From a virus: DNA of 50,903 nucleotides. The notes under the pieces were generated by a model. That model saw nothing but the letters and a program-made list of their open reading frames with translations. It was not told the origin of the DNA and did not search any database. Below, one piece after another: positions 1 through 50,903 of this stretch. Each line of letters starts with the position of its first letter. Positions within the stretch are counted from its first letter, which is position 1. The DNA lies in the IMG/VR virus record IMGVR_UViG_3300012920_000002, positions 1 through 50,903 of that record. The stretch is one strand, 5' to 3'. The position numbers and the translations under genes were made by a program.

Positions 1-123
1 CTTGTGCTCCTTGGGCAGGTCTCCCATCCAGGTCCGTCGCCGGGCCCGGGCGCGGATGGAGACGGCGAACATGAAGCCCTCGCGGTACTGCCGGCCGAGC
101 AGCTTCCCGGTCTTGTTCTCCTC
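1..123. repeat. Terminal direct repeat, copy 1 (circular join)
   Basis: Bases 1-123 are identical to 50781-50903. The prohead protease frame continues correctly across the join, so the molecule is circular or circularly permuted with a unit of 50780 bp. The repeat is most simply an assembly overlap, not a biological terminal repeat. Confidence 0.95.
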
Positions 124-573
124 CCCCTCGTCGAACTTCAGGTCGCCCAGCAAGCGCGACTTGTCGTCCAGGTACACCCTCTTGCCAGCCCCGACTGAGT
201 GGGCATCCTCGTACCAGCTGCTGCTGCGGTGCTGGTACAGGATGATCGGGTTGCGGCGGTAGGGAGCCAGCCGCCAGCCAGTGAAGCGGGAGTTGTACCG
301 GTCGAGGTCCTCCGTGGAGGCGATGACCGTGATCGTGCCGTCCTTGTTGGCGCGGGTGGGGCCACCCAGATCGACGGCTTCGCCCGGCTGCTCCAGGGGG
401 CCGAGGGCATCTGAGTCGTCGCCGTCAGCGCCCCCCGAGAGGCTGGCTGTGCGCAGCTCCGCTCGGTAGTGGTCACCGGCGAAGATGACCTCGGGATCAG
501 CGAGGGCCTCGTTCCGGCGGGTCTCGTTCCAGCCGAACAGGTCCTGGGGGTCGATGAGATCCTCTTCAAACAT
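1..573 (-). CDS. Prohead (capsid maturation) protease, N-terminal part
   Basis: This is the 5' part of an HK97-type prohead protease, which cleaves the scaffold segment from capsid subunits during head assembly. The ATG at 573-571 opens a frame without a stop to base 1; it resumes at 50780 and ends at 50385, giving 322 residues. Family-typical features are an RYNS stretch near residue 95, the NPIILYQH motif (like the family's NPVvLwqH) and LLGRQYREGFMFAVSI near residue 165, all from the conserved N-terminal protease fold. The start overlaps the portal stop by 8 nt, and the capsid gene follows, the classical portal-protease-capsid order. I saw no fused scaffold domain beyond the acidic and Pro-rich C-terminus. 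Confidence 0.88.
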   Translation of the reverse strand, partial: MFEEDLIDPQDLFGWNETRRNEALADPEVIFAGDHYRAELRTASLSGGADGDDSDALGPLEQPGEAVDLGGPTRANKDGTITVIASTEDLDRYNSRFTGWRLAPYRRNPIILYQHRSSSWYEDAHSVGAGKRVYLDDKSRLLGDLKFDEGEENKTGKLLGRQYREGFMFAVSIRARARRRTWMGDLPKEHK

Positions 574-1996
574 CGCTCTCTCCGTCGTCGTTGCCGTGGC
601 CGCCCTCGATGACCTGCAGGCCGCCCAGCCAGCTCCAGGCCACTGAGGCAGGCGGGGTGTCGTTGACCGCGCGCGGCAGCTGGCGGCCCGGGTCGGTGTC
701 GTTGTCGGCCTCGGGGTCGCGCTCGCCGTCCTCGCTGCCGGTGTCCGGTGCGGTGGGCTGCTTCGATTCCGGCTCGCGGACCGGCTCCGGCAGGTCGTGG
801 AAGCCCTCCTCGGCGGCGGCATCCTTCAGGGACAGCCCGAGGCTCACCCAGGTCTTCACGCGCCCCAGGGCCTCGGTCCGGTTCTGCTTGAGGTAGCTGA
901 CCCCGGAGAAGTCGTGGCAGACCTGGATGCGGCTGCTTTGGGGGAAGGCCTGAGCGAGCCGGGTGTACTGCGCGCCGAAGGTCGCCACGCGGCCGATCAG
1001 CCCCTCCCAATAGACGCGCATGGCGTGGCCGGCGTTGGAGAACTTCGCATCCGTGCGCATCAGCCGGACCGAGGGCACGCCGAAGACCGCGCACACCACC
1101 TCGATCACCCGCTCCTGGTTCTCCTTCCCCTCCAGGTCTCGGGGGGAGGGCCGGGTGGCATGGAAGTTGAAGTCGGCCGGCACGAAGATGGCGCTGTTGC
1201 CGGCGGCCATCTGGCGGTCGTACCACTCCCGGGAGCGGGTGAGCTGGGCCTGGGTGAGCTTCGACTGTGCCGGCGAGGCGCGGTGGGTGAACACGCCGGT
1301 GACCTGCCCGATCTGGGTGGCCAGCAGCGTCATGCCCTCGAACGCCTGGTAGGTCAGCAACGCACGGTGAAGCGCCTGGATGGGGGAGGCGCCGTACAGT
1401 CCCCGGGCGTCTCCCTCCCAGCTCCACCGGCTCGCCTGCAGGATCTGCTCAAAGGGAAGGAAGATCTCCCCGCTGCTGCCCATGTACCGGATGCCCTTGA
1501 GCTGCCCGTCCGTGTCCGGCTCCAGGGTCACCAGCTCCGGGAACAGCGGCAGCAGTGCCGTCGGAGAGCCGAAGCCGCCATCGAGCACCCGCCAGTAGGC
1601 GTTCCCCGTCAGCGCCCACCGCGCGATCTGCTGCTGAGTCAGCTGCAGCCCCGTCGTCCGGCTAGCCGGCTGCCGCAGCAGGTCCAGCACCGGATGGGAC
1701 TCGACCCGGCGCTGCCGGCCGCTGGCGGTGACCTCCACCACCTTCAGAGGCAACCCGCTGATGTCCTCCACCAGCGCAGAGACCGCCGCATGGATCCAGC
1801 CGAACTGCGCCGCCGCTGAGGTCGAGGCTGCCGCGGGGAAGCTGGGCTGCACATGCGTCTGGTGTGCCCAGGTGCCGCCCGCGTCGTGGGCCTCCGGCTG
1901 CGTTGCCGGCATCGCCCGGGCCAGGCCGAACAGGCGCAGCAGGGGGCTCCAGAAGCGACCCCAGCGGCTCGTGGGGATGGTCAGCGCGGTGCTCAC
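566..1996 (-). CDS. Phage portal protein, HK97 family
   Basis: A 476-residue protein forming the dodecameric ring at one head vertex through which DNA is packaged and ejected. The sequence fits the HK97-type portal family: an SALVEDISGLPLKV segment near residue 75, LTGNAYWRVL near 130 (the family's GNAYw motif), the central crown/stem region with QERVIEVVCAVFGVPSVRL near 290, and an acidic, Pro-rich C-terminal tail from about 395. The start is GTG at 1996-1994; no strong Shine-Dalgarno is visible. It lies directly downstream of a candidate late promoter region at 2001-2138 and overlaps the protease start by 8 nt. Confidence 0.93.
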   Translation of the reverse strand: MSTALTIPTSRWGRFWSPLLRLFGLARAMPATQPEAHDAGGTWAHQTHVQPSFPAAASTSAAAQFGWIHAAVSALVEDISGLPLKVVEVTASGRQRRVESHPVLDLLRQPASRTTGLQLTQQQIARWALTGNAYWRVLDGGFGSPTALLPLFPELVTLEPDTDGQLKGIRYMGSSGEIFLPFEQILQASRWSWEGDARGLYGASPIQALHRALLTYQAFEGMTLLATQIGQVTGVFTHRASPAQSKLTQAQLTRSREWYDRQMAAGNSAIFVPADFNFHATRPSPRDLEGKENQERVIEVVCAVFGVPSVRLMRTDAKFSNAGHAMRVYWEGLIGRVATFGAQYTRLAQAFPQSSRIQVCHDFSGVSYLKQNRTEALGRVKTWVSLGLSLKDAAAEEGFHDLPEPVREPESKQPTAPDTGSEDGERDPEADNDTDPGRQLPRAVNDTPPASVAWSWLGGLQVIEGGHGNDDGESDV

Positions 1997-2000
1997 ACCC

Positions 2001-2072
2001 GAGGAGATAGGCGGAGCACTTCAGCCCACTCTGAAGCTGGGGGCCTCTGGGGTCTGCTGGGGCTTGCTGGGG
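2001..2072 (-). promoter_or_regulatory. Candidate late promoter region, copy 1
   Basis: This gene-free stretch upstream of the portal holds GAGGAGATAGGCG (2001-2013) and three CTGGGG repeats at exact 10-bp spacing (2047, 2057 and 2067). The same combination recurs at 38152-38213 upstream of a tail gene. Read on the minus strand it is CCCCAG repeats followed by CGCCTATCTCCTC. The phasing suggests a protein bound on one face of the helix, possibly linked to a phage-encoded sigma factor. This is inference from the duplication only. Confidence 0.5.
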
Positions 2073-2110
2073 GAGAGCTGCCGGCGAACAGGTGCCTAAC
2101 AGGGGCCCGG

Positions 2111-2138
2111 ACGGTCCGGGTAATATTGACCGGACCGT
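2111..2138. repeat. 28-bp palindromic element, variant core (intergenic)
   Basis: Arms ACGGTCCGG and CCGGACCGT flank the core GTAATATTGA. The last base of the element is the first base of the terL stop triplet on the minus strand. No T-tract follows on either strand, so it is not a standard intrinsic terminator. Confidence 0.9.
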
Positions 2139-3763
2139 CAGCCCTCTGGGAACAGCTCGTAGGCGATGTCCTCACGGTACATGCGGATGCCATAGCGGAG
2201 GGCGTCGACAGCATGGTCTGGCCCCTTGGTCCCCGCCCGCCCCTTCTCGTTGTACTCGTCCTTCAGCGGCTTCCAGATGAGCCCCTCCATCTCTGCGATC
2301 AGGTTCACGCAGCGGGGGTGGATGAGCAGGACCGGCGCCCCATGCTCATCCAGCTGCAGCAGTTCGTACAGCATCTCCAGGCCGGCGACGACAGAGCCCG
2401 GTCCCTTGGTCGCCGGATCGCACTCCACGCCGCACTCCTCCAGGGTGTACCGGCCCTGCGGGTCCTCGGGGTCGGCGGCGACGGCCTCGGCGGGCTGGTC
2501 CTGCTCCCAGATGCCCTTGATCACCTGGGCATGCTGGCGGAGCCGCATCTGGCGCTCGTAGTGCTCCCAGAGGACGATGATGCGCCTCCCCTTGGGGTGG
2601 GCGACCAGATGGAGGTAGGCGAAGGGGTTGGCGGTGCCGAAGTCGAGGCCACCGAACCGGACCCAGCGGTGGAAGTCCGGCGGGGGCTGCCAGTCGGCGG
2701 GAAGGACGTGGATGGCGCGGTCGAAGATGGGGAAGACAGAGCCCCCCAGGGCACCGAACAGGCCGAACATCTTGGCGTCTCGAACGGCCGGGGAGTTGCG
2801 AGAGAGGCGGGCGTCGAGGGAGGCGGTGTCAACGTGGGGGTTGTCGCGGTAGACGATGCGGGTCTGGCTGTGGCCGGGCGCCTGGTCGACGACGAACTCC
2901 TTGTAGACGTAGGTGCGGCCCTCTGGCGTCATCGTCAGCACCGTACGGCCCGACCGGCCCCGTTCCTCGCCCGTGCGCGCCAGCACCTCCCGGTACACCA
3001 TCTCCTCGTGCTGCTCATCCAGCACCACAAGCTGCACCGCCTCACCCTGGTACTTCCGCCACCCCTGGTCGTTCGCCTTGAAGATGATGCGACCACCCGT
3101 CTCCGGCAGCTCCACCTCTGCGAACGCACCCTTCTGCTCCCACCGAATGAGCAGCGCCGCCGGAGGGAGCAGCTCGGCAAAGGCCCCGCGCTGTCGGGCA
3201 ACGTTCAGCTCGTTGGAGAGGGAGGAGTACCAGACGAGGTTGTCCCGGGCCGGCACGAGGTCCGCGGGCAGGCCGTTGAGCTGGAGGAAGCACTGCACCG
3301 CCCAGTGATCGCCACCGTACAGCCACAGCACCGCCAACAGGCACCCCAGGTACGTCTTCCCCGCACGGTTGGAGCCCGTCACCAGCGTGGCAATCTCCCC
3401 CAGTTCCAGTAGCACCGCACGCTGGCTTGTTCGGCAGTCCGCGTGCTTCGGGTCCGTGTTCGTCTGCCGCTTCCCGCACCGGGGGCACGACCACGCGCCA
3501 CGGCCCAGGCGGTCCATCTCCTGGCCAGGGCAGTCATGGCAGTGGGCCGTCCACAGCCGGATGAACGCGATGGGGTGATCCCGTTGCAGGTCCTGCAGCA
3601 CGCCAGCAAGCTGCTCTGCGGCTGCGATGACCGCCTGCTCCCGAGCGTTCGGCGTCCACCCTTCTGGGCGACTCTTCAGCCATCGTTGTACATGGCGGAG
3701 TCGCTGCTGTGCTGCCCGTAGGGTCTCCGGGGACCACTCGACCACCGAGAGCGGCGCCGTCAT
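2138..3763 (-). CDS. terL: Terminase large subunit (ATPase and nuclease)
   Basis: A 541-residue DNA-packaging motor. Two CxxC pairs (CHDC at 75, CPRC at 93) suggest a zinc knuckle ahead of the ATPase. Walker A is TGSNRAGKT at 129-137 and Walker B LVVLDE at 245-250 with a following acidic residue. The C-terminal RNase-H-like nuclease starts with GGLDFG near 371 and ends with GPDHAVDALRYG near 520. I chose the ATG at 3763 because it makes a 4-nt ATGA overlap with the small subunit stop; the frame stays open further upstream, but only as a shadow of that gene. The stop abuts the palindrome at 2111-2138. Confidence 0.95.
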   Translation of the reverse strand: MTAPLSVVEWSPETLRAAQQRLRHVQRWLKSRPEGWTPNAREQAVIAAAEQLAGVLQDLQRDHPIAFIRLWTAHCHDCPGQEMDRLGRGAWSCPRCGKRQTNTDPKHADCRTSQRAVLLELGEIATLVTGSNRAGKTYLGCLLAVLWLYGGDHWAVQCFLQLNGLPADLVPARDNLVWYSSLSNELNVARQRGAFAELLPPAALLIRWEQKGAFAEVELPETGGRIIFKANDQGWRKYQGEAVQLVVLDEQHEEMVYREVLARTGEERGRSGRTVLTMTPEGRTYVYKEFVVDQAPGHSQTRIVYRDNPHVDTASLDARLSRNSPAVRDAKMFGLFGALGGSVFPIFDRAIHVLPADWQPPPDFHRWVRFGGLDFGTANPFAYLHLVAHPKGRRIIVLWEHYERQMRLRQHAQVIKGIWEQDQPAEAVAADPEDPQGRYTLEECGVECDPATKGPGSVVAGLEMLYELLQLDEHGAPVLLIHPRCVNLIAEMEGLIWKPLKDEYNEKGRAGTKGPDHAVDALRYGIRMYREDIAYELFPEG

Positions 3764-4230
3764 GGCTTGTCCCCAACGGAGTCTCCGAGCAGTCCCAGCG
3801 CCGTATCCAGTGCAGAGAGGCTCACTCCCAGGGCCTCCGGGAGGGTGCCAGAGGCTTCCATACCGCCGGACACCTCCACCTTCGTCCGTCTTGGCAGGGC
3901 ACGGTCCAGCAGGATGCCTGCCGCACGGACCCGAGAACTGGCAATGACCTCCGGGTCCTTCATGATCTCCACCAACGTCTCCACCGCAGTCGGCAGGGCT
4001 GCATCGAGCTTCGAGGACACCTGTCGGAGCCTGCGTTGCTGCTCCGCATCGAGAAGCCCGCGGAAGTGTGGCATCGCGAGCCACTTGCTGACGGTGTCCT
4101 CCCGGACCCCAGCAGCCGCGGCGGCCTCCGGGACGGTACCGCCCTTGACCAGCACCATCAGCCCCTTCTGCTGCTTCCCAGTCAGGCGTCGTCGGGAGGG
4201 ATCTTTCTTGATCGGCTTGGGCACGGGCAT
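3760..4230 (-). CDS. terS: Terminase small subunit
   Basis: A 156-residue DNA-recognition subunit that loads terminase on the packaging site. A helix-turn-helix is visible at about residues 30-60 (EAAAAAGVREDTVSKWL), preceded by a basic N-terminus (PIKKDPSRRRLTGKQQKG). A helical oligomerisation region follows from about 65 to 115. It overlaps terL by 4 nt and starts at the stop of the AlpA-like gene, which fits the usual TerS-TerL order. The call rests on HTH, length and position. Confidence 0.85.
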   Translation of the reverse strand: MPVPKPIKKDPSRRRLTGKQQKGLMVLVKGGTVPEAAAAAGVREDTVSKWLAMPHFRGLLDAEQQRRLRQVSSKLDAALPTAVETLVEIMKDPEVIASSRVRAAGILLDRALPRRTKVEVSGGMEASGTLPEALGVSLSALDTALGLLGDSVGDKP

Positions 4231-4592
4231 CAGTCGCTTCCCCTGAGTTTGAGTGCGTTGACCTGCTCCACCCAGGCGATCACCTCGCTACCGCGCCACC
4301 GATCGCGCTGGGGGGAGAGTCGAAATGTTGGTGGAGGGAGCCCGTTCCGCGTGCCCTCGCTGATCAGGCGATCCAGGCTGGTCCGTGAGACCCCCAGCGC
4401 GATGCGGACCTGTGCGGTGGTCATCGGGCTGCCCATGTGCAGGCGCTGCAGGGCCTCCAGGCAATCCGGCTCCAGCTCCTGGGGAGGATGTTCGGCGACC
4501 TCCTGGGCTGTGCGCACGCCGAGGGCCTGGAGCGCGGCCAGGATGTCAGCGAGCAGGTCGATCACCCGTCGGGCGAACCAGGCGGGATTCAT
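4230..4592 (-). CDS. AlpA-like helix-turn-helix protein
   Basis: A 120-residue protein whose C-terminal half reads like AlpA/MerR-type excisionase-regulators: MTTAQVRIALGVSRTSLDRL at about 56-75, then a strand region ending in RWRGSEVIAWVEQV, matching the family's RWResDV.aWi signature. The N-terminal 50 residues are helical and unassigned. It is translationally coupled to its neighbours on both sides by short overlaps and precedes terS, so it may bind packaging or late-regulatory DNA; this role is inference. Confidence 0.7.
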   Translation of the reverse strand: MNPAWFARRVIDLLADILAALQALGVRTAQEVAEHPPQELEPDCLEALQRLHMGSPMTTAQVRIALGVSRTSLDRLISEGTRNGLPPPTFRLSPQRDRWRGSEVIAWVEQVNALKLRGSD

Positions 4593-5329
4593 GATGCCTC
4601 CCTGGTGGCTTGGGCGACCCGACGCAGCAAGGCCAGGGCGTCCGGGTCATTGAGGAGGGCGTCGGGGGAGGTCATGGCGATGAGGCGCCAGGCCTCCGGG
4701 CCGGCAGATGGGTCCATCGTGGCCAGCCCGATCAGCTTCGGGGACTGACGGCCCCAGCGGGCGGCGGCGTCGGCCCGGGCCTCGGCCCGCAGCAGGACCG
4801 CCTCCGGGTGGGCTTCGTCGATGCCCTCCAGTTCCGGCTCCGGGATGCGCTGCCCATGCACGACAGCGAGCAGATCAAGGACGCGGTCCAGGGCCAGCTC
4901 CAGACGCTGCGCGAGCAGTTGGGGAGAGGCCACCCCGGCCTGTAGTGCATCCCGGAGTCGAGGGATCTCTCGCTGGTGGTCCCGCTGAACCTTCAGCAGG
5001 GTGCCGTGGTTCTCCGTCGCCGCGTTCAGCTCCGCCCGAATCCACCAGGAGGCATAGGCAGAGAAGGGCACCTCCCGAGATGGATCGAACCGCTGTGCCG
5101 CACGAAACGCACCCAGCCGGGCGATCTGCATCAGGTCAGCCAGTTCCTGGCCCGCCCGCCGACTCCGGGAGAGGCTCCTGATCTGGCTGCCCATCACCGA
5201 CTCCACCGTCAGGGCCAGCGCCCAGCAGAGCCGGTCCACCTCAGCAGGAAGGCCCCGCCGGCGAGCCGTTGCCAGCTGGTCGAGCAGCTCACCCTCGGAT
5301 GGGGTGGAGGGGCAGTGGGCGGGGATCAT
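4589..5329 (-). CDS. Sigma-70-like protein (region 2 recognisable)
   Basis: A 246-residue protein with a clear sigma region 2: ELADLMQIARLGAFRAAQRF at about residues 64-83, then FSAYASWWIRAELN near 92, the -10-recognition helix signature. A less conserved region-3-like segment follows (DHQREIPRLRDAL). No convincing region 4 is seen in the C-terminal half, which is helical, so it may be a divergent sigma factor or a regulator derived from one. It resembles the corresponding part of the 620-residue sigma at 21468-23330. It ends the early operon just ahead of the terminase genes, a sensible place for a late-gene switch. Confidence 0.75.
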   Translation of the reverse strand: MIPAHCPSTPSEGELLDQLATARRRGLPAEVDRLCWALALTVESVMGSQIRSLSRSRRAGQELADLMQIARLGAFRAAQRFDPSREVPFSAYASWWIRAELNAATENHGTLLKVQRDHQREIPRLRDALQAGVASPQLLAQRLELALDRVLDLLAVVHGQRIPEPELEGIDEAHPEAVLLRAEARADAAARWGRQSPKLIGLATMDPSAGPEAWRLIAMTSPDALLNDPDALALLRRVAQATREAS

Positions 5330-5580
5330 GGTTGCCCCCCAGCAGAAACCACTCCAGGGGGGAGTTCTGGAAGGGTCTGGTGATCAACAGAGGGGGCGAC
5401 AACGGTCCGGGTAAGATTGACCGGACCGTCCGGCAGCGAGCAGATTGCGGAGACGGTGTCCTGGGTGGTCGTCAGTCGCGCAGAGAAGCGGAACAGCACC
5501 AGGGTGACCGCCAGCGCCCAGAGCACCAGGATCCCGAGCAAGCCGAGGAGCAGGACACCGGACAGGGACTCAACCAGCAT
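5326..5580 (-). CDS. Small membrane protein with palindrome-encoded segment
   Basis: An 84-residue protein with one strong transmembrane segment at about residues 6-32 (LSGVLLLGLLGILVLWALAV) and a short polar tail. The tail contains DGPVNLTRTV, which is the translation of the palindrome at 5402-5429. Support for a real gene is the ATGA overlap with the sigma-like gene downstream and an 11-nt overlap with the gene upstream. No family is recognised; a holin-like or membrane-anchored role cannot be told apart from sequence. Confidence 0.6.
   Translation of the reverse strand: MLVESLSGVLLLGLLGILVLWALAVTLVLFRFSARLTTTQDTVSAICSLPDGPVNLTRTVVAPSVDHQTLPELPPGVVSAGGQP
5402..5429. repeat. 28-bp palindromic element, variant core (intragenic)
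   Basis: Arms ACGGTCCGG and CCGGACCGT flank the core GTAAGATTGA, the same core as the copy at 38238. It lies in the 3' part of the small membrane-protein gene and is read in frame on the minus strand as DGPVNLTRTV. In another frame its core contains a TAA. Confidence 0.92.
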
Positions 5581-5797
5581 CAGGGCCTCCCGGAGCTGGG
5601 GAGAGGTTCTCGGGCAGGACCGTGTGGGTCCAGCGACGGACCATGCCGAGGTGATCGAGGCAGGCGCGCATCCCGTCCGCCGGATGGCAGGCGGTGACGT
5701 CGAGCTGGCAGGTGAAGCCCAGGGGGTGACGGGCCGTGCAAGTCCTCCGGGGTGTGGTGGGATGGCGCGGCCGCTGATCGGGGGTGGTTGCAGACAT
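5570..5797 (-). CDS. Hypothetical protein, 75 residues
   Basis: A small polar, Pro/His/Cys-containing protein (cysteines at about 20, 30, 37 and 46) with no recognised family. A GGAG Shine-Dalgarno sits about 6 nt upstream of the ATG at 5797, and its 3' end overlaps the next gene by 11 nt, which supports real expression. The cysteines might bind metal, but no standard spacing is present. Confidence 0.55.
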   Translation of the reverse strand: MSATTPDQRPRHPTTPRRTCTARHPLGFTCQLDVTACHPADGMRACLDHLGMVRRWTHTVLPENLSPAPGGPDAG

Positions 5798-5821
5798 GGT
5801 GATCTCCAGGAGGGGGTGAGG

Positions 5822-5905
5822 TCAGAGCAGGGAGAGCTGGCCGATGGGCTCGGTCTCGACGAGATGGAGGACGATCAGGGAGATCAACAGGGCGTAGTGC
5901 TTCAT
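5822..5905 (-). CDS. 27-residue membrane micropeptide
   Basis: A very short frame encoding a hydrophobic helix (ALLISLIVLHLV) with a charged tail. Its ATG overlaps the stop of the upstream gene as ATGA, the coupling used throughout this operon. Phages often carry such single-span peptides, but nothing here fixes a function. Confidence 0.45.
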   Translation of the reverse strand: MKHYALLISLIVLHLVETEPIGQLSLL

Positions 5906-6105
5906 CAGCAGATCTCCGGCTTCAGGGAGACCCGGACGGGCTCCGGGTGGTGGTCGTTCACCCATCGCTGGAGCTGGAGGCGGTGCAGGGTCAGCTCGGC
6001 CTGCCCCGGCCACTGGAACGGGTTCAGGTAGCGGGCCGGGGCACCCGCCAGGAGCAGGCCTGCGCACCCGAGCCACAGGAAGCAGAGTTTCCCGAGGATG
6101 GTCAT
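5905..6105 (-). CDS. Small protein with N-terminal membrane anchor or signal peptide
   Basis: A 66-residue protein beginning with a short basic end and a hydrophobic run (LCFLWLGCAGLLLAGAP), then a soluble stretch. A cysteine sits inside the hydrophobic run, but the residues before it do not form a good lipobox. The start at 6105 is chosen for its 4-nt overlap with the upstream stop. It sits beside two other small membrane proteins; role unknown. Confidence 0.5.
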   Translation of the reverse strand: MTILGKLCFLWLGCAGLLLAGAPARYLNPFQWPGQAELTLHRLQLQRWVNDHHPEPVRVSLKPEIC

Positions 6106-6638
6106 GAGCACCTCACGCCCTCGTGGGGCATGTCGTCGGGCCGCAGGGAGCGCCCGGAGAGGATGTGCACGGCCATGCGGATGACCTGGGGACGGCGGCA
6201 CAAGCCAAGGGCGAACCAGGGGCCTTCGAGCAGGCGATCCGCCCACAGCCGGGCGGGGCTGTGAGCATCGAGGGTGTCCCACCAGCGCCGGAGGCAGACC
6301 GACTGCATGGCCACAGTCACGGCTGGCGGTCCGCCATACCCGGAGGGGAGGATGAGCACCTGTCGACCGTTCCGGTTCTCGGTGTAAAGGGGACACGCCT
6401 CCACACCCCCGGCTTCGCGCACAACACAGGCGCGGAACACGAGGTTTGCAGTGGGGCGCATCCGGCCAAGCCTGGGACGACCAGCGAAGGTGGCACGGTC
6501 AAACTCTTCCGCCGGAGGCATCTTCAGCCCCGTCAACGCCTCTGACAGCGCGACCGCCTGCTCGGTGCTGCCCGGCTCCTCGCTGAGGATGAGCTGACGG
6601 ATGCGGGCGGCCTGGATGCGGGTGAGGAAGGCCAGCAT
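6102..6638 (-). CDS. Hypothetical protein, 178 residues
   Basis: A soluble protein of unknown family with a helical N-terminal 45 residues and a mixed middle part containing several cysteines (around 70, 82 and 115). It is coupled by TGATG to the gene upstream and by ATGA to the gene downstream, and its codon use matches the operon, so the gene is real although no function is visible. Confidence 0.6.
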   Translation of the reverse strand: MLAFLTRIQAARIRQLILSEEPGSTEQAVALSEALTGLKMPPAEEFDRATFAGRPRLGRMRPTANLVFRACVVREAGGVEACPLYTENRNGRQVLILPSGYGGPPAVTVAMQSVCLRRWWDTLDAHSPARLWADRLLEGPWFALGLCRRPQVIRMAVHILSGRSLRPDDMPHEGVRCS

Positions 6639-7285
6639 CAGCCCTGCCCTCCTCGGTGCGGGCAGTCCGCGGTTCCGCAGCCCGTCCAGGCGGGGTTCTC
6701 AAAGTCGCGGCGCTCGTTGATGCAGGCGTAGCCGTTGGTCCTGAAGCCGCAGCGGTCGGTCTGACGGACCCGTTCGGCGAGGTCATCCAGACGCGCCTGT
6801 GCCGCCTCCCGCGCAGCCCGCTCTGGCTCCCCGCTGCCGAGCTGGACGCTCAACCGGATGCCACCAGCTTCGCGCGCCCCGACCAGCAGCCCGGCGACAG
6901 CCTCGGTGATGCGCGGAGGCAGGACGGTGGCATCGGTGGGGCGAGAGGTGCCGGAGTGCTCCAGGGTGATGGGTCGAGACTGGAGCAGCCTCTCCAGCAC
7001 GTCCGAGAGCCAGCGCTCATCGGTGACGGCTCCCACCGACTGGAGCAGCGCCTCGATGCGCTCCAGCGCGTCACGGTTCTGGGCGGCCTCCTCCTGGCGA
7101 TCGCGCCAGTCGTCCGGCAGCAGGGAGTCCCGCGCACAGGTGGCCAGGGTGAGCCAGTAGTCCTGCTCCGTCTCGGTGAGCCCTCCGAAGTCGAGCTGGA
7201 GATCGCCGTTGCCCCCGTGCTCCATGGAGGAGACGTAGAGGGTCATGGCGAGGCTGTTGAGGTCGGTGGTCGGGGTGGTGCTCAT
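6638..7285 (-). CDS. Hypothetical protein, 215 residues, Cys-rich C-terminus
   Basis: An acidic, mostly helical protein. Its last 40 residues carry CGFRTNGYACINERRD, then CGTADCPHR, giving five cysteines and a histidine that could form a small zinc-binding module. The middle (about 70-110) looks coiled-coil-like. It is coupled to both neighbours by overlapping start and stop codons. No family recognised. Confidence 0.58.
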   Translation of the reverse strand: MSTTPTTDLNSLAMTLYVSSMEHGGNGDLQLDFGGLTETEQDYWLTLATCARDSLLPDDWRDRQEEAAQNRDALERIEALLQSVGAVTDERWLSDVLERLLQSRPITLEHSGTSRPTDATVLPPRITEAVAGLLVGAREAGGIRLSVQLGSGEPERAAREAAQARLDDLAERVRQTDRCGFRTNGYACINERRDFENPAWTGCGTADCPHRGGQG

Positions 7286-7488
7286 CGGCGCACCTTCTTC
7301 AGCCGCTTCGCCATCTGGATGCGCTTCCGCCGCTGTGCACGGGTCTCGCCGTCAAGGCGCTCCCCGATGAGTGCCCGCTCCTGCTGCCGCCGCTGGTGGG
7401 CGGGGCTGCGCTGGCGCAGCTGCTCGGTGCGCATCTCCTGCCGCATCTGGGCGAGATCGCGCTTGGTGGTGTAGTCGGTGGGGTTCAT
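7282..7488 (-). CDS. Small basic protein, 68 residues
   Basis: A strongly basic, Arg/Gln-rich helical protein (RQRSPAHQRRQQERALIGE and a lysine/arginine-rich end). It has the operon's recurrent CCCCGGAGACCGCC ribosome-binding leader just before the ATG and an ATGA overlap with the next gene. Nucleic-acid binding is plausible from charge alone. Confidence 0.5.
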   Translation of the reverse strand: MNPTDYTTKRDLAQMRQEMRTEQLRQRSPAHQRRQQERALIGERLDGETRAQRRKRIQMAKRLKKVRR

Positions 7489-7505
7489 GGGCGGTCTCCG
7501 GGGGT

Positions 7506-7829
7506 TCAGGCGGCGCGGCTGCGCAGGTGGGCGATCAGGCTGCGAGCGTCGGGGACCTCCACGGCTGACAGCAGGGTGGACGCGTTGGGGTCGTAGGTGT
7601 GGACGCGAAACGGCCCGAACTCATCGACGCGCTCGCCGTTGGTGGGGTCGGGCTGGGCGGCGACGGTGATCAGGGGGGAGTGGGCGGTTGAGTTGCGGAC
7701 CTGGGCGGAGAGCGTGCAGGGGTGAATGCGGGGCGGCACGCAGACGATGCTCCAGCCAGGGAGGTAGAGGTCGAGCTGTGCGGCGAGGCGCTCGGCGGGG
7801 GTGTCGGGCTTCAGGTCGAGGTCAGGCAC
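7506..7829 (-). CDS. Hypothetical protein, 107 residues
   Basis: I place the start at the GTG at 7829, which follows a GGAG motif by 5 nt; the frame remains open upstream, but only through the next gene's complement. The protein starts with a short acidic segment, then TPAERLAAQLDLYLPGW and a region rich in short strands. No domain is recognised. Confidence 0.5.
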   Translation of the reverse strand: MPDLDLKPDTPAERLAAQLDLYLPGWSIVCVPPRIHPCTLSAQVRNSTAHSPLITVAAQPDPTNGERVDEFGPFRVHTYDPNASTLLSAVEVPDARSLIAHLRSRAA

Positions 7830-7843
7830 GATGGCTCCGGGGA

Positions 7844-8176
7844 TCAAGCAGGGACGCCGATGACGATGTAGGAGCGGAGCAGGGCACCGATGCCCCACAT
7901 CGCCAGCAAGGCCAGCAGGTTGCCGAACGCCGCTGAGGCGGCGTGGTTGTCGATGAGGACGTCGTCCTTGAAGATGTGGGTGCGCCCCGGGCGGAGGCAG
8001 ATCGCCACCAGGGCCAGCCCCCACAGCGCGGCCCAGTTCAGCGTCGGGGCGCCCAGCGGGACGACGTACCAGCTCCAGAGGTCTTCGGAGACGGCCACCC
8101 ACAGGAACGGGCGGGCGATGGCGCAGGCGAAGGCCAGGAGGTGCACGGGGAACGGGAGGTCGGTTTCCTTCTTCAT
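7844..8176 (-). CDS. Membrane protein, 110 residues
   Basis: Three hydrophobic stretches are visible (about 10-27, 45-62 and 83-104), with a short polar loop containing DDVLIDNHA between the last two. It uses the CCCCGGAGACCGCC leader before its ATG and overlaps the upstream stop by 4 nt. The size and topology are compatible with a holin, but the better holin candidate is at 32513-32812 in the lysis cluster, so this stays unassigned. Confidence 0.55.
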   Translation of the reverse strand: MKKETDLPFPVHLLAFACAIARPFLWVAVSEDLWSWYVVPLGAPTLNWAALWGLALVAICLRPGRTHIFKDDVLIDNHAASAAFGNLLALLAMWGIGALLRSYIVIGVPA

Positions 8177-8445
8177 CGGCGGTCTCCGGGGGTGAGCGGG
8201 CAGTCGGGGGCAGGGTGGGGCGTGCTCTCGGGGGTGCCTGAGCTGGACGATGGGTAGGATCTGCTCGGGTCGTTCTTGTCCAATCGTCCAGAACGGCGAG
8301 GTCGCTTGCGGGGTCGGTTCTTGCGCTTGCGGCGGTCGGGCACAGGGGCTCCAGGGTTCAGGGCGGGTTGGGGTGAGGCAGGCCGCAGCTCGCGGAGGGC
8401 TGAGGCCAGGGCGGCGACGGGGTCGATGTGGGAGCGGCGAGGCAT
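8173..8445 (-). CDS. Small basic Pro/Ser-rich protein, 90 residues
   Basis: The N-terminal 25 residues are helical (DPVAALASALRELRP), followed by a lysine/arginine patch (RRKRKNRPRKRPRRSGR) and a serine/proline tail. The basic patch suggests DNA or RNA binding. The start at 8445 overlaps the upstream stop; the longer frame above it is a shadow. Confidence 0.45.
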   Translation of the reverse strand: MPRRSHIDPVAALASALRELRPASPQPALNPGAPVPDRRKRKNRPRKRPRRSGRLDKNDPSRSYPSSSSGTPESTPHPAPDCPLTPGDRR

Positions 8446-8705
8446 CAGGCCCCCTTCTCGGCGAGAATCTCGGAGGCTCGGCGAGCGAAGTGCAGCCGGT
8501 CCTCCTCGGTGACGGCGAAGGCGAGAGGGAAGCGCAGCAGCAGGGCGTGGACCGTGTGCTCGCCAGCGTCCTTCAGCAGGGTCTGGCGCCAGCGGATCTC
8601 CCCATCGTTGATGACCAGTCCTCGGACTGCGCCTCGCAGGGGCTCTACGCTGACTCCTGGGGCGGCGTGGTTCACGGCCCACTCAATGACGTCAGCGAGG
8701 TTCAT
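8445..8705 (-). CDS. Hypothetical protein, 86 residues
   Basis: A compact mixed alpha/beta protein (NLADVIEWAVNHAAPG, then a strand-rich middle and a helical end, RRASEILAEKG). It is coupled to both neighbours by overlapping start and stop codons. No family recognised. Confidence 0.52.
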   Translation of the reverse strand: MNLADVIEWAVNHAAPGVSVEPLRGAVRGLVINDGEIRWRQTLLKDAGEHTVHALLLRFPLAFAVTEEDRLHFARRASEILAEKGA

Positions 8706-8953
8706 GGCAGGTCCGGGCGGGGCAGGCTGCGGCAGGCGGCGCTGAACTCGGCGGTTCGCACCGGCAGCCCCAGTCGGCGCTGGTGGGCCACAGCGTTGAG
8801 GAACCACGCCCTGCAGTTCGGGATCACCCGGCCAGCGGCCATCTCCACCAGCTCCTGCTGCGGCCAGAGGTAGTGGGTCTGGCGGGCAAGCTGGCGGCGG
8901 TGCCGGTACTCCTGCTCGAACTGGGCGCGGGTCATGGTGCGGGGGTGTTTCAT
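8702..8953 (-). CDS. Hypothetical protein, 83 residues
   Basis: A basic, helical protein with conserved-looking RAQFEQEYRHRRQLARQTHY near its N-terminus. A CCGGAT-type leader precedes the ATG, and the stop overlaps the next gene by 4 nt. It could be a small DNA-binding protein; no motif proves it. Confidence 0.5.
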   Translation of the reverse strand: MKHPRTMTRAQFEQEYRHRRQLARQTHYLWPQQELVEMAAGRVIPNCRAWFLNAVAHQRRLGLPVRTAEFSAACRSLPRPDLP

Positions 8954-8970
8954 GGCGGATCCGGGATGGG

Positions 8971-9411
8971 TCAGGAGGCGTGCGGGACGGTCCGGCGGAA
9001 TTCCGCCGGACCGTTGTCTGCGGCGTCGGCCGGCAGGGGGCGGGCCGGGCTGATGCGGTTGGCCGGACGGCTGGCCTGGAGGCTGATGGCAGTGATCTCC
9101 TGGAGCCGGGCCCGGATGCGCTCGGCGAGGGCCGGGAGGGTCTCCGCGCGGAGGTGCCCCACGCTGGCCTGGTCACCGGGGGTGATGCTCAGGCGGGCGT
9201 GCCAGCCGTCGTCGGTGGTGCGAACCCGAGCGGCGTAGAAGTCACAGCGACCTGCCGCGCAGATGCGGGTGTCGTCGGTGCCGGGGCGCCAGGTGAAGCC
9301 GGGCAGCAGGATGCAGAGCGCCTCGGCGAGGTCCTGCGCGGTCTCGGGATCCGGGGTGTCAACGGGGACGGGCGCGCAGGGGGTGAGGTGCGCAGTGAGG
9401 GTGTCGGTCAT
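8971..9411 (-). CDS. Hypothetical protein ending in a palindrome-encoded tail
   Basis: A 146-residue protein if started at the ATG at 9411, which follows a CCCCGGAGTACCGC leader; a GTG at 9438 that overlaps the parB-like stop is the alternative. The body is a mixed alpha/beta domain with cysteines near 51 and 56 (numbering from 9411). The last residues, DNGPAEFRRTVPHAS, are encoded by the palindrome at 8987-9014, so the element has become the C-terminal tail. Confidence 0.58.
   Translation of the reverse strand: MTDTLTAHLTPCAPVPVDTPDPETAQDLAEALCILLPGFTWRPGTDDTRICAAGRCDFYAARVRTTDDGWHARLSITPGDQASVGHLRAETLPALAERIRARLQEITAISLQASRPANRISPARPLPADAADNGPAEFRRTVPHAS
8987..9014. repeat. 28-bp palindromic element, exact copy (intragenic, C-terminal tail)
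   Basis: Exact palindrome: half-site ACGGTCCGGCGGAA followed by its reverse complement. On the minus strand it is preceded by GCAGACA and followed by CCCG, and is read in frame as DNGPAEFRRTVP. Confidence 0.97.
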
Positions 9412-9434
9412 GCGGTACTCCGGGGTGGTGGGGT

Positions 9435-10529
9435 TCACGCTGCGGTCCAGCTGTGCGAGAGGGTCAGCTCGATGGCAGTGATCGCCTCGGCGCGGTGGGG
9501 GTGGTCGTGATCTCCGCGGGCCACGGCGAGCAGCACGTCGAGGGCGTTCCGGTCGATGGCGATGTCGCCCCGGCTGGGGAGGCCCCAGAACGGCCCGGGG
9601 GTGGCTGGCTCGGTGGTGGAGGTGGCGGAGGTCGGGGTTGGCACGGTCCGGCGGAATTCCGCCGGACCGTCGTCGGTGCGATCGGGGGGCGCGGTCTGGG
9701 TGAGATCTGCCGGGTCGTCGACGTCGGGCTCGGGAGCGAGGGTGCGGCGCTCTTCGAGGGCCTCTCGTGCTGCCCGGCGTGCGTCGATGGGGGTGGCGGC
9801 GGCCTGGGCGGCCTGGAGGACGGCCCGCTGATCGGCTTCTGGGAGGCGGGTGGTCTGGACCGCCGTGTCCGTGCTCATCAGGCTGTCGCGGTGGGCATCA
9901 GCGAGCCCGTCGACGCCGTGCCGGAGGATCCGCACCGTGTCCTGCACCCCTGACGGCGAGGTCTGGAACTCTGCGGCGACAACATCCCGGGCCCGGCCGG
10001 CAGGTGGGGTGCTGGTGTCGGCGTCGGTGCCGGGTGTGGGGAGGGCATCGCCGGCCCGCTTCCGGTTGGTCTCGGCGGCGGCGGCCTGGCGGCGGCTGGT
10101 GGCGTAGCCGAGGTCCTGCAGCTCCTCGTAGTACACAGCGGCGGCGTGCTTGCGCTGGTTGGCGGTCAGGTGCCGGCGGCTGAGGTTCTTCGCCTTCACC
10201 CAGCGGAGGGGGTGGATGCCCTGCTTGGCGACCTCTCTGAACCAGATGAAGCGGAGGTACTTGTCGGGGTTGCGGGTGGCGTGGCAGGCCAGCCAGCGGT
10301 TCTGGCCATCGAGGAGACGGACCTTCCAGTCGCCGTCGTGCAGCTCAGCGAGCAGGGTCAGGGGCTCCTGCAGGCCGTTGGCCTCGATGCCTTCCTTGAG
10401 CTCGCGCAGGGGCTTCCCTTCCAGCTGGGGGAAGATCTTGCAGTAGCGGTGGAGCTTCAGGTTGCCGGGGATGGGTGGGGGCCAGGTCAGGCCAGCGGCC
10501 CGCTCGGCGGGGGTCAGGGGTGTGGTCAC
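9435..10529 (-). CDS. ParB-like nuclease/partition-domain protein
   Basis: A 364-residue protein with a ParB N-terminal-like domain: IPGNLKLHRYCKIFPQL, then LRELKEGIEANGLQEPLTLL and VRLLDGQNRWLACHAT near residue 70, matching the family's vidGhrRwrA motif. A helical region with a likely HTH (residues about 125-190) follows. Residues near 288-297 (DGPAEFRRTV) are encoded by the palindrome at 9643 and sit in a low-complexity linker before a short C-terminal domain. The start is a GTG at 10529 overlapping the upstream stop. Phage ParB-like proteins may act in partition, transcription or DNA modification; which applies here is open. Confidence 0.75.
   Translation of the reverse strand: MTTPLTPAERAAGLTWPPPIPGNLKLHRYCKIFPQLEGKPLRELKEGIEANGLQEPLTLLAELHDGDWKVRLLDGQNRWLACHATRNPDKYLRFIWFREVAKQGIHPLRWVKAKNLSRRHLTANQRKHAAAVYYEELQDLGYATSRRQAAAAETNRKRAGDALPTPGTDADTSTPPAGRARDVVAAEFQTSPSGVQDTVRILRHGVDGLADAHRDSLMSTDTAVQTTRLPEADQRAVLQAAQAAATPIDARRAAREALEERRTLAPEPDVDDPADLTQTAPPDRTDDGPAEFRRTVPTPTSATSTTEPATPGPFWGLPSRGDIAIDRNALDVLLAVARGDHDHPHRAEAITAIELTLSHSWTAA
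9643..9670. repeat. 28-bp palindromic element, exact copy (in parB-like gene)
   Basis: Exact copy, read in frame on the minus strand as DGPAEFRRTV inside a Pro/Thr/Asp-rich linker of the ParB-like protein. On the minus strand it is preceded by CCGACG. Confidence 0.97.
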
Positions 10530-11368
10530 GGGTTCACCTCAAGGCCGGGCGCCGCGCCGGAGGCGCGTGCAACGGGTGCGGCTTGTACAGGGGCCGCAGG
10601 GTGGTGGGGATGACCGGAGACGAGCGCCCAGGGGTCGGTGGGGGCGGTGTTGGCGGCGGCATCCCAGGAGATCAGCGCTGCGTCGGAGAAGAGCGCGCTG
10701 AGGAGGTGCTGGAGCGGATCCGGGGTCGGGGCAGCGGACCAGCAGGGAGAGGGGTCGTCGTTGAGGGAGAAGGGAGGGTGGGACGGGAGGGGAGGCGTGG
10801 GGAGAGAAGTACTATGTGAGCATCCCTCTCCCGCGTTGTAGCGTCTGCAGATTTCAAGGCGGGCTTTCCTGATTTCTGACAGATCGACGTTTTCGAGGGG
10901 CAGGAGGTGCATCTGAACGGTCCGCGGCGTGTGCCGATCTCCCCGGTCGACCACGTGGAGGTGCCCCCGCTCCTCCAGCTCCAGGACGATGCGATCTGCG
11001 GTCCGGCGGTCGACTCCCCAGCGCAGCGCCCCGTAGCGGCCTGCCCACAGAAACGAGCCGCCCTTCTCCCGGGCATGACGCCAGAACAGGTCGCAGACGG
11101 CGGCGATCTTCCAGGGCATGCGGAACAGGCGCCGGGCCAGGCGCAGCACCACCGGCGCCGCCCGCCGCACCGCATGGTGCAGGCTGCCGGCGAGCCCAGA
11201 GAGACCTGCCAGGAGGGCGGGGGCGGTGGTCGAGGGGCGGGCTGGGACGGTCCGGCGGAATTCCGCCGGACCGTCGTCTGCACATCCCATGGGGGTGCCG
11301 AGCTGGGCGCGGCGCTGGGCGTGCCGGCACCGGAGGGTCTCGTGAAGGCTGGCGAGGGTGCGGATCAT
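10526..11368 (-). CDS. Winged-helix protein, possible replication initiator
   Basis: A 280-residue protein. Residues about 85-150 form a winged-helix pattern (IAAVCDLFWRHAREKGGSF, then RRTADRIVLELEERGHLHVV) as in plasmid and phage replication or regulatory proteins. A serine/proline-rich stretch and a helical tail follow. The N-terminal 45 residues include DDGPAEFRRTVP, encoded by the palindrome at 11247. It lies directly after the primase in the operon, which favours a role at the origin. The call is by fold pattern and context only. Confidence 0.6.
   Translation of the reverse strand: MIRTLASLHETLRCRHAQRRAQLGTPMGCADDGPAEFRRTVPARPSTTAPALLAGLSGLAGSLHHAVRRAAPVVLRLARRLFRMPWKIAAVCDLFWRHAREKGGSFLWAGRYGALRWGVDRRTADRIVLELEERGHLHVVDRGDRHTPRTVQMHLLPLENVDLSEIRKARLEICRRYNAGEGCSHSTSLPTPPLPSHPPFSLNDDPSPCWSAAPTPDPLQHLLSALFSDAALISWDAAANTAPTDPWALVSGHPHHPAAPVQAAPVARASGAAPGLEVNP
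11247..11274. repeat. 28-bp palindromic element, exact copy (near N-terminus of winged-helix gene)
   Basis: Exact copy preceded on the minus strand by GCAGACG and followed by CCCAGC. It is read in frame as DGPAEFRRTV upstream of the winged-helix domain. Confidence 0.97.
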
Positions 11369-12525
11369 GCGGCCCGCCTCCGGTACGCACAGCCGTCCTC
11401 GGGGAGGGCGGAGAGCCGGCCAGCCTGGAGGAGGTCGTTGTCGTCGGGCTGGTCCTCACCGAGGAGCCGGTAGACGGAGACGAAGCGGTTGAGGGTGCGC
11501 TCGATGCGGTCGGCGTACCGCTGGCCGGCGTACTTGCTGGCGGGCCCGTCGCGGTGTCCCCGGAGCAGGATGACGGAGTCCGACGGGATGAGCGCGCCCA
11601 CCTCCTCGGTCCAGGATCCGTTCCAGTAGCCCAGGCAGCCCCACGCCTCGCCCCGGGTGTTCCGGCCCGGGTTGCGGCAGGCCCAGGTCAGCCAGTCCGG
11701 CCCGCCCTCGCTGAGGATGAAGTGGCCGGGCTTCTCGCCCTTGAGCATCTCCCGGGCCGTCGGACAGGCGTAGAAGAGCTTGCTGGCGCTGCCGTAGCCG
11801 CAGGCGGCGGAGGCGATCTTGCTGCCGGGGGCGATGTCGGCGCGGATGTTCCGGGCCCGGACGGTCCACGTCCACTTCCCCGGGCGTCCCGGTCCCCAGG
11901 CCGGCAGGATGAGCCGGTGTCCCGACCAGCGCCAGCGAACACCCATGAACGATGCCCACGGCGGGCAGGGCATGCCCTCTGGGAGTGCACGGGCCAGATC
12001 GCGGGCGGCCACCTGGTGGGGGCTGAGTCCCCTGCCCTTCAGCCAGCCCGAGACCTCGGCGTCCTCGGTGACCGGGATGCAGCTGGCCCAGAAGGCGAGC
12101 AGCTCATCGACCGGGGGGCGGGCGTTGGGGTAGCGGGACGGTCCGGCGGAATTCCGCCGGACCGTCGTCGGCTGCCGTCGGGGGCGTACTGCCGGACGCT
12201 CGCCGGTGTAGATCGCCGCGAAGTCGTGCCAGCCCTCCTTGTCGCCCTTCGCTGGGGCGGGCTTGCCCATGAGGTTCCAGGAGACGAGGTCGAGCTTGTG
12301 GCCACCCTCACCGCAGCGCCAGCACTTCCAGGTGAAGTCGTTGAAGATCGCCGGCCCCTTCGTGCGGTCCTTGCTGCTGCGGTTCTCCTCCCCACAGGCC
12401 GGGCAGGGCCACAGCCGGTTTCCCCGGCGCTCATGGCCGTAGCGGTCCAGCAGCTCCTGCATCGGGGTGTTCCGCAGCGCGTCGAGCCAGCGCCAGCTGT
12501 CCCTCCAGTCCCGGGGCGCGTTCAT
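11365..12525 (-). CDS. DNA primase-like protein (zinc finger plus TOPRIM)
   Basis: A 386-residue protein that likely makes RNA primers for phage replication. A CHC2-type zinc ribbon is at the N-terminus (CPAC at 41-44, CWRC at 68-71). The TOPRIM-like region begins at ILSEGGPDWLTWA near 268, carrying the catalytic glutamate motif EGxxD; the second acidic motif is degenerate (RGHRDG near 325). Between the two domains, residues about 119-131 (TTVRRNSAGPS) come from the palindrome at 12138. The ATG at 12525 overlaps the upstream stop by 4 nt. No helicase domain is attached. Confidence 0.82.
   Translation of the reverse strand: MNAPRDWRDSWRWLDALRNTPMQELLDRYGHERRGNRLWPCPACGEENRSSKDRTKGPAIFNDFTWKCWRCGEGGHKLDLVSWNLMGKPAPAKGDKEGWHDFAAIYTGERPAVRPRRQPTTVRRNSAGPSRYPNARPPVDELLAFWASCIPVTEDAEVSGWLKGRGLSPHQVAARDLARALPEGMPCPPWASFMGVRWRWSGHRLILPAWGPGRPGKWTWTVRARNIRADIAPGSKIASAACGYGSASKLFYACPTAREMLKGEKPGHFILSEGGPDWLTWACRNPGRNTRGEAWGCLGYWNGSWTEEVGALIPSDSVILLRGHRDGPASKYAGQRYADRIERTLNRFVSVYRLLGEDQPDDNDLLQAGRLSALPEDGCAYRRRAA
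12138..12165. repeat. 28-bp palindromic element, exact copy (in primase linker)
   Basis: Exact copy lying between the zinc-finger and TOPRIM domains. It is read in the second frame, TTVRRNSAGPS, not the DGPAEFRRTV frame used in three other genes. Confidence 0.97.
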
Positions 12526-14525
12526 CGGTCTGCTCCCTCGGTGGCGGCAAGGGAGGCGCGGACGGTGCGCAGATAGGCGGCATCCTCGGTCGAGCGCGCG
12601 GCGCGTGTGGTGAGCCGGCGCATCCCCTCGGCGAGCACCATCCCGGCGAGGCGGGCATCGGCCAGGGCGCGGTGCAGCGGCGCCGGAGCCTCCAGCCCCC
12701 ACCGCTCAGCCACCTTCGACAGCCCGCCCTTCTGCGGATCGAGGCGCTTGACGAGGGCGCGGATGTCGGTGCCCCAGGTCGGATCGACGGCGTGCTTGTA
12801 GAGCATGCGCCGGTCAAAGGGAACGTTGAACGCAGTGCAGGCCGGATAGCCCCAGCTCTTCATCCACGCCCGGAACTCCGCTGCGACCCGCGCCACTGGT
12901 CGGGCCTGTCGGATCTCGGCCGCCTTGATGCCGTTGATGCGCAGCGCGTTCCGGGCCTCGTTGGTCTGGAGACTGCCGAGGGGGCGGGCGAGCGACTCGA
13001 AGTGGTCGATCTCGTTGCCCCACCGATCCAGCACCACCGCGCCGATCTCGACGACTTCCGCGCGGCCGCTCATGCCGGTGGTCTCCACGTCGACCACAAC
13101 GACGGAGGTGGTGAAGAGCATCGGCGCGGCTGGCGCTGGGGGTGGCTCTGGCAGGGCGGGGGCCGTGACCACCTCGCCGCGGTCTCCGGCACGGTGCAGG
13201 TCGATGCCGACCAGCCCATACCGCACCGGCGCATCCGGCTGATCGGAGGGCCAGCGGAACACCACCAGCTCGGGCGCGGCCGGTGGGGCCATGCGGCCCT
13301 GTTCGCGGGCCCGCTGGTGCAGCCAGCCCTTCCAGCCCCGCTTCCCGGTGGGGGTCAGGGTGCGCTCCGCCCACTCCCGCCACGCCCGCATCCGCAGCGC
13401 GCGTCGGGTGGCCTCATCCGAGCCGCTGGCGTCCTCGACCGGGGCGAACGGGTTCAGGGGGCGGGTGTCGAGGTAGTTGTTGTCCGCCCACACGGCAAGC
13501 CGCCGGTGCAGCTGCTGTCGCTGGTGGGGGGCGAGGTGATGCTCGACCTCGGCATAGAACCGCCAGCGGGCATCGCCGGCCTGGTTGCGCAGCCCGCGCT
13601 GCGTCTCTCGCACCGCCCGGTGAGCGACTGCGCCCAGCTCGGCACGCCACAGTCCCTGCAGCGTGGTGCCGGCGGGGATGACCGCGCCATCGTGGTAGCG
13701 CAGATCGTCCAGCACCCGCCAGACGCCCGGATCGCCCGCTCCCCGGCCGGTGCTGCCTGTGTCGGGGGCGGGGTGGTAGCCCGCGCGGGCCAGCCAGCGC
13801 CGGGGCTGCTGGTCGGTCCAGGCCAGCCGGAGGGCATGCTGGGCGATGATCGCCAGCGCCGGCAGGGTTCGCGCCTGGGGGAGCAGGTAGGCGACATGCG
13901 CGCGGCGCTGGGCGTCCTCGCCGGCGTCCGGGCCGTCTCCCCGGCGCCACACCGCACAGAGCTGCGGCAGCACGGCGAGCAGCCCGCGACCATTGCGGAT
14001 GAGGCCCTCGACCCCCGACCAGGAGGCCTGCAGGGCGTGCCGCTCATCGAGTGCATCGGCCGCAGCCTGCCGGGACTTCGATGCGCTCTCGTCGCGGAGT
14101 TTGGCCTGTTGTTGCTCTCGCTGAATGGCGGCCTGCGCAGCACTGTCCAGACCACCCGCCCCGGCGCGCTCTCGGATCTCAAGGGCCCGCTCCCGGTGCT
14201 GGCGCGCGACGTCCTCTTCCTGAGCAGCGGTTGCACGCGCCTCCCGCTCGGCGGTCTCCAGGTCGGCGAGCTGGGCGCGGGGCTCTCGGGCTATCTCCTG
14301 TGCAGCCTCACGCAGGGTGACGATGATGAGCTTGATGTCCGCGTCCGAGAAGGTCCGGCGGAACACCTCGTCAGGAGCCGGGGTGCTGTCCGCGCGCTCC
14401 ACCACATCGACCGTGACCTGGTCCGCGATGCGGAGCTGGGCGACCTGCTGGGCGCGGGGCTGGCGCAGGGTGGGGGTGGGCCGGCTGTGACGGACCGGGG
14501 CGATGAGCTTGAAGGCTTCCGACAT
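12522..14525 (-). CDS. DEDDh 3'-5' exonuclease with long N-terminal extension
   Basis: A 667-residue protein. The C-terminal domain (about 475-650) is a DnaQ-like exonuclease: VVVVDVETTG (motif I, DxE), INGI, TAFNVPFDRRM (motif II) and HRALADARLAGMV (motif III, HxAxxDA). Residues about 80-170 form a charged coiled coil (EREARATAAQEEDVARQHRE). Residues about 170-420 are a helical domain I cannot assign. It is encoded between the primase and a winged-helix protein, so a proofreading or end-processing role in phage replication or recombination is likely. No polymerase gene is seen in the window. Confidence 0.82.
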   Translation of the reverse strand: MSEAFKLIAPVRHSRPTPTLRQPRAQQVAQLRIADQVTVDVVERADSTPAPDEVFRRTFSDADIKLIIVTLREAAQEIAREPRAQLADLETAEREARATAAQEEDVARQHRERALEIRERAGAGGLDSAAQAAIQREQQQAKLRDESASKSRQAAADALDERHALQASWSGVEGLIRNGRGLLAVLPQLCAVWRRGDGPDAGEDAQRRAHVAYLLPQARTLPALAIIAQHALRLAWTDQQPRRWLARAGYHPAPDTGSTGRGAGDPGVWRVLDDLRYHDGAVIPAGTTLQGLWRAELGAVAHRAVRETQRGLRNQAGDARWRFYAEVEHHLAPHQRQQLHRRLAVWADNNYLDTRPLNPFAPVEDASGSDEATRRALRMRAWREWAERTLTPTGKRGWKGWLHQRAREQGRMAPPAAPELVVFRWPSDQPDAPVRYGLVGIDLHRAGDRGEVVTAPALPEPPPAPAAPMLFTTSVVVVDVETTGMSGRAEVVEIGAVVLDRWGNEIDHFESLARPLGSLQTNEARNALRINGIKAAEIRQARPVARVAAEFRAWMKSWGYPACTAFNVPFDRRMLYKHAVDPTWGTDIRALVKRLDPQKGGLSKVAERWGLEAPAPLHRALADARLAGMVLAEGMRRLTTRAARSTEDAAYLRTVRASLAATEGADR

Positions 14526-14971
14526 CAGGCACCCCCGACCGACGCGGCGGTGACCTCAAGGAGCCAGAGGCCGGCATCGCTGGGGTAGACCTCAGCGGGT
14601 GTGCTGATGCTTCCCCAGGAATGGAGACGCTTGAGTGCGCGGTTGAAGCCACCGTCCGTGGCGTAGACCATCAGTGCGTCCGCCAAATCCTGCTTGGTGT
14701 GTGGGCACTTTTTGAGCGTGAGAAAGATGCGGTGCTCGGTGTCGTTCTCCAGGCTGGGGCTCGGCTTCGCCCATGGGTGCAGCCGGTAGAGGCGAGGCTG
14801 GAGGAGTCCCCGCCGACTGAGCTGGTGCAGCGCCGCTGCGGCCTTCTTCTTGTCCAGCTTGAGGTCGTGGGCGAGCTGGGCGGCGGTGCGCTCTCCGGGC
14901 TCCTCGGCGACTGCGGCCAGCAGCTTGCGGGAGAGTGGAGTGATCGCAGGGATGCGCGCAGGGGCGTTCAT
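14525..14971 (-). CDS. Winged-helix DNA-binding protein
   Basis: A 148-residue protein with an N-terminal winged-helix (about 25-65: TAAQLAHDLKLDKKKAAAAL, then SRRGLLQPRLYRL). A second, similar helical unit around 80-115 (HTKQDLADALMVYATDGGFN) suggests two tandem HTH folds. It uses a CCGGAGAC leader and overlaps the RusA-Dam stop by 4 nt. It is probably a regulator within the early operon. Confidence 0.65.
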   Translation of the reverse strand: MNAPARIPAITPLSRKLLAAVAEEPGERTAAQLAHDLKLDKKKAAAALHQLSRRGLLQPRLYRLHPWAKPSPSLENDTEHRIFLTLKKCPHTKQDLADALMVYATDGGFNRALKRLHSWGSISTPAEVYPSDAGLWLLEVTAASVGGA

Positions 14972-16395
14972 GCCGTCTCCGGGGTCCAGGAGGTCAGGAG
15001 CAGCTCCGGGGCGGGCTGCCGGTTGTCGCCGTCGCAGCTCATGCCGCCGGAGCGGGTCAGCGCGGTGGCGTGCCAGTCGTCGCCGTAGATCTCGCGGGTC
15101 AGCGGTCCGTTGGAGCCGGAGATCATCACCAGGGCACCGCGCTGCCGGGCCGCCCGCAGCCCATCCACCAGCACACGGTGGTCAGCAGGCCCGAACCCCG
15201 CTGCGGTGTAGGCCGTGAAGGTGTCCATCCCCTCCAGCAGCGGCAGGTAGGGCGGATCGGCGTAGACGAGATCGCCGGCCTGGGCCTCGAGGAGCGTCGT
15301 GGTGAAGTCGACCGGGGACAGCGAGGCACCCCGCAGTGCGCGGTGGTTCCGCATCAGCAGCGCCTGGCGCTCGGGGTTCAGGACATGCGTACTGGTCCGG
15401 TCCTTCGCCAGCGGCCCGTTGAACCGGCCCTTCTTGTTGACCCGGTAGAGCCCCTGGAAGCAGACGCTGTTCAGGTAGAGGAACCGTGCGGCCTGCTCGC
15501 GCAGCTCGCGACCGGTCATCTCCAGCGGAGAGAAGGGCAGCCGGTCGTTGAAGTTCCGCCGGATCTCCTCGTAGTGCTCGGGGCCGTGGAGCCGGGCATG
15601 CTGATCGAGGTTCGCCAGCAGGTTCTGGGGCGTGCTCTGCAACACCCGCCAGCTGTTGATCAGGGCGTGGCTGGCATCGGCCAGGATGGCGCGGGGCTCG
15701 CCGGTGAGCCGGCCGGCCTCGTGCAGGGCGAAGAAGAAGGCGCCGCCACCAAGGAAGGGAATGATGAGCCGACCCCGCCAGCCCACCGGCAGCAGCCGCA
15801 GCATCGTCGGCACGAGCTGCCGCTTCCCACCCGCCCATCGGAGGTGCGGACCACACGCCAGGGCGCGCTGGGACGGTCCGGCGGAATTCCGCCGGACCGT
15901 TGTCTGCGCCTCTCCGGTGGACGGTCCGGCGGAATTCCGCCGGACCGTCGTCGGGGGCACATCGAGCTGCCAGAGCCGAACGTGAACGCCGGGCAGCTCG
16001 CCGGAGGCGGCGTACCACTTCTCCACGTGGACCGAGGCGATCTCACAGTCGTCGTAGATGATGAGCCCGCTCTCGCCGGGCCCGCCACCGTCGAAGGCGT
16101 CCTCGATGCTCTTGAGGACGTTGTCGGCGTCCGGCTTGACCAGGTGCCGCACCCGGCCGCCCTCGCCGAGATGCTTGGGACGGGGGAACAGGAGCAGACA
16201 GTCGAGCCGCAGCGCGGTGCCCTTGGGCAGGGGGATGGCGAGGCCCTGCTCGCGGGCCGCTGCCTTGAGGATGTGCTGTGCACGAGCCTTCCAGGCCTGG
16301 GTGGCCTTCGGCGTGAAGCGGCCGTTTCGGGTGACTCGGACGCGCTGCTTCGTCTGCGGCTTCTCCGGGATGAACGCGCTGAGGAGATGCCTCAC
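14968..16395 (-). CDS. RusA Holliday-junction resolvase fused to Dam-like adenine methyltransferase
   Basis: One 475-residue frame encodes two enzymes. Residues about 1-145 are RusA-like: PEKPQTKQRVRV, then KPDADNVLKSIEDAF near 88 and IYDDCEI near 110, carrying the metal-binding aspartates. Residues about 180-470 are a class D12 (Dam-type) adenine-N6 methyltransferase: LRWAGGKRQLV near 184, a glycine-rich FLGGGAFFF motif and DPPY near 380. The link between them is two palindromes in tandem, each read as TTVRRNSAGPS. I take the GTG at 16395, which forms a GTGA overlap with the gene upstream. In most phages these enzymes are separate proteins. Confidence 0.88.
   Translation of the reverse strand: MRHLLSAFIPEKPQTKQRVRVTRNGRFTPKATQAWKARAQHILKAAAREQGLAIPLPKGTALRLDCLLLFPRPKHLGEGGRVRHLVKPDADNVLKSIEDAFDGGGPGESGLIIYDDCEIASVHVEKWYAASGELPGVHVRLWQLDVPPTTVRRNSAGPSTGEAQTTVRRNSAGPSQRALACGPHLRWAGGKRQLVPTMLRLLPVGWRGRLIIPFLGGGAFFFALHEAGRLTGEPRAILADASHALINSWRVLQSTPQNLLANLDQHARLHGPEHYEEIRRNFNDRLPFSPLEMTGRELREQAARFLYLNSVCFQGLYRVNKKGRFNGPLAKDRTSTHVLNPERQALLMRNHRALRGASLSPVDFTTTLLEAQAGDLVYADPPYLPLLEGMDTFTAYTAAGFGPADHRVLVDGLRAARQRGALVMISGSNGPLTREIYGDDWHATALTRSGGMSCDGDNRQPAPELLLTSWTPETA
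15873..15900. repeat. 28-bp palindromic element, exact copy (RusA-Dam linker, Dam side)
   Basis: Exact copy, 20 bp from the next one at 15921. It is read as TTVRRNSAGPS, directly before the Dam domain. Confidence 0.97.
15921..15948. repeat. 28-bp palindromic element, exact copy (RusA-Dam linker, RusA side)
   Basis: Exact copy, read as TTVRRNSAGPS directly after the RusA domain. With the copy at 15873 it forms the only tandem pair in the genome; start-to-start distance is 48 bp, so the frame is kept. Confidence 0.97.
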
Positions 16396-16646
16396 AGGAC
16401 ACCCCCAGCCGGCCCGGTGCCGCGACGAGAGAAAGAGCGGCCGACGCCGGGGCGGTACACCGTGCACCTGGGGGTTCTCACTCCCCCGAGACGCTGGACA
16501 CCCTCCGTGATCACAGCGCCAGAAATGAGCCCAGCGCCGGCCGCAAACGAAAGAGGAAGAGCCCCACCCGGCACCGTGGAATTGGAAACATCACCAGCAA
16601 CGAATTCGCCGGAATGGGATGAGAGCCGGGCAGGGCAAAAACGCAT
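16392..16646 (-). CDS. Hypothetical protein, 84 residues, hydrophobic middle
   Basis: The ATG at 16646 overlaps the upstream stop (TGATG), and the stop overlaps the RusA-Dam GTG start (GTGA), so it fits the operon's coupling exactly. Residues about 30-50 are small and hydrophobic (PLSFAAGAGLISGAVITEGV), perhaps a weak membrane segment. No family recognised. It fills what would otherwise look like a 250-bp gap. Confidence 0.5.
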   Translation of the reverse strand: MRFCPARLSSHSGEFVAGDVSNSTVPGGALPLSFAAGAGLISGAVITEGVQRLGGVRTPRCTVYRPGVGRSFSRRGTGPAGGVL

Positions 16647-17026
16647 CACGCCGCCTCAGCGAGCACAACATCGGCGTGCTCAGCACGGGCCGCGCGGGCG
16701 GAGGCCAGATCGACTACCTCACCCCAGACCTCGGGCAGGACCTCCTGGCGGGCCTGGTGCCGAAACACCTCGCCGGGGTCCACACCCCAGCGGCGGGCGA
16801 CCTCGACCAGCAGGATCCGCCGCTCGGTGCGGGGCAGGTGCTGCTGGAGTGCCTCCAGCATCCCGGCCCCAGCGGGCCGCTCTCCGCGCAGGGTCATGCA
16901 GAGCTTGGAGCGGCTGCACCCAATCGCCGCGGCGAATGCATCCCGGGAGCTGAACCGATCCAGGGCCCAGACAATGAGGTCCATCTCTTCAGCGGCGGTG
17001 GTCAGTTCCAGTCTTGGTCGGGGCAT
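16646..17026 (-). CDS. Small helix-turn-helix protein, first gene of leftward operon
   Basis: A 126-residue protein with a likely Cro/XRE-type HTH at about residues 27-50 (SRDAFAAAIGCSRSKLCMTL, then RGERP). The C-terminal half is helical. The ATG at 17026 follows a GAGG motif by 5 nt, better than the longer start at 17116. As the first gene of the early leftward operon it may autoregulate or control early transcription. Confidence 0.65.
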   Translation of the reverse strand: MPRPRLELTTAAEEMDLIVWALDRFSSRDAFAAAIGCSRSKLCMTLRGERPAGAGMLEALQQHLPRTERRILLVEVARRWGVDPGEVFRHQARQEVLPEVWGEVVDLASARAARAEHADVVLAEAA

Positions 17027-17272
17027 CGTGACCTCACGGGAGGGGCTGGCACAAAAAGGAGCGGGTAGAACGGTAGAAACCAGCGCAGAAAGGAGGAACG
17101 CAGATGCGTCCCCCATGACTCAGGCGACCGCCACGTCCCCAGGGACAGGCAGTCTCAACGAGGGCGAGTTCAAACCACCCACGTGGTAAATCTGAAATCC
17201 CCGGCTCCCACCGCCGCCAGCCGGGGAAAAAAGCGCCAGAAACACCCGGCGGCGAACAGTGGGAGCAGGGAG
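17027..17272. promoter_or_regulatory. Divergent intergenic region with inverted repeats
   Basis: This 246-bp gap separates the leftward early operon from the plus-strand membrane-protein gene, so promoters for both should lie here, though I see no clear -35/-10 pair. It holds an inverted repeat ACCAC-N4-GTGGT (17174-17187) and a hairpin with arms CCCCGGCT/AGCCGGGG (17199-17226). The hairpin is followed on the plus strand by A residues, not T, so it is not a plus-strand terminator. Confidence 0.4.
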
Positions 17273-18217
17273 ATGATCGGATTGTTGTTGGCGGCTACGA
17301 GCTGGGCTACGGACCGGAGCGGAGCTTCGTTTGATCTCCTCGCCCCCAGCGAAGTCGCTGCGGTGGTGCGTCTGGAGCCGCTGAGCATCGCTGTTCCGCC
17401 AGAAGGGGTTGAAATCTCCTGGCCAGCCCTCTCGGGCTACGTCAATCTCGTGCTGGAGAACCAGGGCAGCGCGGTGGTGGCTGTGGACTGGAACCAGTCG
17501 GCCTTTGTCGGCTCGGATGGGCGAAGCGTCGGCATCGTTCCCGGCTCCACAAAGAAGGGCGACGTCACCAGCATCTTGCCCCCCTCCATCGTTCCACCCA
17601 TGGCGAAGCTGGAGGAGGCGCTCGTGCGAGAAGATGCGGTCGACTACAGCAGCCCCACAGAGCCCCTTGTCGTGGTCGGAGACCTGGAGCGGGAGGTCGG
17701 CGTGACGCTGGCCCTGGCTGTGAACGGCGAGGCGCTCTATGTCACCGAGCGCTTTCGGGTCACCGCAGGCTATGACGTGCTGCGCAAGCTGCAGGCTGAG
17801 CGAGAAGAGGAACTCTCCGCCTGGGAGGCACAACGGGCAGAGGCCGAGTCGGCGTGCGAGGCCGCCAAGCAGAAGAGCGCCTCGACCCTGAACGTCCACG
17901 GCCCACTGCAGTACGAACTGCAACAGCGGGGAACGGGGTGGCTGGTTGCAGGGCTGGGGGGAGCCGGCCTGGGCGGCGTGATGGTGCTGGCGTCGTTGCC
18001 ATACGAGGGCAATGACTTTTACCCTGGGGTCGCCGGAGCGGGGGTAGCCGTCGCGGCCGCCAGCATTCCTGCAGTGGTGAGGGGCAGCCGAAAGGTCAAG
18101 GAGGCTCGGGCCCTCAATTACGAACTCATGGCCGTCCAGGGTGAGGTCACCCGAGCGTGCAGCAACATGCCCAAAGAGCCGGCCTGGTTGGCGTCCCTCC
18201 AGCGTGGTGCGGAATGA
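17273..18217 (+). CDS. Exported membrane protein, possible lysogeny cargo gene
   Basis: A 314-residue protein starting with a short signal-like segment (MIGLLLAATSWATD) after a GGGAG motif. Residues about 75-120 form a beta-rich domain (VDWNQSAFVGSDGRSVG, then ILPPSIVPPMAK) of the type seen in many Gram-negative cell-envelope proteins of unknown function. A coiled coil (about 165-200) and two hydrophobic stretches near 225-245 and 255-272 follow. It is the only plus-strand gene beside the repressor, a usual position for genes expressed from a prophage such as superinfection exclusion. It ends 5 bp from the convergent HTH gene. Confidence 0.6.
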   Translation: MIGLLLAATSWATDRSGASFDLLAPSEVAAVVRLEPLSIAVPPEGVEISWPALSGYVNLVLENQGSAVVAVDWNQSAFVGSDGRSVGIVPGSTKKGDVTSILPPSIVPPMAKLEEALVREDAVDYSSPTEPLVVVGDLEREVGVTLALAVNGEALYVTERFRVTAGYDVLRKLQAEREEELSAWEAQRAEAESACEAAKQKSASTLNVHGPLQYELQQRGTGWLVAGLGGAGLGGVMVLASLPYEGNDFYPGVAGAGVAVAAASIPAVVRGSRKVKEARALNYELMAVQGEVTRACSNMPKEPAWLASLQRGAE

Positions 18218-18222
18218 CACGG

Positions 18223-18489
18223 TCAAGCCGCCTCACCAGAGCGCTCCAGCCGAGTATCTTCGGCGAGCTTCTGGGCGAGGAGGATCAACTCCTCGCGTTC
18301 TTCGTCGGTGAGATCAAGAGCCCGGGCAATGGCGCGACAGTAGGAGATCGCGGTCGGCTTCTGATCGCGCTCCCAGTATCCGGCAAGGGCGAACGAGACG
18401 CCAACGCGGTCAGCGAAGGCCTGGAGACTCCAGCCGAGCGCCTGCCGCCGTGCCCGGATGAACTCGCCGGGGGTTTCATAGGAGGTCAT
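18223..18489 (-). CDS. XRE-family repressor (Cro/CI-like), leftward
   Basis: An 88-residue HTH protein (PGEFIRARRQALGWSLQAFA, then RVGVSFALAGYWERDQKP) followed by a helical dimer-like end. The ATG at 18489 has a GAGGG motif 7 nt upstream; a longer frame start would run into the operator. It is divergent from the second repressor with two operator copies between, as in a lambdoid switch. Which of the two proteins maintains lysogeny cannot be told from sequence. Confidence 0.78.
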   Translation of the reverse strand: MTSYETPGEFIRARRQALGWSLQAFADRVGVSFALAGYWERDQKPTAISYCRAIARALDLTDEEREELILLAQKLAEDTRLERSGEAA

Positions 18490-18502
18490 GTTCAGTCCCT
18501 CA

Positions 18503-18552
18503 TGCATGAATCGTGCATGACAGGTACTTACCAATGATGCATGAATCGTGCA
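18503..18552. promoter_or_regulatory. Divergent operator region, two TGCATGAATCGTGCA sites
   Basis: Two identical 15-bp near-palindromes lie at 18503-18517 and 18538-18552, 35 bp apart, between the two divergent HTH genes. Related sites occur at 19236 and 19255. The second site reaches the first base of the Shine-Dalgarno of the rightward repressor, so binding would also block that gene's expression. Confidence 0.75.
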
Positions 18553-18563
18553 AGGAGATAGAG

Positions 18564-19016
18564 TTGCACGTCTCGAACAAGGCGGGCGAAGCTCCGGCCA
18601 TGAACCGTGAGCTGATCGGCCAGACCCTCAAACGCCTGCGCGAGAGCAAGTTTGCTCAGACCATGGAGGAGCTGGGCAGCGCGGTGGGCGTCAGCGCCTC
18701 ATTGATCAGCAAAATCGAGCGCGGGAAGAGTGTGCGCGATGAGTTCCTGATCAAAGTCGCTGAGGGACTGGGCGCAGAAGTAGAGCTGGTGCTGACTGCT
18801 CCAGGCCTGGGAAAAGAGGCCATCGAGCCCCCACCGGAGGCGGTGCAGATCGGACACGACCTGAATCAGATGCGCCCCGAGGAGCGGGAGACGCTTCGGG
18901 CCCTGATAGCTGTGTGGCGGGACTTACCGGAGGCCCACAAGATCGGCTTGGGCGCCCAGATCAGGGAACTGCTCTACCGCTATGGCAAGGAAGACCGGAA
19001 TCGCGCGATCAGCTGA
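18564..19016 (+). CDS. XRE-family repressor, rightward
   Basis: A 150-residue protein with a typical XRE HTH (about 16-60: IGQTLKRLRESKF, then VGVSASLISKIERGKS). A linker and a helical C-terminal half follow (EERETLRALIAVW). I choose a TTG start at 18564 because AAGGAG lies 6 nt upstream; an in-frame ATG at 18600 lacks a good Shine-Dalgarno, and the longer frame begins within the operator. No S24 peptidase domain is present. Its 3' end overlaps the convergent gene at 18980 by 37 nt. Confidence 0.8.
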   Translation: MHVSNKAGEAPAMNRELIGQTLKRLRESKFAQTMEELGSAVGVSASLISKIERGKSVRDEFLIKVAEGLGAEVELVLTAPGLGKEAIEPPPEAVQIGHDLNQMRPEERETLRALIAVWRDLPEAHKIGLGAQIRELLYRYGKEDRNRAIS

Positions 19017-19210
19017 CGAATCTCGCGGACCATCTCTGCCTGCTCTGAGGAAAGGTTTGGATCAACCAAGCCGATGAGTTCTGACATGTCGACGACCAGG
19101 TCGGCCAGTATCGCAGGAGCTTGACCGGCGCCCCGCACGATTCGCAGAGAGGGAACGGTGTCGCTTTGCGCCGCCGGAGAGTGCTGCGTTCCTGCCGGCG
19201 ACCGCGCCAT
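18980..19210 (-). CDS. Small protein convergent with the repressor, 76 residues
   Basis: The ATG at 19210 follows AGGAG by 6 nt, good support for translation. The C-terminal half is an acidic helix (SSEQAEMVREIRQLIARF). It reads toward and overlaps the last 37 nt of the repressor gene and shares its upstream operator pair with the rightward operon, so it could be an antirepressor-like or early regulatory protein; this is inference. Confidence 0.55.
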   Translation of the reverse strand: MARSPAGTQHSPAAQSDTVPSLRIVRGAGQAPAILADLVVDMSELIGLVDPNLSSEQAEMVREIRQLIARFRSSLP

Positions 19211-19235
19211 GGGGGACTCCTGTTAGAAATTTCTT

Positions 19236-19269
19236 TGCACGTTTCGTGGCGCGATGCACAAAACGTGCA
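19236..19269. promoter_or_regulatory. Second operator pair of the repressor switch
   Basis: TGCACGTTTCGTGGC (19236-19250) and TGCACAAAACGTGCA (19255-19269) resemble the sites at 18503 and 18538. They lie between the leftward 76-residue gene and the rightward operon starting at 19312, where they could repress both. Confidence 0.6.
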
Positions 19270-19311
19270 TAGAGTGTGAGTGTGAGCTGAACAGCAGCCG
19301 GGAGGTCAACG

Positions 19312-19509
19312 ATGCCTCACACTCCATCCCCAGCACTGAACAAATGTTTACCGTTCCCTGAGCGGAAGCGCACCTGTCGTCTTCATACCATCCACCCAGA
19401 AGCCGCTGAAGTTGTCGATTTTCCCGGCGTCTTGACGAAAAGTCCTGATCCGGACCCGACTCAGCCGAGTGGCGCGCAGGTGCCTGGAACTGACCGGAGG
19501 GCAGCATGA
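19312..19509 (+). CDS. Small protein, first gene of rightward operon
   Basis: A 65-residue, Pro- and His-containing protein without recognised motifs. A GGGAGG Shine-Dalgarno sits 6 nt before the ATG, and the stop overlaps the next start (ATGA). It is placed directly behind the operator pair. Confidence 0.5.
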   Translation: MPHTPSPALNKCLPFPERKRTCRLHTIHPEAAEVVDFPGVLTKSPDPDPTQPSGAQVPGTDRRAA

Positions 19510-19751
19510 CCCCCTCCGCGATTGCTACTCCCGGCCTCAGCTACCTCGGCATGACCACCGACGGTCAGCGCCTGGTCTTCGCTGACGATCGCTCCTGGGA
19601 CTACCAGGTCTACGACCTCGTCGTGAACCGGTGGCTGTCCAACCCGGACCCGGACTTCCCGCGCTTCACCCTCGAGGGCGACGTGGATGCTGTGGTCGTG
19701 GACCTCGACACCGCTGAGCGCTGGCCCCTGCGCCGGGCTGAGGTGGCGTGA
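19506..19751 (+). CDS. Hypothetical protein, 81 residues
   Basis: An acidic protein rich in aromatic residues (LVFADDRSWDYQVYDLVVNRW) that looks like a small beta-rich domain. It is coupled to both neighbours by overlapping codons. No family recognised. Confidence 0.52.
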   Translation: MTPSAIATPGLSYLGMTTDGQRLVFADDRSWDYQVYDLVVNRWLSNPDPDFPRFTLEGDVDAVVVDLDTAERWPLRRAEVA

Positions 19752-20524
19752 TGGAGCGCACCCTGTTCATCGACGCCGCTCGGCTCCCGGAGGACCTCGA
19801 CCGGGCGATCGCCACCGGCACCCCGTTCCGGGTCGCCATCGTCGGCAACAAGGCCCACAACACCCGCGGCTCCTGCGAGCGGTGCGGTGGTCGGGCCCGG
19901 TTCGCCGGCCTGGGTGGCTCCTGGTGCTGTGGCTGCTGGTCGATCCGAAAGAAGACCTACCGGCCCATCGTCGAGGGTGCTGCCGCGCTGCTGGCCTGCC
20001 GCTACGGCCTGGACAGCTGGGAGCAGCTCGTCGACTCCCTCGCCGGCCCCGGGGGCACCGTCCGGGTGCGGGCCAGCTCGGCTCCGGCGGTCCGGCTCCG
20101 CTACCACATCAACCCGGCGATTCTCCTCGAGGAGATGCTCGGCGGCGATCGCCCCTACCAGCAGCTCGGCCTGCAGCTCGCCGGCCTGGCCCGGGTGTGG
20201 TTCGGCCTGGCCCTCCGCTGGGGTGTGGACTGCCACGGCTACCCCCGCAGCGGCTACCCCGCGCCCTGCGACATCCCCTGGGGGATGGTGACCTGGGTGG
20301 AGGGTGACCTCCGCGCCTACCGCTGGCTCGTCCGCGCGACGATGCTGTGCCGGAACGCCTACCACGCCCGCTACGGCCACGACCACCGTGCTGCCGAGCA
20401 GGTTGGCTGGCTGCTGCCCCGGTGCGCCGATCTCGGGCACTTCCTCCGCGTCCAGCCCGGCCCCCTGCCGCCGCCGCTGAACGTCCACATCGAGCGGCGC
20501 GACGACGCCCGCTCGGCTGCCTGA
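19751..20524 (+). CDS. Zinc-ribbon-containing protein of unknown function
   Basis: A 257-residue protein. Residues about 41-63 carry two CxxC pairs (CERC and CCGC), a probable zinc ribbon. The C-terminal half (about 150-225) is compact, with conserved-looking WGVDCHGYPRSGYP and RATMLCRNAYHARYGHDHRA. I cannot assign the second domain. The ATG at 19751 overlaps the upstream stop as TGATG; a GTG one codon earlier is possible. Confidence 0.55.
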   Translation: MERTLFIDAARLPEDLDRAIATGTPFRVAIVGNKAHNTRGSCERCGGRARFAGLGGSWCCGCWSIRKKTYRPIVEGAAALLACRYGLDSWEQLVDSLAGPGGTVRVRASSAPAVRLRYHINPAILLEEMLGGDRPYQQLGLQLAGLARVWFGLALRWGVDCHGYPRSGYPAPCDIPWGMVTWVEGDLRAYRWLVRATMLCRNAYHARYGHDHRAAEQVGWLLPRCADLGHFLRVQPGPLPPPLNVHIERRDDARSAA

Positions 20525-20916
20525 TGGAGTCTTCGATGATCTATCGAGACTATGCCGCCTCGATCTGGCACCTGATCACCCGCTGGAAGCGTGGTCCGGC
20601 CACCTGGCCCCGCCGCTGCGATGAGAACCTGGAGTCCGCGCGCACCGACTGTGCGATCTTCGCCCACAGCCTCTCCGACGCTGACCGCGCCCGCGCCTAT
20701 CTTCGCGCGGCCCGGGCGCTCGTCGAGGCGGCAGACGAGCTGGTCGCTGAGGCCACCGGCAGCGAGGGGATGCTGACCTCTGAGGTGTGGTGGGACGACC
20801 TGCACAGCACCGTCGATCGCATGGAGGCCGGCGAGGACGGTGACGCCATCGACACTCGCGGCCCCGACTATGTCGACCCCCGCAACCCCGACGCGCCTGT
20901 GGATGGTGTCCGATGA
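20524..20916 (+). CDS. Hypothetical helical protein, 130 residues
   Basis: Mostly helical and acidic (SLSDADRARAYLRAARALVE), with aromatic residues near the N-terminus. It is coupled by TGATG upstream and ATGA downstream. No domain recognised. Confidence 0.52.
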   Translation: MESSMIYRDYAASIWHLITRWKRGPATWPRRCDENLESARTDCAIFAHSLSDADRARAYLRAARALVEAADELVAEATGSEGMLTSEVWWDDLHSTVDRMEAGEDGDAIDTRGPDYVDPRNPDAPVDGVR

Positions 20917-21272
20917 GGCCCCACGATGAAGAAGCCCTTGCGGCAGTCCTCGAGGCCCTCGTCCGCGTCCCTGCTCACAAGCGGAGCCGGTTCGCACAGG
21001 AGATCGGCCTGTCCTCTCAGATCGTCGAAGCCGCGCTCGCGCAGGCCCGGGGGCTGACCGGCCTGACCAGCGAGCTGCAGCGCCAGTGCGACAGCGTGCT
21101 CGCGGAGCTCCGGAGCGCCCGGGTCCAGGAGCGCGCCCTCCTGCACCACCAGACCACCCTGACCGACCTGCTCGCCGCCGAGCGGTCCTACAGCCTCCGG
21201 GTCTACCTGATGGCCACCGAGGCCGGGCTGAGCGTCCCGGTGCCGGCGGTGCTGCAGCGGGAGGCGAGCTGA
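20913..21272 (+). CDS. Hypothetical coiled-coil protein, 119 residues
   Basis: The first 45 residues resemble a small helix-turn-helix (HKRSRFAQEIGLSSQIVEAA); the rest is a coiled coil (ELQRQCDSVLAELRSARVQE). It may be a small regulator. It overlaps the start of the next micropeptide gene by 1 nt. Confidence 0.52.
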   Translation: MRPHDEEALAAVLEALVRVPAHKRSRFAQEIGLSSQIVEAALAQARGLTGLTSELQRQCDSVLAELRSARVQERALLHHQTTLTDLLAAERSYSLRVYLMATEAGLSVPVPAVLQREAS

Positions 21273-21391
21273 TGTTCTTCCTCCTCCTCGATGTCGTCCG
21301 CGAGCTCGCCGGCGGCTGTGGTGCGGTGGCGATCATCGCCCTCGCCCTGGGCTGGCCGGTGATGGCGGGTCCGAGCTGGAGGTGGATGTGA
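21272..21391 (+). CDS. 39-residue membrane micropeptide
   Basis: Encodes a hydrophobic peptide (AVAIIALALGWPVM) beginning MFFLLLDVV. Its start shares the final base of the upstream stop, and its stop overlaps the GTG of the next frame. Coupling on both sides is the main evidence that it is translated. Confidence 0.45.
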   Translation: MFFLLLDVVRELAGGCGAVAIIALALGWPVMAGPSWRWM

Positions 21392-21471
21392 GCCTCGTCT
21401 TCCAGCTCGCCGCGGGCTTCGTCCTGTGCCTCGTTCTGTGCGCTTTGATGTACGCCGGGCGGCCGCGATGA
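21388..21471 (+). CDS. 27-residue membrane micropeptide
   Basis: A GTG-started frame encoding a single hydrophobic helix (LVFQLAAGFVLCLVLCALM) and a basic end. The start overlaps the upstream stop (GTGA) and the stop overlaps the sigma-factor start (ATGA). Confidence 0.42.
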   Translation: MSLVFQLAAGFVLCLVLCALMYAGRPR

Positions 21472-23330
21472 AGGTCGACCATGCAGGCCAGCGCCGCACG
21501 CTGGCGGAGGCCCTGCAGGCCGAAGAGGACTGTCACGAGCTGCTCACCGCATGGCCGGAGGCTGTGCTGTACCTGGACACGCCCCAAAAGGGCTCGACGG
21601 AGAAGACCCGAGGACCGCGTAGCGAGCGCACCCCGGAGGCCCTGCGTATCGCCGAGGCACTCTGCCAGTCCAGCGAGGCCCGGAAGATGCATCAGGATGC
21701 CCTGACCCTCTGGCGTCGGGCGGAGTCGCTGCGCTGGAGCCTTCTGCCGGATGTTGATCGCCTGATCTGGCGGCAAGCCACCACCATCGCCCAGCTCCCA
21801 CAGGTTCGGTCCGAGGCGGAGGACCTCGTGCAGGAGGGGCGGCTGGGTTTCCTGCGTGCCTGTCGGCGCTTCGACCCCCAGGCCGGAACGAAGCTGCTCA
21901 CCTATGCCAAATGGTGGATCCGGGCTGCGATGACCCGGCACGTTGATACCGCTGGACGAGTCATCCGCCAGCCCAGTGGAATGACCGAGGAAATCCGGCT
22001 GATCGACAAGGCCAGCCGAGAGCTGGTGCGCTGTGGGCTGCCGGTCAACGCTGCGACGCTCTCCGAGGTGACCAAGTTCCTCCCCGAGCGCGTGCAGGCG
22101 CTCCTGGAGTTCCGCCAACCCCTCAGTCTCGACGGTGCCATCGCCGAAGGCGAAGACCGCAGCCTGCTCGACATGTTCGCCGGCCTGGACGCTGACGACC
22201 TGGACCGCGAGGTCGACACGGCCCTTCAGGCAGGGCGGCTGAAGGAGCTGATCGACGGGCTGGATGAGCGCAGCGCCGCGATCGTCGAGTTCCGAGCAGG
22301 GCTCGTCGACGGTGTCGACCACTCCCTGGACGAAGCCGGTGAGCTGTACGGCATCTCCCGCGAACGGGCGCGCCAGATCGAGCGAGCCGCCCACGAACGC
22401 CTCCGCGAACAACTCTCCCAGCCCCGCACCCAGAACCCCCACCACTCCCCGGAGATTGTCATGGATCCCAATGCCCGATGCCCCATCCACCCAGACCGGC
22501 AGGCGACCAATGTCGGCATCTGTCGCGACTGTGAGCGAGCAGTCTCGAAGGCGGCCCGCCGCTACAAGACGCTCGGCAGAGTCCCGCAACCGGGCTGCAT
22601 CGCTGCACGGGCCATCCTCGCGGTCGACCTGGGCGGAAAGCGGCGCGTCTGGTTCGAGGAGGCGAAGACGCTGAAGGAGCTGCTGCAGGCGCAGACGACG
22701 GTCCGGCCAGAATTACCCGGACCGTCCCAGCCGTCTCCTGCTCCCACCCATCAGGACCTCCCCGGCAACGACTGCGACGACACCGACGCAGACGGCGACG
22801 CCTCTGTCGAGGAGGCCGAAAGCGTCGATGCTGTCGCCGCTCTCTGCGGCCCCATGACGACCGCTGAGGAGTCCATCGGGATTTCCTTAGAAAATATACT
22901 CCCGCCAGGAACGACCGAGGAACCCTCCCTTTCCCTGGCTGTTGATGAGGGAGGGGACAACGACTGCGACGACGCCGACGCGGACGGCGACGGCTACACA
23001 GAGCTGCAGCCTCTCCCCCGCGTCCGACTGACAATCCAGATCGAGGCCGCTGCCGCCGAGCTGGCGGCGCTGCAGACCGCCGTTCAGCAGAAGGCTGCCC
23101 AGCTGGAGCGGCTGCAGGACGATCTCCGGCGGGAGACCTTGCGCCAGATCGTCAGCATCATCCCTGGCGCTGTCGCAGCGCAGGAGGTCCTGGCCACGAT
23201 GCTCCCGGCAGACCTTCCTGAGGCAGAGCGGGAGCGACTGCTGGCTGCGTTCGATGCCAGCCGATGGGACGAGACCCTTGAAGCCCTGCGGGATGAGGTC
23301 CAGGCCAGCGCGCAGCGGGGTGCAGCATGA
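21468..23330 (+). CDS. Sigma-70 factor with long C-terminal extension
   Basis: A 620-residue protein. Sigma region 2 is clear (about 112-155: EDLVQEGRLGFLRACRRFDP, then LTYAKWWIRAAMTRHV), as are region 3 (about 160-220) and a region 4 HTH (about 293-315: LYGISRERARQIERAAHERL). It should redirect RNA polymerase to phage promoters. The extension holds a zinc-ribbon-like CP.H...CRDC (about 336-356), a palindrome-derived TTVRPELPGPS (about 410), two aspartate-rich loops (DCDDTDADGD near 432, DCDDADADGDG near 505) resembling calcium-binding motifs, and a coiled coil (about 525-565). The extension is unlike ordinary sigma factors. Confidence 0.85.
   Translation: MKVDHAGQRRTLAEALQAEEDCHELLTAWPEAVLYLDTPQKGSTEKTRGPRSERTPEALRIAEALCQSSEARKMHQDALTLWRRAESLRWSLLPDVDRLIWRQATTIAQLPQVRSEAEDLVQEGRLGFLRACRRFDPQAGTKLLTYAKWWIRAAMTRHVDTAGRVIRQPSGMTEEIRLIDKASRELVRCGLPVNAATLSEVTKFLPERVQALLEFRQPLSLDGAIAEGEDRSLLDMFAGLDADDLDREVDTALQAGRLKELIDGLDERSAAIVEFRAGLVDGVDHSLDEAGELYGISRERARQIERAAHERLREQLSQPRTQNPHHSPEIVMDPNARCPIHPDRQATNVGICRDCERAVSKAARRYKTLGRVPQPGCIAARAILAVDLGGKRRVWFEEAKTLKELLQAQTTVRPELPGPSQPSPAPTHQDLPGNDCDDTDADGDASVEEAESVDAVAALCGPMTTAEESIGISLENILPPGTTEEPSLSLAVDEGGDNDCDDADADGDGYTELQPLPRVRLTIQIEAAAAELAALQTAVQQKAAQLERLQDDLRRETLRQIVSIIPGAVAAQEVLATMLPADLPEAERERLLAAFDASRWDETLEALRDEVQASAQRGAA
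22698..22725. repeat. 28-bp palindromic element, variant core (in sigma gene)
   Basis: Arms ACGGTCCGG and CCGGACCGT flank the core CCAGAATTAC. It is preceded by GCAGACG and followed by CCCAG, the same flanks as the exact copies. It is read on the plus strand as TVRPELPGPS at the junction between the sigma part and the aspartate-rich extension. Confidence 0.92.
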
Positions 23331-23896
23331 GCCCCCACCACACCGCCCAGGCCCGACACGACTACCGGATCAGCGTCCCCCGGCGCGCCTTCGAGGAGCT
23401 TGCCGCCTGCCAGGGTGTCGATCTGAGCGATGACCGGCAGGCCCCCTGGACCTGCTACCTGACGCAGACCAGCGAGGCCCTCTTCATCTCGCTGGTCTAC
23501 CCCGGCGAGGACGGCTCCTTCGATCTGGTGAAGCGCACCCTCGGGGCCCGTCGCCGACTGATCGTGGCCTCGCTGAACCGGGGCTGGCGCTTCACCCCGG
23601 GACAGCATCACCGGATCACCATCGACGCCCACGGGCTGGTTGTCTCGTTGACCGCCTGCAGGCCCTCCCGGCGACGGCGCCGGCGTGCTTCAGCATCGCT
23701 GCCACTAGGTGGGCCGCGCCCCTCCCTCCGGGCTGCTCGTGCCACCCAGCTCCGCCAGCAGGGCCTCCCCTGGAAAGAGGTCGCTCTGCAGGAGGGCTAC
23801 GCCAACGCCTCCTCAGCCCGCGCCTCTGTCCGGGACTACTGCGTCCGGCACGGCCTGGAGTACCCCTCCTCCCGACAGCCCCAGCAGGCAGCCTGA
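23327..23896 (+). CDS. Hypothetical protein with C-terminal HTH-like segment
   Basis: A 189-residue protein. The first 115 residues are a mixed alpha/beta domain; a basic stretch (RPSRRRRRRASAS) leads to a helical C-terminus (LRQQGLPWKEVALQEGYANA) that resembles the small HTH found in homing and resolvase-like proteins. It overlaps the sigma gene by 4 nt and the methyltransferase by 1 nt. Role unknown. Confidence 0.55.
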   Translation: MSPHHTAQARHDYRISVPRRAFEELAACQGVDLSDDRQAPWTCYLTQTSEALFISLVYPGEDGSFDLVKRTLGARRRLIVASLNRGWRFTPGQHHRITIDAHGLVVSLTACRPSRRRRRRASASLPLGGPRPSLRAARATQLRQQGLPWKEVALQEGYANASSARASVRDYCVRHGLEYPSSRQPQQAA

Positions 23897-26007
23897 TGAA
23901 CACCGAGATCACCCACCTCCACATCTTTGCCGGCATCGGTGGCGGTGCCCTGGGCTTCCAGATGGCCCACGCCCGCCTCGGTCGCTCCGTCGCCCGGATG
24001 CGCTGCCTCGGTGGCGTCGACAGCAACCCCCGCGCCTGCCGCGACTTCACCCAACTCCTGGGCGTTCCGGCCTCCTGCCTCGACCTCTTCGACGAAGAGC
24101 AGTACCGCGACTGGCACGGCAAAGCCCCACCCAAGGGATGGCAGCCGGTCACCCCCGCTGACCTCCGCGCAGCGGCTGGTGGGGAGTGCCCCGACATCGT
24201 CTTCACCAGCCCGCCCTGCAAAGGCTTCAGCGGGCTCCTCAACAAGAAGTCCGCGCGATCGACAAAGTACCGGGCGCTCAACCGGCTCACCGTCCGCTCG
24301 GTGTGGCTGACGCTGGAGGCGTTCGCCGATGACCCGCCCGGACTCCTCCTGCTGGAGAACGTCCCCCGCATCGCCACACGCGGCCGCCAGCTCCTCGACC
24401 AGATCCGGTCGCTGCTGGAGGGCTACGGCTACGCGGTGGCGGAGACCACCCACGACTGCGGCAAGCTGGGCGGGCTGGCCCAGAGCCGGAAGCGCTTCCT
24501 CCTGGTCGCCCGCCACGTCAAGAAGGTGCCCCCCTTCCTCTACGCACCCCCGACACGTCCCCTCAAGAGCATCGGTGAGGTGATCGGCGGCCTGCCCCTG
24601 CCCGACGATCCGCGCGGTGGCCCCATGCACCGGCTCCCCCGCCTCACCTGGAAGACCTGGGTGCGCCTCGCACTCATCCCGCCCGGCAAGGACTGGCGCG
24701 CCCTGCAGGACCTCAAGGTCGAGCACCACCAGGGACTCGACGGCACCACGACGCCCGGCATCCTCGCCCGCTACGGACTCCTGCCCGCCCGCCCCTGGCA
24801 CGCCACCGTCCTCGGGGTCCAGAACTGGTCCGGGTCTTCCGGCACCGTCACCGGCAGTGCCGCACCCCAGACCGGGGCCTTCTCCGTGGCCGACCCTCGC
24901 GCGGCCTCTTCGTGGGGCGGGAAAGGGAAGTATCGGGCCTGCCCCTGGGGAGAGACATCCGGCGCGGTCATCGCCGCCAGCACAACCGGCAACGGCGCGG
25001 CCGCCGTCTGCGACCCCCGGCTCGGCAGCTACGGCACCCACAGCGGCAAGATGAAGGTGCTCTCCGCAGACACTCACAGCAGCGTGGTCACCACATCGGA
25101 CCGGGTGGGCTCCGGTGCCCTCAGCATCGCTGACCCCCGCTGCCAGCTCGGCAACTATCAGGCGTACCGGGTCCGCCCCTGGGACACCCCCTCCGGCGCG
25201 GTCACCGCCCAGGCCGCACCCGGCGGTGGGGGCTTCTCCATCGCGGATCCCCGGCTGGCCTGCGACGTCAACGACACCCGGGGACGCCGGCACAGCAATG
25301 TCTACCGGGTCACCGACTACGACGCCCCGGCAGGGGCCGTGACCGCTGGCGGTGGTCCCAGCTCGGGCGGGGCCTGCATCGCAGACCCGCGCTCTCCCTG
25401 GATGAGCAAGGACAACGCCCACACCAACATCTTCATGATCGCCGGCTGGGGTGGGCACAGCCGCACGGTGACCGGAGCCACCCGACCGACCGCCGGGGCC
25501 ATCTCCATCAGCGACCCGCGCGTGGCGAGCTGGGCGGCAGGCCGGAAGCACTTCCAGAGCGGGGGGCACTACGGGGTGCTCTCCTGGTGTGGAGCCTCCG
25601 GCGCGGTGACCGCACACAGCAAGATCGACCGGGGCCGGTGGGCGGTGGCCTCTCCCCAGCTCCCCGCACCCGACGACCGACCCGACCCGCCGCCCGTGAT
25701 CATCGCGCTGGACGGGACGTGGCACCGGCCGCTCACCACCCTGGAGCTGGCCGCCCTCCAGGGCTTCCCCGTCCTCTCCGGCCCCGACGGCTACCTCCGC
25801 TTCGATGGCAAGAGCCACACCGGATGGCGCGAGGGCATCGGCAACGCCGTCCCACCACCAGCCGCCACCGCCATCGCTTCCACCATGGCCCAGACACTCC
25901 TCCTCGCCCGCAGCGGCAGCGCCTTCATGCTCTCCTCCGCACCCATCTGGGTCGACCAGGGCCTTGCTGTCGCCCTGGCCGTCGATCAGTCTGTGAGGGC
26001 AGCGTGA
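23896..26007 (+). CDS. C5-cytosine DNA methyltransferase with internal repeats
   Basis: A 703-residue enzyme that methylates cytosine at C5, probably protecting phage DNA. Motif I is FAGIGGGALG (11-20), motif IV SPPC (105-108, catalytic cysteine), motif VI ENVP (154-157), motif VIII QSRKR (196-200), and the C-terminal motifs are LQGFPV (about 625) and GNAVPPPAA (about 650). Between them, about 305-595, are six or seven repeats ending in a [S/C]xxDPR motif and containing W-x-PSGAVTA-like strings. This is a large variable target-recognition region and makes the protein about twice usual size. It starts at TGATG with the upstream gene. Confidence 0.9.
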   Translation: MNTEITHLHIFAGIGGGALGFQMAHARLGRSVARMRCLGGVDSNPRACRDFTQLLGVPASCLDLFDEEQYRDWHGKAPPKGWQPVTPADLRAAAGGECPDIVFTSPPCKGFSGLLNKKSARSTKYRALNRLTVRSVWLTLEAFADDPPGLLLLENVPRIATRGRQLLDQIRSLLEGYGYAVAETTHDCGKLGGLAQSRKRFLLVARHVKKVPPFLYAPPTRPLKSIGEVIGGLPLPDDPRGGPMHRLPRLTWKTWVRLALIPPGKDWRALQDLKVEHHQGLDGTTTPGILARYGLLPARPWHATVLGVQNWSGSSGTVTGSAAPQTGAFSVADPRAASSWGGKGKYRACPWGETSGAVIAASTTGNGAAAVCDPRLGSYGTHSGKMKVLSADTHSSVVTTSDRVGSGALSIADPRCQLGNYQAYRVRPWDTPSGAVTAQAAPGGGGFSIADPRLACDVNDTRGRRHSNVYRVTDYDAPAGAVTAGGGPSSGGACIADPRSPWMSKDNAHTNIFMIAGWGGHSRTVTGATRPTAGAISISDPRVASWAAGRKHFQSGGHYGVLSWCGASGAVTAHSKIDRGRWAVASPQLPAPDDRPDPPPVIIALDGTWHRPLTTLELAALQGFPVLSGPDGYLRFDGKSHTGWREGIGNAVPPPAATAIASTMAQTLLLARSGSAFMLSSAPIWVDQGLAVALAVDQSVRAA

Positions 26008-27146
26008 CCTCTCGCCGCATCATCGAGTTGTTCGCCGGCACTGGCGCGATCTCCCTGGCGTGGGCGGTCGGGCCGCTCGGCGTGCCTCTGGTCGCCTACA
26101 TGGGCAGCAAGGGCCGCTACGCCCAGGACATCCTCGGAGTACTCGGCCACCGGGTGGGCGGGGGAGCGCACCGCGGCCGCGTCTGGCTCAACGATGCGGG
26201 ACCGCCGGGGGAGATGTGGGAAGTACTCCAGCACCCCGGCTATCGCGGCTGTGTTCAGGCCCGGCTCCGCTCCTGGCAGGCGCGCCCGGAGTACTGCCCG
26301 GTCGGTCTCTGGCATGAGCTGTCCAGACAGCCTCCGCATGGCTTCCCGCCCTACCGGGTGGCGCAGTGGCTCTGGCTTCAGGCCCGGTCCGCCAGCGCAT
26401 GCCCGGTGTGGTGGGATGAGCAGCTCGGCTGGCGCATGGGCGACAAGCCGAGGAAGGCGGGCAAGGGACAGCAGAAGATCCAGGCCACCCCCACCGATGA
26501 GGCAGCGCTGCGGCAGACCAACCTCCGACAGAAGGGCATCGGCACCCCGCAGCACCCCGAGCTGGATGAGCAGGGGAGGGCGCGAGACATCCCCTGCCGG
26601 CGCATCTACCACCGAGACAAGACCACCAGCCTGGGTGTTGAGGGGCGGTCCCTTGAGGCCTCCGACACCCCCGCCCAGGCACTCACCCTGGTGAAGACGC
26701 CGCGGGATGGGACCGATCATCTGATCGGTCCCCGGGTCACCGGTGGGGGCTCCGTCCGGGGCATGCTCCACGCTGCGACCATCGCCCAGCGCATCGCTGA
26801 CGCGGCTGAGGCTGGCTTCTTCGACCGCCTCACGGTCACCCGCCAGCGTGCCGAGCGCGTCCAGCTGCCCGCCGACATGAGCAACGACGACGTCATCCTT
26901 GACCCGCCCTACGTCGGGGCCACTGGCTACGCCGTCGACTGCGCCCGCCAGGAAGTACTCCAGCTCGCTGAGGAGTGCCGTCGTCGAGGAGCTCGAGTCG
27001 TCATCTGCGAGAAGCAGCCCCTCAAGCTCTCCGGCTGGCACCACGTCGACATCACCCGCACCAAGCATCGGGAGTGGCTCACCTGCAGTCACCCGCCGGT
27101 GATCACCCCGACCGCACAGCAGCCCCTGTTCTCGGAGGCGTCATGA
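26004..27146 (+). CDS. D12-class DNA methyltransferase (probably adenine N6)
   Basis: A 380-residue enzyme. IIELFAGTGAISLAW (about 5-20) is the AdoMet-binding motif, YMGSKGRYAQDI (about 32) the D12-family GSK motif, and DPPYVGATGY (about 300) the catalytic motif. Between them is a long insert, the likely target-recognition region. The GTG start overlaps the C5-methyltransferase stop (GTGA) and the stop overlaps the excisionase start. The target base is inferred from DPPY. Confidence 0.82.
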   Translation: MTSRRIIELFAGTGAISLAWAVGPLGVPLVAYMGSKGRYAQDILGVLGHRVGGGAHRGRVWLNDAGPPGEMWEVLQHPGYRGCVQARLRSWQARPEYCPVGLWHELSRQPPHGFPPYRVAQWLWLQARSASACPVWWDEQLGWRMGDKPRKAGKGQQKIQATPTDEAALRQTNLRQKGIGTPQHPELDEQGRARDIPCRRIYHRDKTTSLGVEGRSLEASDTPAQALTLVKTPRDGTDHLIGPRVTGGGSVRGMLHAATIAQRIADAAEAGFFDRLTVTRQRAERVQLPADMSNDDVILDPPYVGATGYAVDCARQEVLQLAEECRRRGARVVICEKQPLKLSGWHHVDITRTKHREWLTCSHPPVITPTAQQPLFSEAS

Positions 27147-27646
27147 TCCCCGCCGAAGCCCCCATCAACGTCCACCAGGCCGCTGCGCTCCTCGGTCTTT
27201 CAGCGGATTGGCTCTACCGCAATCCGCCACAGAAGGGCGGGCCGCCCCGCTCCAAGGTCGGCCGCGTCCTGCTCTACTATCCCTCCGACCTCCGCCGCTG
27301 GCTCTACCTCCAGCGCACCACGCCGCCGGGGTGGTCCGAGGCCCCGCTCCCCGCCACCCCCTCCCCTCAACAGGACGACTCCCCGTGTACCTCTACCGAC
27401 ACAAGAAATCCGACCTCTGGTGGTGCGAATTCCGCCGCCGCTACGGCCCCGCCAAAGGAAAGAAGTGCAGACGGTCCACCGGCATCCCCGCCCCCGGTGA
27501 GGGAGCGCGGGGCTACGCTGCGTCTCGTAAGAGAGCCTCCGCCGCCGCCGAACACATCCGCGTCAAGGTCGACGCCGAGGACCTCCTCGCCTCCGAGCGG
27601 GCCGGAAGCACTCCCGCCGCATCTCCGCGGGTTGTACCAGTCCTGA
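27143..27646 (+). CDS. Excisionase-like helix-turn-helix protein
   Basis: A frame of 167 residues whose first 65 form a MerR/AlpA-type domain (INVHQAAALLGLSADWLYRN, then YYPSDLRRWLYLQR). This is the usual excisionase or recombination-directionality fold and fits its place before the integrase. The remaining 100 residues are Pro/Ser-rich and overlap the integrase gene in another frame by about 260 bp. No earlier stop exists, so either the tail is really made or the integrase starts later than I propose. Confidence 0.65.
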   Translation: MIPAEAPINVHQAAALLGLSADWLYRNPPQKGGPPRSKVGRVLLYYPSDLRRWLYLQRTTPPGWSEAPLPATPSPQQDDSPCTSTDTRNPTSGGANSAAATAPPKERSADGPPASPPPVRERGATLRLVREPPPPPNTSASRSTPRTSSPPSGPEALPPHLRGLYQS

Positions 27647-28851
27647 CCCTCAGCGACCTCCGAGACGCTGACGTGCAGCGGGCAAAAGCAAAGGGCGTGA
27701 GTGACCGACAGATCGGGAACCTCCGGGAGCAGTGGGAGAACCACCTCCTCCGGCTCCTCGGCAAGGGTCGAGACGCGCGCACCGTCGACGAGGACCTCCT
27801 CGAAAAGTACGTCGCCACCAGGCGCGGCGAGACGGGGCGGAAAAACGAGCGGGTGCGAGGGCAAACGATCATCCGGGAGAGGCAGGCCCTCTTTCGGGGG
27901 CTCCGGGTGCTGAAACGCCACCTCAAGAAACACGGGGTGGAGTACTCCCTCCCGGAGGCACCGACGATCAACTCCGATCCCCGAGACGCCAAACAGCGCG
28001 GCAAGCTCCACGATCTCGGGGTCCTGGCGCGGTGGCTGGCGGAGCTGGAGGGAGGCGGCCGACACACCGCCGCCGCTCAGGCCCGGATCGCACTGGAGTG
28101 TGGTCTCCGACGTGAGGAGATCGTCCGGTTCACCCTCCGGTGGTTGCAGCCCGGCGAGGCTGACGGGGAGTACTCCCTCCACCTCCCGGAGTGGGCGACC
28201 AAGGATCGCGACGAGAGAACGCTCCCGGTCTCGGAGAAGCTGGCCGGGGTCCTGGTGAACCTCTGGCGCCCGGGCCTCTCCGTCGACGCGCACCTCCTCG
28301 CCGGCAACTACCGACGGAGCTGGCGGAGTGCAGCCCGCGCCATCGGCTACAACCAGACGATCACCCTCCGAGACCTCCGGCACACGTTCGCGACCCTCTC
28401 CCTCCAGCTGGCCGGTGACCTCACCGCCACCCGAGAGGCCCTCGGTCACTCGGAGCTGGAGTCTACCCAGCGGTATCTGAGCGCGACTGAGGCACGGGTG
28501 AGGCGGGCTGGCCTGGCAGTCTCAGAGGCGCTTTCTGCCCACACCGCGCCCACACCGCCGCCGCCCACACCCCGCCCACACCAAACCCCCACCGGCGATA
28601 AGGCTGATGGGGGCTCGGTTTCTGGTAGTCGGGGTGAGAGGACTCGAACCTCCGGCCTCCTGCTCCCGAAGCGGGAAACAATCGACGGGATCGAGGTGGT
28701 ACGCCCGATTTCGCTCTGTCCTGACTGTATCTCATTGTTGAAGTCTGCGGGCCTCTGGGAACCTCTGGCCGCCGCTGGAGTGCAGGCTCGCCCACACCGC
28801 GCCCACACCACCGCCACGCGCTCCAAACTCCTCCGGCTGGTGGGGGAGTGA
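27385..28851 (+). CDS. int: Tyrosine integrase carrying attP in its 3' end
   Basis: A 488-residue tyrosine recombinase from a GTG at 27385. An N-terminal arm-binding-like region (LYRHKKSDLWWCEFRRRYG) is followed by a SAM-like core-binding domain (about 85-190). The catalytic residues are R in CGLRREEI (about 236), K in TKDRDERTLPV (about 270), RDLRHTFAT (about 330, an arginine replacing the usual first histidine), GHS (about 353) and Y in RYLS (about 363). A 105-residue extension after the catalytic part contains attP and all arm-type sites, so integration would change the C-terminus. Myxococcus phage Mx8 is a known precedent. Confidence 0.9.
   Translation: MYLYRHKKSDLWWCEFRRRYGPAKGKKCRRSTGIPAPGEGARGYAASRKRASAAAEHIRVKVDAEDLLASERAGSTPAASPRVVPVLTLSDLRDADVQRAKAKGVSDRQIGNLREQWENHLLRLLGKGRDARTVDEDLLEKYVATRRGETGRKNERVRGQTIIRERQALFRGLRVLKRHLKKHGVEYSLPEAPTINSDPRDAKQRGKLHDLGVLARWLAELEGGGRHTAAAQARIALECGLRREEIVRFTLRWLQPGEADGEYSLHLPEWATKDRDERTLPVSEKLAGVLVNLWRPGLSVDAHLLAGNYRRSWRSAARAIGYNQTITLRDLRHTFATLSLQLAGDLTATREALGHSELESTQRYLSATEARVRRAGLAVSEALSAHTAPTPPPPTPRPHQTPTGDKADGGSVSGSRGERTRTSGLLLPKRETIDGIEVVRPISLCPDCISLLKSAGLWEPLAAAGVQARPHRAHTTATRSKLLRLVGE
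28537..28582. promoter_or_regulatory. attP arm-type integrase sites, left arm (four GCCCACACC)
   Basis: Four direct repeats GCCCACACC start at 28537, 28548, 28563 and 28574, spaced 11, 15 and 11 bp. Two more lie on the other side of the core. The arrangement is typical of arm-type sites bound by the integrase N-terminal domain. Confidence 0.7.
28629..28672 (-). other. attP: attP core: 3' half of a tRNA-Pro(CGG) gene
   Basis: On the minus strand this reads as the 3' half of tRNA-Pro: anticodon loop TTCGGGA (28670-28664), stem, variable loop, T-arm GGAGGTTCGAGTCCTCT (28653-28637) and acceptor strand CACCCCGA. No 5' half is present, so it is not a functional tRNA gene but an attachment core. 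Pairing in the anticodon stem breaks on the 5' side, marking the likely edge of identity with attB. Integration would restore the host tRNA on the integrase side. Confidence 0.85.
28790..28809. promoter_or_regulatory. attP arm-type integrase sites, right arm (two GCCCACACC)
   Basis: Two copies of GCCCACACC start at 28790 and 28801 with the same 11-bp spacing and orientation as on the left arm, about 120 bp right of the core. Confidence 0.65.
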
Positions 28852-28877
28852 TGCGCCTGCCCTCAGTGGCGCCTGGG

Positions 28878-28905
28878 ACGGTCCGGCGGAATTCCGCCGG
28901 ACCGT
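28878..28905. repeat. 28-bp palindromic element, exact copy (intergenic)
   Basis: Exact copy between the ends of the convergent integrase and HTH genes. Flanks on the minus strand are GCAGACA and CCCAGG, as in the intragenic copies. Confidence 0.97.
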
Positions 28906-28950
28906 TGTCTGCCCACCAGCCCTCATCTGACTTGTCAAAAACGCAAGCCC

Positions 28951-29208
28951 TCACCCTGCCCCGCCGAGCTGGCGCCGGGCCTCGCCGGTCAGCCGGTAGC
29001 GCGTGGGGTGACGGCCTGGTCGGTCGCCACCACTCGACTGCAGCCGCTCGATCCCGATGCCGCCATCCTCCAGCGCGCGGAGGTCCTCCTCGATGGAGCG
29101 CCGGCCGGCGTTGAGCGCGGTGCAGATCTCCGCCATCGTCGGCGTCCCGGTCGCCAGCAGGACCACCAGCCGGGGCAGCCGGTAGCGCGGTCCCTTCCAC
29201 TCGCTCAT
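28951..29208 (-). CDS. Small winged-helix regulator, 85 residues
   Basis: A DeoR/MarR-like winged-helix pattern: PRLVVLLATGTPTMAEICTA, then NAGRRSIEEDLRALEDGGIG and a wing. AGGAGG lies 5 nt before the ATG at 29208. It is divergent from the gene at 29331 with an inverted repeat between them. Confidence 0.68.
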   Translation of the reverse strand: MSEWKGPRYRLPRLVVLLATGTPTMAEICTALNAGRRSIEEDLRALEDGGIGIERLQSSGGDRPGRHPTRYRLTGEARRQLGGAG

Positions 29209-29273
29209 CACCACCTCCTCATCCTCGTGTACTGCGCTGACTATTCGCGGTCAATCTCTGTCCTATTCACCAT

Positions 29274-29300
29274 GTAGAGCGAATAATATTCGTGCTCTAC
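29274..29300. promoter_or_regulatory. Inverted repeat upstream of 29331 gene, with -10-like box
   Basis: Arms GTAGAGC (29274-29280) and GCTCTAC (29294-29300) enclose AT-rich GAATAATATTC. A TACAAT box follows at 29303-29308. The position between divergent genes suggests an operator, possibly of the winged-helix protein at 28951. Partner -35 elements are weak. Confidence 0.5.
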
Positions 29301-29330
29301 AGTACAATAGACACCAACCGAGAGGACAAG

Positions 29331-29573
29331 ATGATTGCTTCTTCCGAGATGATGCGCGCCGCCTGGGATGCTCACCAGCGCGAGAACCGCCCCGACATCA
29401 CCGCGCTCTCCGACAGCACTCACACCGCCCGCATCCCCCATGTCTGCGACCACTGCCGCGACACCATCCACGCTGGCCAGCGCTACCACCGCACCGTTCT
29501 CGTCGTCGACGGTGACCTCAGCGTCGAGAAGCTCCACGCCGACGATGCCGATTGCCGCCCCCGCTACTACTGA
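29331..29573 (+). CDS. Small zinc-finger-like protein, 80 residues
   Basis: Contains RIPHVCDHCRDTIHAGQRYH, a CxxC with nearby histidines that suggests a single zinc site, then a short strand region ending in DADCRPRYY. AGAGGA lies upstream of the ATG. It is the first of two plus-strand genes behind the inverted repeat at 29274. Function unknown. Confidence 0.58.
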   Translation: MIASSEMMRAAWDAHQRENRPDITALSDSTHTARIPHVCDHCRDTIHAGQRYHRTVLVVDGDLSVEKLHADDADCRPRYY

Positions 29574-29583
29574 GGAGACCCCC

Positions 29584-29928
29584 ATGCCCGCCCCTCGATT
29601 CATCGTGAACGGCCGCCTGTCCGTCCGTGTCAGGAACCTCGCAGAGGCTGCCGCCGTCGGCTTCGAGTCCGACGCAGAGCAGCCCTACCCCGCCATCATC
29701 GTCTCCCAGCCGGTGCGCTACCTGCCGGGGTTCAAGTCGACGGTGCCAACCACAGAGCCCGATCCGCTGCCCTGCGACGACGGCTATGACGACACCAGCG
29801 CCGATATCTTCCGCATGGTCTACCGCCGCCTCACTGCCGCCGGCTACTTCTGGGAGGGCACCTTCGCCGAGGACGGGGAGGACGAAGGCCGTCCCAGCGA
29901 TGGCGAGTACCACATCTTCGAGCGGTGA
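29584..29928 (+). CDS. Hypothetical protein, 114 residues
   Basis: A GAGGAG motif precedes the ATG at 29584 by 7 nt. The protein is acidic, with an N-terminal strand-helix unit (RFIVNGRLSVRVRNLAEAAA) and an aspartate/glutamate-rich end. No family recognised; probably cotranscribed with the 80-residue protein. Confidence 0.55.
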   Translation: MPAPRFIVNGRLSVRVRNLAEAAAVGFESDAEQPYPAIIVSQPVRYLPGFKSTVPTTEPDPLPCDDGYDDTSADIFRMVYRRLTAAGYFWEGTFAEDGEDEGRPSDGEYHIFER

Positions 29929-29973
29929 AAGCACCGGCGCAGGCTGGCGTCACAAGAAAGATGAGATTTTCCG

Positions 29974-30183
29974 TCACACTCTGCCGAGCTGTGGCCATGA
30001 GGAGATGAGACGCCGCCGCGTGGCATCGAGTGCAGCCTCCGCCTCTGCCCCATCGGCGTCCCAGTAGCAGGCCGGCGCGCTGTCCAGCTCGTGACAGACC
30101 CCCTGCAGGCGCCCAGCGACCTGACGGAACAGGGCGAGGCCACCACAGGCCGGGCAGCGGGCAGTGAGGAGAGGCAGAGGCAT
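29974..30183 (-). CDS. Small zinc-ribbon protein, 69 residues
   Basis: CPACGG near the N-terminus plus two further cysteines (about 29 and 38) form a plausible zinc ribbon; the end is helical. The ATG overlaps the LexA-like stop as TGATG, so the two are cotranscribed. Confidence 0.55.
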   Translation of the reverse strand: MPLPLLTARCPACGGLALFRQVAGRLQGVCHELDSAPACYWDADGAEAEAALDATRRRLISSWPQLGRV

Positions 30184-30599
30184 CACTCCGACGGTATCCG
30201 CCCCTCGGACTTCTGGGCCACCTGGTGCCGGCGCTTGCGAGACTCGGGCACGAGCTGGCCATCGACCACGGTCATGATGGGCACCGCCACCGTGAGGCTC
30301 TTCATCCACCGTATCGCCCGGCCGGTGGGGTAGATGTGCCGGGCAGGCCGGGCAACCGCTGTCCTCTTGCCTGGGTACTGCTTGAGGTAGCCCTTCGCGA
30401 TCAGTGCGCGGATGTGGCAGGCCACCGCATTCGTCGAGGCCACCCCAAGCAGATCGCAGAGTTCCGCGTAGGTCGGCATCGGGGCATAGATTTGTCTGCG
30501 GAAACAGAACAGAGACAACACCTCTGCCTGCCTGGGGCTCGGGGTCGCGGTCGAGGTCACCTTGATCTCTCTGATGGGGACTTCTCTGGGTTTGGCCAT
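30183..30599 (-). CDS. LexA-like winged-helix repressor without protease domain
   Basis: A 138-residue protein whose residues about 18-80 follow the LexA DNA-binding domain: SPRQAEVLSLFCFRRQIYAP, then MPTYAELCDLLGVASTNAVA and a wing (KGYLKQYPGKRTAV). The S24 self-cleavage domain of true LexA is absent. AGGAGG lies 4 nt before the ATG. Just upstream, 30613-30632 is an SOS-box-like palindrome, so the protein may be SOS-controlled or compete with host LexA. Confidence 0.75.
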   Translation of the reverse strand: MAKPREVPIREIKVTSTATPSPRQAEVLSLFCFRRQIYAPMPTYAELCDLLGVASTNAVACHIRALIAKGYLKQYPGKRTAVARPARHIYPTGRAIRWMKSLTVAVPIMTVVDGQLVPESRKRRHQVAQKSEGRIPSE

Positions 30600-30612
30600 G
30601 ACACCTCCTGAG

Positions 30613-30632
30613 CACTGAACACATACTCAGTA
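30613..30632 (-). promoter_or_regulatory. SOS/LexA-box-like operator
   Basis: The site reads ACTG-N10-CAGT with outer flank bases close to the enterobacterial box (14 of 20 positions match the E. coli consensus). On the minus strand it contains GTGTTCAG, and it matches 14 of 17 positions of the Myxococcus LexA box as I recall it. A TTGACG at 30656-30651 could be the -35. Confidence 0.55.
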
Positions 30633-30901
30633 CCGTGAGCCGAAAACAGACGTCAACCGTATGGTGTCGGAGAGGCGAAAATAGATCTCTACCCTGAGCA
30701 GCCTCCCTGATTTTGGTCACTGGGTGTCCGTCTCTCCCTGCGGCATGCTGAGGCGGTGATCCCCTCCCCTGCGCAGCGGTGAGCCCCTCTCCATGTCCAG
30801 AGAGGGCGAGCCAACCACCCACTCTGCGGAAAACCCTGTGGATGTGTTCAGGGAAATTGCCGGAAATTTCTATCGGGTAATTTCCATATGGAAATCGCTT
30901 A
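30633..30901. other. Intergenic region with AT-rich GGAAATT repeat cluster
   Basis: No convincing gene is seen here. At 30785-30806 there is a CCCTCTC/GAGAGGG hairpin. At 30837-30845 there is TGTGGATGT, near a DnaA box. Then GGAAATT occurs at 30852 and 30862, inverted at 30879, and as GGAAAT at 30890; the last two form a perfect 16-bp palindrome ATTTCCATATGGAAAT (30880-30895). It is unusually AT-rich for this genome. It may be an operator or a replication origin. Confidence 0.45.
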
Positions 30902-31402
30902 ATGAACCAACATGGCATACCGCCGGCCGGAGCTTGGCATGCCTTGTGCAAACACTGTTCGATGATGCTGCCAGCACACCACGACCCGATCTATGAAGAT
31001 TGGGTTTCCTGTGCGATGGATCAGGCCGCCGCGGCGGCAGATCTGACGGTGCCGGCGTGTGTGGCTGACCTCGGGGCGCTGGTGTGTTGGCTGCGCCGCC
31101 TGGAGGTCGACCTGAACATGATGGCTGCCGGACTGTGGGGACCGATGCGTGCCGCCGGGGTCGACACCTGCCGGTCAGCAGTCTGCTACCAGTCCGCGCG
31201 ACTCGGGGTGTGGATGGGGCGGGCGGCAACCCGGGCCACGCTGGTAGCGTGCGCGGCCCTGCCCGAGGCCCTCCAACAGCGGCACGACGTTCCCGGCATG
31301 CTGGCCACCGTGCGGCGCCTCGAACAGATGCGCCGCACGGATGGCGAATTCCTGCGGCGTCTGTTGGGGCTGCTGGTCGACCTCGGGCACTTCGAGCGCT
31401 GA
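30902..31402 (+). CDS. Hypothetical helical protein, up to 166 residues
   Basis: The open frame is mostly helical from about residue 39 (MDQAAAAADLTVPACVADLG). The start is uncertain: ATGs at 30902, 30962 and 31016 all lack a good Shine-Dalgarno. It ends 2 bp from the convergent gene at 31405. Codon use is normal for the genome, but no family is recognised. Confidence 0.5.
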   Translation: MNQHGIPPAGAWHALCKHCSMMLPAHHDPIYEDWVSCAMDQAAAAADLTVPACVADLGALVCWLRRLEVDLNMMAAGLWGPMRAAGVDTCRSAVCYQSARLGVWMGRAATRATLVACAALPEALQQRHDVPGMLATVRRLEQMRRTDGEFLRRLLGLLVDLGHFER

Positions 31403-31404
31403 GG

Positions 31405-31755
31405 CTACAGTGCGGTCAGTCCGCTGCCCGCGACCTCGGGGGGGACCGGCGGCCGGGGATCGGCCCGGATGGCGAGCACGATCCGTTCGGCGGTGTTCAC
31501 CCCACCGATGGTGGGCAGGGCATCGAACCACACCACCACAGCAGGGGGCATGGCAGCGCGGGCGGCGGTGATGGCGCTGGCGATGTCGGAGGCCTGTCGA
31601 GCGGCGGCGTGCACCTGCGCCGCGGTTGTGGTGCTCATCAACGGCGACGGCTGATGCAGTCCGGCACTACCGAGCCCCACGCAGAGGGTCCAACCCGCGG
31701 TGCTGCCTTCCACGGTGATCGCAAACCCTGCGCTGTTGACGACGTTCTCTCCCAT
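31405..31755 (-). CDS. Hypothetical protein at end of lysis cluster, 116 residues
   Basis: A small protein with a beta-rich start (NSAGFAITVEGSTAGWTLCV), an alanine-rich helix and a final strand segment. It is the last gene of the minus-strand late block. No recognised domain. Confidence 0.5.
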   Translation of the reverse strand: MGENVVNSAGFAITVEGSTAGWTLCVGLGSAGLHQPSPLMSTTTAAQVHAAARQASDIASAITAARAAMPPAVVVWFDALPTIGGVNTAERIVLAIRADPRPPVPPEVAGSGLTAL

Positions 31756-31770
31756 GATCCCACTCTCGGT

Positions 31771-31944
31771 CTATTGAATCGGTGTCGCATCGACGGCGGC
31801 AGCTCGGCGGGCGTGCTGGTCGGCGATGTCGTTGGCGGCCCGCAATGCGTCGAGGGCATCATGCAGCGCCGCCCATGGTTCCCGGTGGGGGTCGGTGCTC
31901 ATGCGGGGAATGGTGCCCGTCACCGGGGTCGGGGTGGCGTTCAT
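31771..31944 (-). CDS. Small protein, 57 residues
   Basis: A short frame (MNATPTPVTGTIPRM, then WAALHDALDALRAANDIADQ) ending at a TAG. The ATG overlaps the stop of the spanin-like gene (ATGA), matching the coupling in this cluster. The second half is an amphipathic helix. Function unknown. Confidence 0.5.
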   Translation of the reverse strand: MNATPTPVTGTIPRMSTDPHREPWAALHDALDALRAANDIADQHARRAAAVDATPIQ

Positions 31945-32516
31945 GGCTGCAGCCTATCAGCGATGCGCTGCAGCTCGGGAGTCAGTCGGGTGTCAACCGC
32001 CGAGACAAACCCGCTGAGGATCTGCCGCACCTCGGCGAGGCTTCGCTGCATGTCGTCGTGTCCCCTGTTCAGGTCGCCCTGCTGCTCTTCCATCGCGGTC
32101 ACCCGTCTGTCGAGGGCGGTGAGGTGCTCCAGCAGTTCGTCAAAGCGCGGGGTGAGCTGCTCCACCACCCCGGCCGCCCACGCTGCCCGCTTCTCCGCAT
32201 CCGCAGCGGCGGCGCGACGCTCGGCGTCTTCCTGTCGAAGCCGCGCCAGTTCGGCCTGGTCCGCGTCGGTGAGGGCCGGGCGGGCTGCCGCCGGGATCGC
32301 TCGGCTCTGCGTGTGCTCATCGTCATCGAAGGGCGCCGGGGCCTTGCTCGGCAGCCGCACCAGCCCCGCCTTCCACAGCAGGAAGGCGCCACCCGCCAGC
32401 CCGACCGCCACCCATGGCCACGCCTCGAAGGGAATTTGACTGGCGATGGTCTTGACGTCCTGCCCCCATGCAGACAGGGGCAGCAGCAACAGGGCAGTGG
32501 CGACAACGGCGATCAT
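31941..32516 (-). CDS. Membrane-anchored coiled-coil protein, possible inner-membrane spanin
   Basis: A 191-residue protein with a signal-like N-terminus (MIAVVATALLLLPLSAWG), a transmembrane stretch at about 33-50 (WPWVAVGLAGGAFLLWKAG), then a long charged coiled coil (about 82-190). This layout resembles i-spanins that link inner and outer membranes during lysis, and it sits right after the holin candidate, overlapping it by 4 nt. An outer-membrane partner is not identified. Confidence 0.55.
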   Translation of the reverse strand: MIAVVATALLLLPLSAWGQDVKTIASQIPFEAWPWVAVGLAGGAFLLWKAGLVRLPSKAPAPFDDDEHTQSRAIPAAARPALTDADQAELARLRQEDAERRAAAADAEKRAAWAAGVVEQLTPRFDELLEHLTALDRRVTAMEEQQGDLNRGHDDMQRSLAEVRQILSGFVSAVDTRLTPELQRIADRLQP

Positions 32517-32812
32517 CTGGGGGCCTCCACGGGCTCGGGGCGCAATTCAGGGGGGACCGTGAATGGCCCCTCGGGGGGCGCGGGGGGCTTCGATGCGGCG
32601 CCCCGAGCCTCGATCTCCTTGCTCTTCACGCCCCAGTCCTGACCGAAGTAGATCCCGGTCACCCCGAGAACCAACGTCGTCAGGGTGCCGCCGTCGATGA
32701 GCCCAAGCCACAACGACGCGAACGACGCCACCAAGCAGGACATCGACATCACAAAGCGCCGGTAGTCCAGCCGGGCCGTCGGATCCGCGAGCAGGGAAAC
32801 CAACCGGGCCAC
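32513..32812 (-). CDS. Holin-like protein
   Basis: A 99-residue protein with two hydrophobic segments at about 22-38 (MSMSCLVASFASLWLGLI) and 42-56 (GTLTTLVLGVTGIYFG), followed by a polar, Pro-rich tail. Size, topology and neighbours (spanin-like protein, peptidoglycan-binding proteins) support a holin that permeabilises the inner membrane at lysis. Confidence 0.6.
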   Translation of the reverse strand: MARLVSLLADPTARLDYRRFVMSMSCLVASFASLWLGLIDGGTLTTLVLGVTGIYFGQDWGVKSKEIEARGAASKPPAPPEGPFTVPPELRPEPVEAPR

Positions 32813-32815
32813 GGC

Positions 32816-33160
32816 TCAGATCTCCGACCGCTGCTTTGCGCGGGTCCAGGCCCGGGTCAGCCACTCCTCCAGCCGGGGGCCGTCGCGCTTCTCCAGCCGG
32901 TCAGCGACCGACCTCAACACCGGCGACAGCTCGGCCATCCAGTCCCAGGTGATCAGCTCGTCCAGCTCGCTGGCGACGAAGGCGATCGCCTCCTTCTCGG
33001 AGACCTGCATCATGTCCATCATGGTGCGGACGTACTGCACCGCCATCGGCTCCAGGTTCTGCAGGAGCCCAAGGAAGCGCAGGCCGGGGCGCTGCCCCCT
33101 GCTCTGCTGAAAGTCCTCGATGAGCGCGAAGAGGTCAGTGTGAAGGGTCGCGGTGAGCAT
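32816..33160 (-). CDS. Hypothetical protein in lysis cluster, 114 residues
   Basis: A fully helical, acidic protein (FALIEDFQQSRGQRPGLRFL, then SEKEAIAFVASELDELITWD) without membrane segments. It lies between the holin-like and peptidoglycan-binding genes. It might chaperone or regulate lysis, but nothing proves it. Confidence 0.5.
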   Translation of the reverse strand: MLTATLHTDLFALIEDFQQSRGQRPGLRFLGLLQNLEPMAVQYVRTMMDMMQVSEKEAIAFVASELDELITWDWMAELSPVLRSVADRLEKRDGPRLEEWLTRAWTRAKQRSEI

Positions 33161-33162
33161 GG

Positions 33163-34152
33163 TCAGCTCCGGGGTGTCGTCGGCGTGGTCGCCGCGGGGG
33201 TGAGGTCGACCGGGGCACCGAGCCCCAGCCAGTCAGAGTCCCCGACGTGGGGACGGGTGGTCGTGGTGCCCCGGACAGCCCTCCAGGCCAGCAGGGCCCG
33301 GGCGGTCGCGGGGCCAAAGAGTCCGTCCGGCTGCAGTGGGTGCCCGGCGTTCGTCAGCAGGCCCTGCAGGACCGTGACGCGCCGCCCCCGGCAGCCGGGA
33401 CGCAGCAGGGGCCACCAGGCCCCGGGCATGCCCGCCTCCAGCCAGCGGAACAGGTCTGTGCCGGGCCAATGCAGACAGGGGATGCCCTCCCGGGGACGGA
33501 TGGAGAGGTGTCCCTTCCCCAGGCGCAGGAAGTCACCCCAGGCGGCAGCCAGTGGCCCCCAGCAGCCCTCGGACAGCCCCATCGCGTGCATCAGCACCGA
33601 GAGGTTCTGCAGGGAGAGGCCGCCGGCGATCAGCTCCTGCAGGGAGACCTCGCCGTCGACGTCCAGGTCCCGGGCGACGACGATCTGCCCGTCTCGCGCT
33701 CGGAAGACCTCGGCGGCGTCCTCGTCGTAGCCAAAATTGGAGAGCCAGTACCGGTGCAGGCCGTCGCAGATCTGGGCGGCGCCGTTCGTGTTGCCGGCGC
33801 TCTTCCGGTCCGCGTTCACCTTCCCCCGGCTGACTCCGATGCGCAGCTCACCGCCGGCCACCCACAGCGCGACGACCATGTCATCGCCCCGGAGCTGCTG
33901 CTGGCTGCCCGTCGCCGGCTGCAGGCCGACCACCGGGGAGGGCTGCCTGGAGGCCTTCCCATCCCGGTAGACCGCGGAGAACGCCCCCTCGTGGGTCAGG
34001 ACGCTGTCTCCGGCGCTCTCCCAGGTTGGGATCACCCCGGAGAGGCCGGCGAAGAGGGCCTCTCCGTCCTGGGTGGGGAGCGCCTCGGGGTAGCCGAGCA
34101 GGGCAACGTAGCGCGCGAAGTGCTCGGCGCGGAAGGTTCGGCCGAGGGTCAC
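33163..34152 (-). CDS. Peptidoglycan-binding-domain protein, endolysin candidate
   Basis: A 329-residue protein. Residues about 275-312 match a peptidoglycan-binding domain (TVLQGLLTNAGHPLQPDGLF, then GPATARALLAWRAV). The N-terminal two thirds are not a family I recognise, so the catalytic activity is open. The GTG start at 34152 overlaps the upstream stop. It shares the LHRYxW and DLxRWL motifs with the next gene, so the two look like tandem paralogues. Confidence 0.6.
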   Translation of the reverse strand: MTLGRTFRAEHFARYVALLGYPEALPTQDGEALFAGLSGVIPTWESAGDSVLTHEGAFSAVYRDGKASRQPSPVVGLQPATGSQQQLRGDDMVVALWVAGGELRIGVSRGKVNADRKSAGNTNGAAQICDGLHRYWLSNFGYDEDAAEVFRARDGQIVVARDLDVDGEVSLQELIAGGLSLQNLSVLMHAMGLSEGCWGPLAAAWGDFLRLGKGHLSIRPREGIPCLHWPGTDLFRWLEAGMPGAWWPLLRPGCRGRRVTVLQGLLTNAGHPLQPDGLFGPATARALLAWRAVRGTTTTRPHVGDSDWLGLGAPVDLTPAATTPTTPRS

Positions 34153-35132
34153 ATGGCCCTCCAGGAGGCCGGTGCCGCGGCAGGAACGGCCGGCGGCAGG
34201 GCTGGGACAGCGGAGACCCCGGAGAACTGGCGGGCGGCGCGCTCCAGGTAGCGCCACTCCCGGGCGGTCACCGCCGGGACGGGGTTCGGGTCACGCTGGA
34301 AGGCCCTGAGCTGGGAGAGGGCCAGGGTTGTCCGCCAGCCGAAGACGCCGGTCTGCGGCAGCGGGTTCGCCTGGTCCAGCAGCGACAGCAGCTCCTGGGC
34401 ACGCTTGACCCAGGGGGAGCGCGCGCCTGCTCGGAGTTCCGGCCGCCAGGAAGCCAGGTCGCCGTTCCGGTCCTCATCGAGCCAGCGCAGCAGGTCCCCG
34501 CCGGGGAGGACGTGCAACCAGCCCCCTGCCGGGAGCCGTTCCCGGATCAGCCTCCAGGCGGCGTCCGCGTTCGGTCCGTCCGGGCCGCGCTTGTGGTCGA
34601 GGTGCAAGGGCCGGGTGTGGGCGCCCTGGAAGGGGGAGAGGCCCGCCGGGATGACGGCAGAGAGCGTCGGCATCGGCTCCGCGAAGGGGCCGGAGAGGAA
34701 GGGGGCCGCACCTGCGGCGGGGGTGAGCTGCTCACCGTCAGGGATCTGCCGCCAGTCGTAGCGGTGCAGCCCATCTGCCAGCCGGCCGAACTCCCACCGC
34801 AGGGTGCCGGGGTGGCAGTTGACGGCGGCGATGGTGGCGAGGCCCTGGTTCCGCCACGCCATCAGGAGCACACAGCCGCCCTGGCTGCGTCTCAGGGCGA
34901 CCCGATCGCTCAGGTCCGCGTGCACCGTGCCGTCCTGCCAGCCGTAGGCGAGGATCCCGCCGTGGATGTGCAGCCGCCCGGCTCTCCGGCTGCTCCAGAC
35001 CTTCACCCCGTCCAACAGCACCAGGGCCTGCTCCGGGAGGCGTCCCTGGCTGTGGTGAGCGATGAACCGGAGCGCATCGGCAGCGGTCAGGTCGAGCAGC
35101 TCAGGGATCGATGAAGCGGCGGCGGCGGTCAT
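34149..35132 (-). CDS. Paralogue of the peptidoglycan-binding protein
   Basis: A 327-residue protein with the same layout as its downstream neighbour: GLHRYDW near 195, GGDLLRWLDED near 240, and a diverged peptidoglycan-binding-like C-terminus (WVKRAQELLSLLDQANPLPQ, then GVFGWRTTLAL). A GGAG motif precedes the ATG at 35132. One copy may be enzymatic and the other a virion or accessory protein. Confidence 0.5.
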   Translation of the reverse strand: MTAAAASSIPELLDLTAADALRFIAHHSQGRLPEQALVLLDGVKVWSSRRAGRLHIHGGILAYGWQDGTVHADLSDRVALRRSQGGCVLLMAWRNQGLATIAAVNCHPGTLRWEFGRLADGLHRYDWRQIPDGEQLTPAAGAAPFLSGPFAEPMPTLSAVIPAGLSPFQGAHTRPLHLDHKRGPDGPNADAAWRLIRERLPAGGWLHVLPGGDLLRWLDEDRNGDLASWRPELRAGARSPWVKRAQELLSLLDQANPLPQTGVFGWRTTLALSQLRAFQRDPNPVPAVTAREWRYLERAARQFSGVSAVPALPPAVPAAAPASWRAM

Positions 35133-35265
35133 CACAGGCTCCGGGCGTCGGTGAGACGGAGGGTCGGCGGCGGAGAGGTGGGGAGGGCGCACCCCCATTG
35201 AGAAACGCACCCTCCCCCAGCACCCGGGACTCTCCGCCGCCAAGCCGGCCCCAGGCGCCTTTTCA
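35133..35265. other. Gap between fibre and lysis genes
   Basis: A 133-bp gap upstream of the lysis cluster, rich in GGAGGG-type runs. I see no gene and no clear promoter, though a lysis promoter could lie here. Confidence 0.3.
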
Positions 35266-37326
35266 TCAGCCGATGCAGATGATCTCGCAGTTCGCCTCGC
35301 TGGAGAGGACGATCAGCTCGATGGTGTTGGCATCGACGCTGCGGGTGTCCATCTCCAGATCCACACCGGCTGAGTCGTAGACCTTCACCAGGGGGAACGA
35401 CTCTCCGAGGCCGTGAACCACCTGCAGGGGCACACCAGCCACCAGGCTGATGGTCGCGCGGAACTTGCTCGGCTTTGTGTCGACGTCGGACCGCAGGTCA
35501 TCCAGCTCGGTCTGGACCGCAGGGGCCAGCATCGCGCGCTCGACCTGGCCCGCGCTGATCTGGAAGGTGCCGGTCGCAGCGTCGTAGCTGATGCCGGGGC
35601 CTGCGGAGAGCTCGTTGCGGATGTTGGCGCTGGTCAGGGTGTAGGTGCCTGCCGCCGGGTCGTAGGCGCCCAGGCCAGGAGCAGAGAAGCTGTTGCGGAC
35701 CCAACCCTGGTCACCGGAGATCTCGCCGGTGGCCGCGTTGTAGCTGATGCCGGCGCCGCCGGTGAGCTGGGCACGAACATCCCCGCCGGTCAGGGTGTAG
35801 GTGCCGGCGGTCTCATCGTAGATGCCGAGACCGGGCGCGCTGATCTGGCTGCGGACGTCGGCCTGCGAGAGGGTGTAGACGCCGGTGACGGCGTTGTAGG
35901 TGCCGAGCCCACCGATACCCCAGCGGCTGCGGACCCATGCCTCGTCACCGGAGATGGCGCCGGAGGCCGGGTCGTAGCTGATGCCGGTTCCGGCGCCGAA
36001 GAGGCCACGGATGGCGCCAGCATCGCCGGACATCTCGCCGGTCGCAGCGTCGTAGGCGAGCAGGGCACCCGCGCCGATCTGCTGGCGGCTCCAGGCGGTG
36101 TTGCCGGAGATCTCTCCGGTCGCAGAGTCGTAGTCGATGCCAGCGCCGCCGGAGATCTGGGCGCGGACGTCGGCGCTGGTCAGGTTGTAGGCACCGGAGG
36201 CCGCATCGTAGGCACCGAGGCCGGGGGCGCTGAAGAGGCCGCGGATGGCACCAGCGTCACCGGCCATCTCGCCGGAGGCAGCGTCGTAGGTCAGCAGGGA
36301 GCCGGCCGAGACGCGGCCCCGGACCCAGTCCTGATCGACGGAGAAGGCGCCATCGTTGTAGACCGCGCCGGATCCGGCGGAGAACAGCGCCTTGATGTTC
36401 GCGGCGTTGCCGACGATCTCACCGTTGGCGGGGTTGAAGTCCACCAGGTCGCCAGGGGCGGAGAGCTGGTTGCGGACATCGCTGGCGGTCAGGGTGTAGG
36501 TGCCAGCAGCGGCGTCGTAGGTGCCGAGGTCCGGTGCCGAGAACAGCCCCTTGATGGCGGCCTCGTCAGCGGCCATCACGCCGGTGGTGTTGTCGTAGCT
36601 CATCAGCGCGCCGGCGCTGACCTGCTGGCGGGTCCAGGCCGCGTCACCCGAGATGGCGCCGGTGGCAGCGTTGTAGTTGACGCCGTTGGAGCCGGAGAGC
36701 AGCGCGCGGACGTCCGCCTCGGCCACGCCGAAGACGCCGGAAGCATCGTCGTAGGTGGCGATGCCAGAGGCCGAGAACTGCTGCCGGGCATAGGCCACGT
36801 CAAGCGAGAGCGCGCCAGAGGTGGAATTGTAGACGACGCCGTCGACGCCGGAGAGCAGCGCGCGGATCTGGCTGGCGGTCAGATCCGGCCCGTCCACCAG
36901 AAACCAGTCGGTCTCATCGCCGGCAGTGCCACCGTTGTGCATGAAGAACCGGGTCTGGCCGTCCTCGTGGTCGCGCATGACCAGGACGTCGGACATCTGG
37001 TGATCGCCCGGGACGTAGCCCGCGTCACCGACGAAGGCGGCGAGGTTGGCGAAGCCGGCGCCGGCACCATCGCCGTCGACGTGCAGCCGGGTGATCGCCA
37101 GGGCCTCGATGGAGAGCTGGCGGTTCCGGCCGTCCGGGTCGGCGGTGATGGTCAGGTACGCGGAGCTGTTGGGGTGGACAGAGAGGTGACGCTCATCGAC
37201 ATAGGTCTTGGCCTGCCCCCAGGCGGCGGGCATGTTGTCGAGGATGGCGTCCTGAATGTTGCGGATCGAGCCGGCGCTGCCGCGGAACTCGATGCCAGAG
37301 ACGTACTGCTTGTGGCCTGCGGTCAT
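35266..37326 (-). CDS. Tail fibre protein with about 17 tandem repeats
   Basis: A 686-residue virion protein. The first 165 residues hold a head-proximal domain. Residues about 172-610 consist of some seventeen repeats of roughly 26 residues, with the consensus VRxxLSAxxGIxYDAATGEISGD, a beta-strand pattern found in phage fibre shafts. The last 75 residues are a distinct tip domain. It probably forms a trimeric fibre that binds the host. Its gene and the next two form a unit behind the candidate late promoter at 38152. Confidence 0.8.
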   Translation of the reverse strand: MTAGHKQYVSGIEFRGSAGSIRNIQDAILDNMPAAWGQAKTYVDERHLSVHPNSSAYLTITADPDGRNRQLSIEALAITRLHVDGDGAGAGFANLAAFVGDAGYVPGDHQMSDVLVMRDHEDGQTRFFMHNGGTAGDETDWFLVDGPDLTASQIRALLSGVDGVVYNSTSGALSLDVAYARQQFSASGIATYDDASGVFGVAEADVRALLSGSNGVNYNAATGAISGDAAWTRQQVSAGALMSYDNTTGVMAADEAAIKGLFSAPDLGTYDAAAGTYTLTASDVRNQLSAPGDLVDFNPANGEIVGNAANIKALFSAGSGAVYNDGAFSVDQDWVRGRVSAGSLLTYDAASGEMAGDAGAIRGLFSAPGLGAYDAASGAYNLTSADVRAQISGGAGIDYDSATGEISGNTAWSRQQIGAGALLAYDAATGEMSGDAGAIRGLFGAGTGISYDPASGAISGDEAWVRSRWGIGGLGTYNAVTGVYTLSQADVRSQISAPGLGIYDETAGTYTLTGGDVRAQLTGGAGISYNAATGEISGDQGWVRNSFSAPGLGAYDPAAGTYTLTSANIRNELSAGPGISYDAATGTFQISAGQVERAMLAPAVQTELDDLRSDVDTKPSKFRATISLVAGVPLQVVHGLGESFPLVKVYDSAGVDLEMDTRSVDANTIELIVLSSEANCEIICIG

Positions 37327-37378
37327 GGTGGGGTGTTCTCCAGGTGGGTGGCGGCGGAGACGCTGGCTGAGGCCCGCA

Positions 37379-37729
37379 TCAGCGGACCCAGGCCGTCCCG
37401 GTCATGGGGGTAAGGAAGTCGACGTGTGCAACCGTCGAAAGCTGAGGCAGGGTGATCGCGCCCTCAATCAGGGTCTCCGCGCCATCGATCTCAGCGACGA
37501 GCTGGATGATGGGGATGCGCCCCAGGTTGTGGGTGATCTCGATGTGGGTGACGTTGACGAAGCCGAAGCTCAGGATGCCGCCCAAGGACACAGCGGGGTT
37601 CTCGACGGTGTTGATTTCGAGGTCATCACGGATCGTGACGGTGTCCCCATTCTGCTCGGTGATCACCAGGGCCGGGTTGATGCCCTGCACCCGGATGACC
37701 GGCAGCCCCTGCCGGATGGTCTCAGCCAC
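37379..37729 (-). CDS. Small tail or fibre-associated protein, 116 residues
   Basis: A beta-rich protein (TVTIRDDLEINTVENPAVSL, then VTHIEITHNLGRIPIIQLVA). The segment THNLGRIPIIQLV resembles the HGLG..P.VQV motif in the fibre tip domain, suggesting a related fold. The GTG start overlaps the upstream gene by 8 nt. Confidence 0.55.
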   Translation of the reverse strand: MAETIRQGLPVIRVQGINPALVITEQNGDTVTIRDDLEINTVENPAVSLGGILSFGFVNVTHIEITHNLGRIPIIQLVAEIDGAETLIEGAITLPQLSTVAHVDFLTPMTGTAWVR

Positions 37730-38120
37730 GGGTCACCCCAAGGTCCGCGATCGCGCGCCCCTGAATCAGCCGGTAGGGCTCGGTCCAGGAGGCTCCAGCA
37801 GGGGGATAGAGCAGGACGTCATAGAAGCCCCCGCGCGGCGGCAGGCGCTGGGCGGCGACCCGGGTGACCAGGAAGACGACATCACCGGTCGCAGACAGGG
37901 TGACCGTCCCGTCACCGTCGTTGCCAGTCTCCCCGGAGCCGATGTCGATCAGCGGGGGGAGGGCCTCTCGACCAGGTCGGGGTGCCTCGCCTCGGATCTG
38001 CATCCGCGCTGTCCACCCCGTCAGATCAACGGCAACACCCTCGGCGTTCTCCCACCGAAACGGGAGCCGGTTCCCGGCGTTCTGTTGCAGTCGAATGTGA
38101 CGGGTCGGGGTGGACGGCAT
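37722..38120 (-). CDS. Small tail protein (BppU-like fold possible)
   Basis: A 132-residue beta-rich protein: NAGNRLPFRWENAEGVAVDL then TGWTARMQIRGEA matches the pattern g.t..f.w.d..G.p.dLtGwtarmqiR found in small phage baseplate or tail proteins. It is the first gene behind the candidate late promoter region at 38152-38213, with fibre genes downstream. Confidence 0.65.
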   Translation of the reverse strand: MPSTPTRHIRLQQNAGNRLPFRWENAEGVAVDLTGWTARMQIRGEAPRPGREALPPLIDIGSGETGNDGDGTVTLSATGDVVFLVTRVAAQRLPPRGGFYDVLLYPPAGASWTEPYRLIQGRAIADLGVTRG

Positions 38121-38151
38121 GGGCGGCGGCGGTCTCCTGCAGGACTCATCC

Positions 38152-38213
38152 GAGGAGATAGGCGACCGTTCTGAGGGCCCTGGCCTCCTGGGGCCTGCTG
38201 GGGTCCGCTGGGG
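38152..38213 (-). promoter_or_regulatory. Candidate late promoter region, copy 2
   Basis: Contains GAGGAGATAGGCG (38152-38164) and three CTGGGG at 38188, 38198 and 38208, the same elements as at 2001-2072. The spacing between the two parts is 24 bp here and 34 bp there, a difference of one helical turn. A palindrome with the GTAA core follows at 38238. Confidence 0.5.
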
Positions 38214-38237
38214 CGCGCTCGCGGCAGGGCACAGACG

Positions 38238-38265
38238 ACGGTCCGGGTAAGATTGACCGGACCGT
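38238..38265. repeat. 28-bp palindromic element, variant core (left of cargo genes)
   Basis: Arms ACGGTCCGG and CCGGACCGT flank the core GTAAGATTGA, identical to the copy at 5402. It is preceded by CAGACG. It lies between divergent genes at 38120 and 38288. Confidence 0.95.
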
Positions 38266-38287
38266 TTACCCCCACCCGGAGACCACC

Positions 38288-38449
38288 ATGACCCCCGAAG
38301 AAGAAAAGCGCCTTGCCGAGCTGGAGGAGCGCGTGGAGCAGCAGGACAAGCGGATCAAGAACCTGGAGGCCCACATTGAGGCTCTGATCAAAACGCTGCA
38401 CAACGCGCCCAAGATGATCGAAGATGCCTTCAAGGGTGGGCCCTTCTGA
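38288..38449 (+). CDS. Small coiled-coil protein, 53 residues (cargo gene)
   Basis: A short frame on the opposite strand to the tail genes, with the recurrent CCCGGAGACCACC leader before its ATG. The protein is an almost continuous coiled coil (KRLAELEERVEQQDKRIKNL), similar in style to SlyX-like short coiled coils but not assigned. It is flanked by palindromes at 38238 and 38460. Confidence 0.6.
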   Translation: MTPEEEKRLAELEERVEQQDKRIKNLEAHIEALIKTLHNAPKMIEDAFKGGPF

Positions 38450-38459
38450 GGGTTCCACG

Positions 38460-38487
38460 ACGGTCCGGCGGAATTCCGCCGGACCGT
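38460..38487. repeat. 28-bp palindromic element, exact copy (after coiled-coil gene)
   Basis: Exact copy beginning 11 bp after the stop of the 53-residue gene. Followed by CGTCTG, the reverse complement of the usual 5' flank. Confidence 0.97.
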
Positions 38488-38539
38488 CGTCTGTGCCCAG
38501 CTCGCCACCCCCACCACAATGCGAGCGGCTATGCTCGGG

Positions 38540-38567
38540 ACGCTCCGGGCAACATTACCCGGACCGT
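38540..38567. repeat. 28-bp palindromic element, degenerate copy
   Basis: ACGCTCCGG and CCGGACCGT flank the core GCAACATTAC; one arm base is changed. It lies 9 bp before the start of the lipoprotein gene. Confidence 0.8.
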
Positions 38568-38576
38568 GGAGGCAGG

Positions 38577-38987
38577 ATGTTGTGGCTGATGATGGCGTGC
38601 TCTGGGGGCGAGGTTGACGACTCCGGTGAGGATGAAGTCGCCTGCGAGGCCCTCGATACCATCGCCGTCGCAGCCTACGAGATCGACGACGACGGCACCA
38701 TCTGGCTCGATGGCACCGGCTCCACGGCCTGCGATGAGGCCCTGTACTCCTGGTGGGAGGTCACCCACTACGAGGCATCGGTGGGCGGGGTGCAGCCGGA
38801 CCCAGCGACGGCGGACTACTACGTGAATGTCAGCGAGGAGGCCATCTACACCGAGTTTGATGCGGCGACATGGGCTGGCGAAGACGTCCGGGTGATGCTC
38901 TCGATCTGCACAGAGCCCCGGCAGGGGTCCTGCTATGGCGCGGAGCGGCTGGGCTTCGACTACGTGGAATTCACCGTCCCGGAGTGA
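38577..38987 (+). CDS. Predicted lipoprotein (cargo gene)
   Basis: A 136-residue protein starting MLWLMMACSGGEVDD, a very short lipoprotein-like signal with cysteine at 8, followed by an acidic linker and a PKD/Ig-like beta segment (DGTIWLDGTGSTACDEALYS). Such brief signals with acidic linkers are common in deltaproteobacterial lipoproteins as I recall. Lying on the plus strand among minus-strand tail genes, it is a likely moron expressed from the prophage. It ends directly at the convergent tail gene stop. Confidence 0.65.
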   Translation: MLWLMMACSGGEVDDSGEDEVACEALDTIAVAAYEIDDDGTIWLDGTGSTACDEALYSWWEVTHYEASVGGVQPDPATADYYVNVSEEAIYTEFDAATWAGEDVRVMLSICTEPRQGSCYGAERLGFDYVEFTVPE

Positions 38988-40670
38988 TCAGCTCTCTGAG
39001 GGGACGGTGACGGTCACCAGGTCGACCCAGGCCGTCGGCCCATCGGGGGCATCGAGCGACACCCGGACCGAGGTGACCATCATCGGCTGGGCGTCGTAGC
39101 CGTACCGGGTCTCCAAGAGGCCGCCGTAGATCAGGTTGGTGGTGAGGTAGATGATGTCGCCCTTGCAGAGCTGGGCGAACCGGCTGTGCACCTTCAGCGA
39201 CAGCTTCTCCCACGGCAGGGCATCCCAGCACAGCATCCGGGCAGCATCGCCTTCAGCGACTGCCTGCTCACTGCTGGCCCCAGTCCTGCCGAACAACACC
39301 TTCGACAGGTCGTGATCCCGGAGGACCATCGCGGGCAGCCGCCCCGCGCGCCATCCGCTGTAGGTGTCCTCGTAGGTCTTCGGGTCGCCCTCGCGGGTGG
39401 GGGTGCTGCTGTCGTAGACCTCGGCGGTGATGACCTGACTGGTCCGGGCGACGCTCTGCTGCTCCGAGGCCGGCACCTGCAGCTGGACGACCTCGATGAT
39501 GTCGTCGTCGGTGATGGTGAGGCCGGTGGTCTTGAGCCCGTGGGGCTGGCGGGTGGTGGCGGGGTTGAGATCCTGGAGCGCCCGCAGTGTGAGCATGCCG
39601 TGCCGCATCGCAGGGAAGATGCCAGCCTCCAGCAGCAGGGTGACGAGCCACCTTAGCGCGCTGTCTTGGCGGGAGTCGCTGACCAGGTCCCACTCCCCGT
39701 CGAGGTAGTTCCCCGTCGTCGGCACCATCACCTCCTGGATCCAGGCGCTGACGTTGTTGACGTCCACGAAGGCAAAGAGCTGACCGCCGGGGTCCACGCC
39801 CCAGCTCGCCGGCAGGGTGTCGTAGATGCCGGTGCTGCCCGCTGTCCCGGTGGAGGCAACGATCTTCAAGAAGATGACGCCAGGGTGATCCGTCAGCCGG
39901 GCCATGGGGAAGACCTTGCCGCGGTTGCTGCCGAGGAGGTTGCTCCAGGTGATGGTGCTGCTGCCGCGCTGGGGGCCCGTGCCGCTCATGGTCAGCTCGG
40001 TGCTGCTCGCCTTGCTGTCCCACTCCAGCAGCGTCTCATCGCCGTTGCTGTTCACCACCTTCAGCAGGCCGCGCTGCCCGTTCTCCTGCTCGAAGTAGTC
40101 GAAGTTCCCCGCACCGCTGGCGGCGGTGAGGGTGCCGGAGCTGGTCATGTCCACCGAGCTTCCGGCGGAGAAGACGACCGCGCTGCGGTTGAGCGGCCAG
40201 AACAGCGCGGCTTCGCTGTCTTCGGCGTCGGTCGCGCTGGTGTCCAGGGTCTGTCGGGTGGACAGCGCGGTGAGGAGGTCACCGAACCGGAGGGTGAAGA
40301 CCTCCTGCAGGCCGTTCCGGGTGATGCCCTCCAGAGGGCCGATTGCCCAGGGCTCCGCCGCGGACGTGTCTCCGGTGGGGTGGCAGTAGAGCACCGCGAT
40401 GGCGCCGGCCGGCATGTCATCGAGGACGCCGCGCAGGTCGCCGGCGACGGTGACATCGAAGCCGCCCAGCGTGATCTGACAGGGCGAGGGCGTCAGCGTC
40501 CCGGACCAGGTGGATGCGCCAGTGATCAGTGGGAGTCCCTCCCCGATGCGGTTGGAGAAGACCACCCCGGAGGCGTTGACCGAGCCGGTCATCGGCAGGA
40601 ATTCGAGCCGGTAGTAGGGCGTCAGAACCGGGGCAGAGAGGGCCTGGATGAAGGATGCGGGCCAGGACAT
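38988..40670 (-). CDS. Tail tip/baseplate protein, 560 residues
   Basis: A large, mostly beta protein with no recognised family. Position after the tape measure and distal-tail-like gene and before the fibres suggests a tail-tip or baseplate hub component. Residues about 150-340 hold a region rich in Ser/Thr strands; the C-terminal 100 residues contain KVHSRFAQLCKGDIIYLTTN. AGGTGA lies upstream of the ATG at 40670. Confidence 0.6.
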   Translation of the reverse strand: MSWPASFIQALSAPVLTPYYRLEFLPMTGSVNASGVVFSNRIGEGLPLITGASTWSGTLTPSPCQITLGGFDVTVAGDLRGVLDDMPAGAIAVLYCHPTGDTSAAEPWAIGPLEGITRNGLQEVFTLRFGDLLTALSTRQTLDTSATDAEDSEAALFWPLNRSAVVFSAGSSVDMTSSGTLTAASGAGNFDYFEQENGQRGLLKVVNSNGDETLLEWDSKASSTELTMSGTGPQRGSSTITWSNLLGSNRGKVFPMARLTDHPGVIFLKIVASTGTAGSTGIYDTLPASWGVDPGGQLFAFVDVNNVSAWIQEVMVPTTGNYLDGEWDLVSDSRQDSALRWLVTLLLEAGIFPAMRHGMLTLRALQDLNPATTRQPHGLKTTGLTITDDDIIEVVQLQVPASEQQSVARTSQVITAEVYDSSTPTREGDPKTYEDTYSGWRAGRLPAMVLRDHDLSKVLFGRTGASSEQAVAEGDAARMLCWDALPWEKLSLKVHSRFAQLCKGDIIYLTTNLIYGGLLETRYGYDAQPMMVTSVRVSLDAPDGPTAWVDLVTVTVPSES

Positions 40671-40715
40671 GGGGCGTCACCTGGGGGCTGGGGTTGGGGG
40701 TGATGAGCAGGCCGA

Positions 40716-41531
40716 TCAGCGGCCGGTGAGGTTCGTCAGCAGGGGGTCGGGGGCGTAGACCGCGCCATCGCTGAGGGTCGCGACCCCGTCTGTGTCCAGC
40801 AGGGTCTCCAGGGTCCGGCCGCCGGAGCCATTGCCGCTGTTGAGCACCACGCCCTCCTGGTTCGCGGCCCAGGTGCTCGCATCGTCTGTGGCCAGCTCGA
40901 TGGCGAGGCTCCAGACGTTGCCGATCTCCACGACGGTGATCGCTCGGTTGAGCTGGTCAGCCGGCCGCAGCAGCACCGGCCAGAACCACTCCCAGGAGAC
41001 CAGGACCGGCTCCGTCGGGGAGAACAGCGGCGGAGTACTCGTGGAGAGCTGGATGGGGCTCGCGCCGTTCCAGGCGTCGATCTCCACCTTCTCTTCCGTC
41101 CCCTCTGGGAAGCCAGACCGCAGCCGGAGCCGGTCCCCACCGTTCAGCGCGATGCCGGCACCGACCATCGACGACCAGGGCGGCACACCGGGAGAGAGGC
41201 TGGTGGCGCCGGCGGTGTAGGGGCTGGTCAGGAAGGCAGCCCAGGCCCGGTCCTGGTCGGCAGAGAAGGCGCAGCGGCCGCCCCGCTGCAGGTGGTTCTC
41301 CAGGGCGAGCAGCCGGGCAGCGAGGTCTGGACCGCCCGCCATCAGCTCCAGCGTCAGGGTGATGCGTTTCCGGGAGAGCCCCAGGGACCGCTGCACCGCG
41401 CCGGTCATGGCGACCGCATCCGCAGCGAGGACCTCCGGGCGCTCGTCGTAAGAGGTCACGCACTCCCCCAGCGAGAGCTGCACCGGCGAGCCGGGCCCGG
41501 GAGAGGGGTAGAGCCAGAATGAGGCCTGCAT
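40716..41531 (-). CDS. Tail protein, possible distal tail component
   Basis: A 271-residue protein with an N-terminal beta domain (QASFWLYPSPGPGSPVQLSL, then RSLGLSRKRITLTLELM) and a second beta region (VLVSWEWFWPVLLRP). Its place right after the tape measure is that of distal-tail (Dit-like) proteins. AGGAG is present 8 nt before the ATG. Confidence 0.6.
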   Translation of the reverse strand: MQASFWLYPSPGPGSPVQLSLGECVTSYDERPEVLAADAVAMTGAVQRSLGLSRKRITLTLELMAGGPDLAARLLALENHLQRGGRCAFSADQDRAWAAFLTSPYTAGATSLSPGVPPWSSMVGAGIALNGGDRLRLRSGFPEGTEEKVEIDAWNGASPIQLSTSTPPLFSPTEPVLVSWEWFWPVLLRPADQLNRAITVVEIGNVWSLAIELATDDASTWAANQEGVVLNSGNGSGGRTLETLLDTDGVATLSDGAVYAPDPLLTNLTGR

Positions 41532-41535
41532 GTCG

Positions 41536-43863
41536 TCAGCTCCTGCCGAAGGTCTTGCCGAACTCCGCGGCGTTGCTGGCCCGGGTCATCTGCTGGTTGA
41601 GCGTCGGCAGGGTGCCGGGGTCCACGTTGACCGCATTCACCGTGACCCGAACCCCTCCCCCATCTCGGTCGCCGGCCTGAGCCTGCTGCAGCCGGGCAAA
41701 CTGACGCCGCAGACCGCCGCCGGCGGCCGTGTTCAGGGTGCCGGCCCGACCGTCGAGGATGGCGAAGAGCCGCGCGACCTCCGCGGCGACTTCCCGGGCC
41801 GCGCTCGCCGAGCTGCTCGACGTGGACCGCGCCGAACTGGCCCCGCTGTTCTGGAGCGGCCGCCCGTCGCCGTCGAAGAGGCCGGCAAAGAAGCCCCCCT
41901 CGCGTCGCTCCTGGAACCGCTCCTGGGCGTTGCCGAAGATGTCGAAGAACTCCTTCAGCTCCGCCTTGATCGACTCCCAGGCATCGAGCATCCCCTGGCC
42001 GATCATGCGGATGAATCGCCCCGGGTTGAGGAAGTTCCGCAGCAGGGCCTGGACACGGTTGATGGGCAGCAGCAGGGCCGTTTTCAGGGCGCTCCCGATG
42101 ACCTGAAACAGGATCTCCGGCAGGGCGTTGAAGATGACCGACGGCGCCGCACCAATGCCGGCAGCGAGGTTGTCGATCTGGCTGCCGATGCGGTCCGCCA
42201 GCGCCGCTCCCGATGCGCTCCCGTACCGCTCCATCGCCGCCTCGATCTCCCGGACGGTGTCCTCATCACCACGCTCTCGCGCCTGCTCCAGCTGCGCCTC
42301 CAGCGCCAGCCCCGCCGCCCCGAGCCCCTCCAGCAGCCCCGCGATCTGCAGCCCGATGCTGACCACCGGGGCTGCCGGGCCAAGGAAGGGAGCCAGCACA
42401 CCGCTGACAGCACTGGACGCGCTCCCCAGCAGGTCTCCGCCGAAGAGCGACGACAGCGGGCCGCTGATGGTGTCGGAGATGGTCTGCAGGCGCGCGGACT
42501 CCGCCCCCTGCTCAATGGCCCCGTTCAGCCGGGCCAGGGCAGCAGAGAACTCCTCGGCGCTGATCTGCCCCCGACTCATCAGGGTGAAGAGGTCGGACTG
42601 AGCGAGCTGCAGCCGCTCCAGCTGGGACAGCCCCTCCGGGGGGACCAGCTCCCCGAGCAGCTCCCGGAAGCCGGCCAGAGCCGGGTCGACGGCGGACACC
42701 CCATCCGGCAGGAGCTGGGGAGCCTCCTTCATTGCCGCAGCGAACTCCTCCAGGGCGGCGATGAAGGCCGGGTCACCCTTCAGGGCTTCACTGATCTCCG
42801 CCGGGTCCAGGCCGGCCTGACTGATCGCGGCGTTGATCTGCAGCAGCTCCCGGGCTGCATCCGCCTCGGCCTTCTTCGCATCCGCAGTGGCTCGCGCAGC
42901 CGCGGCCGCGTCTTCCCGGGCCTGCCGCTCCCGGTCTGCCTGCTCCGCACTCTCCCGCCCATACTCGGCCACCTGCGCGATCGCGGTCCGGCCTTCCTCC
43001 AGCCGCGCCGTCACCCCGTCGAGGAGGTCCTGCTGGTGGCTCACCGCATCGTTGGCCCGCTGCAGCGCGGTGGCCTGGCTCTCCACCGCATCGAGGGCGG
43101 CCTGCATGGGGGCGGTCAGGGCCTCGCCGGCGGCGACCCGCTCCCGGGCCTTCTGGAGGGCGGCCGCGTTGCGCTGCTCAGTGGCGGCCAGGGTCTCCTG
43201 GGCGGTGGCAGCTTCCTGTTGGGCGATGGCCAGGGCTTCCCGGTTCATGGCGAGCTGCTCGGCGGCGGCTTCCTCCAGGCGCTGCACACCCTGCAGCCGG
43301 TTCACCTCGAACTGGTCGATCTCCCCGTTGATGAGCTTGATCTGGGTCTCGACGTCCACCAGCCCCGCCTTGAATTGCTGGTGAGCAGCCGCCGCGCGCT
43401 CCGCCTGCTCGGCAGCGGCGGTCATCCGGGCCTCGGCTTCCTCGACGGCGGCAGCAAGCTGGCGGTAGACGAGCAGCAGGGCCCCGACAGCGATGGCGAG
43501 GGGAGCGATGATGGCCCCGAGGGCGGCGGCAGCGGTGCCAGCAGCGGTCATGGCGCGGGTCATGCCCGACAGCGCCCGCATCGCTTGGGCGGCCTCGGGG
43601 GAGACGTGCTGCACAGCGGTTGCGAGCCCGGAGAGGACGCGGCTGGAGGTTCGGCCGCTCTTGGTGATCTCCCCAAGGCCGGTGTTCATGCCGGTGACCG
43701 CCGAGAGGGCCTCATCCATGCCCCCCACAACCTCGTCGCTGGCGTCCCCCATGCTCCCCAGCGCCGCCTGGGTCTCCGCTGCCGCACCCGCCAGCTCCTC
43801 CAGCGTCTCCTGGGCATCCGGGGCGTTGATGATGAGGTTGTAGACGACGCTGACATCAGCCAT
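41536..43863 (-). CDS. Tape-measure protein
   Basis: A 775-residue protein that sets tail length and is ejected at infection. A long alanine-rich coiled coil covers about 140-360 (AEARMTAAAEQAERAAAAHQ). Hydrophobic segments lie at about 110-135 (AALGAIIAPLAIAVGALLLV) and about 480-525. Residues about 70-105 resemble the common tape-measure N-terminal region. It overlaps the upstream tail chaperone by 8 nt. The length predicts a tail of roughly a hundred nanometres. Confidence 0.88.
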   Translation of the reverse strand: MADVSVVYNLIINAPDAQETLEELAGAAAETQAALGSMGDASDEVVGGMDEALSAVTGMNTGLGEITKSGRTSSRVLSGLATAVQHVSPEAAQAMRALSGMTRAMTAAGTAAAALGAIIAPLAIAVGALLLVYRQLAAAVEEAEARMTAAAEQAERAAAAHQQFKAGLVDVETQIKLINGEIDQFEVNRLQGVQRLEEAAAEQLAMNREALAIAQQEAATAQETLAATEQRNAAALQKARERVAAGEALTAPMQAALDAVESQATALQRANDAVSHQQDLLDGVTARLEEGRTAIAQVAEYGRESAEQADRERQAREDAAAAARATADAKKAEADAARELLQINAAISQAGLDPAEISEALKGDPAFIAALEEFAAAMKEAPQLLPDGVSAVDPALAGFRELLGELVPPEGLSQLERLQLAQSDLFTLMSRGQISAEEFSAALARLNGAIEQGAESARLQTISDTISGPLSSLFGGDLLGSASSAVSGVLAPFLGPAAPVVSIGLQIAGLLEGLGAAGLALEAQLEQARERGDEDTVREIEAAMERYGSASGAALADRIGSQIDNLAAGIGAAPSVIFNALPEILFQVIGSALKTALLLPINRVQALLRNFLNPGRFIRMIGQGMLDAWESIKAELKEFFDIFGNAQERFQERREGGFFAGLFDGDGRPLQNSGASSARSTSSSSASAAREVAAEVARLFAILDGRAGTLNTAAGGGLRRQFARLQQAQAGDRDGGGVRVTVNAVNVDPGTLPTLNQQMTRASNAAEFGKTFGRS

Positions 43864-44224
43864 GACCCGCTCCCTTGTCCTTGCGCCCCTGAGCGCCGTT
43901 CATCACCCGAGGCCGTGGGGCGGTCCCCGGGTCCTGGGTGTCCGATGCGGCCGCGGCCATGGCACCGAGCATGCCGCCGGCGAGGTGGTCGAGGGCGAGG
44001 ACGGGGAAGAAGCTGGGGCCATCGCCCTCGCTCAGCTCTGCGACCACCCGGGCGAGGGCTTCGTCGCACTCGGTAAGACATCGTGCAGTGAGGAGGAGGT
44101 CATCCCACCCCAGCGCCAGCAGCTCCCCGGCGCTCTTCCCGAGCTTCTGGGCCATCACCCCGAGCAGCTGGCAGACCGGGGCCGGGAAATCGACCGGCGC
44201 GGGCCTGGGCGGCGGTGTAGCCAC
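43856..44224 (-). CDS. Tail assembly chaperone, downstream frame (GT-like)
   Basis: A 122-residue frame overlapping the upstream chaperone frame by 125 nt in a +1 register. Helical (QLLGVMAQKLGKSAGELLAL, then GWDDLLLTARCLTECDEALA), it lies just before the tape measure, the position of the frameshifted part of tail chaperones. It may be made as an extension of the 44100-44663 product through a ribosomal frameshift in the overlap, where CGATTTCCCGG is a candidate site, or from its own GTG at 44224. Confidence 0.62.
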   Translation of the reverse strand: MATPPPRPAPVDFPAPVCQLLGVMAQKLGKSAGELLALGWDDLLLTARCLTECDEALARVVAELSEGDGPSFFPVLALDHLAGGMLGAMAAAASDTQDPGTAPRPRVMNGAQGRKDKGAGHG

Positions 44225-44663
44225 TCCAGATCCGCGCCACCACCGACGGCCACAGCGTCTGCGGGAACCGATACACCCACAGCCGGCCCTCCTTCGGGTC
44301 CTCCGCCTCCCGCTCCATCACCAGCCGGCCTTCGCTCCAGGTCTTCCCACCGTCGATGGAGAACCCCCGGCACCAGGTCACCGCCTGCTCAACTGCCCGT
44401 CGCTGCATCTGGAGGGCCTTCTCTGCGGTGACCTCCACCAGGGGGAAGCCGCCGGACTGCTGGAGCGCCTGTGCGCGGGCATCCCCGGACAGTGCGCCCA
44501 CTGCCACTGCGAGGTTCACCAGCTCCCCACTCTCTGCGGCCTCTTCGGGGGAGATCATGCAGAAGCGGAGCTGCAGCGTGGCCCCACCGTGGGCGGGGTT
44601 CTCGAACAGGCCGGTGTCGACGGTGATGAAGCCGTCGCGCTCGATGAGCTGTGTGAGGTCCAT
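44100..44663 (-). CDS. Tail assembly chaperone, upstream frame (G-like)
   Basis: A 187-residue protein between the tail tube and the second chaperone frame. An N-terminal beta segment (DLTQLIERDGFITVDTGLFE) is followed by helices and an aromatic region (VYRFPQTLWPSVVARIWSGY). The last 40 residues (Gly/Arg/Pro-rich) overlap the downstream frame and look unlike a folded domain, as expected beyond a frameshift site. The ATG shares a base with the tail-tube stop. Confidence 0.62.
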   Translation of the reverse strand: MDLTQLIERDGFITVDTGLFENPAHGGATLQLRFCMISPEEAAESGELVNLAVAVGALSGDARAQALQQSGGFPLVEVTAEKALQMQRRAVEQAVTWCRGFSIDGGKTWSEGRLVMEREAEDPKEGRLWVYRFPQTLWPSVVARIWSGYTAAQARAGRFPGPGLPAARGDGPEAREERRGAAGAGVG

Positions 44664-45625
44664 CAGGCGCCTGCCTTTGTGGCGGTGTCCTGGGTGTTGG
44701 TGATGGCGATGGAGACGCCGGCGTCGCTGCCCTTCGTCTGCGCATCCCAGATCACCGAAGCCTTCAGCGGCCCAGAGTCCGGCACGTCGTCGTCCCAGTC
44801 CTTCATCTCCGCATTCGTCAGCGTGATCGCAAAGGTGCGGGTGCCGTCGGTCCAGGTCAGCGTGAGGTCGCCCTCGGTGTCTGCGCGGAAGGCGTTGTGG
44901 GCATCGAGGGAGTCGAACCAGAGGGTCATCTTGACCTGTGCCGACCGGCCTGCGGCGGAGAAACCGGGCTCCTCGGTGACGGTGGAGAAGGCGCAGAAGC
45001 GGGGGGCGAGGCCGTTGTCGATGGTGACCTGGATGGTCTCCGGGCACCAGTCCGCCACACCACCCCATGAGAAGCTCGCGTCGATCTCACCGAAGTCCAC
45101 CAGGGGAAGATCCGGCGCGCTCCAGCTGGTCGCCGGGGCAACGCGACCGTCCGGGGAGTCCTCGGCGATGTAGTCGAAAGCCGCTGTGAGGCCCTCGCCG
45201 CTCTTGTAGTCGAGGACCGCCTTCGACAGCTTCACGCCCCGCACCAGCTCCTCGTACCCGCCCGAGCCCCCGATCATGCGCACCATCGTGAGGATCGGAA
45301 GCTCGGTGGCCGGGGTGTAGGTGTGGGCGTAGGTGGGGCCTCCGCCGCCACCGTCGGCGCTGCTGCCAAGGAGGGCCTCCCAGAGCAGCCCGTGACCCTC
45401 ATAGGCCGCCTCGATGGAGAAGCTGCCGTTGCTCTCGGTGACCGTCTTCTTGAGGTTGTCGGTGAAGCCGTTGGCAGCGGGGATGCTCTTGCCCCGGACC
45501 TTCTTGGTCTTGGTCGAGTGCTTGTTGCGGATGAACTGCGTGACGCGCATGTCTGCAGCGTCGGTGTGCTCAGTGCCCCAGTCGGCCTGGGGGAAGAAGA
45601 GGAGGCCGGAGCCAGCGCCAAACAT
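44663..45625 (-). CDS. Major tail tube protein
   Basis: A 320-residue protein with the features of a tube subunit: MFGAGSGLLFFPQADWGTEH at the start, then a beta-rich body (SNGSFSIEAAYEGHGLLWEA, then GVKLSKAVLDYKSGEGLTAA) and a further Ig-like C-terminal portion. Placement before the chaperones and tape measure supports the call; the family is not certain. Confidence 0.75.
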   Translation of the reverse strand: MFGAGSGLLFFPQADWGTEHTDAADMRVTQFIRNKHSTKTKKVRGKSIPAANGFTDNLKKTVTESNGSFSIEAAYEGHGLLWEALLGSSADGGGGGPTYAHTYTPATELPILTMVRMIGGSGGYEELVRGVKLSKAVLDYKSGEGLTAAFDYIAEDSPDGRVAPATSWSAPDLPLVDFGEIDASFSWGGVADWCPETIQVTIDNGLAPRFCAFSTVTEEPGFSAAGRSAQVKMTLWFDSLDAHNAFRADTEGDLTLTWTDGTRTFAITLTNAEMKDWDDDVPDSGPLKASVIWDAQTKGSDAGVSIAITNTQDTATKAGA

Positions 45626-45634
45626 GGGGTACTC

Positions 45635-46393
45635 CTACGCGCGGACCTGCAGCTGCACAGGCAGTGACAGCCGCTGGCCGAGGTTGGTGGTGATCAGAAG
45701 GGTCAGGGTGTAGTCCTGGTTGGCGAGGCCCCCGAGCAGGGCCACGCGGACGAACTGGCTGCCGACGAGGCGGATCCGGGTCCGGTCGAGCATCGCGGGC
45801 TGGCTCTCCGGCGGCTCGGCGGTGTCGACGACATCGACGGCGAGGTAGCTGACCCACTCCAGGAGGAGAGAGCCCAGCTCCTGACCGCGCCGCTGCCCCA
45901 TCGGGAACCGCGCCCAGAGGTGCCGGACCTCCTCCGGCCGCTTCGTGTAGACCGGCAGGCTGTCCCCAGCCGTCGGGGGTCGGTAGTCGATGCGCCAGCC
46001 CCCAGGCTGCTCAGTGGAGATGCGACCGGTGAGCGGGCCGGTGATCGCGGGGCCGTCCGCCGGATCATCTGCAGCGTTCGGGTCACCCCAATGCAGCCAG
46101 AGCAGACAGACCGCCGAGCCGGACGGGGCCGTCCAGCCGGAGACCTCCAGGGTGAGGCTGCGGCCGGCGTGGCTGGCTTCGGGCGCGCGCCGGTAGTCCA
46201 GCTGCGTCTCCCCGTCTGCGGTGGTGACCGCGATGTCGAAGAAGTCCGGGCGGACCTTCTCCCAGAACGCCGACCAGCGCACCGGGATGGTGATGGTGAC
46301 GGACTGGTTGTCCTGGGGCGCGTGCAGATCCCCCACATCGACCTCGACGGCGACGGGGGCCTGGTGGGCGAAGCGTGCAGCGAGGGTGCTCAT
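45635..46393 (-). CDS. Tail or neck protein, 252 residues
   Basis: A beta-rich protein (NQSVTITIPVRWSAFWEKVR, then a central Pro-rich part and VGSQFVRVALLGGLANQDYT). It is encoded between the tail-terminator-like protein and the tail tube. No family recognised; a minor tail or tail-completion role is likely. Confidence 0.5.
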   Translation of the reverse strand: MSTLAARFAHQAPVAVEVDVGDLHAPQDNQSVTITIPVRWSAFWEKVRPDFFDIAVTTADGETQLDYRRAPEASHAGRSLTLEVSGWTAPSGSAVCLLWLHWGDPNAADDPADGPAITGPLTGRISTEQPGGWRIDYRPPTAGDSLPVYTKRPEEVRHLWARFPMGQRRGQELGSLLLEWVSYLAVDVVDTAEPPESQPAMLDRTRIRLVGSQFVRVALLGGLANQDYTLTLLITTNLGQRLSLPVQLQVRA

Positions 46394-46893
46394 GTCCCAC
46401 CTCGACAGGGTGTGGACCAGGAGAAGGAGAGAACCAGCCGCACACAGGCCCGGTCCGGCATGCTGAAGAAGTGGCCAGGGAAGAGGGTCGTCTCGACGGC
46501 GGCGAGCTGGAGCTGGCGGAGACCGGCGGCCTGCAGGTCAGTGTTCTGGCGAAGGGAGATCAGCCAAGCGGGATCCTCCATCAGTGCCAGCAGGTCCGCC
46601 TCCAGGTCGATGCTGCGCAGGTGCAGGTCCGGGTGGCTGCCTTTCCCGTGCCAGCAGTCGAGGAAGAGCTTCGGTGCCCGGGTGCGGCTGTTCATCGCGC
46701 CCCGGCTCCGGGTCTGGTTGGCCTGCCGGTACACGAACGCGATCGGCGGCTTCCCCGGGAGCTTCTTCGCCGGGAAGCGCCCCACGCGGACGCGTCCGGG
46801 CGCAGAGAGGTCCAGCCCGCTGTGGCCAGCGCCGGCGAGGGTCGCTGTACGGCTGACCACCTGCTCCAGGAGGAGTCGCTGTGCGCTGCTCAT
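46390..46893 (-). CDS. Tail terminator-like protein
   Basis: A 167-residue protein. Position after the HK97 gp10-like gene and before tail genes is that of tail terminators that cap the tube. Weak structural support: a mixed alpha/beta body (RVRVGRFPAKKLPGKPPIAF, then DLEADLLALMEDPAWLISLR). It overlaps both neighbours by 4 nt. Confidence 0.5.
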   Translation of the reverse strand: MSSAQRLLLEQVVSRTATLAGAGHSGLDLSAPGRVRVGRFPAKKLPGKPPIAFVYRQANQTRSRGAMNSRTRAPKLFLDCWHGKGSHPDLHLRSIDLEADLLALMEDPAWLISLRQNTDLQAAGLRQLQLAAVETTLFPGHFFSMPDRACVRLVLSFSWSTPCRGGT

Positions 46894-47297
46894 CGCACCC
46901 CCAGCGCAGTCATCAGGAACGCCTGCAGCTCGCCTTCCACCGGTCGAAGCCCGTCGGTGAAGGCATCCCGCAGGTAGAAGGTGCCGGGCCGGGTGGTGAT
47001 CTCCCCGTCGCCGTTCGCGTAGTCCCAGCCGTACTCCTGGAAGACGGCATGCTGACTGTCGAGGTCACCACCGGCCTGCAGGACGATCTCCACGCCGGCA
47101 GGGAGCGGTGTTGCGCCGCTGTCGATGGATTCGTACAGGCGAAAGGTCTGTGGGGTCATCCGGGACAGGGCGTTCTGCTGGGCGGTAGAGCGCATCCGGT
47201 CGGCGGTGGCCTCGCCCAGCCCCTGCAGGCCTTCCATCAGGCCCCCGGTGGCCAGGGCAGTCCAGGCATCGACCATCTGCGTGAAGGTCATCGACAC
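46890..47297 (-). CDS. Head-tail joining protein (HK97 gp10-like)
   Basis: A 135-residue protein of the gp10/neck type by position and composition: an N-terminal helix (MVDAWTALATGGLMEGLQGL), a basic middle and HAVFQEYGWDYANGDGEITT, typical of neck proteins with a conserved EYG motif. GGAGG lies 5 nt before the GTG at 47297. Confidence 0.65.
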   Translation of the reverse strand: MSMTFTQMVDAWTALATGGLMEGLQGLGEATADRMRSTAQQNALSRMTPQTFRLYESIDSGATPLPAGVEIVLQAGGDLDSQHAVFQEYGWDYANGDGEITTRPGTFYLRDAFTDGLRPVEGELQAFLMTALGVR

Positions 47298-47298
47298 A

Positions 47299-47988
47299 TC
47301 AGCCTCCCTGACCGCGTGTCAGGCAGAACGGCGCGAGCAGCTCGCGGACTGCCGGCAGGAGGGTGAAGGGCCGGACGCCGACCGAGGCCCCGTCGACCGC
47401 ATCGGCGGTCTGCCCGACCAGGGCGCGGTTGTTCCACAGGTGCTTCAGCTGCAGACCCGCAGCAAGCCGCATGTCGTCGGGGATCTCCTCGTAGCCCGCC
47501 GTCAGCACGATCTGGATCGCCCGCTCGGCGGTGCTCCACAGGTCCGCGCTCGGCTTCTTCCGCAGCGCCCAGACGTCCCGGAACAGGATGTAGTCATCAC
47601 TGGAGACCTCGGTGTCCTCGCCCCACTCCCACTCGGCATCGTCGTGCACGCTGGTGATCGCAGAGACCGGCCAGATCGGCAGCAGCAGGCGGTCCGTGCC
47701 GGTGGCCCCGGTGGTGGTCTGCATCAGGCCGGTGGTGCCCCAGGTGGTCAGGGGAACCGAAGACGCCCAGCCGGCTTGCTGTCCCCGGGCCGGGGTGCCC
47801 GTCAGGTACAGCGTGTACTCCTGGCTGTGGACGGAGGGGGCATCAGTACCAGAGAAGGAGCTGAACCCCAGGTGGCGGGCGAAGGCGGCGTCGATGGCGA
47901 CCAGGATTGCGGTGATCGCAGCGTGTTCCTCCTCGCCATCGAGGGCGGAGAGGAAGTCGCTGAGGGCTTCTTCAAGGGTCAGGATCAT
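47299..47988 (-). CDS. Head-tail connector protein (HK97 gp6-like)
   Basis: A 229-residue protein whose pattern fits head-completion connectors: an N-terminal helix (TLEEALSDFLSALDGEEEHA), a central beta part (LLLPIWPVSAITSVHDDAEW, similar to the family's l..wPv.si.sV.d), and a helical C-terminus with AAGLQLKHLWNNRA. AGGTG precedes the ATG at 47988. Confidence 0.72.
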   Translation of the reverse strand: MILTLEEALSDFLSALDGEEEHAAITAILVAIDAAFARHLGFSSFSGTDAPSVHSQEYTLYLTGTPARGQQAGWASSVPLTTWGTTGLMQTTTGATGTDRLLLPIWPVSAITSVHDDAEWEWGEDTEVSSDDYILFRDVWALRKKPSADLWSTAERAIQIVLTAGYEEIPDDMRLAAGLQLKHLWNNRALVGQTADAVDGASVGVRPFTLLPAVRELLAPFCLTRGQGG

Positions 47989-48263
47989 CGGGTCACCTCC
48001 CCTGGGAAGCGGTGGCGGGTCGCAGTGACCTCGCCAGGGACCGAAAGAAGGCCGGTCAGGGGGTCGTAGTGGAGGACCGTGCCGAAGCACGGCGAGTCAT
48101 CGAGGTATGCGCAGTCAGCCAGAGCCGATTCCGAGCCCGGAGCCGTGTGTTCGACGCCCCACGTTGCCCCACCGGCATCACGGGCTCCCCCAGGCGCTGC
48201 GCCCGGGGCTCGGTCAGGGATGGCGCTGACCGAGGGGATCGGTTCTGGCTGGATGCCGGCCAC
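47985..48263 (-). CDS. Small head-region protein, 92 residues
   Basis: A Pro/Ala/Gly-rich N-terminus and a C-terminal beta segment (CFGTVLHYDPLTGLLSVPGE). The GTG start is 3 bp from the upstream stop, and the stop overlaps the connector start. A minor capsid or assembly role is guessed from position. Confidence 0.48.
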   Translation of the reverse strand: MAGIQPEPIPSVSAIPDRAPGAAPGGARDAGGATWGVEHTAPGSESALADCAYLDDSPCFGTVLHYDPLTGLLSVPGEVTATRHRFPGEVTR

Positions 48264-48266
48264 GGA

Positions 48267-48707
48267 CTACTCGTAGGCCTCGGTCCGGGCCTCGCGAGCC
48301 ATCACGAGCAGGAGCTGGCCGGAGATGGCCTGCCCGCTTCCCTCATGGGAGACCGCGATGCGCACCGGCGAGGGGTCGCTGTTGCCGGCGGCCTGGGCGT
48401 GGTCGGCGCCGTAGTAGGTCGCGCCGCGGCTGGCCATGGGCACGACGACCGGCGAGCCATTGGTCAGCGCGCCCTGGGCGTCGGACTTCGAGGACCACTC
48501 GGCGACAGCGTAGGTGCCATCACCGGAGAGGACCTGCAGCTTGACGGCGTCGGTCCCATGGGCGGCGACGTCGGCATCCGGGCAGAAGGACGCCGACACC
48601 AGGCGCCAGGGGGTGTCCCCTGGCAGCGGCAGCATCAGGAGAAGAGGAGCCCCAGCGGCGGCGTTGACGTGCAGCGGCCCGAGGGGGAGGTTCTGGAAGT
48701 TGGGCAT
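48267..48707 (-). CDS. Capsid decoration-like protein, 146 residues
   Basis: A small beta-rich protein directly after the major capsid protein, the usual place of decoration proteins. N-terminal FQNLPLGPLHVNAAAGAPLL and strand pairs near 60-110. GAGG is positioned 6 nt before the ATG. No family assignment. Confidence 0.55.
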   Translation of the reverse strand: MPNFQNLPLGPLHVNAAAGAPLLLMLPLPGDTPWRLVSASFCPDADVAAHGTDAVKLQVLSGDGTYAVAEWSSKSDAQGALTNGSPVVVPMASRGATYYGADHAQAAGNSDPSPVRIAVSHEGSGQAISGQLLLVMAREARTEAYE

Positions 48708-48750
48708 GGTGAGCCTCTCAGAAGGGGTGGACGGTCAGGTCAGGAGCAAT

Positions 48751-48776
48751 GCCGGGCAGGGGCTCCCCCACCCGGC
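48751..48776 (-). other. Hairpin after the capsid gene
   Basis: Arms GCCGGG and CCCGGC with additional internal G-C pairs lie between the capsid and decoration genes. No T-run follows, so partial termination or mRNA stabilisation at the highly expressed capsid gene is possible but not shown. Confidence 0.4.
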
Positions 48777-48789
48777 TGCAGCAGAGGGA

Positions 48790-50361
48790 TCAGGCGGCGA
48801 TGGAGCGGAAGCAGACGATGTTCTTCCGGTCCTTCGGGGCAGCGCAGTCGAAGGTGCCGCCCCAGCTGATGACGACGATGACCATGCCGTTGAGGATCTT
48901 GACCTCGGTCTGGATGCGGGCGGCCTGCTCCAGGTACAGCGACCACTCCTCGCGGTTGAAGAGCTGCGCGCTGGTGGTGCTCTTCGTCTCGCCGTCGTAG
49001 ATGCCGGCGGCGTTGAGGTCGGCGGTGATGAAGTCGTCGACCACCACCCGGGCACCGGCGACCGCCGCGACCTCGCGCTGATGGACGGTGGCCCGGTTGC
49101 CGTAGCGGTCGACGGTCTGGACCTGCTCCCACTGCGCGACGTGCTTGAAGAACGCCTCGCGGCTCAGGGTGAGGACCGTGGCCCCGTCACCGCCCAGCGG
49201 CCCCTCGATGTTGCCGTGGGCGCTCTGCACCATGCCCAGGGAGAAGCCCGCGGAGGCGTCGACCCAGTACTTGCCGGTCCCGCCGTCGATGCGCTGCGCA
49301 CGGTTGCGCAGCCCCTCCCAGATGCCGTTCCGGCGGTCCAGGGCCACCGCATACCCGTTCTCCGGGCTGCCGAAGATGCCGCGGGGGTCCCACATGACGC
49401 CGCCGGGGGCGTAGCTGTCGATGGGGTCGACGCCGTTGGCATTGCCGTTGACGACGGCGTCCGCGAGGGCGTACTTCATCGCCTTGGCCATCTTGCCGAT
49501 GATGGCGTTGTAGAAGTCGAGGATCGCCCGCTCGCTGGCACGCTCGTGGAAGGCGACCGCCGCACCGAGGTCCGAGGGCTTGATCTCGTCCATGCCGGTC
49601 TTCAGGGTGCTCAGGGGCAGATTGCCCGCCTCGGCCCCCGCCGCCACACCGCGCTGGTAGGGGATGACCCCGTTGGAGACGGTGGGGATCTTCATGCCGC
49701 CCTGGGTCAGGGGGTGGGTGGTGAAGAGGCCGGCGATGGTGGACTTGACGTGGATCTGGTCCCGGACCGTTGGCAGGGTCGGGGGCACGATCCAGTCCCC
49801 GCCGCTGCCGCTGTTGCTGCCCATGGCGCGGATCTGGCTGCGGATGGCGGCCGGTGCGCGGTCGAGGAGCTTGCGGATGCGGCCATCAAGGATGGGGGTG
49901 ACGCTCTGGCGGTCGTTCGGGGTCCAGAACAGCCCCCGGCGGGTGGCCTGCTTCTTGGCAGTGAGGACGAAGGCGCGCTGTGCCATGAGGCGCTGCAGCT
50001 CGGCCTGCCACTCACAGCGGGGGGTGTCGTCGAGCAGGCCCGCCGGGGGTGGGTCGCCGTCGTCGGAGCGGCTGGCGTCCCGCACCAGACGGAGACGCTC
50101 ATCGCCCTCCAGGTACATGCGCAGCTCGCCCTCTCCCTCGGCACCCGTGGGGGCGGGGGTGGCGTCCAGCTTGGCCTGCAGCTCGGTGTTCTTCTGCTGG
50201 ACCTGCCGGAGCAGCTCGCCGTGCTCGGTGATGGTGGTCTTGAGGTTCCGGTTCTCGTCGGACAGCTCGTTGAAGCCGTCGACCAGGAGGCCGGTGAGCC
50301 GCTTGGCTTCCTCCGGGGTCTTGGCGTTCTCGATGTCGGCGCGGGTGACGTTGATCGGCAT
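48790..50361 (-). CDS. Major capsid protein, HK97 fold, with scaffold-like N-terminus
   Basis: A 523-residue precursor. Residues about 1-70 are a charged coiled coil (TRADIENAKTPEEAKRLTGL, then ELSDENRNLKTTITEHGELL), the delta domain that acts as scaffold and is removed by the protease encoded just upstream. The rest fits the HK97 fold: GDWIVPPTLPTVRDQIHVKS (N-arm), then IPTVSNGVIPYQRG (E-loop region), and a P-domain helix (RASERAILDFYNAIIGKMAK). GAGGAG lies 7 nt before the ATG at 50361. Confidence 0.9.
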   Translation of the reverse strand: MPINVTRADIENAKTPEEAKRLTGLLVDGFNELSDENRNLKTTITEHGELLRQVQQKNTELQAKLDATPAPTGAEGEGELRMYLEGDERLRLVRDASRSDDGDPPPAGLLDDTPRCEWQAELQRLMAQRAFVLTAKKQATRRGLFWTPNDRQSVTPILDGRIRKLLDRAPAAIRSQIRAMGSNSGSGGDWIVPPTLPTVRDQIHVKSTIAGLFTTHPLTQGGMKIPTVSNGVIPYQRGVAAGAEAGNLPLSTLKTGMDEIKPSDLGAAVAFHERASERAILDFYNAIIGKMAKAMKYALADAVVNGNANGVDPIDSYAPGGVMWDPRGIFGSPENGYAVALDRRNGIWEGLRNRAQRIDGGTGKYWVDASAGFSLGMVQSAHGNIEGPLGGDGATVLTLSREAFFKHVAQWEQVQTVDRYGNRATVHQREVAAVAGARVVVDDFITADLNAAGIYDGETKSTTSAQLFNREEWSLYLEQAARIQTEVKILNGMVIVVISWGGTFDCAAPKDRKNIVCFRSIAA

Positions 50362-50384
50362 GGGGATCTCCTCTGGTGGCGCGA

Positions 50385-50903
50385 TCAGGCGGATGCAGGG
50401 AACCACCACGCAAATGCGTGCGCGGGCTCCTGGCGGGTGGGTGCCGGCTCAGGGGCAGGCGCGGGCTCCGGCTCGGTGACCGGAGCAGGGGTGGGAGTCG
50501 GCAGCGGCTGGCCGGCGGACTCCGCGAGGGCCCGGAAGCTGCGTGCGGCCTCGGAGTCGGGCTGCTCGATGAGGGAGCGGACGAAGACGACGCCCAGGCT
50601 GCGGACCAGGTGGTCGAGGTTGCCGTTGGGGGCGAGGCGCTTCAGCCAGTCGGGGAGTTGGTCGGAGAGCCCGTCGAGGCTGCGCTTCATCACCGCACGG
50701 CTGTTGCCGGGGATGAGGACGCTGCTGATCTCGATCAGCTCGTTGTCCTCGTAGCAGATGCCGCCCTTGGGGTTGTAGAACTTGTGCTCCTTGGGCAGGT
50801 CTCCCATCCAGGTCCGTCGCCGGGCCCGGGCGCGGATGGAGACGGCGAACATGAAGCCCTCGCGGTACTGCCGGCCGAGCAGCTTCCCGGTCTTGTTCTC
50901 CTC
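50385..50903 (-). CDS. Prohead protease, C-terminal part
   Basis: The continuation of the gene at 1-573; in the circular molecule base 50780 follows base 1. This portion has the rest of the protease domain (NELIEISSVLIPGNSRAVMK, where the family has EvS.V..PAN..A) and an acidic Pro/Glu-rich tail (TPTPAPVTEPEPAPAPEPAP). The stop is at 50385. Bases 50781-50903 repeat the start of the window. Confidence 0.88.
   Translation of the reverse strand, partial: EENKTGKLLGRQYREGFMFAVSIRARARRRTWMGDLPKEHKFYNPKGGICYEDNELIEISSVLIPGNSRAVMKRSLDGLSDQLPDWLKRLAPNGNLDHLVRSLGVVFVRSLIEQPDSEAARSFRALAESAGQPLPTPTPAPVTEPEPAPAPEPAPTRQEPAHAFAWWFPASA
50781..50903. repeat. Terminal direct repeat, copy 2 (circular join)
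   Basis: Identical to bases 1-123. Confidence 0.95.

Follow-up and report, generated by a model that had tools for sequence, protein, structure and literature searches.

A dispersed REP/RPE-like palindrome, possibly mobile, with in-frame copies in genes of a tailed phage

Bacterial REPs and the Rickettsia palindromic elements (RPEs) insert in frame and prefer genes of DNA synthesis and repair; many bacterial REPs are located in genes of replication and repair, with flexible linkers as insertion points (PMC3733652). Hairpins with a tetranucleotide at their foot are acted upon by IS200/IS605-type enzymes and by RAYTs (PMC6006769). REPs and RPEs have been described in bacterial chromosomes, and the movement of the CGTC type is an open question. 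The palindrome family described here is carried by a phage. An initial annotation of this DNA had called it unlike any known repeat, which was too strong, since its architecture matches that of REPs and RPEs (PMC3733652): a hairpin of 20–40 bp, a tetranucleotide tag on one side, a short CC(C)AG tail on the other, many copies, and in-frame positions in replication genes.

The window, that is, the whole stretch of DNA analyzed, is a viral record of 50,903 bases with 69% GC (IMGVR_UViG_3300012920_000002). An identical 123-bp direct repeat is present at both of its ends (1-123 and 50781-50903), and the record is for this reason probably a circular or complete assembly of a tailed phage. Encoded are portal, terminase and tail tube proteins, an integrase, a RusA-methylase, and primase-like, ParB-like and sigma-factor proteins. 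A probable tail-fibre gene at 35266-37326 contains repeats of about 78 nt (26 aa). A tRNA search of the phage gave none. The copies of the palindrome, placed relative to genes whose positions come from a codon-usage gene model, and one small ORF between two of them are the following.

2111..2138, minus strand: variant (B-type) copy with centre GTAATATTGA, intergenic, directly past the terminase stop; GACR tag absent.
5402..5429, plus strand: variant (B-type) copy with centre GTAAGATTGA, intergenic, 73 bp upstream of the sigma-like gene g06.
8987..9014, minus strand: exact copy in the C-terminal part of g15 (8971-9438), encoding NGPAEFRRTV.
9643..9670, minus strand: exact copy in ParB-like g16 (9435-10529), past the conserved domain, encoding DGPAEFRRTV.
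9691..9718, minus strand: degenerate copy in g16, encoding DDPADLTQTA, 48 bp (16 codons) from 9643.
11247..11274, minus strand: exact copy in g17 (10526-11368), close to the N-terminus, encoding DGPAEFRRTV.
12138..12165, minus strand: exact copy in primase-like g18 (11365-12525), past the zinc-finger region, encoding TVRRNSAGPS.
15873..15900, minus strand: exact copy in the RusA/D12 methylase linker of g21 (14968-16395), second of a head-to-tail pair with a 48-bp period.
15921..15948, minus strand: exact copy in g21, first of the head-to-tail pair, encoding TVRRNSAGPS.
22698..22725, plus strand: variant copy in the sigma-70 gene g30 (21468-23330), past region 4, encoding TVRPELPGPS.
28878..28905, minus strand: exact copy, intergenic, 27 bp past the stop of the tyrosine integrase gene (g34, 27385-28851).
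38238..38265, plus strand: intergenic B-type variant, forming the left end of the inverted pair around g48.
38288..38449, plus strand: g48, a 53-aa coiled-coil ORF with 58% GC, within the inverted pair.
38460..38487, minus strand: intergenic exact copy, forming the right end of that pair; its flank GGGCACAGACG is almost a repeat of the one at 38238.
38540..38567, minus strand: intergenic variant with a single mismatch in an arm, located upstream of the lipoprotein-like gene g49; GACR tag absent.

All eight exact 28-bp palindromes and all five variants reported in the initial annotation were recovered at the positions given there, and 100 dinucleotide shuffles yielded no copy at three or fewer mismatches. 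The family is real and not the product of chance. An origin by chance or through an assembly artefact has a negligible probability and was refuted: the expectation from shuffles is zero, the flanks are unique at each site, and genes run unbroken across the palindromes. The degenerate copy at 9691 scored 7.2 with a weight matrix, for which 200 simulations gave a 95th percentile of 3.0 and a maximum of 9.1. Rfam contains no match to the palindrome.

The 9-bp arms, ACGGTCCGG and CCGGACCGT, are kept in the variants as well, with one mismatch in 234 arm positions across the thirteen copies (in copy 38540), and it is the 10-nt centre that differs. Two subfamilies were distinguished, A with centre CGGAATTCCG and B with GTAAGATTGA or near; the GCGGAATTCCGC type of centre characterizes the eight identical copies, the other five having GTAAGATTGA or a related centre. 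Among B copies changes affect 1/90 arm positions versus 8/50 centre positions (P = 0.001). The stem is 12–13 bp long in exact copies and 9 bp in variants, and the exact form folds as RNA into a hairpin of −30 kcal/mol (z = −6.3).

The pattern around the palindrome is 5′-(GCA)GAC(A/G) before it and CC(CAG) after it, GAC(A/G) being found at 11 of the 13 copies and the CC of the opposite side at 10. The asymmetry of these flanks, noticed in the initial annotation, is borne out statistically: with the best orientation taken for each copy, 10 nt of flank hold 12.0 bits of information, compared to 5.8 ± 0.6 (maximum 7.5) at random positions. The accompanying claim that the unit is longer than the palindrome is not favoured, since the flanks of the exact copies depart from consensus at 18/96 positions and the core at 0/224. 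This difference is better read as pointing to a target preference or tag than to a part of the freshly copied unit, and the unchanged core suggests that the exact copies were either recently copied or are under selection.

The earlier judgement that the palindromes are not terminators also holds, as the hairpin is flanked by GACR and CC(C)AG and lacks the T-run of an intrinsic terminator. The strong fold, as well as the uniform orientation of the seven copies located within genes, each of them sense to its gene (sign test, P = 0.016), could be accounted for by functional mRNA hairpins that act in processing, pausing or stability and were spread by selection. However, a perfect palindrome folds alike in either sense, the T-run is absent, conservation extends beyond the stem to the exact sequence, and the asymmetric flanks are left unexplained. 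We consider such hairpins unlikely.

Seven of the thirteen copies lie wholly within genes and are read in frame, a property overlooked when the copies were first described, correctly as to position, as dispersed sites. Two are in the gene of the RusA-adenine-methylase fusion, and one each in the genes of the primase-like protein, the ParB-like protein, a sigma factor and two further proteins. Two reading frames are used, three copies encoding (D/N)GPAEFRRTV and four TVRRNSAGPS or its variant TVRPELPGPS. Codon-position GC is equal before and after each copy that has enough flanking sequence; g15 is too short after its copy. Every intragenic copy is in a linker-like or terminal stretch, and the sigma regions of g30 and both Pfam domains of g21 are intact despite the copies. 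In g21 the two copies form the linker between the RusA domain (10-140) and the D12 methylase domain (187-439). From the second copy to the methylase motif WAGGK the frame contains no ATG, GTG or TTG, and for this reason translation of the methylase domain apparently proceeds through both copies. Head-to-tail pairs with the same 48-bp period are present in g21 (15921/15873) and g16 (9691/9643).

With the gene calls of this study, genes are avoided overall, 7 of 13 copies being intragenic versus 86% expected (P = 0.006). The intragenic copies are located in disorder-prone stretches of low hydrophobicity (P = 0.00025 for the disorder score), and hydrophobic content as low as theirs was obtained in none of 20,000 resamplings; tag and tail supply some of the residues counted in these tests, which use the same gene calls. 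In-frame copies in different frames, in unrelated proteins and in linkers, the asymmetric tag, the tandem and inverted pairs and the avoidance of genes are marks of insertion.

Somewhat more likely than not, in our view, the family represents a REP/RPE-like miniature palindrome that is mobile and resides in a phage genome. The unit would be a 28–30-bp hairpin, ACGGTCCGG-N10-CCGGACCGT, inserted just 3′ of a GAC(A/G) tetranucleotide with no recognizable target duplication; the fuller target preference may be GCAGACR before and CCCAG after the insertion point. Because IS200/IS605-type enzymes and RAYTs act on foot-tagged hairpins, single-strand insertion of this type next to the target tetranucleotide is suggested by analogy. 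No Y1 transposase is present in the phage, no transposase was recognized by Pfam scans of part of its genes, and no transposase or RAYT linked to the palindrome was found. Since the phage has no recognized transposase, mobilization would occur in trans, probably by a host enzyme. We infer the insertion itself, the single-strand mechanism and the mobilization in trans. Surviving insertions would be those that keep the reading frame open, run in the sense direction of the gene and lie in linkers or at protein ends, adding at least ten residues to replication and regulatory proteins.

The strongest rival is a binding site, alone or combined with mobility. The palindromes could be dispersed sites, an operator or a parS-like centromere, bound by the ParB-like g16 protein or an HTH regulator, with exactness kept by selection for a dimer on two 9-bp half-sites. 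We consider this reading conceivable, though less probable than mobility. The arms are near-invariant in thirteen copies while the centres vary, and compensatory arm changes are absent. Six copies lie in g15–g21, around and inside the ParB-like gene, which itself holds two, and selection could explain part of the spread; however, six copies within 7 kb do not by themselves amount to significant clustering (P = 0.13). A parS/ParB system has ParA and ParB genes with cognate sites, and here ParB-like g16 alone was found: no gene resembling ParA stood out in the gene list, and Pfam scans of part of the genes gave no ParA hit. The repressor region at 16.0–22.6 kb, next to g22, g24 and g25, has no copies, and a dimer site needs no flank asymmetry. 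The same peptides in two frames, a single sense, the linker positions and the 48-bp tandem pairs argue for insertion and against site-by-site evolution. The linear prophage-plasmid N15 has dispersed centromere sites. Like the present phage, it combines several inverted repeats distributed over the genome with a ParB-like protein, whereas here no ParA-like gene was noticed, copies are in frame in linkers, and the flank is asymmetric.

Against mobility alone, the invariant core and the better preservation of arms than centres could mean selection on a binding site. Mobility and binding can both be true together, and the alternatives offered by the initial annotation, a mobile palindrome, a binding site or both, are still the right set. 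A combined reading, which we put forward as speculative and somewhat less probable than binding, is that the phage spread a private palindrome, its own recognition sequence, by in-frame insertion through the replication genes. Each of these proteins would then carry the peptide, and the genome an array of sites for a phage protein; one candidate is the ParB-like g16, with two copies in its gene.

The 53-aa ORF g48 (58% GC) is enclosed by copies 38238 and 38460, which are inverted relative to each other and have extended flanks, and is a possible passenger of this pair. The region 38121-38987 has two plus-strand genes of lower GC (the 53-aa coiled coil, 58%; the 136-aa lipoprotein-like gene, 65%) inside a minus-strand late operon. 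Three palindromes fall within this low-GC block, which is possibly a moron. An inverted pair around a small low-GC ORF would also suit dif- or lox-like core sites (28 bp, 9–11-bp arms) at which a tyrosine recombinase carries out cassette exchange or phage integration, as would the 28-bp length, the inverted arms with a variable centre, and the tyrosine integrase gene with an exact copy 27 bp past its stop. However, the centres of the eight exact copies are self-complementary and give no directionality, most copies are within replication genes and not at cassette borders, and recombination between direct copies would delete genes. Recombinase sites are thus improbable, marginally more so than mRNA hairpins.

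Searches of IMG/VR and INPHARED did not reveal the 28-bp family: its core had no match in either, and with the pattern relaxed to tag plus arm one near-match appeared among viral sequences (L142). INPHARED contains no close DNA relative of the phage, protein relatives are only distant, and IMG/VR scans with terminase, portal, capsid and RusA-methylase revealed at most one relative, at 27% identity. With this as the best relative, no empty-site allele was found in INPHARED or IMG/VR. The sampled genomes belong to five phyla, those reached through loci already found; none was a host genome with many copies, and none had more than one match to the arm pattern. Among the matches listed, those in Streptomyces were rejected: each genome has a single conserved locus, whose centre and flanks differ from those of the family. 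There, in at least dozens of species (L006-L124), a single conserved site, CCAGTAGACACC-ACGGTCCGG-N10-CCGGACCGT-GACGTATCTCGC, has loop centres that vary and are often self-complementary; it looks like a conserved hairpin at one locus. Viral L005/G007 was rejected, as its hairpins are ordinary ones of differing sequence. Viral contigs L131, L132 and L133 share GAGCGTTTTCCGGCGGAATTCCGCCGG but differ in their flanks and probably carry an unrelated element; the shared sequence is possibly an insertion-sequence end. The sigma-70 gene g30 contains, at 22766-22995, two 38-nt repeats that are 92% alike and code for NDCDDxDADGD, which we take to be a motif of Myxococcota and similar bacteria. From these stretches and the lipoprotein-like gene, the host may, as a guess, be a member of the Myxococcota.

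A literature search did not find the core sequence in print, nor dispersed palindromic repeats within phage coding sequence, and we did not find an earlier report of REP/RPE-like repeats in a phage. A 50-kb phage with at least thirteen copies, two subfamilies and seven in-frame insertions would offer a compact, testable system for studying how such elements move and how proteins tolerate in-frame palindromes. The finding also raises the possibility that such elements spread between hosts with phages as their carriers.

By its sequence the palindrome is REP/RPE-like, but its differing tag (GACR) places it formally outside the GTAG and CGTC families of REPs. CGTC-tagged REPs, which include Rickettsia RPE-4/RPE-6 and Neisseria dRS3, likewise are hairpins with a 9-bp stem and an A-T first pair, have a one-sided tetranucleotide tag and a CC(A) tail on the 3′ side, are found in frame within genes, mainly those for DNA synthesis and repair, and have no dedicated transposase found (PMC3733652). 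A hairpin of 20–40 bp in dispersed copies is present here too (28 bp, 13–14 copies). Where those REPs have CGTC (or TGTC/CCTC) 5′ and a CCA tail 3′, the phage has a similar tail, CC(C)AG, with the tag GAC(A/G) on the CC-tail strand; CGTC/TGTC is seen near the palindrome solely at the other end and on the other strand. In a control CGTC repeat with at least 40 matches in an alphaproteobacterial plasmid, CGTC stands before and CCAG after the hairpin, compared to GACR and CC(C)AG in the phage. The CGTC hairpins have an 8–9-bp stem with A/T at the first two positions and a 4–5-nt loop, whereas in the phage the second stem pair is C-G and the loop is 2–4 or 10 nt (10 nt with the 9-bp stem). The phage palindrome further differs in being phage-borne and in its head-to-tail pairs, which are negligible in CGTC families. 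GTAG REPs and REPINs with their RAYT share the 5′ tetranucleotide at the hairpin foot and the inverted pairs, but the phage palindrome has GACR in place of GTAG/GTGG, and a RAYT (Y1_Tnp) is absent from the phage. Rickettsia palindromic elements (RPE-1 and others) likewise are in frame in functional proteins, with one element in several genes; correspondingly, seven phage copies are in frame in coding genes, in two frames, with a continuous frame signal where testable. Elements of the RPE-1 type are about 100–150 bp long (PMC2229807), whereas the phage element is GC-rich and 28–41 bp long.
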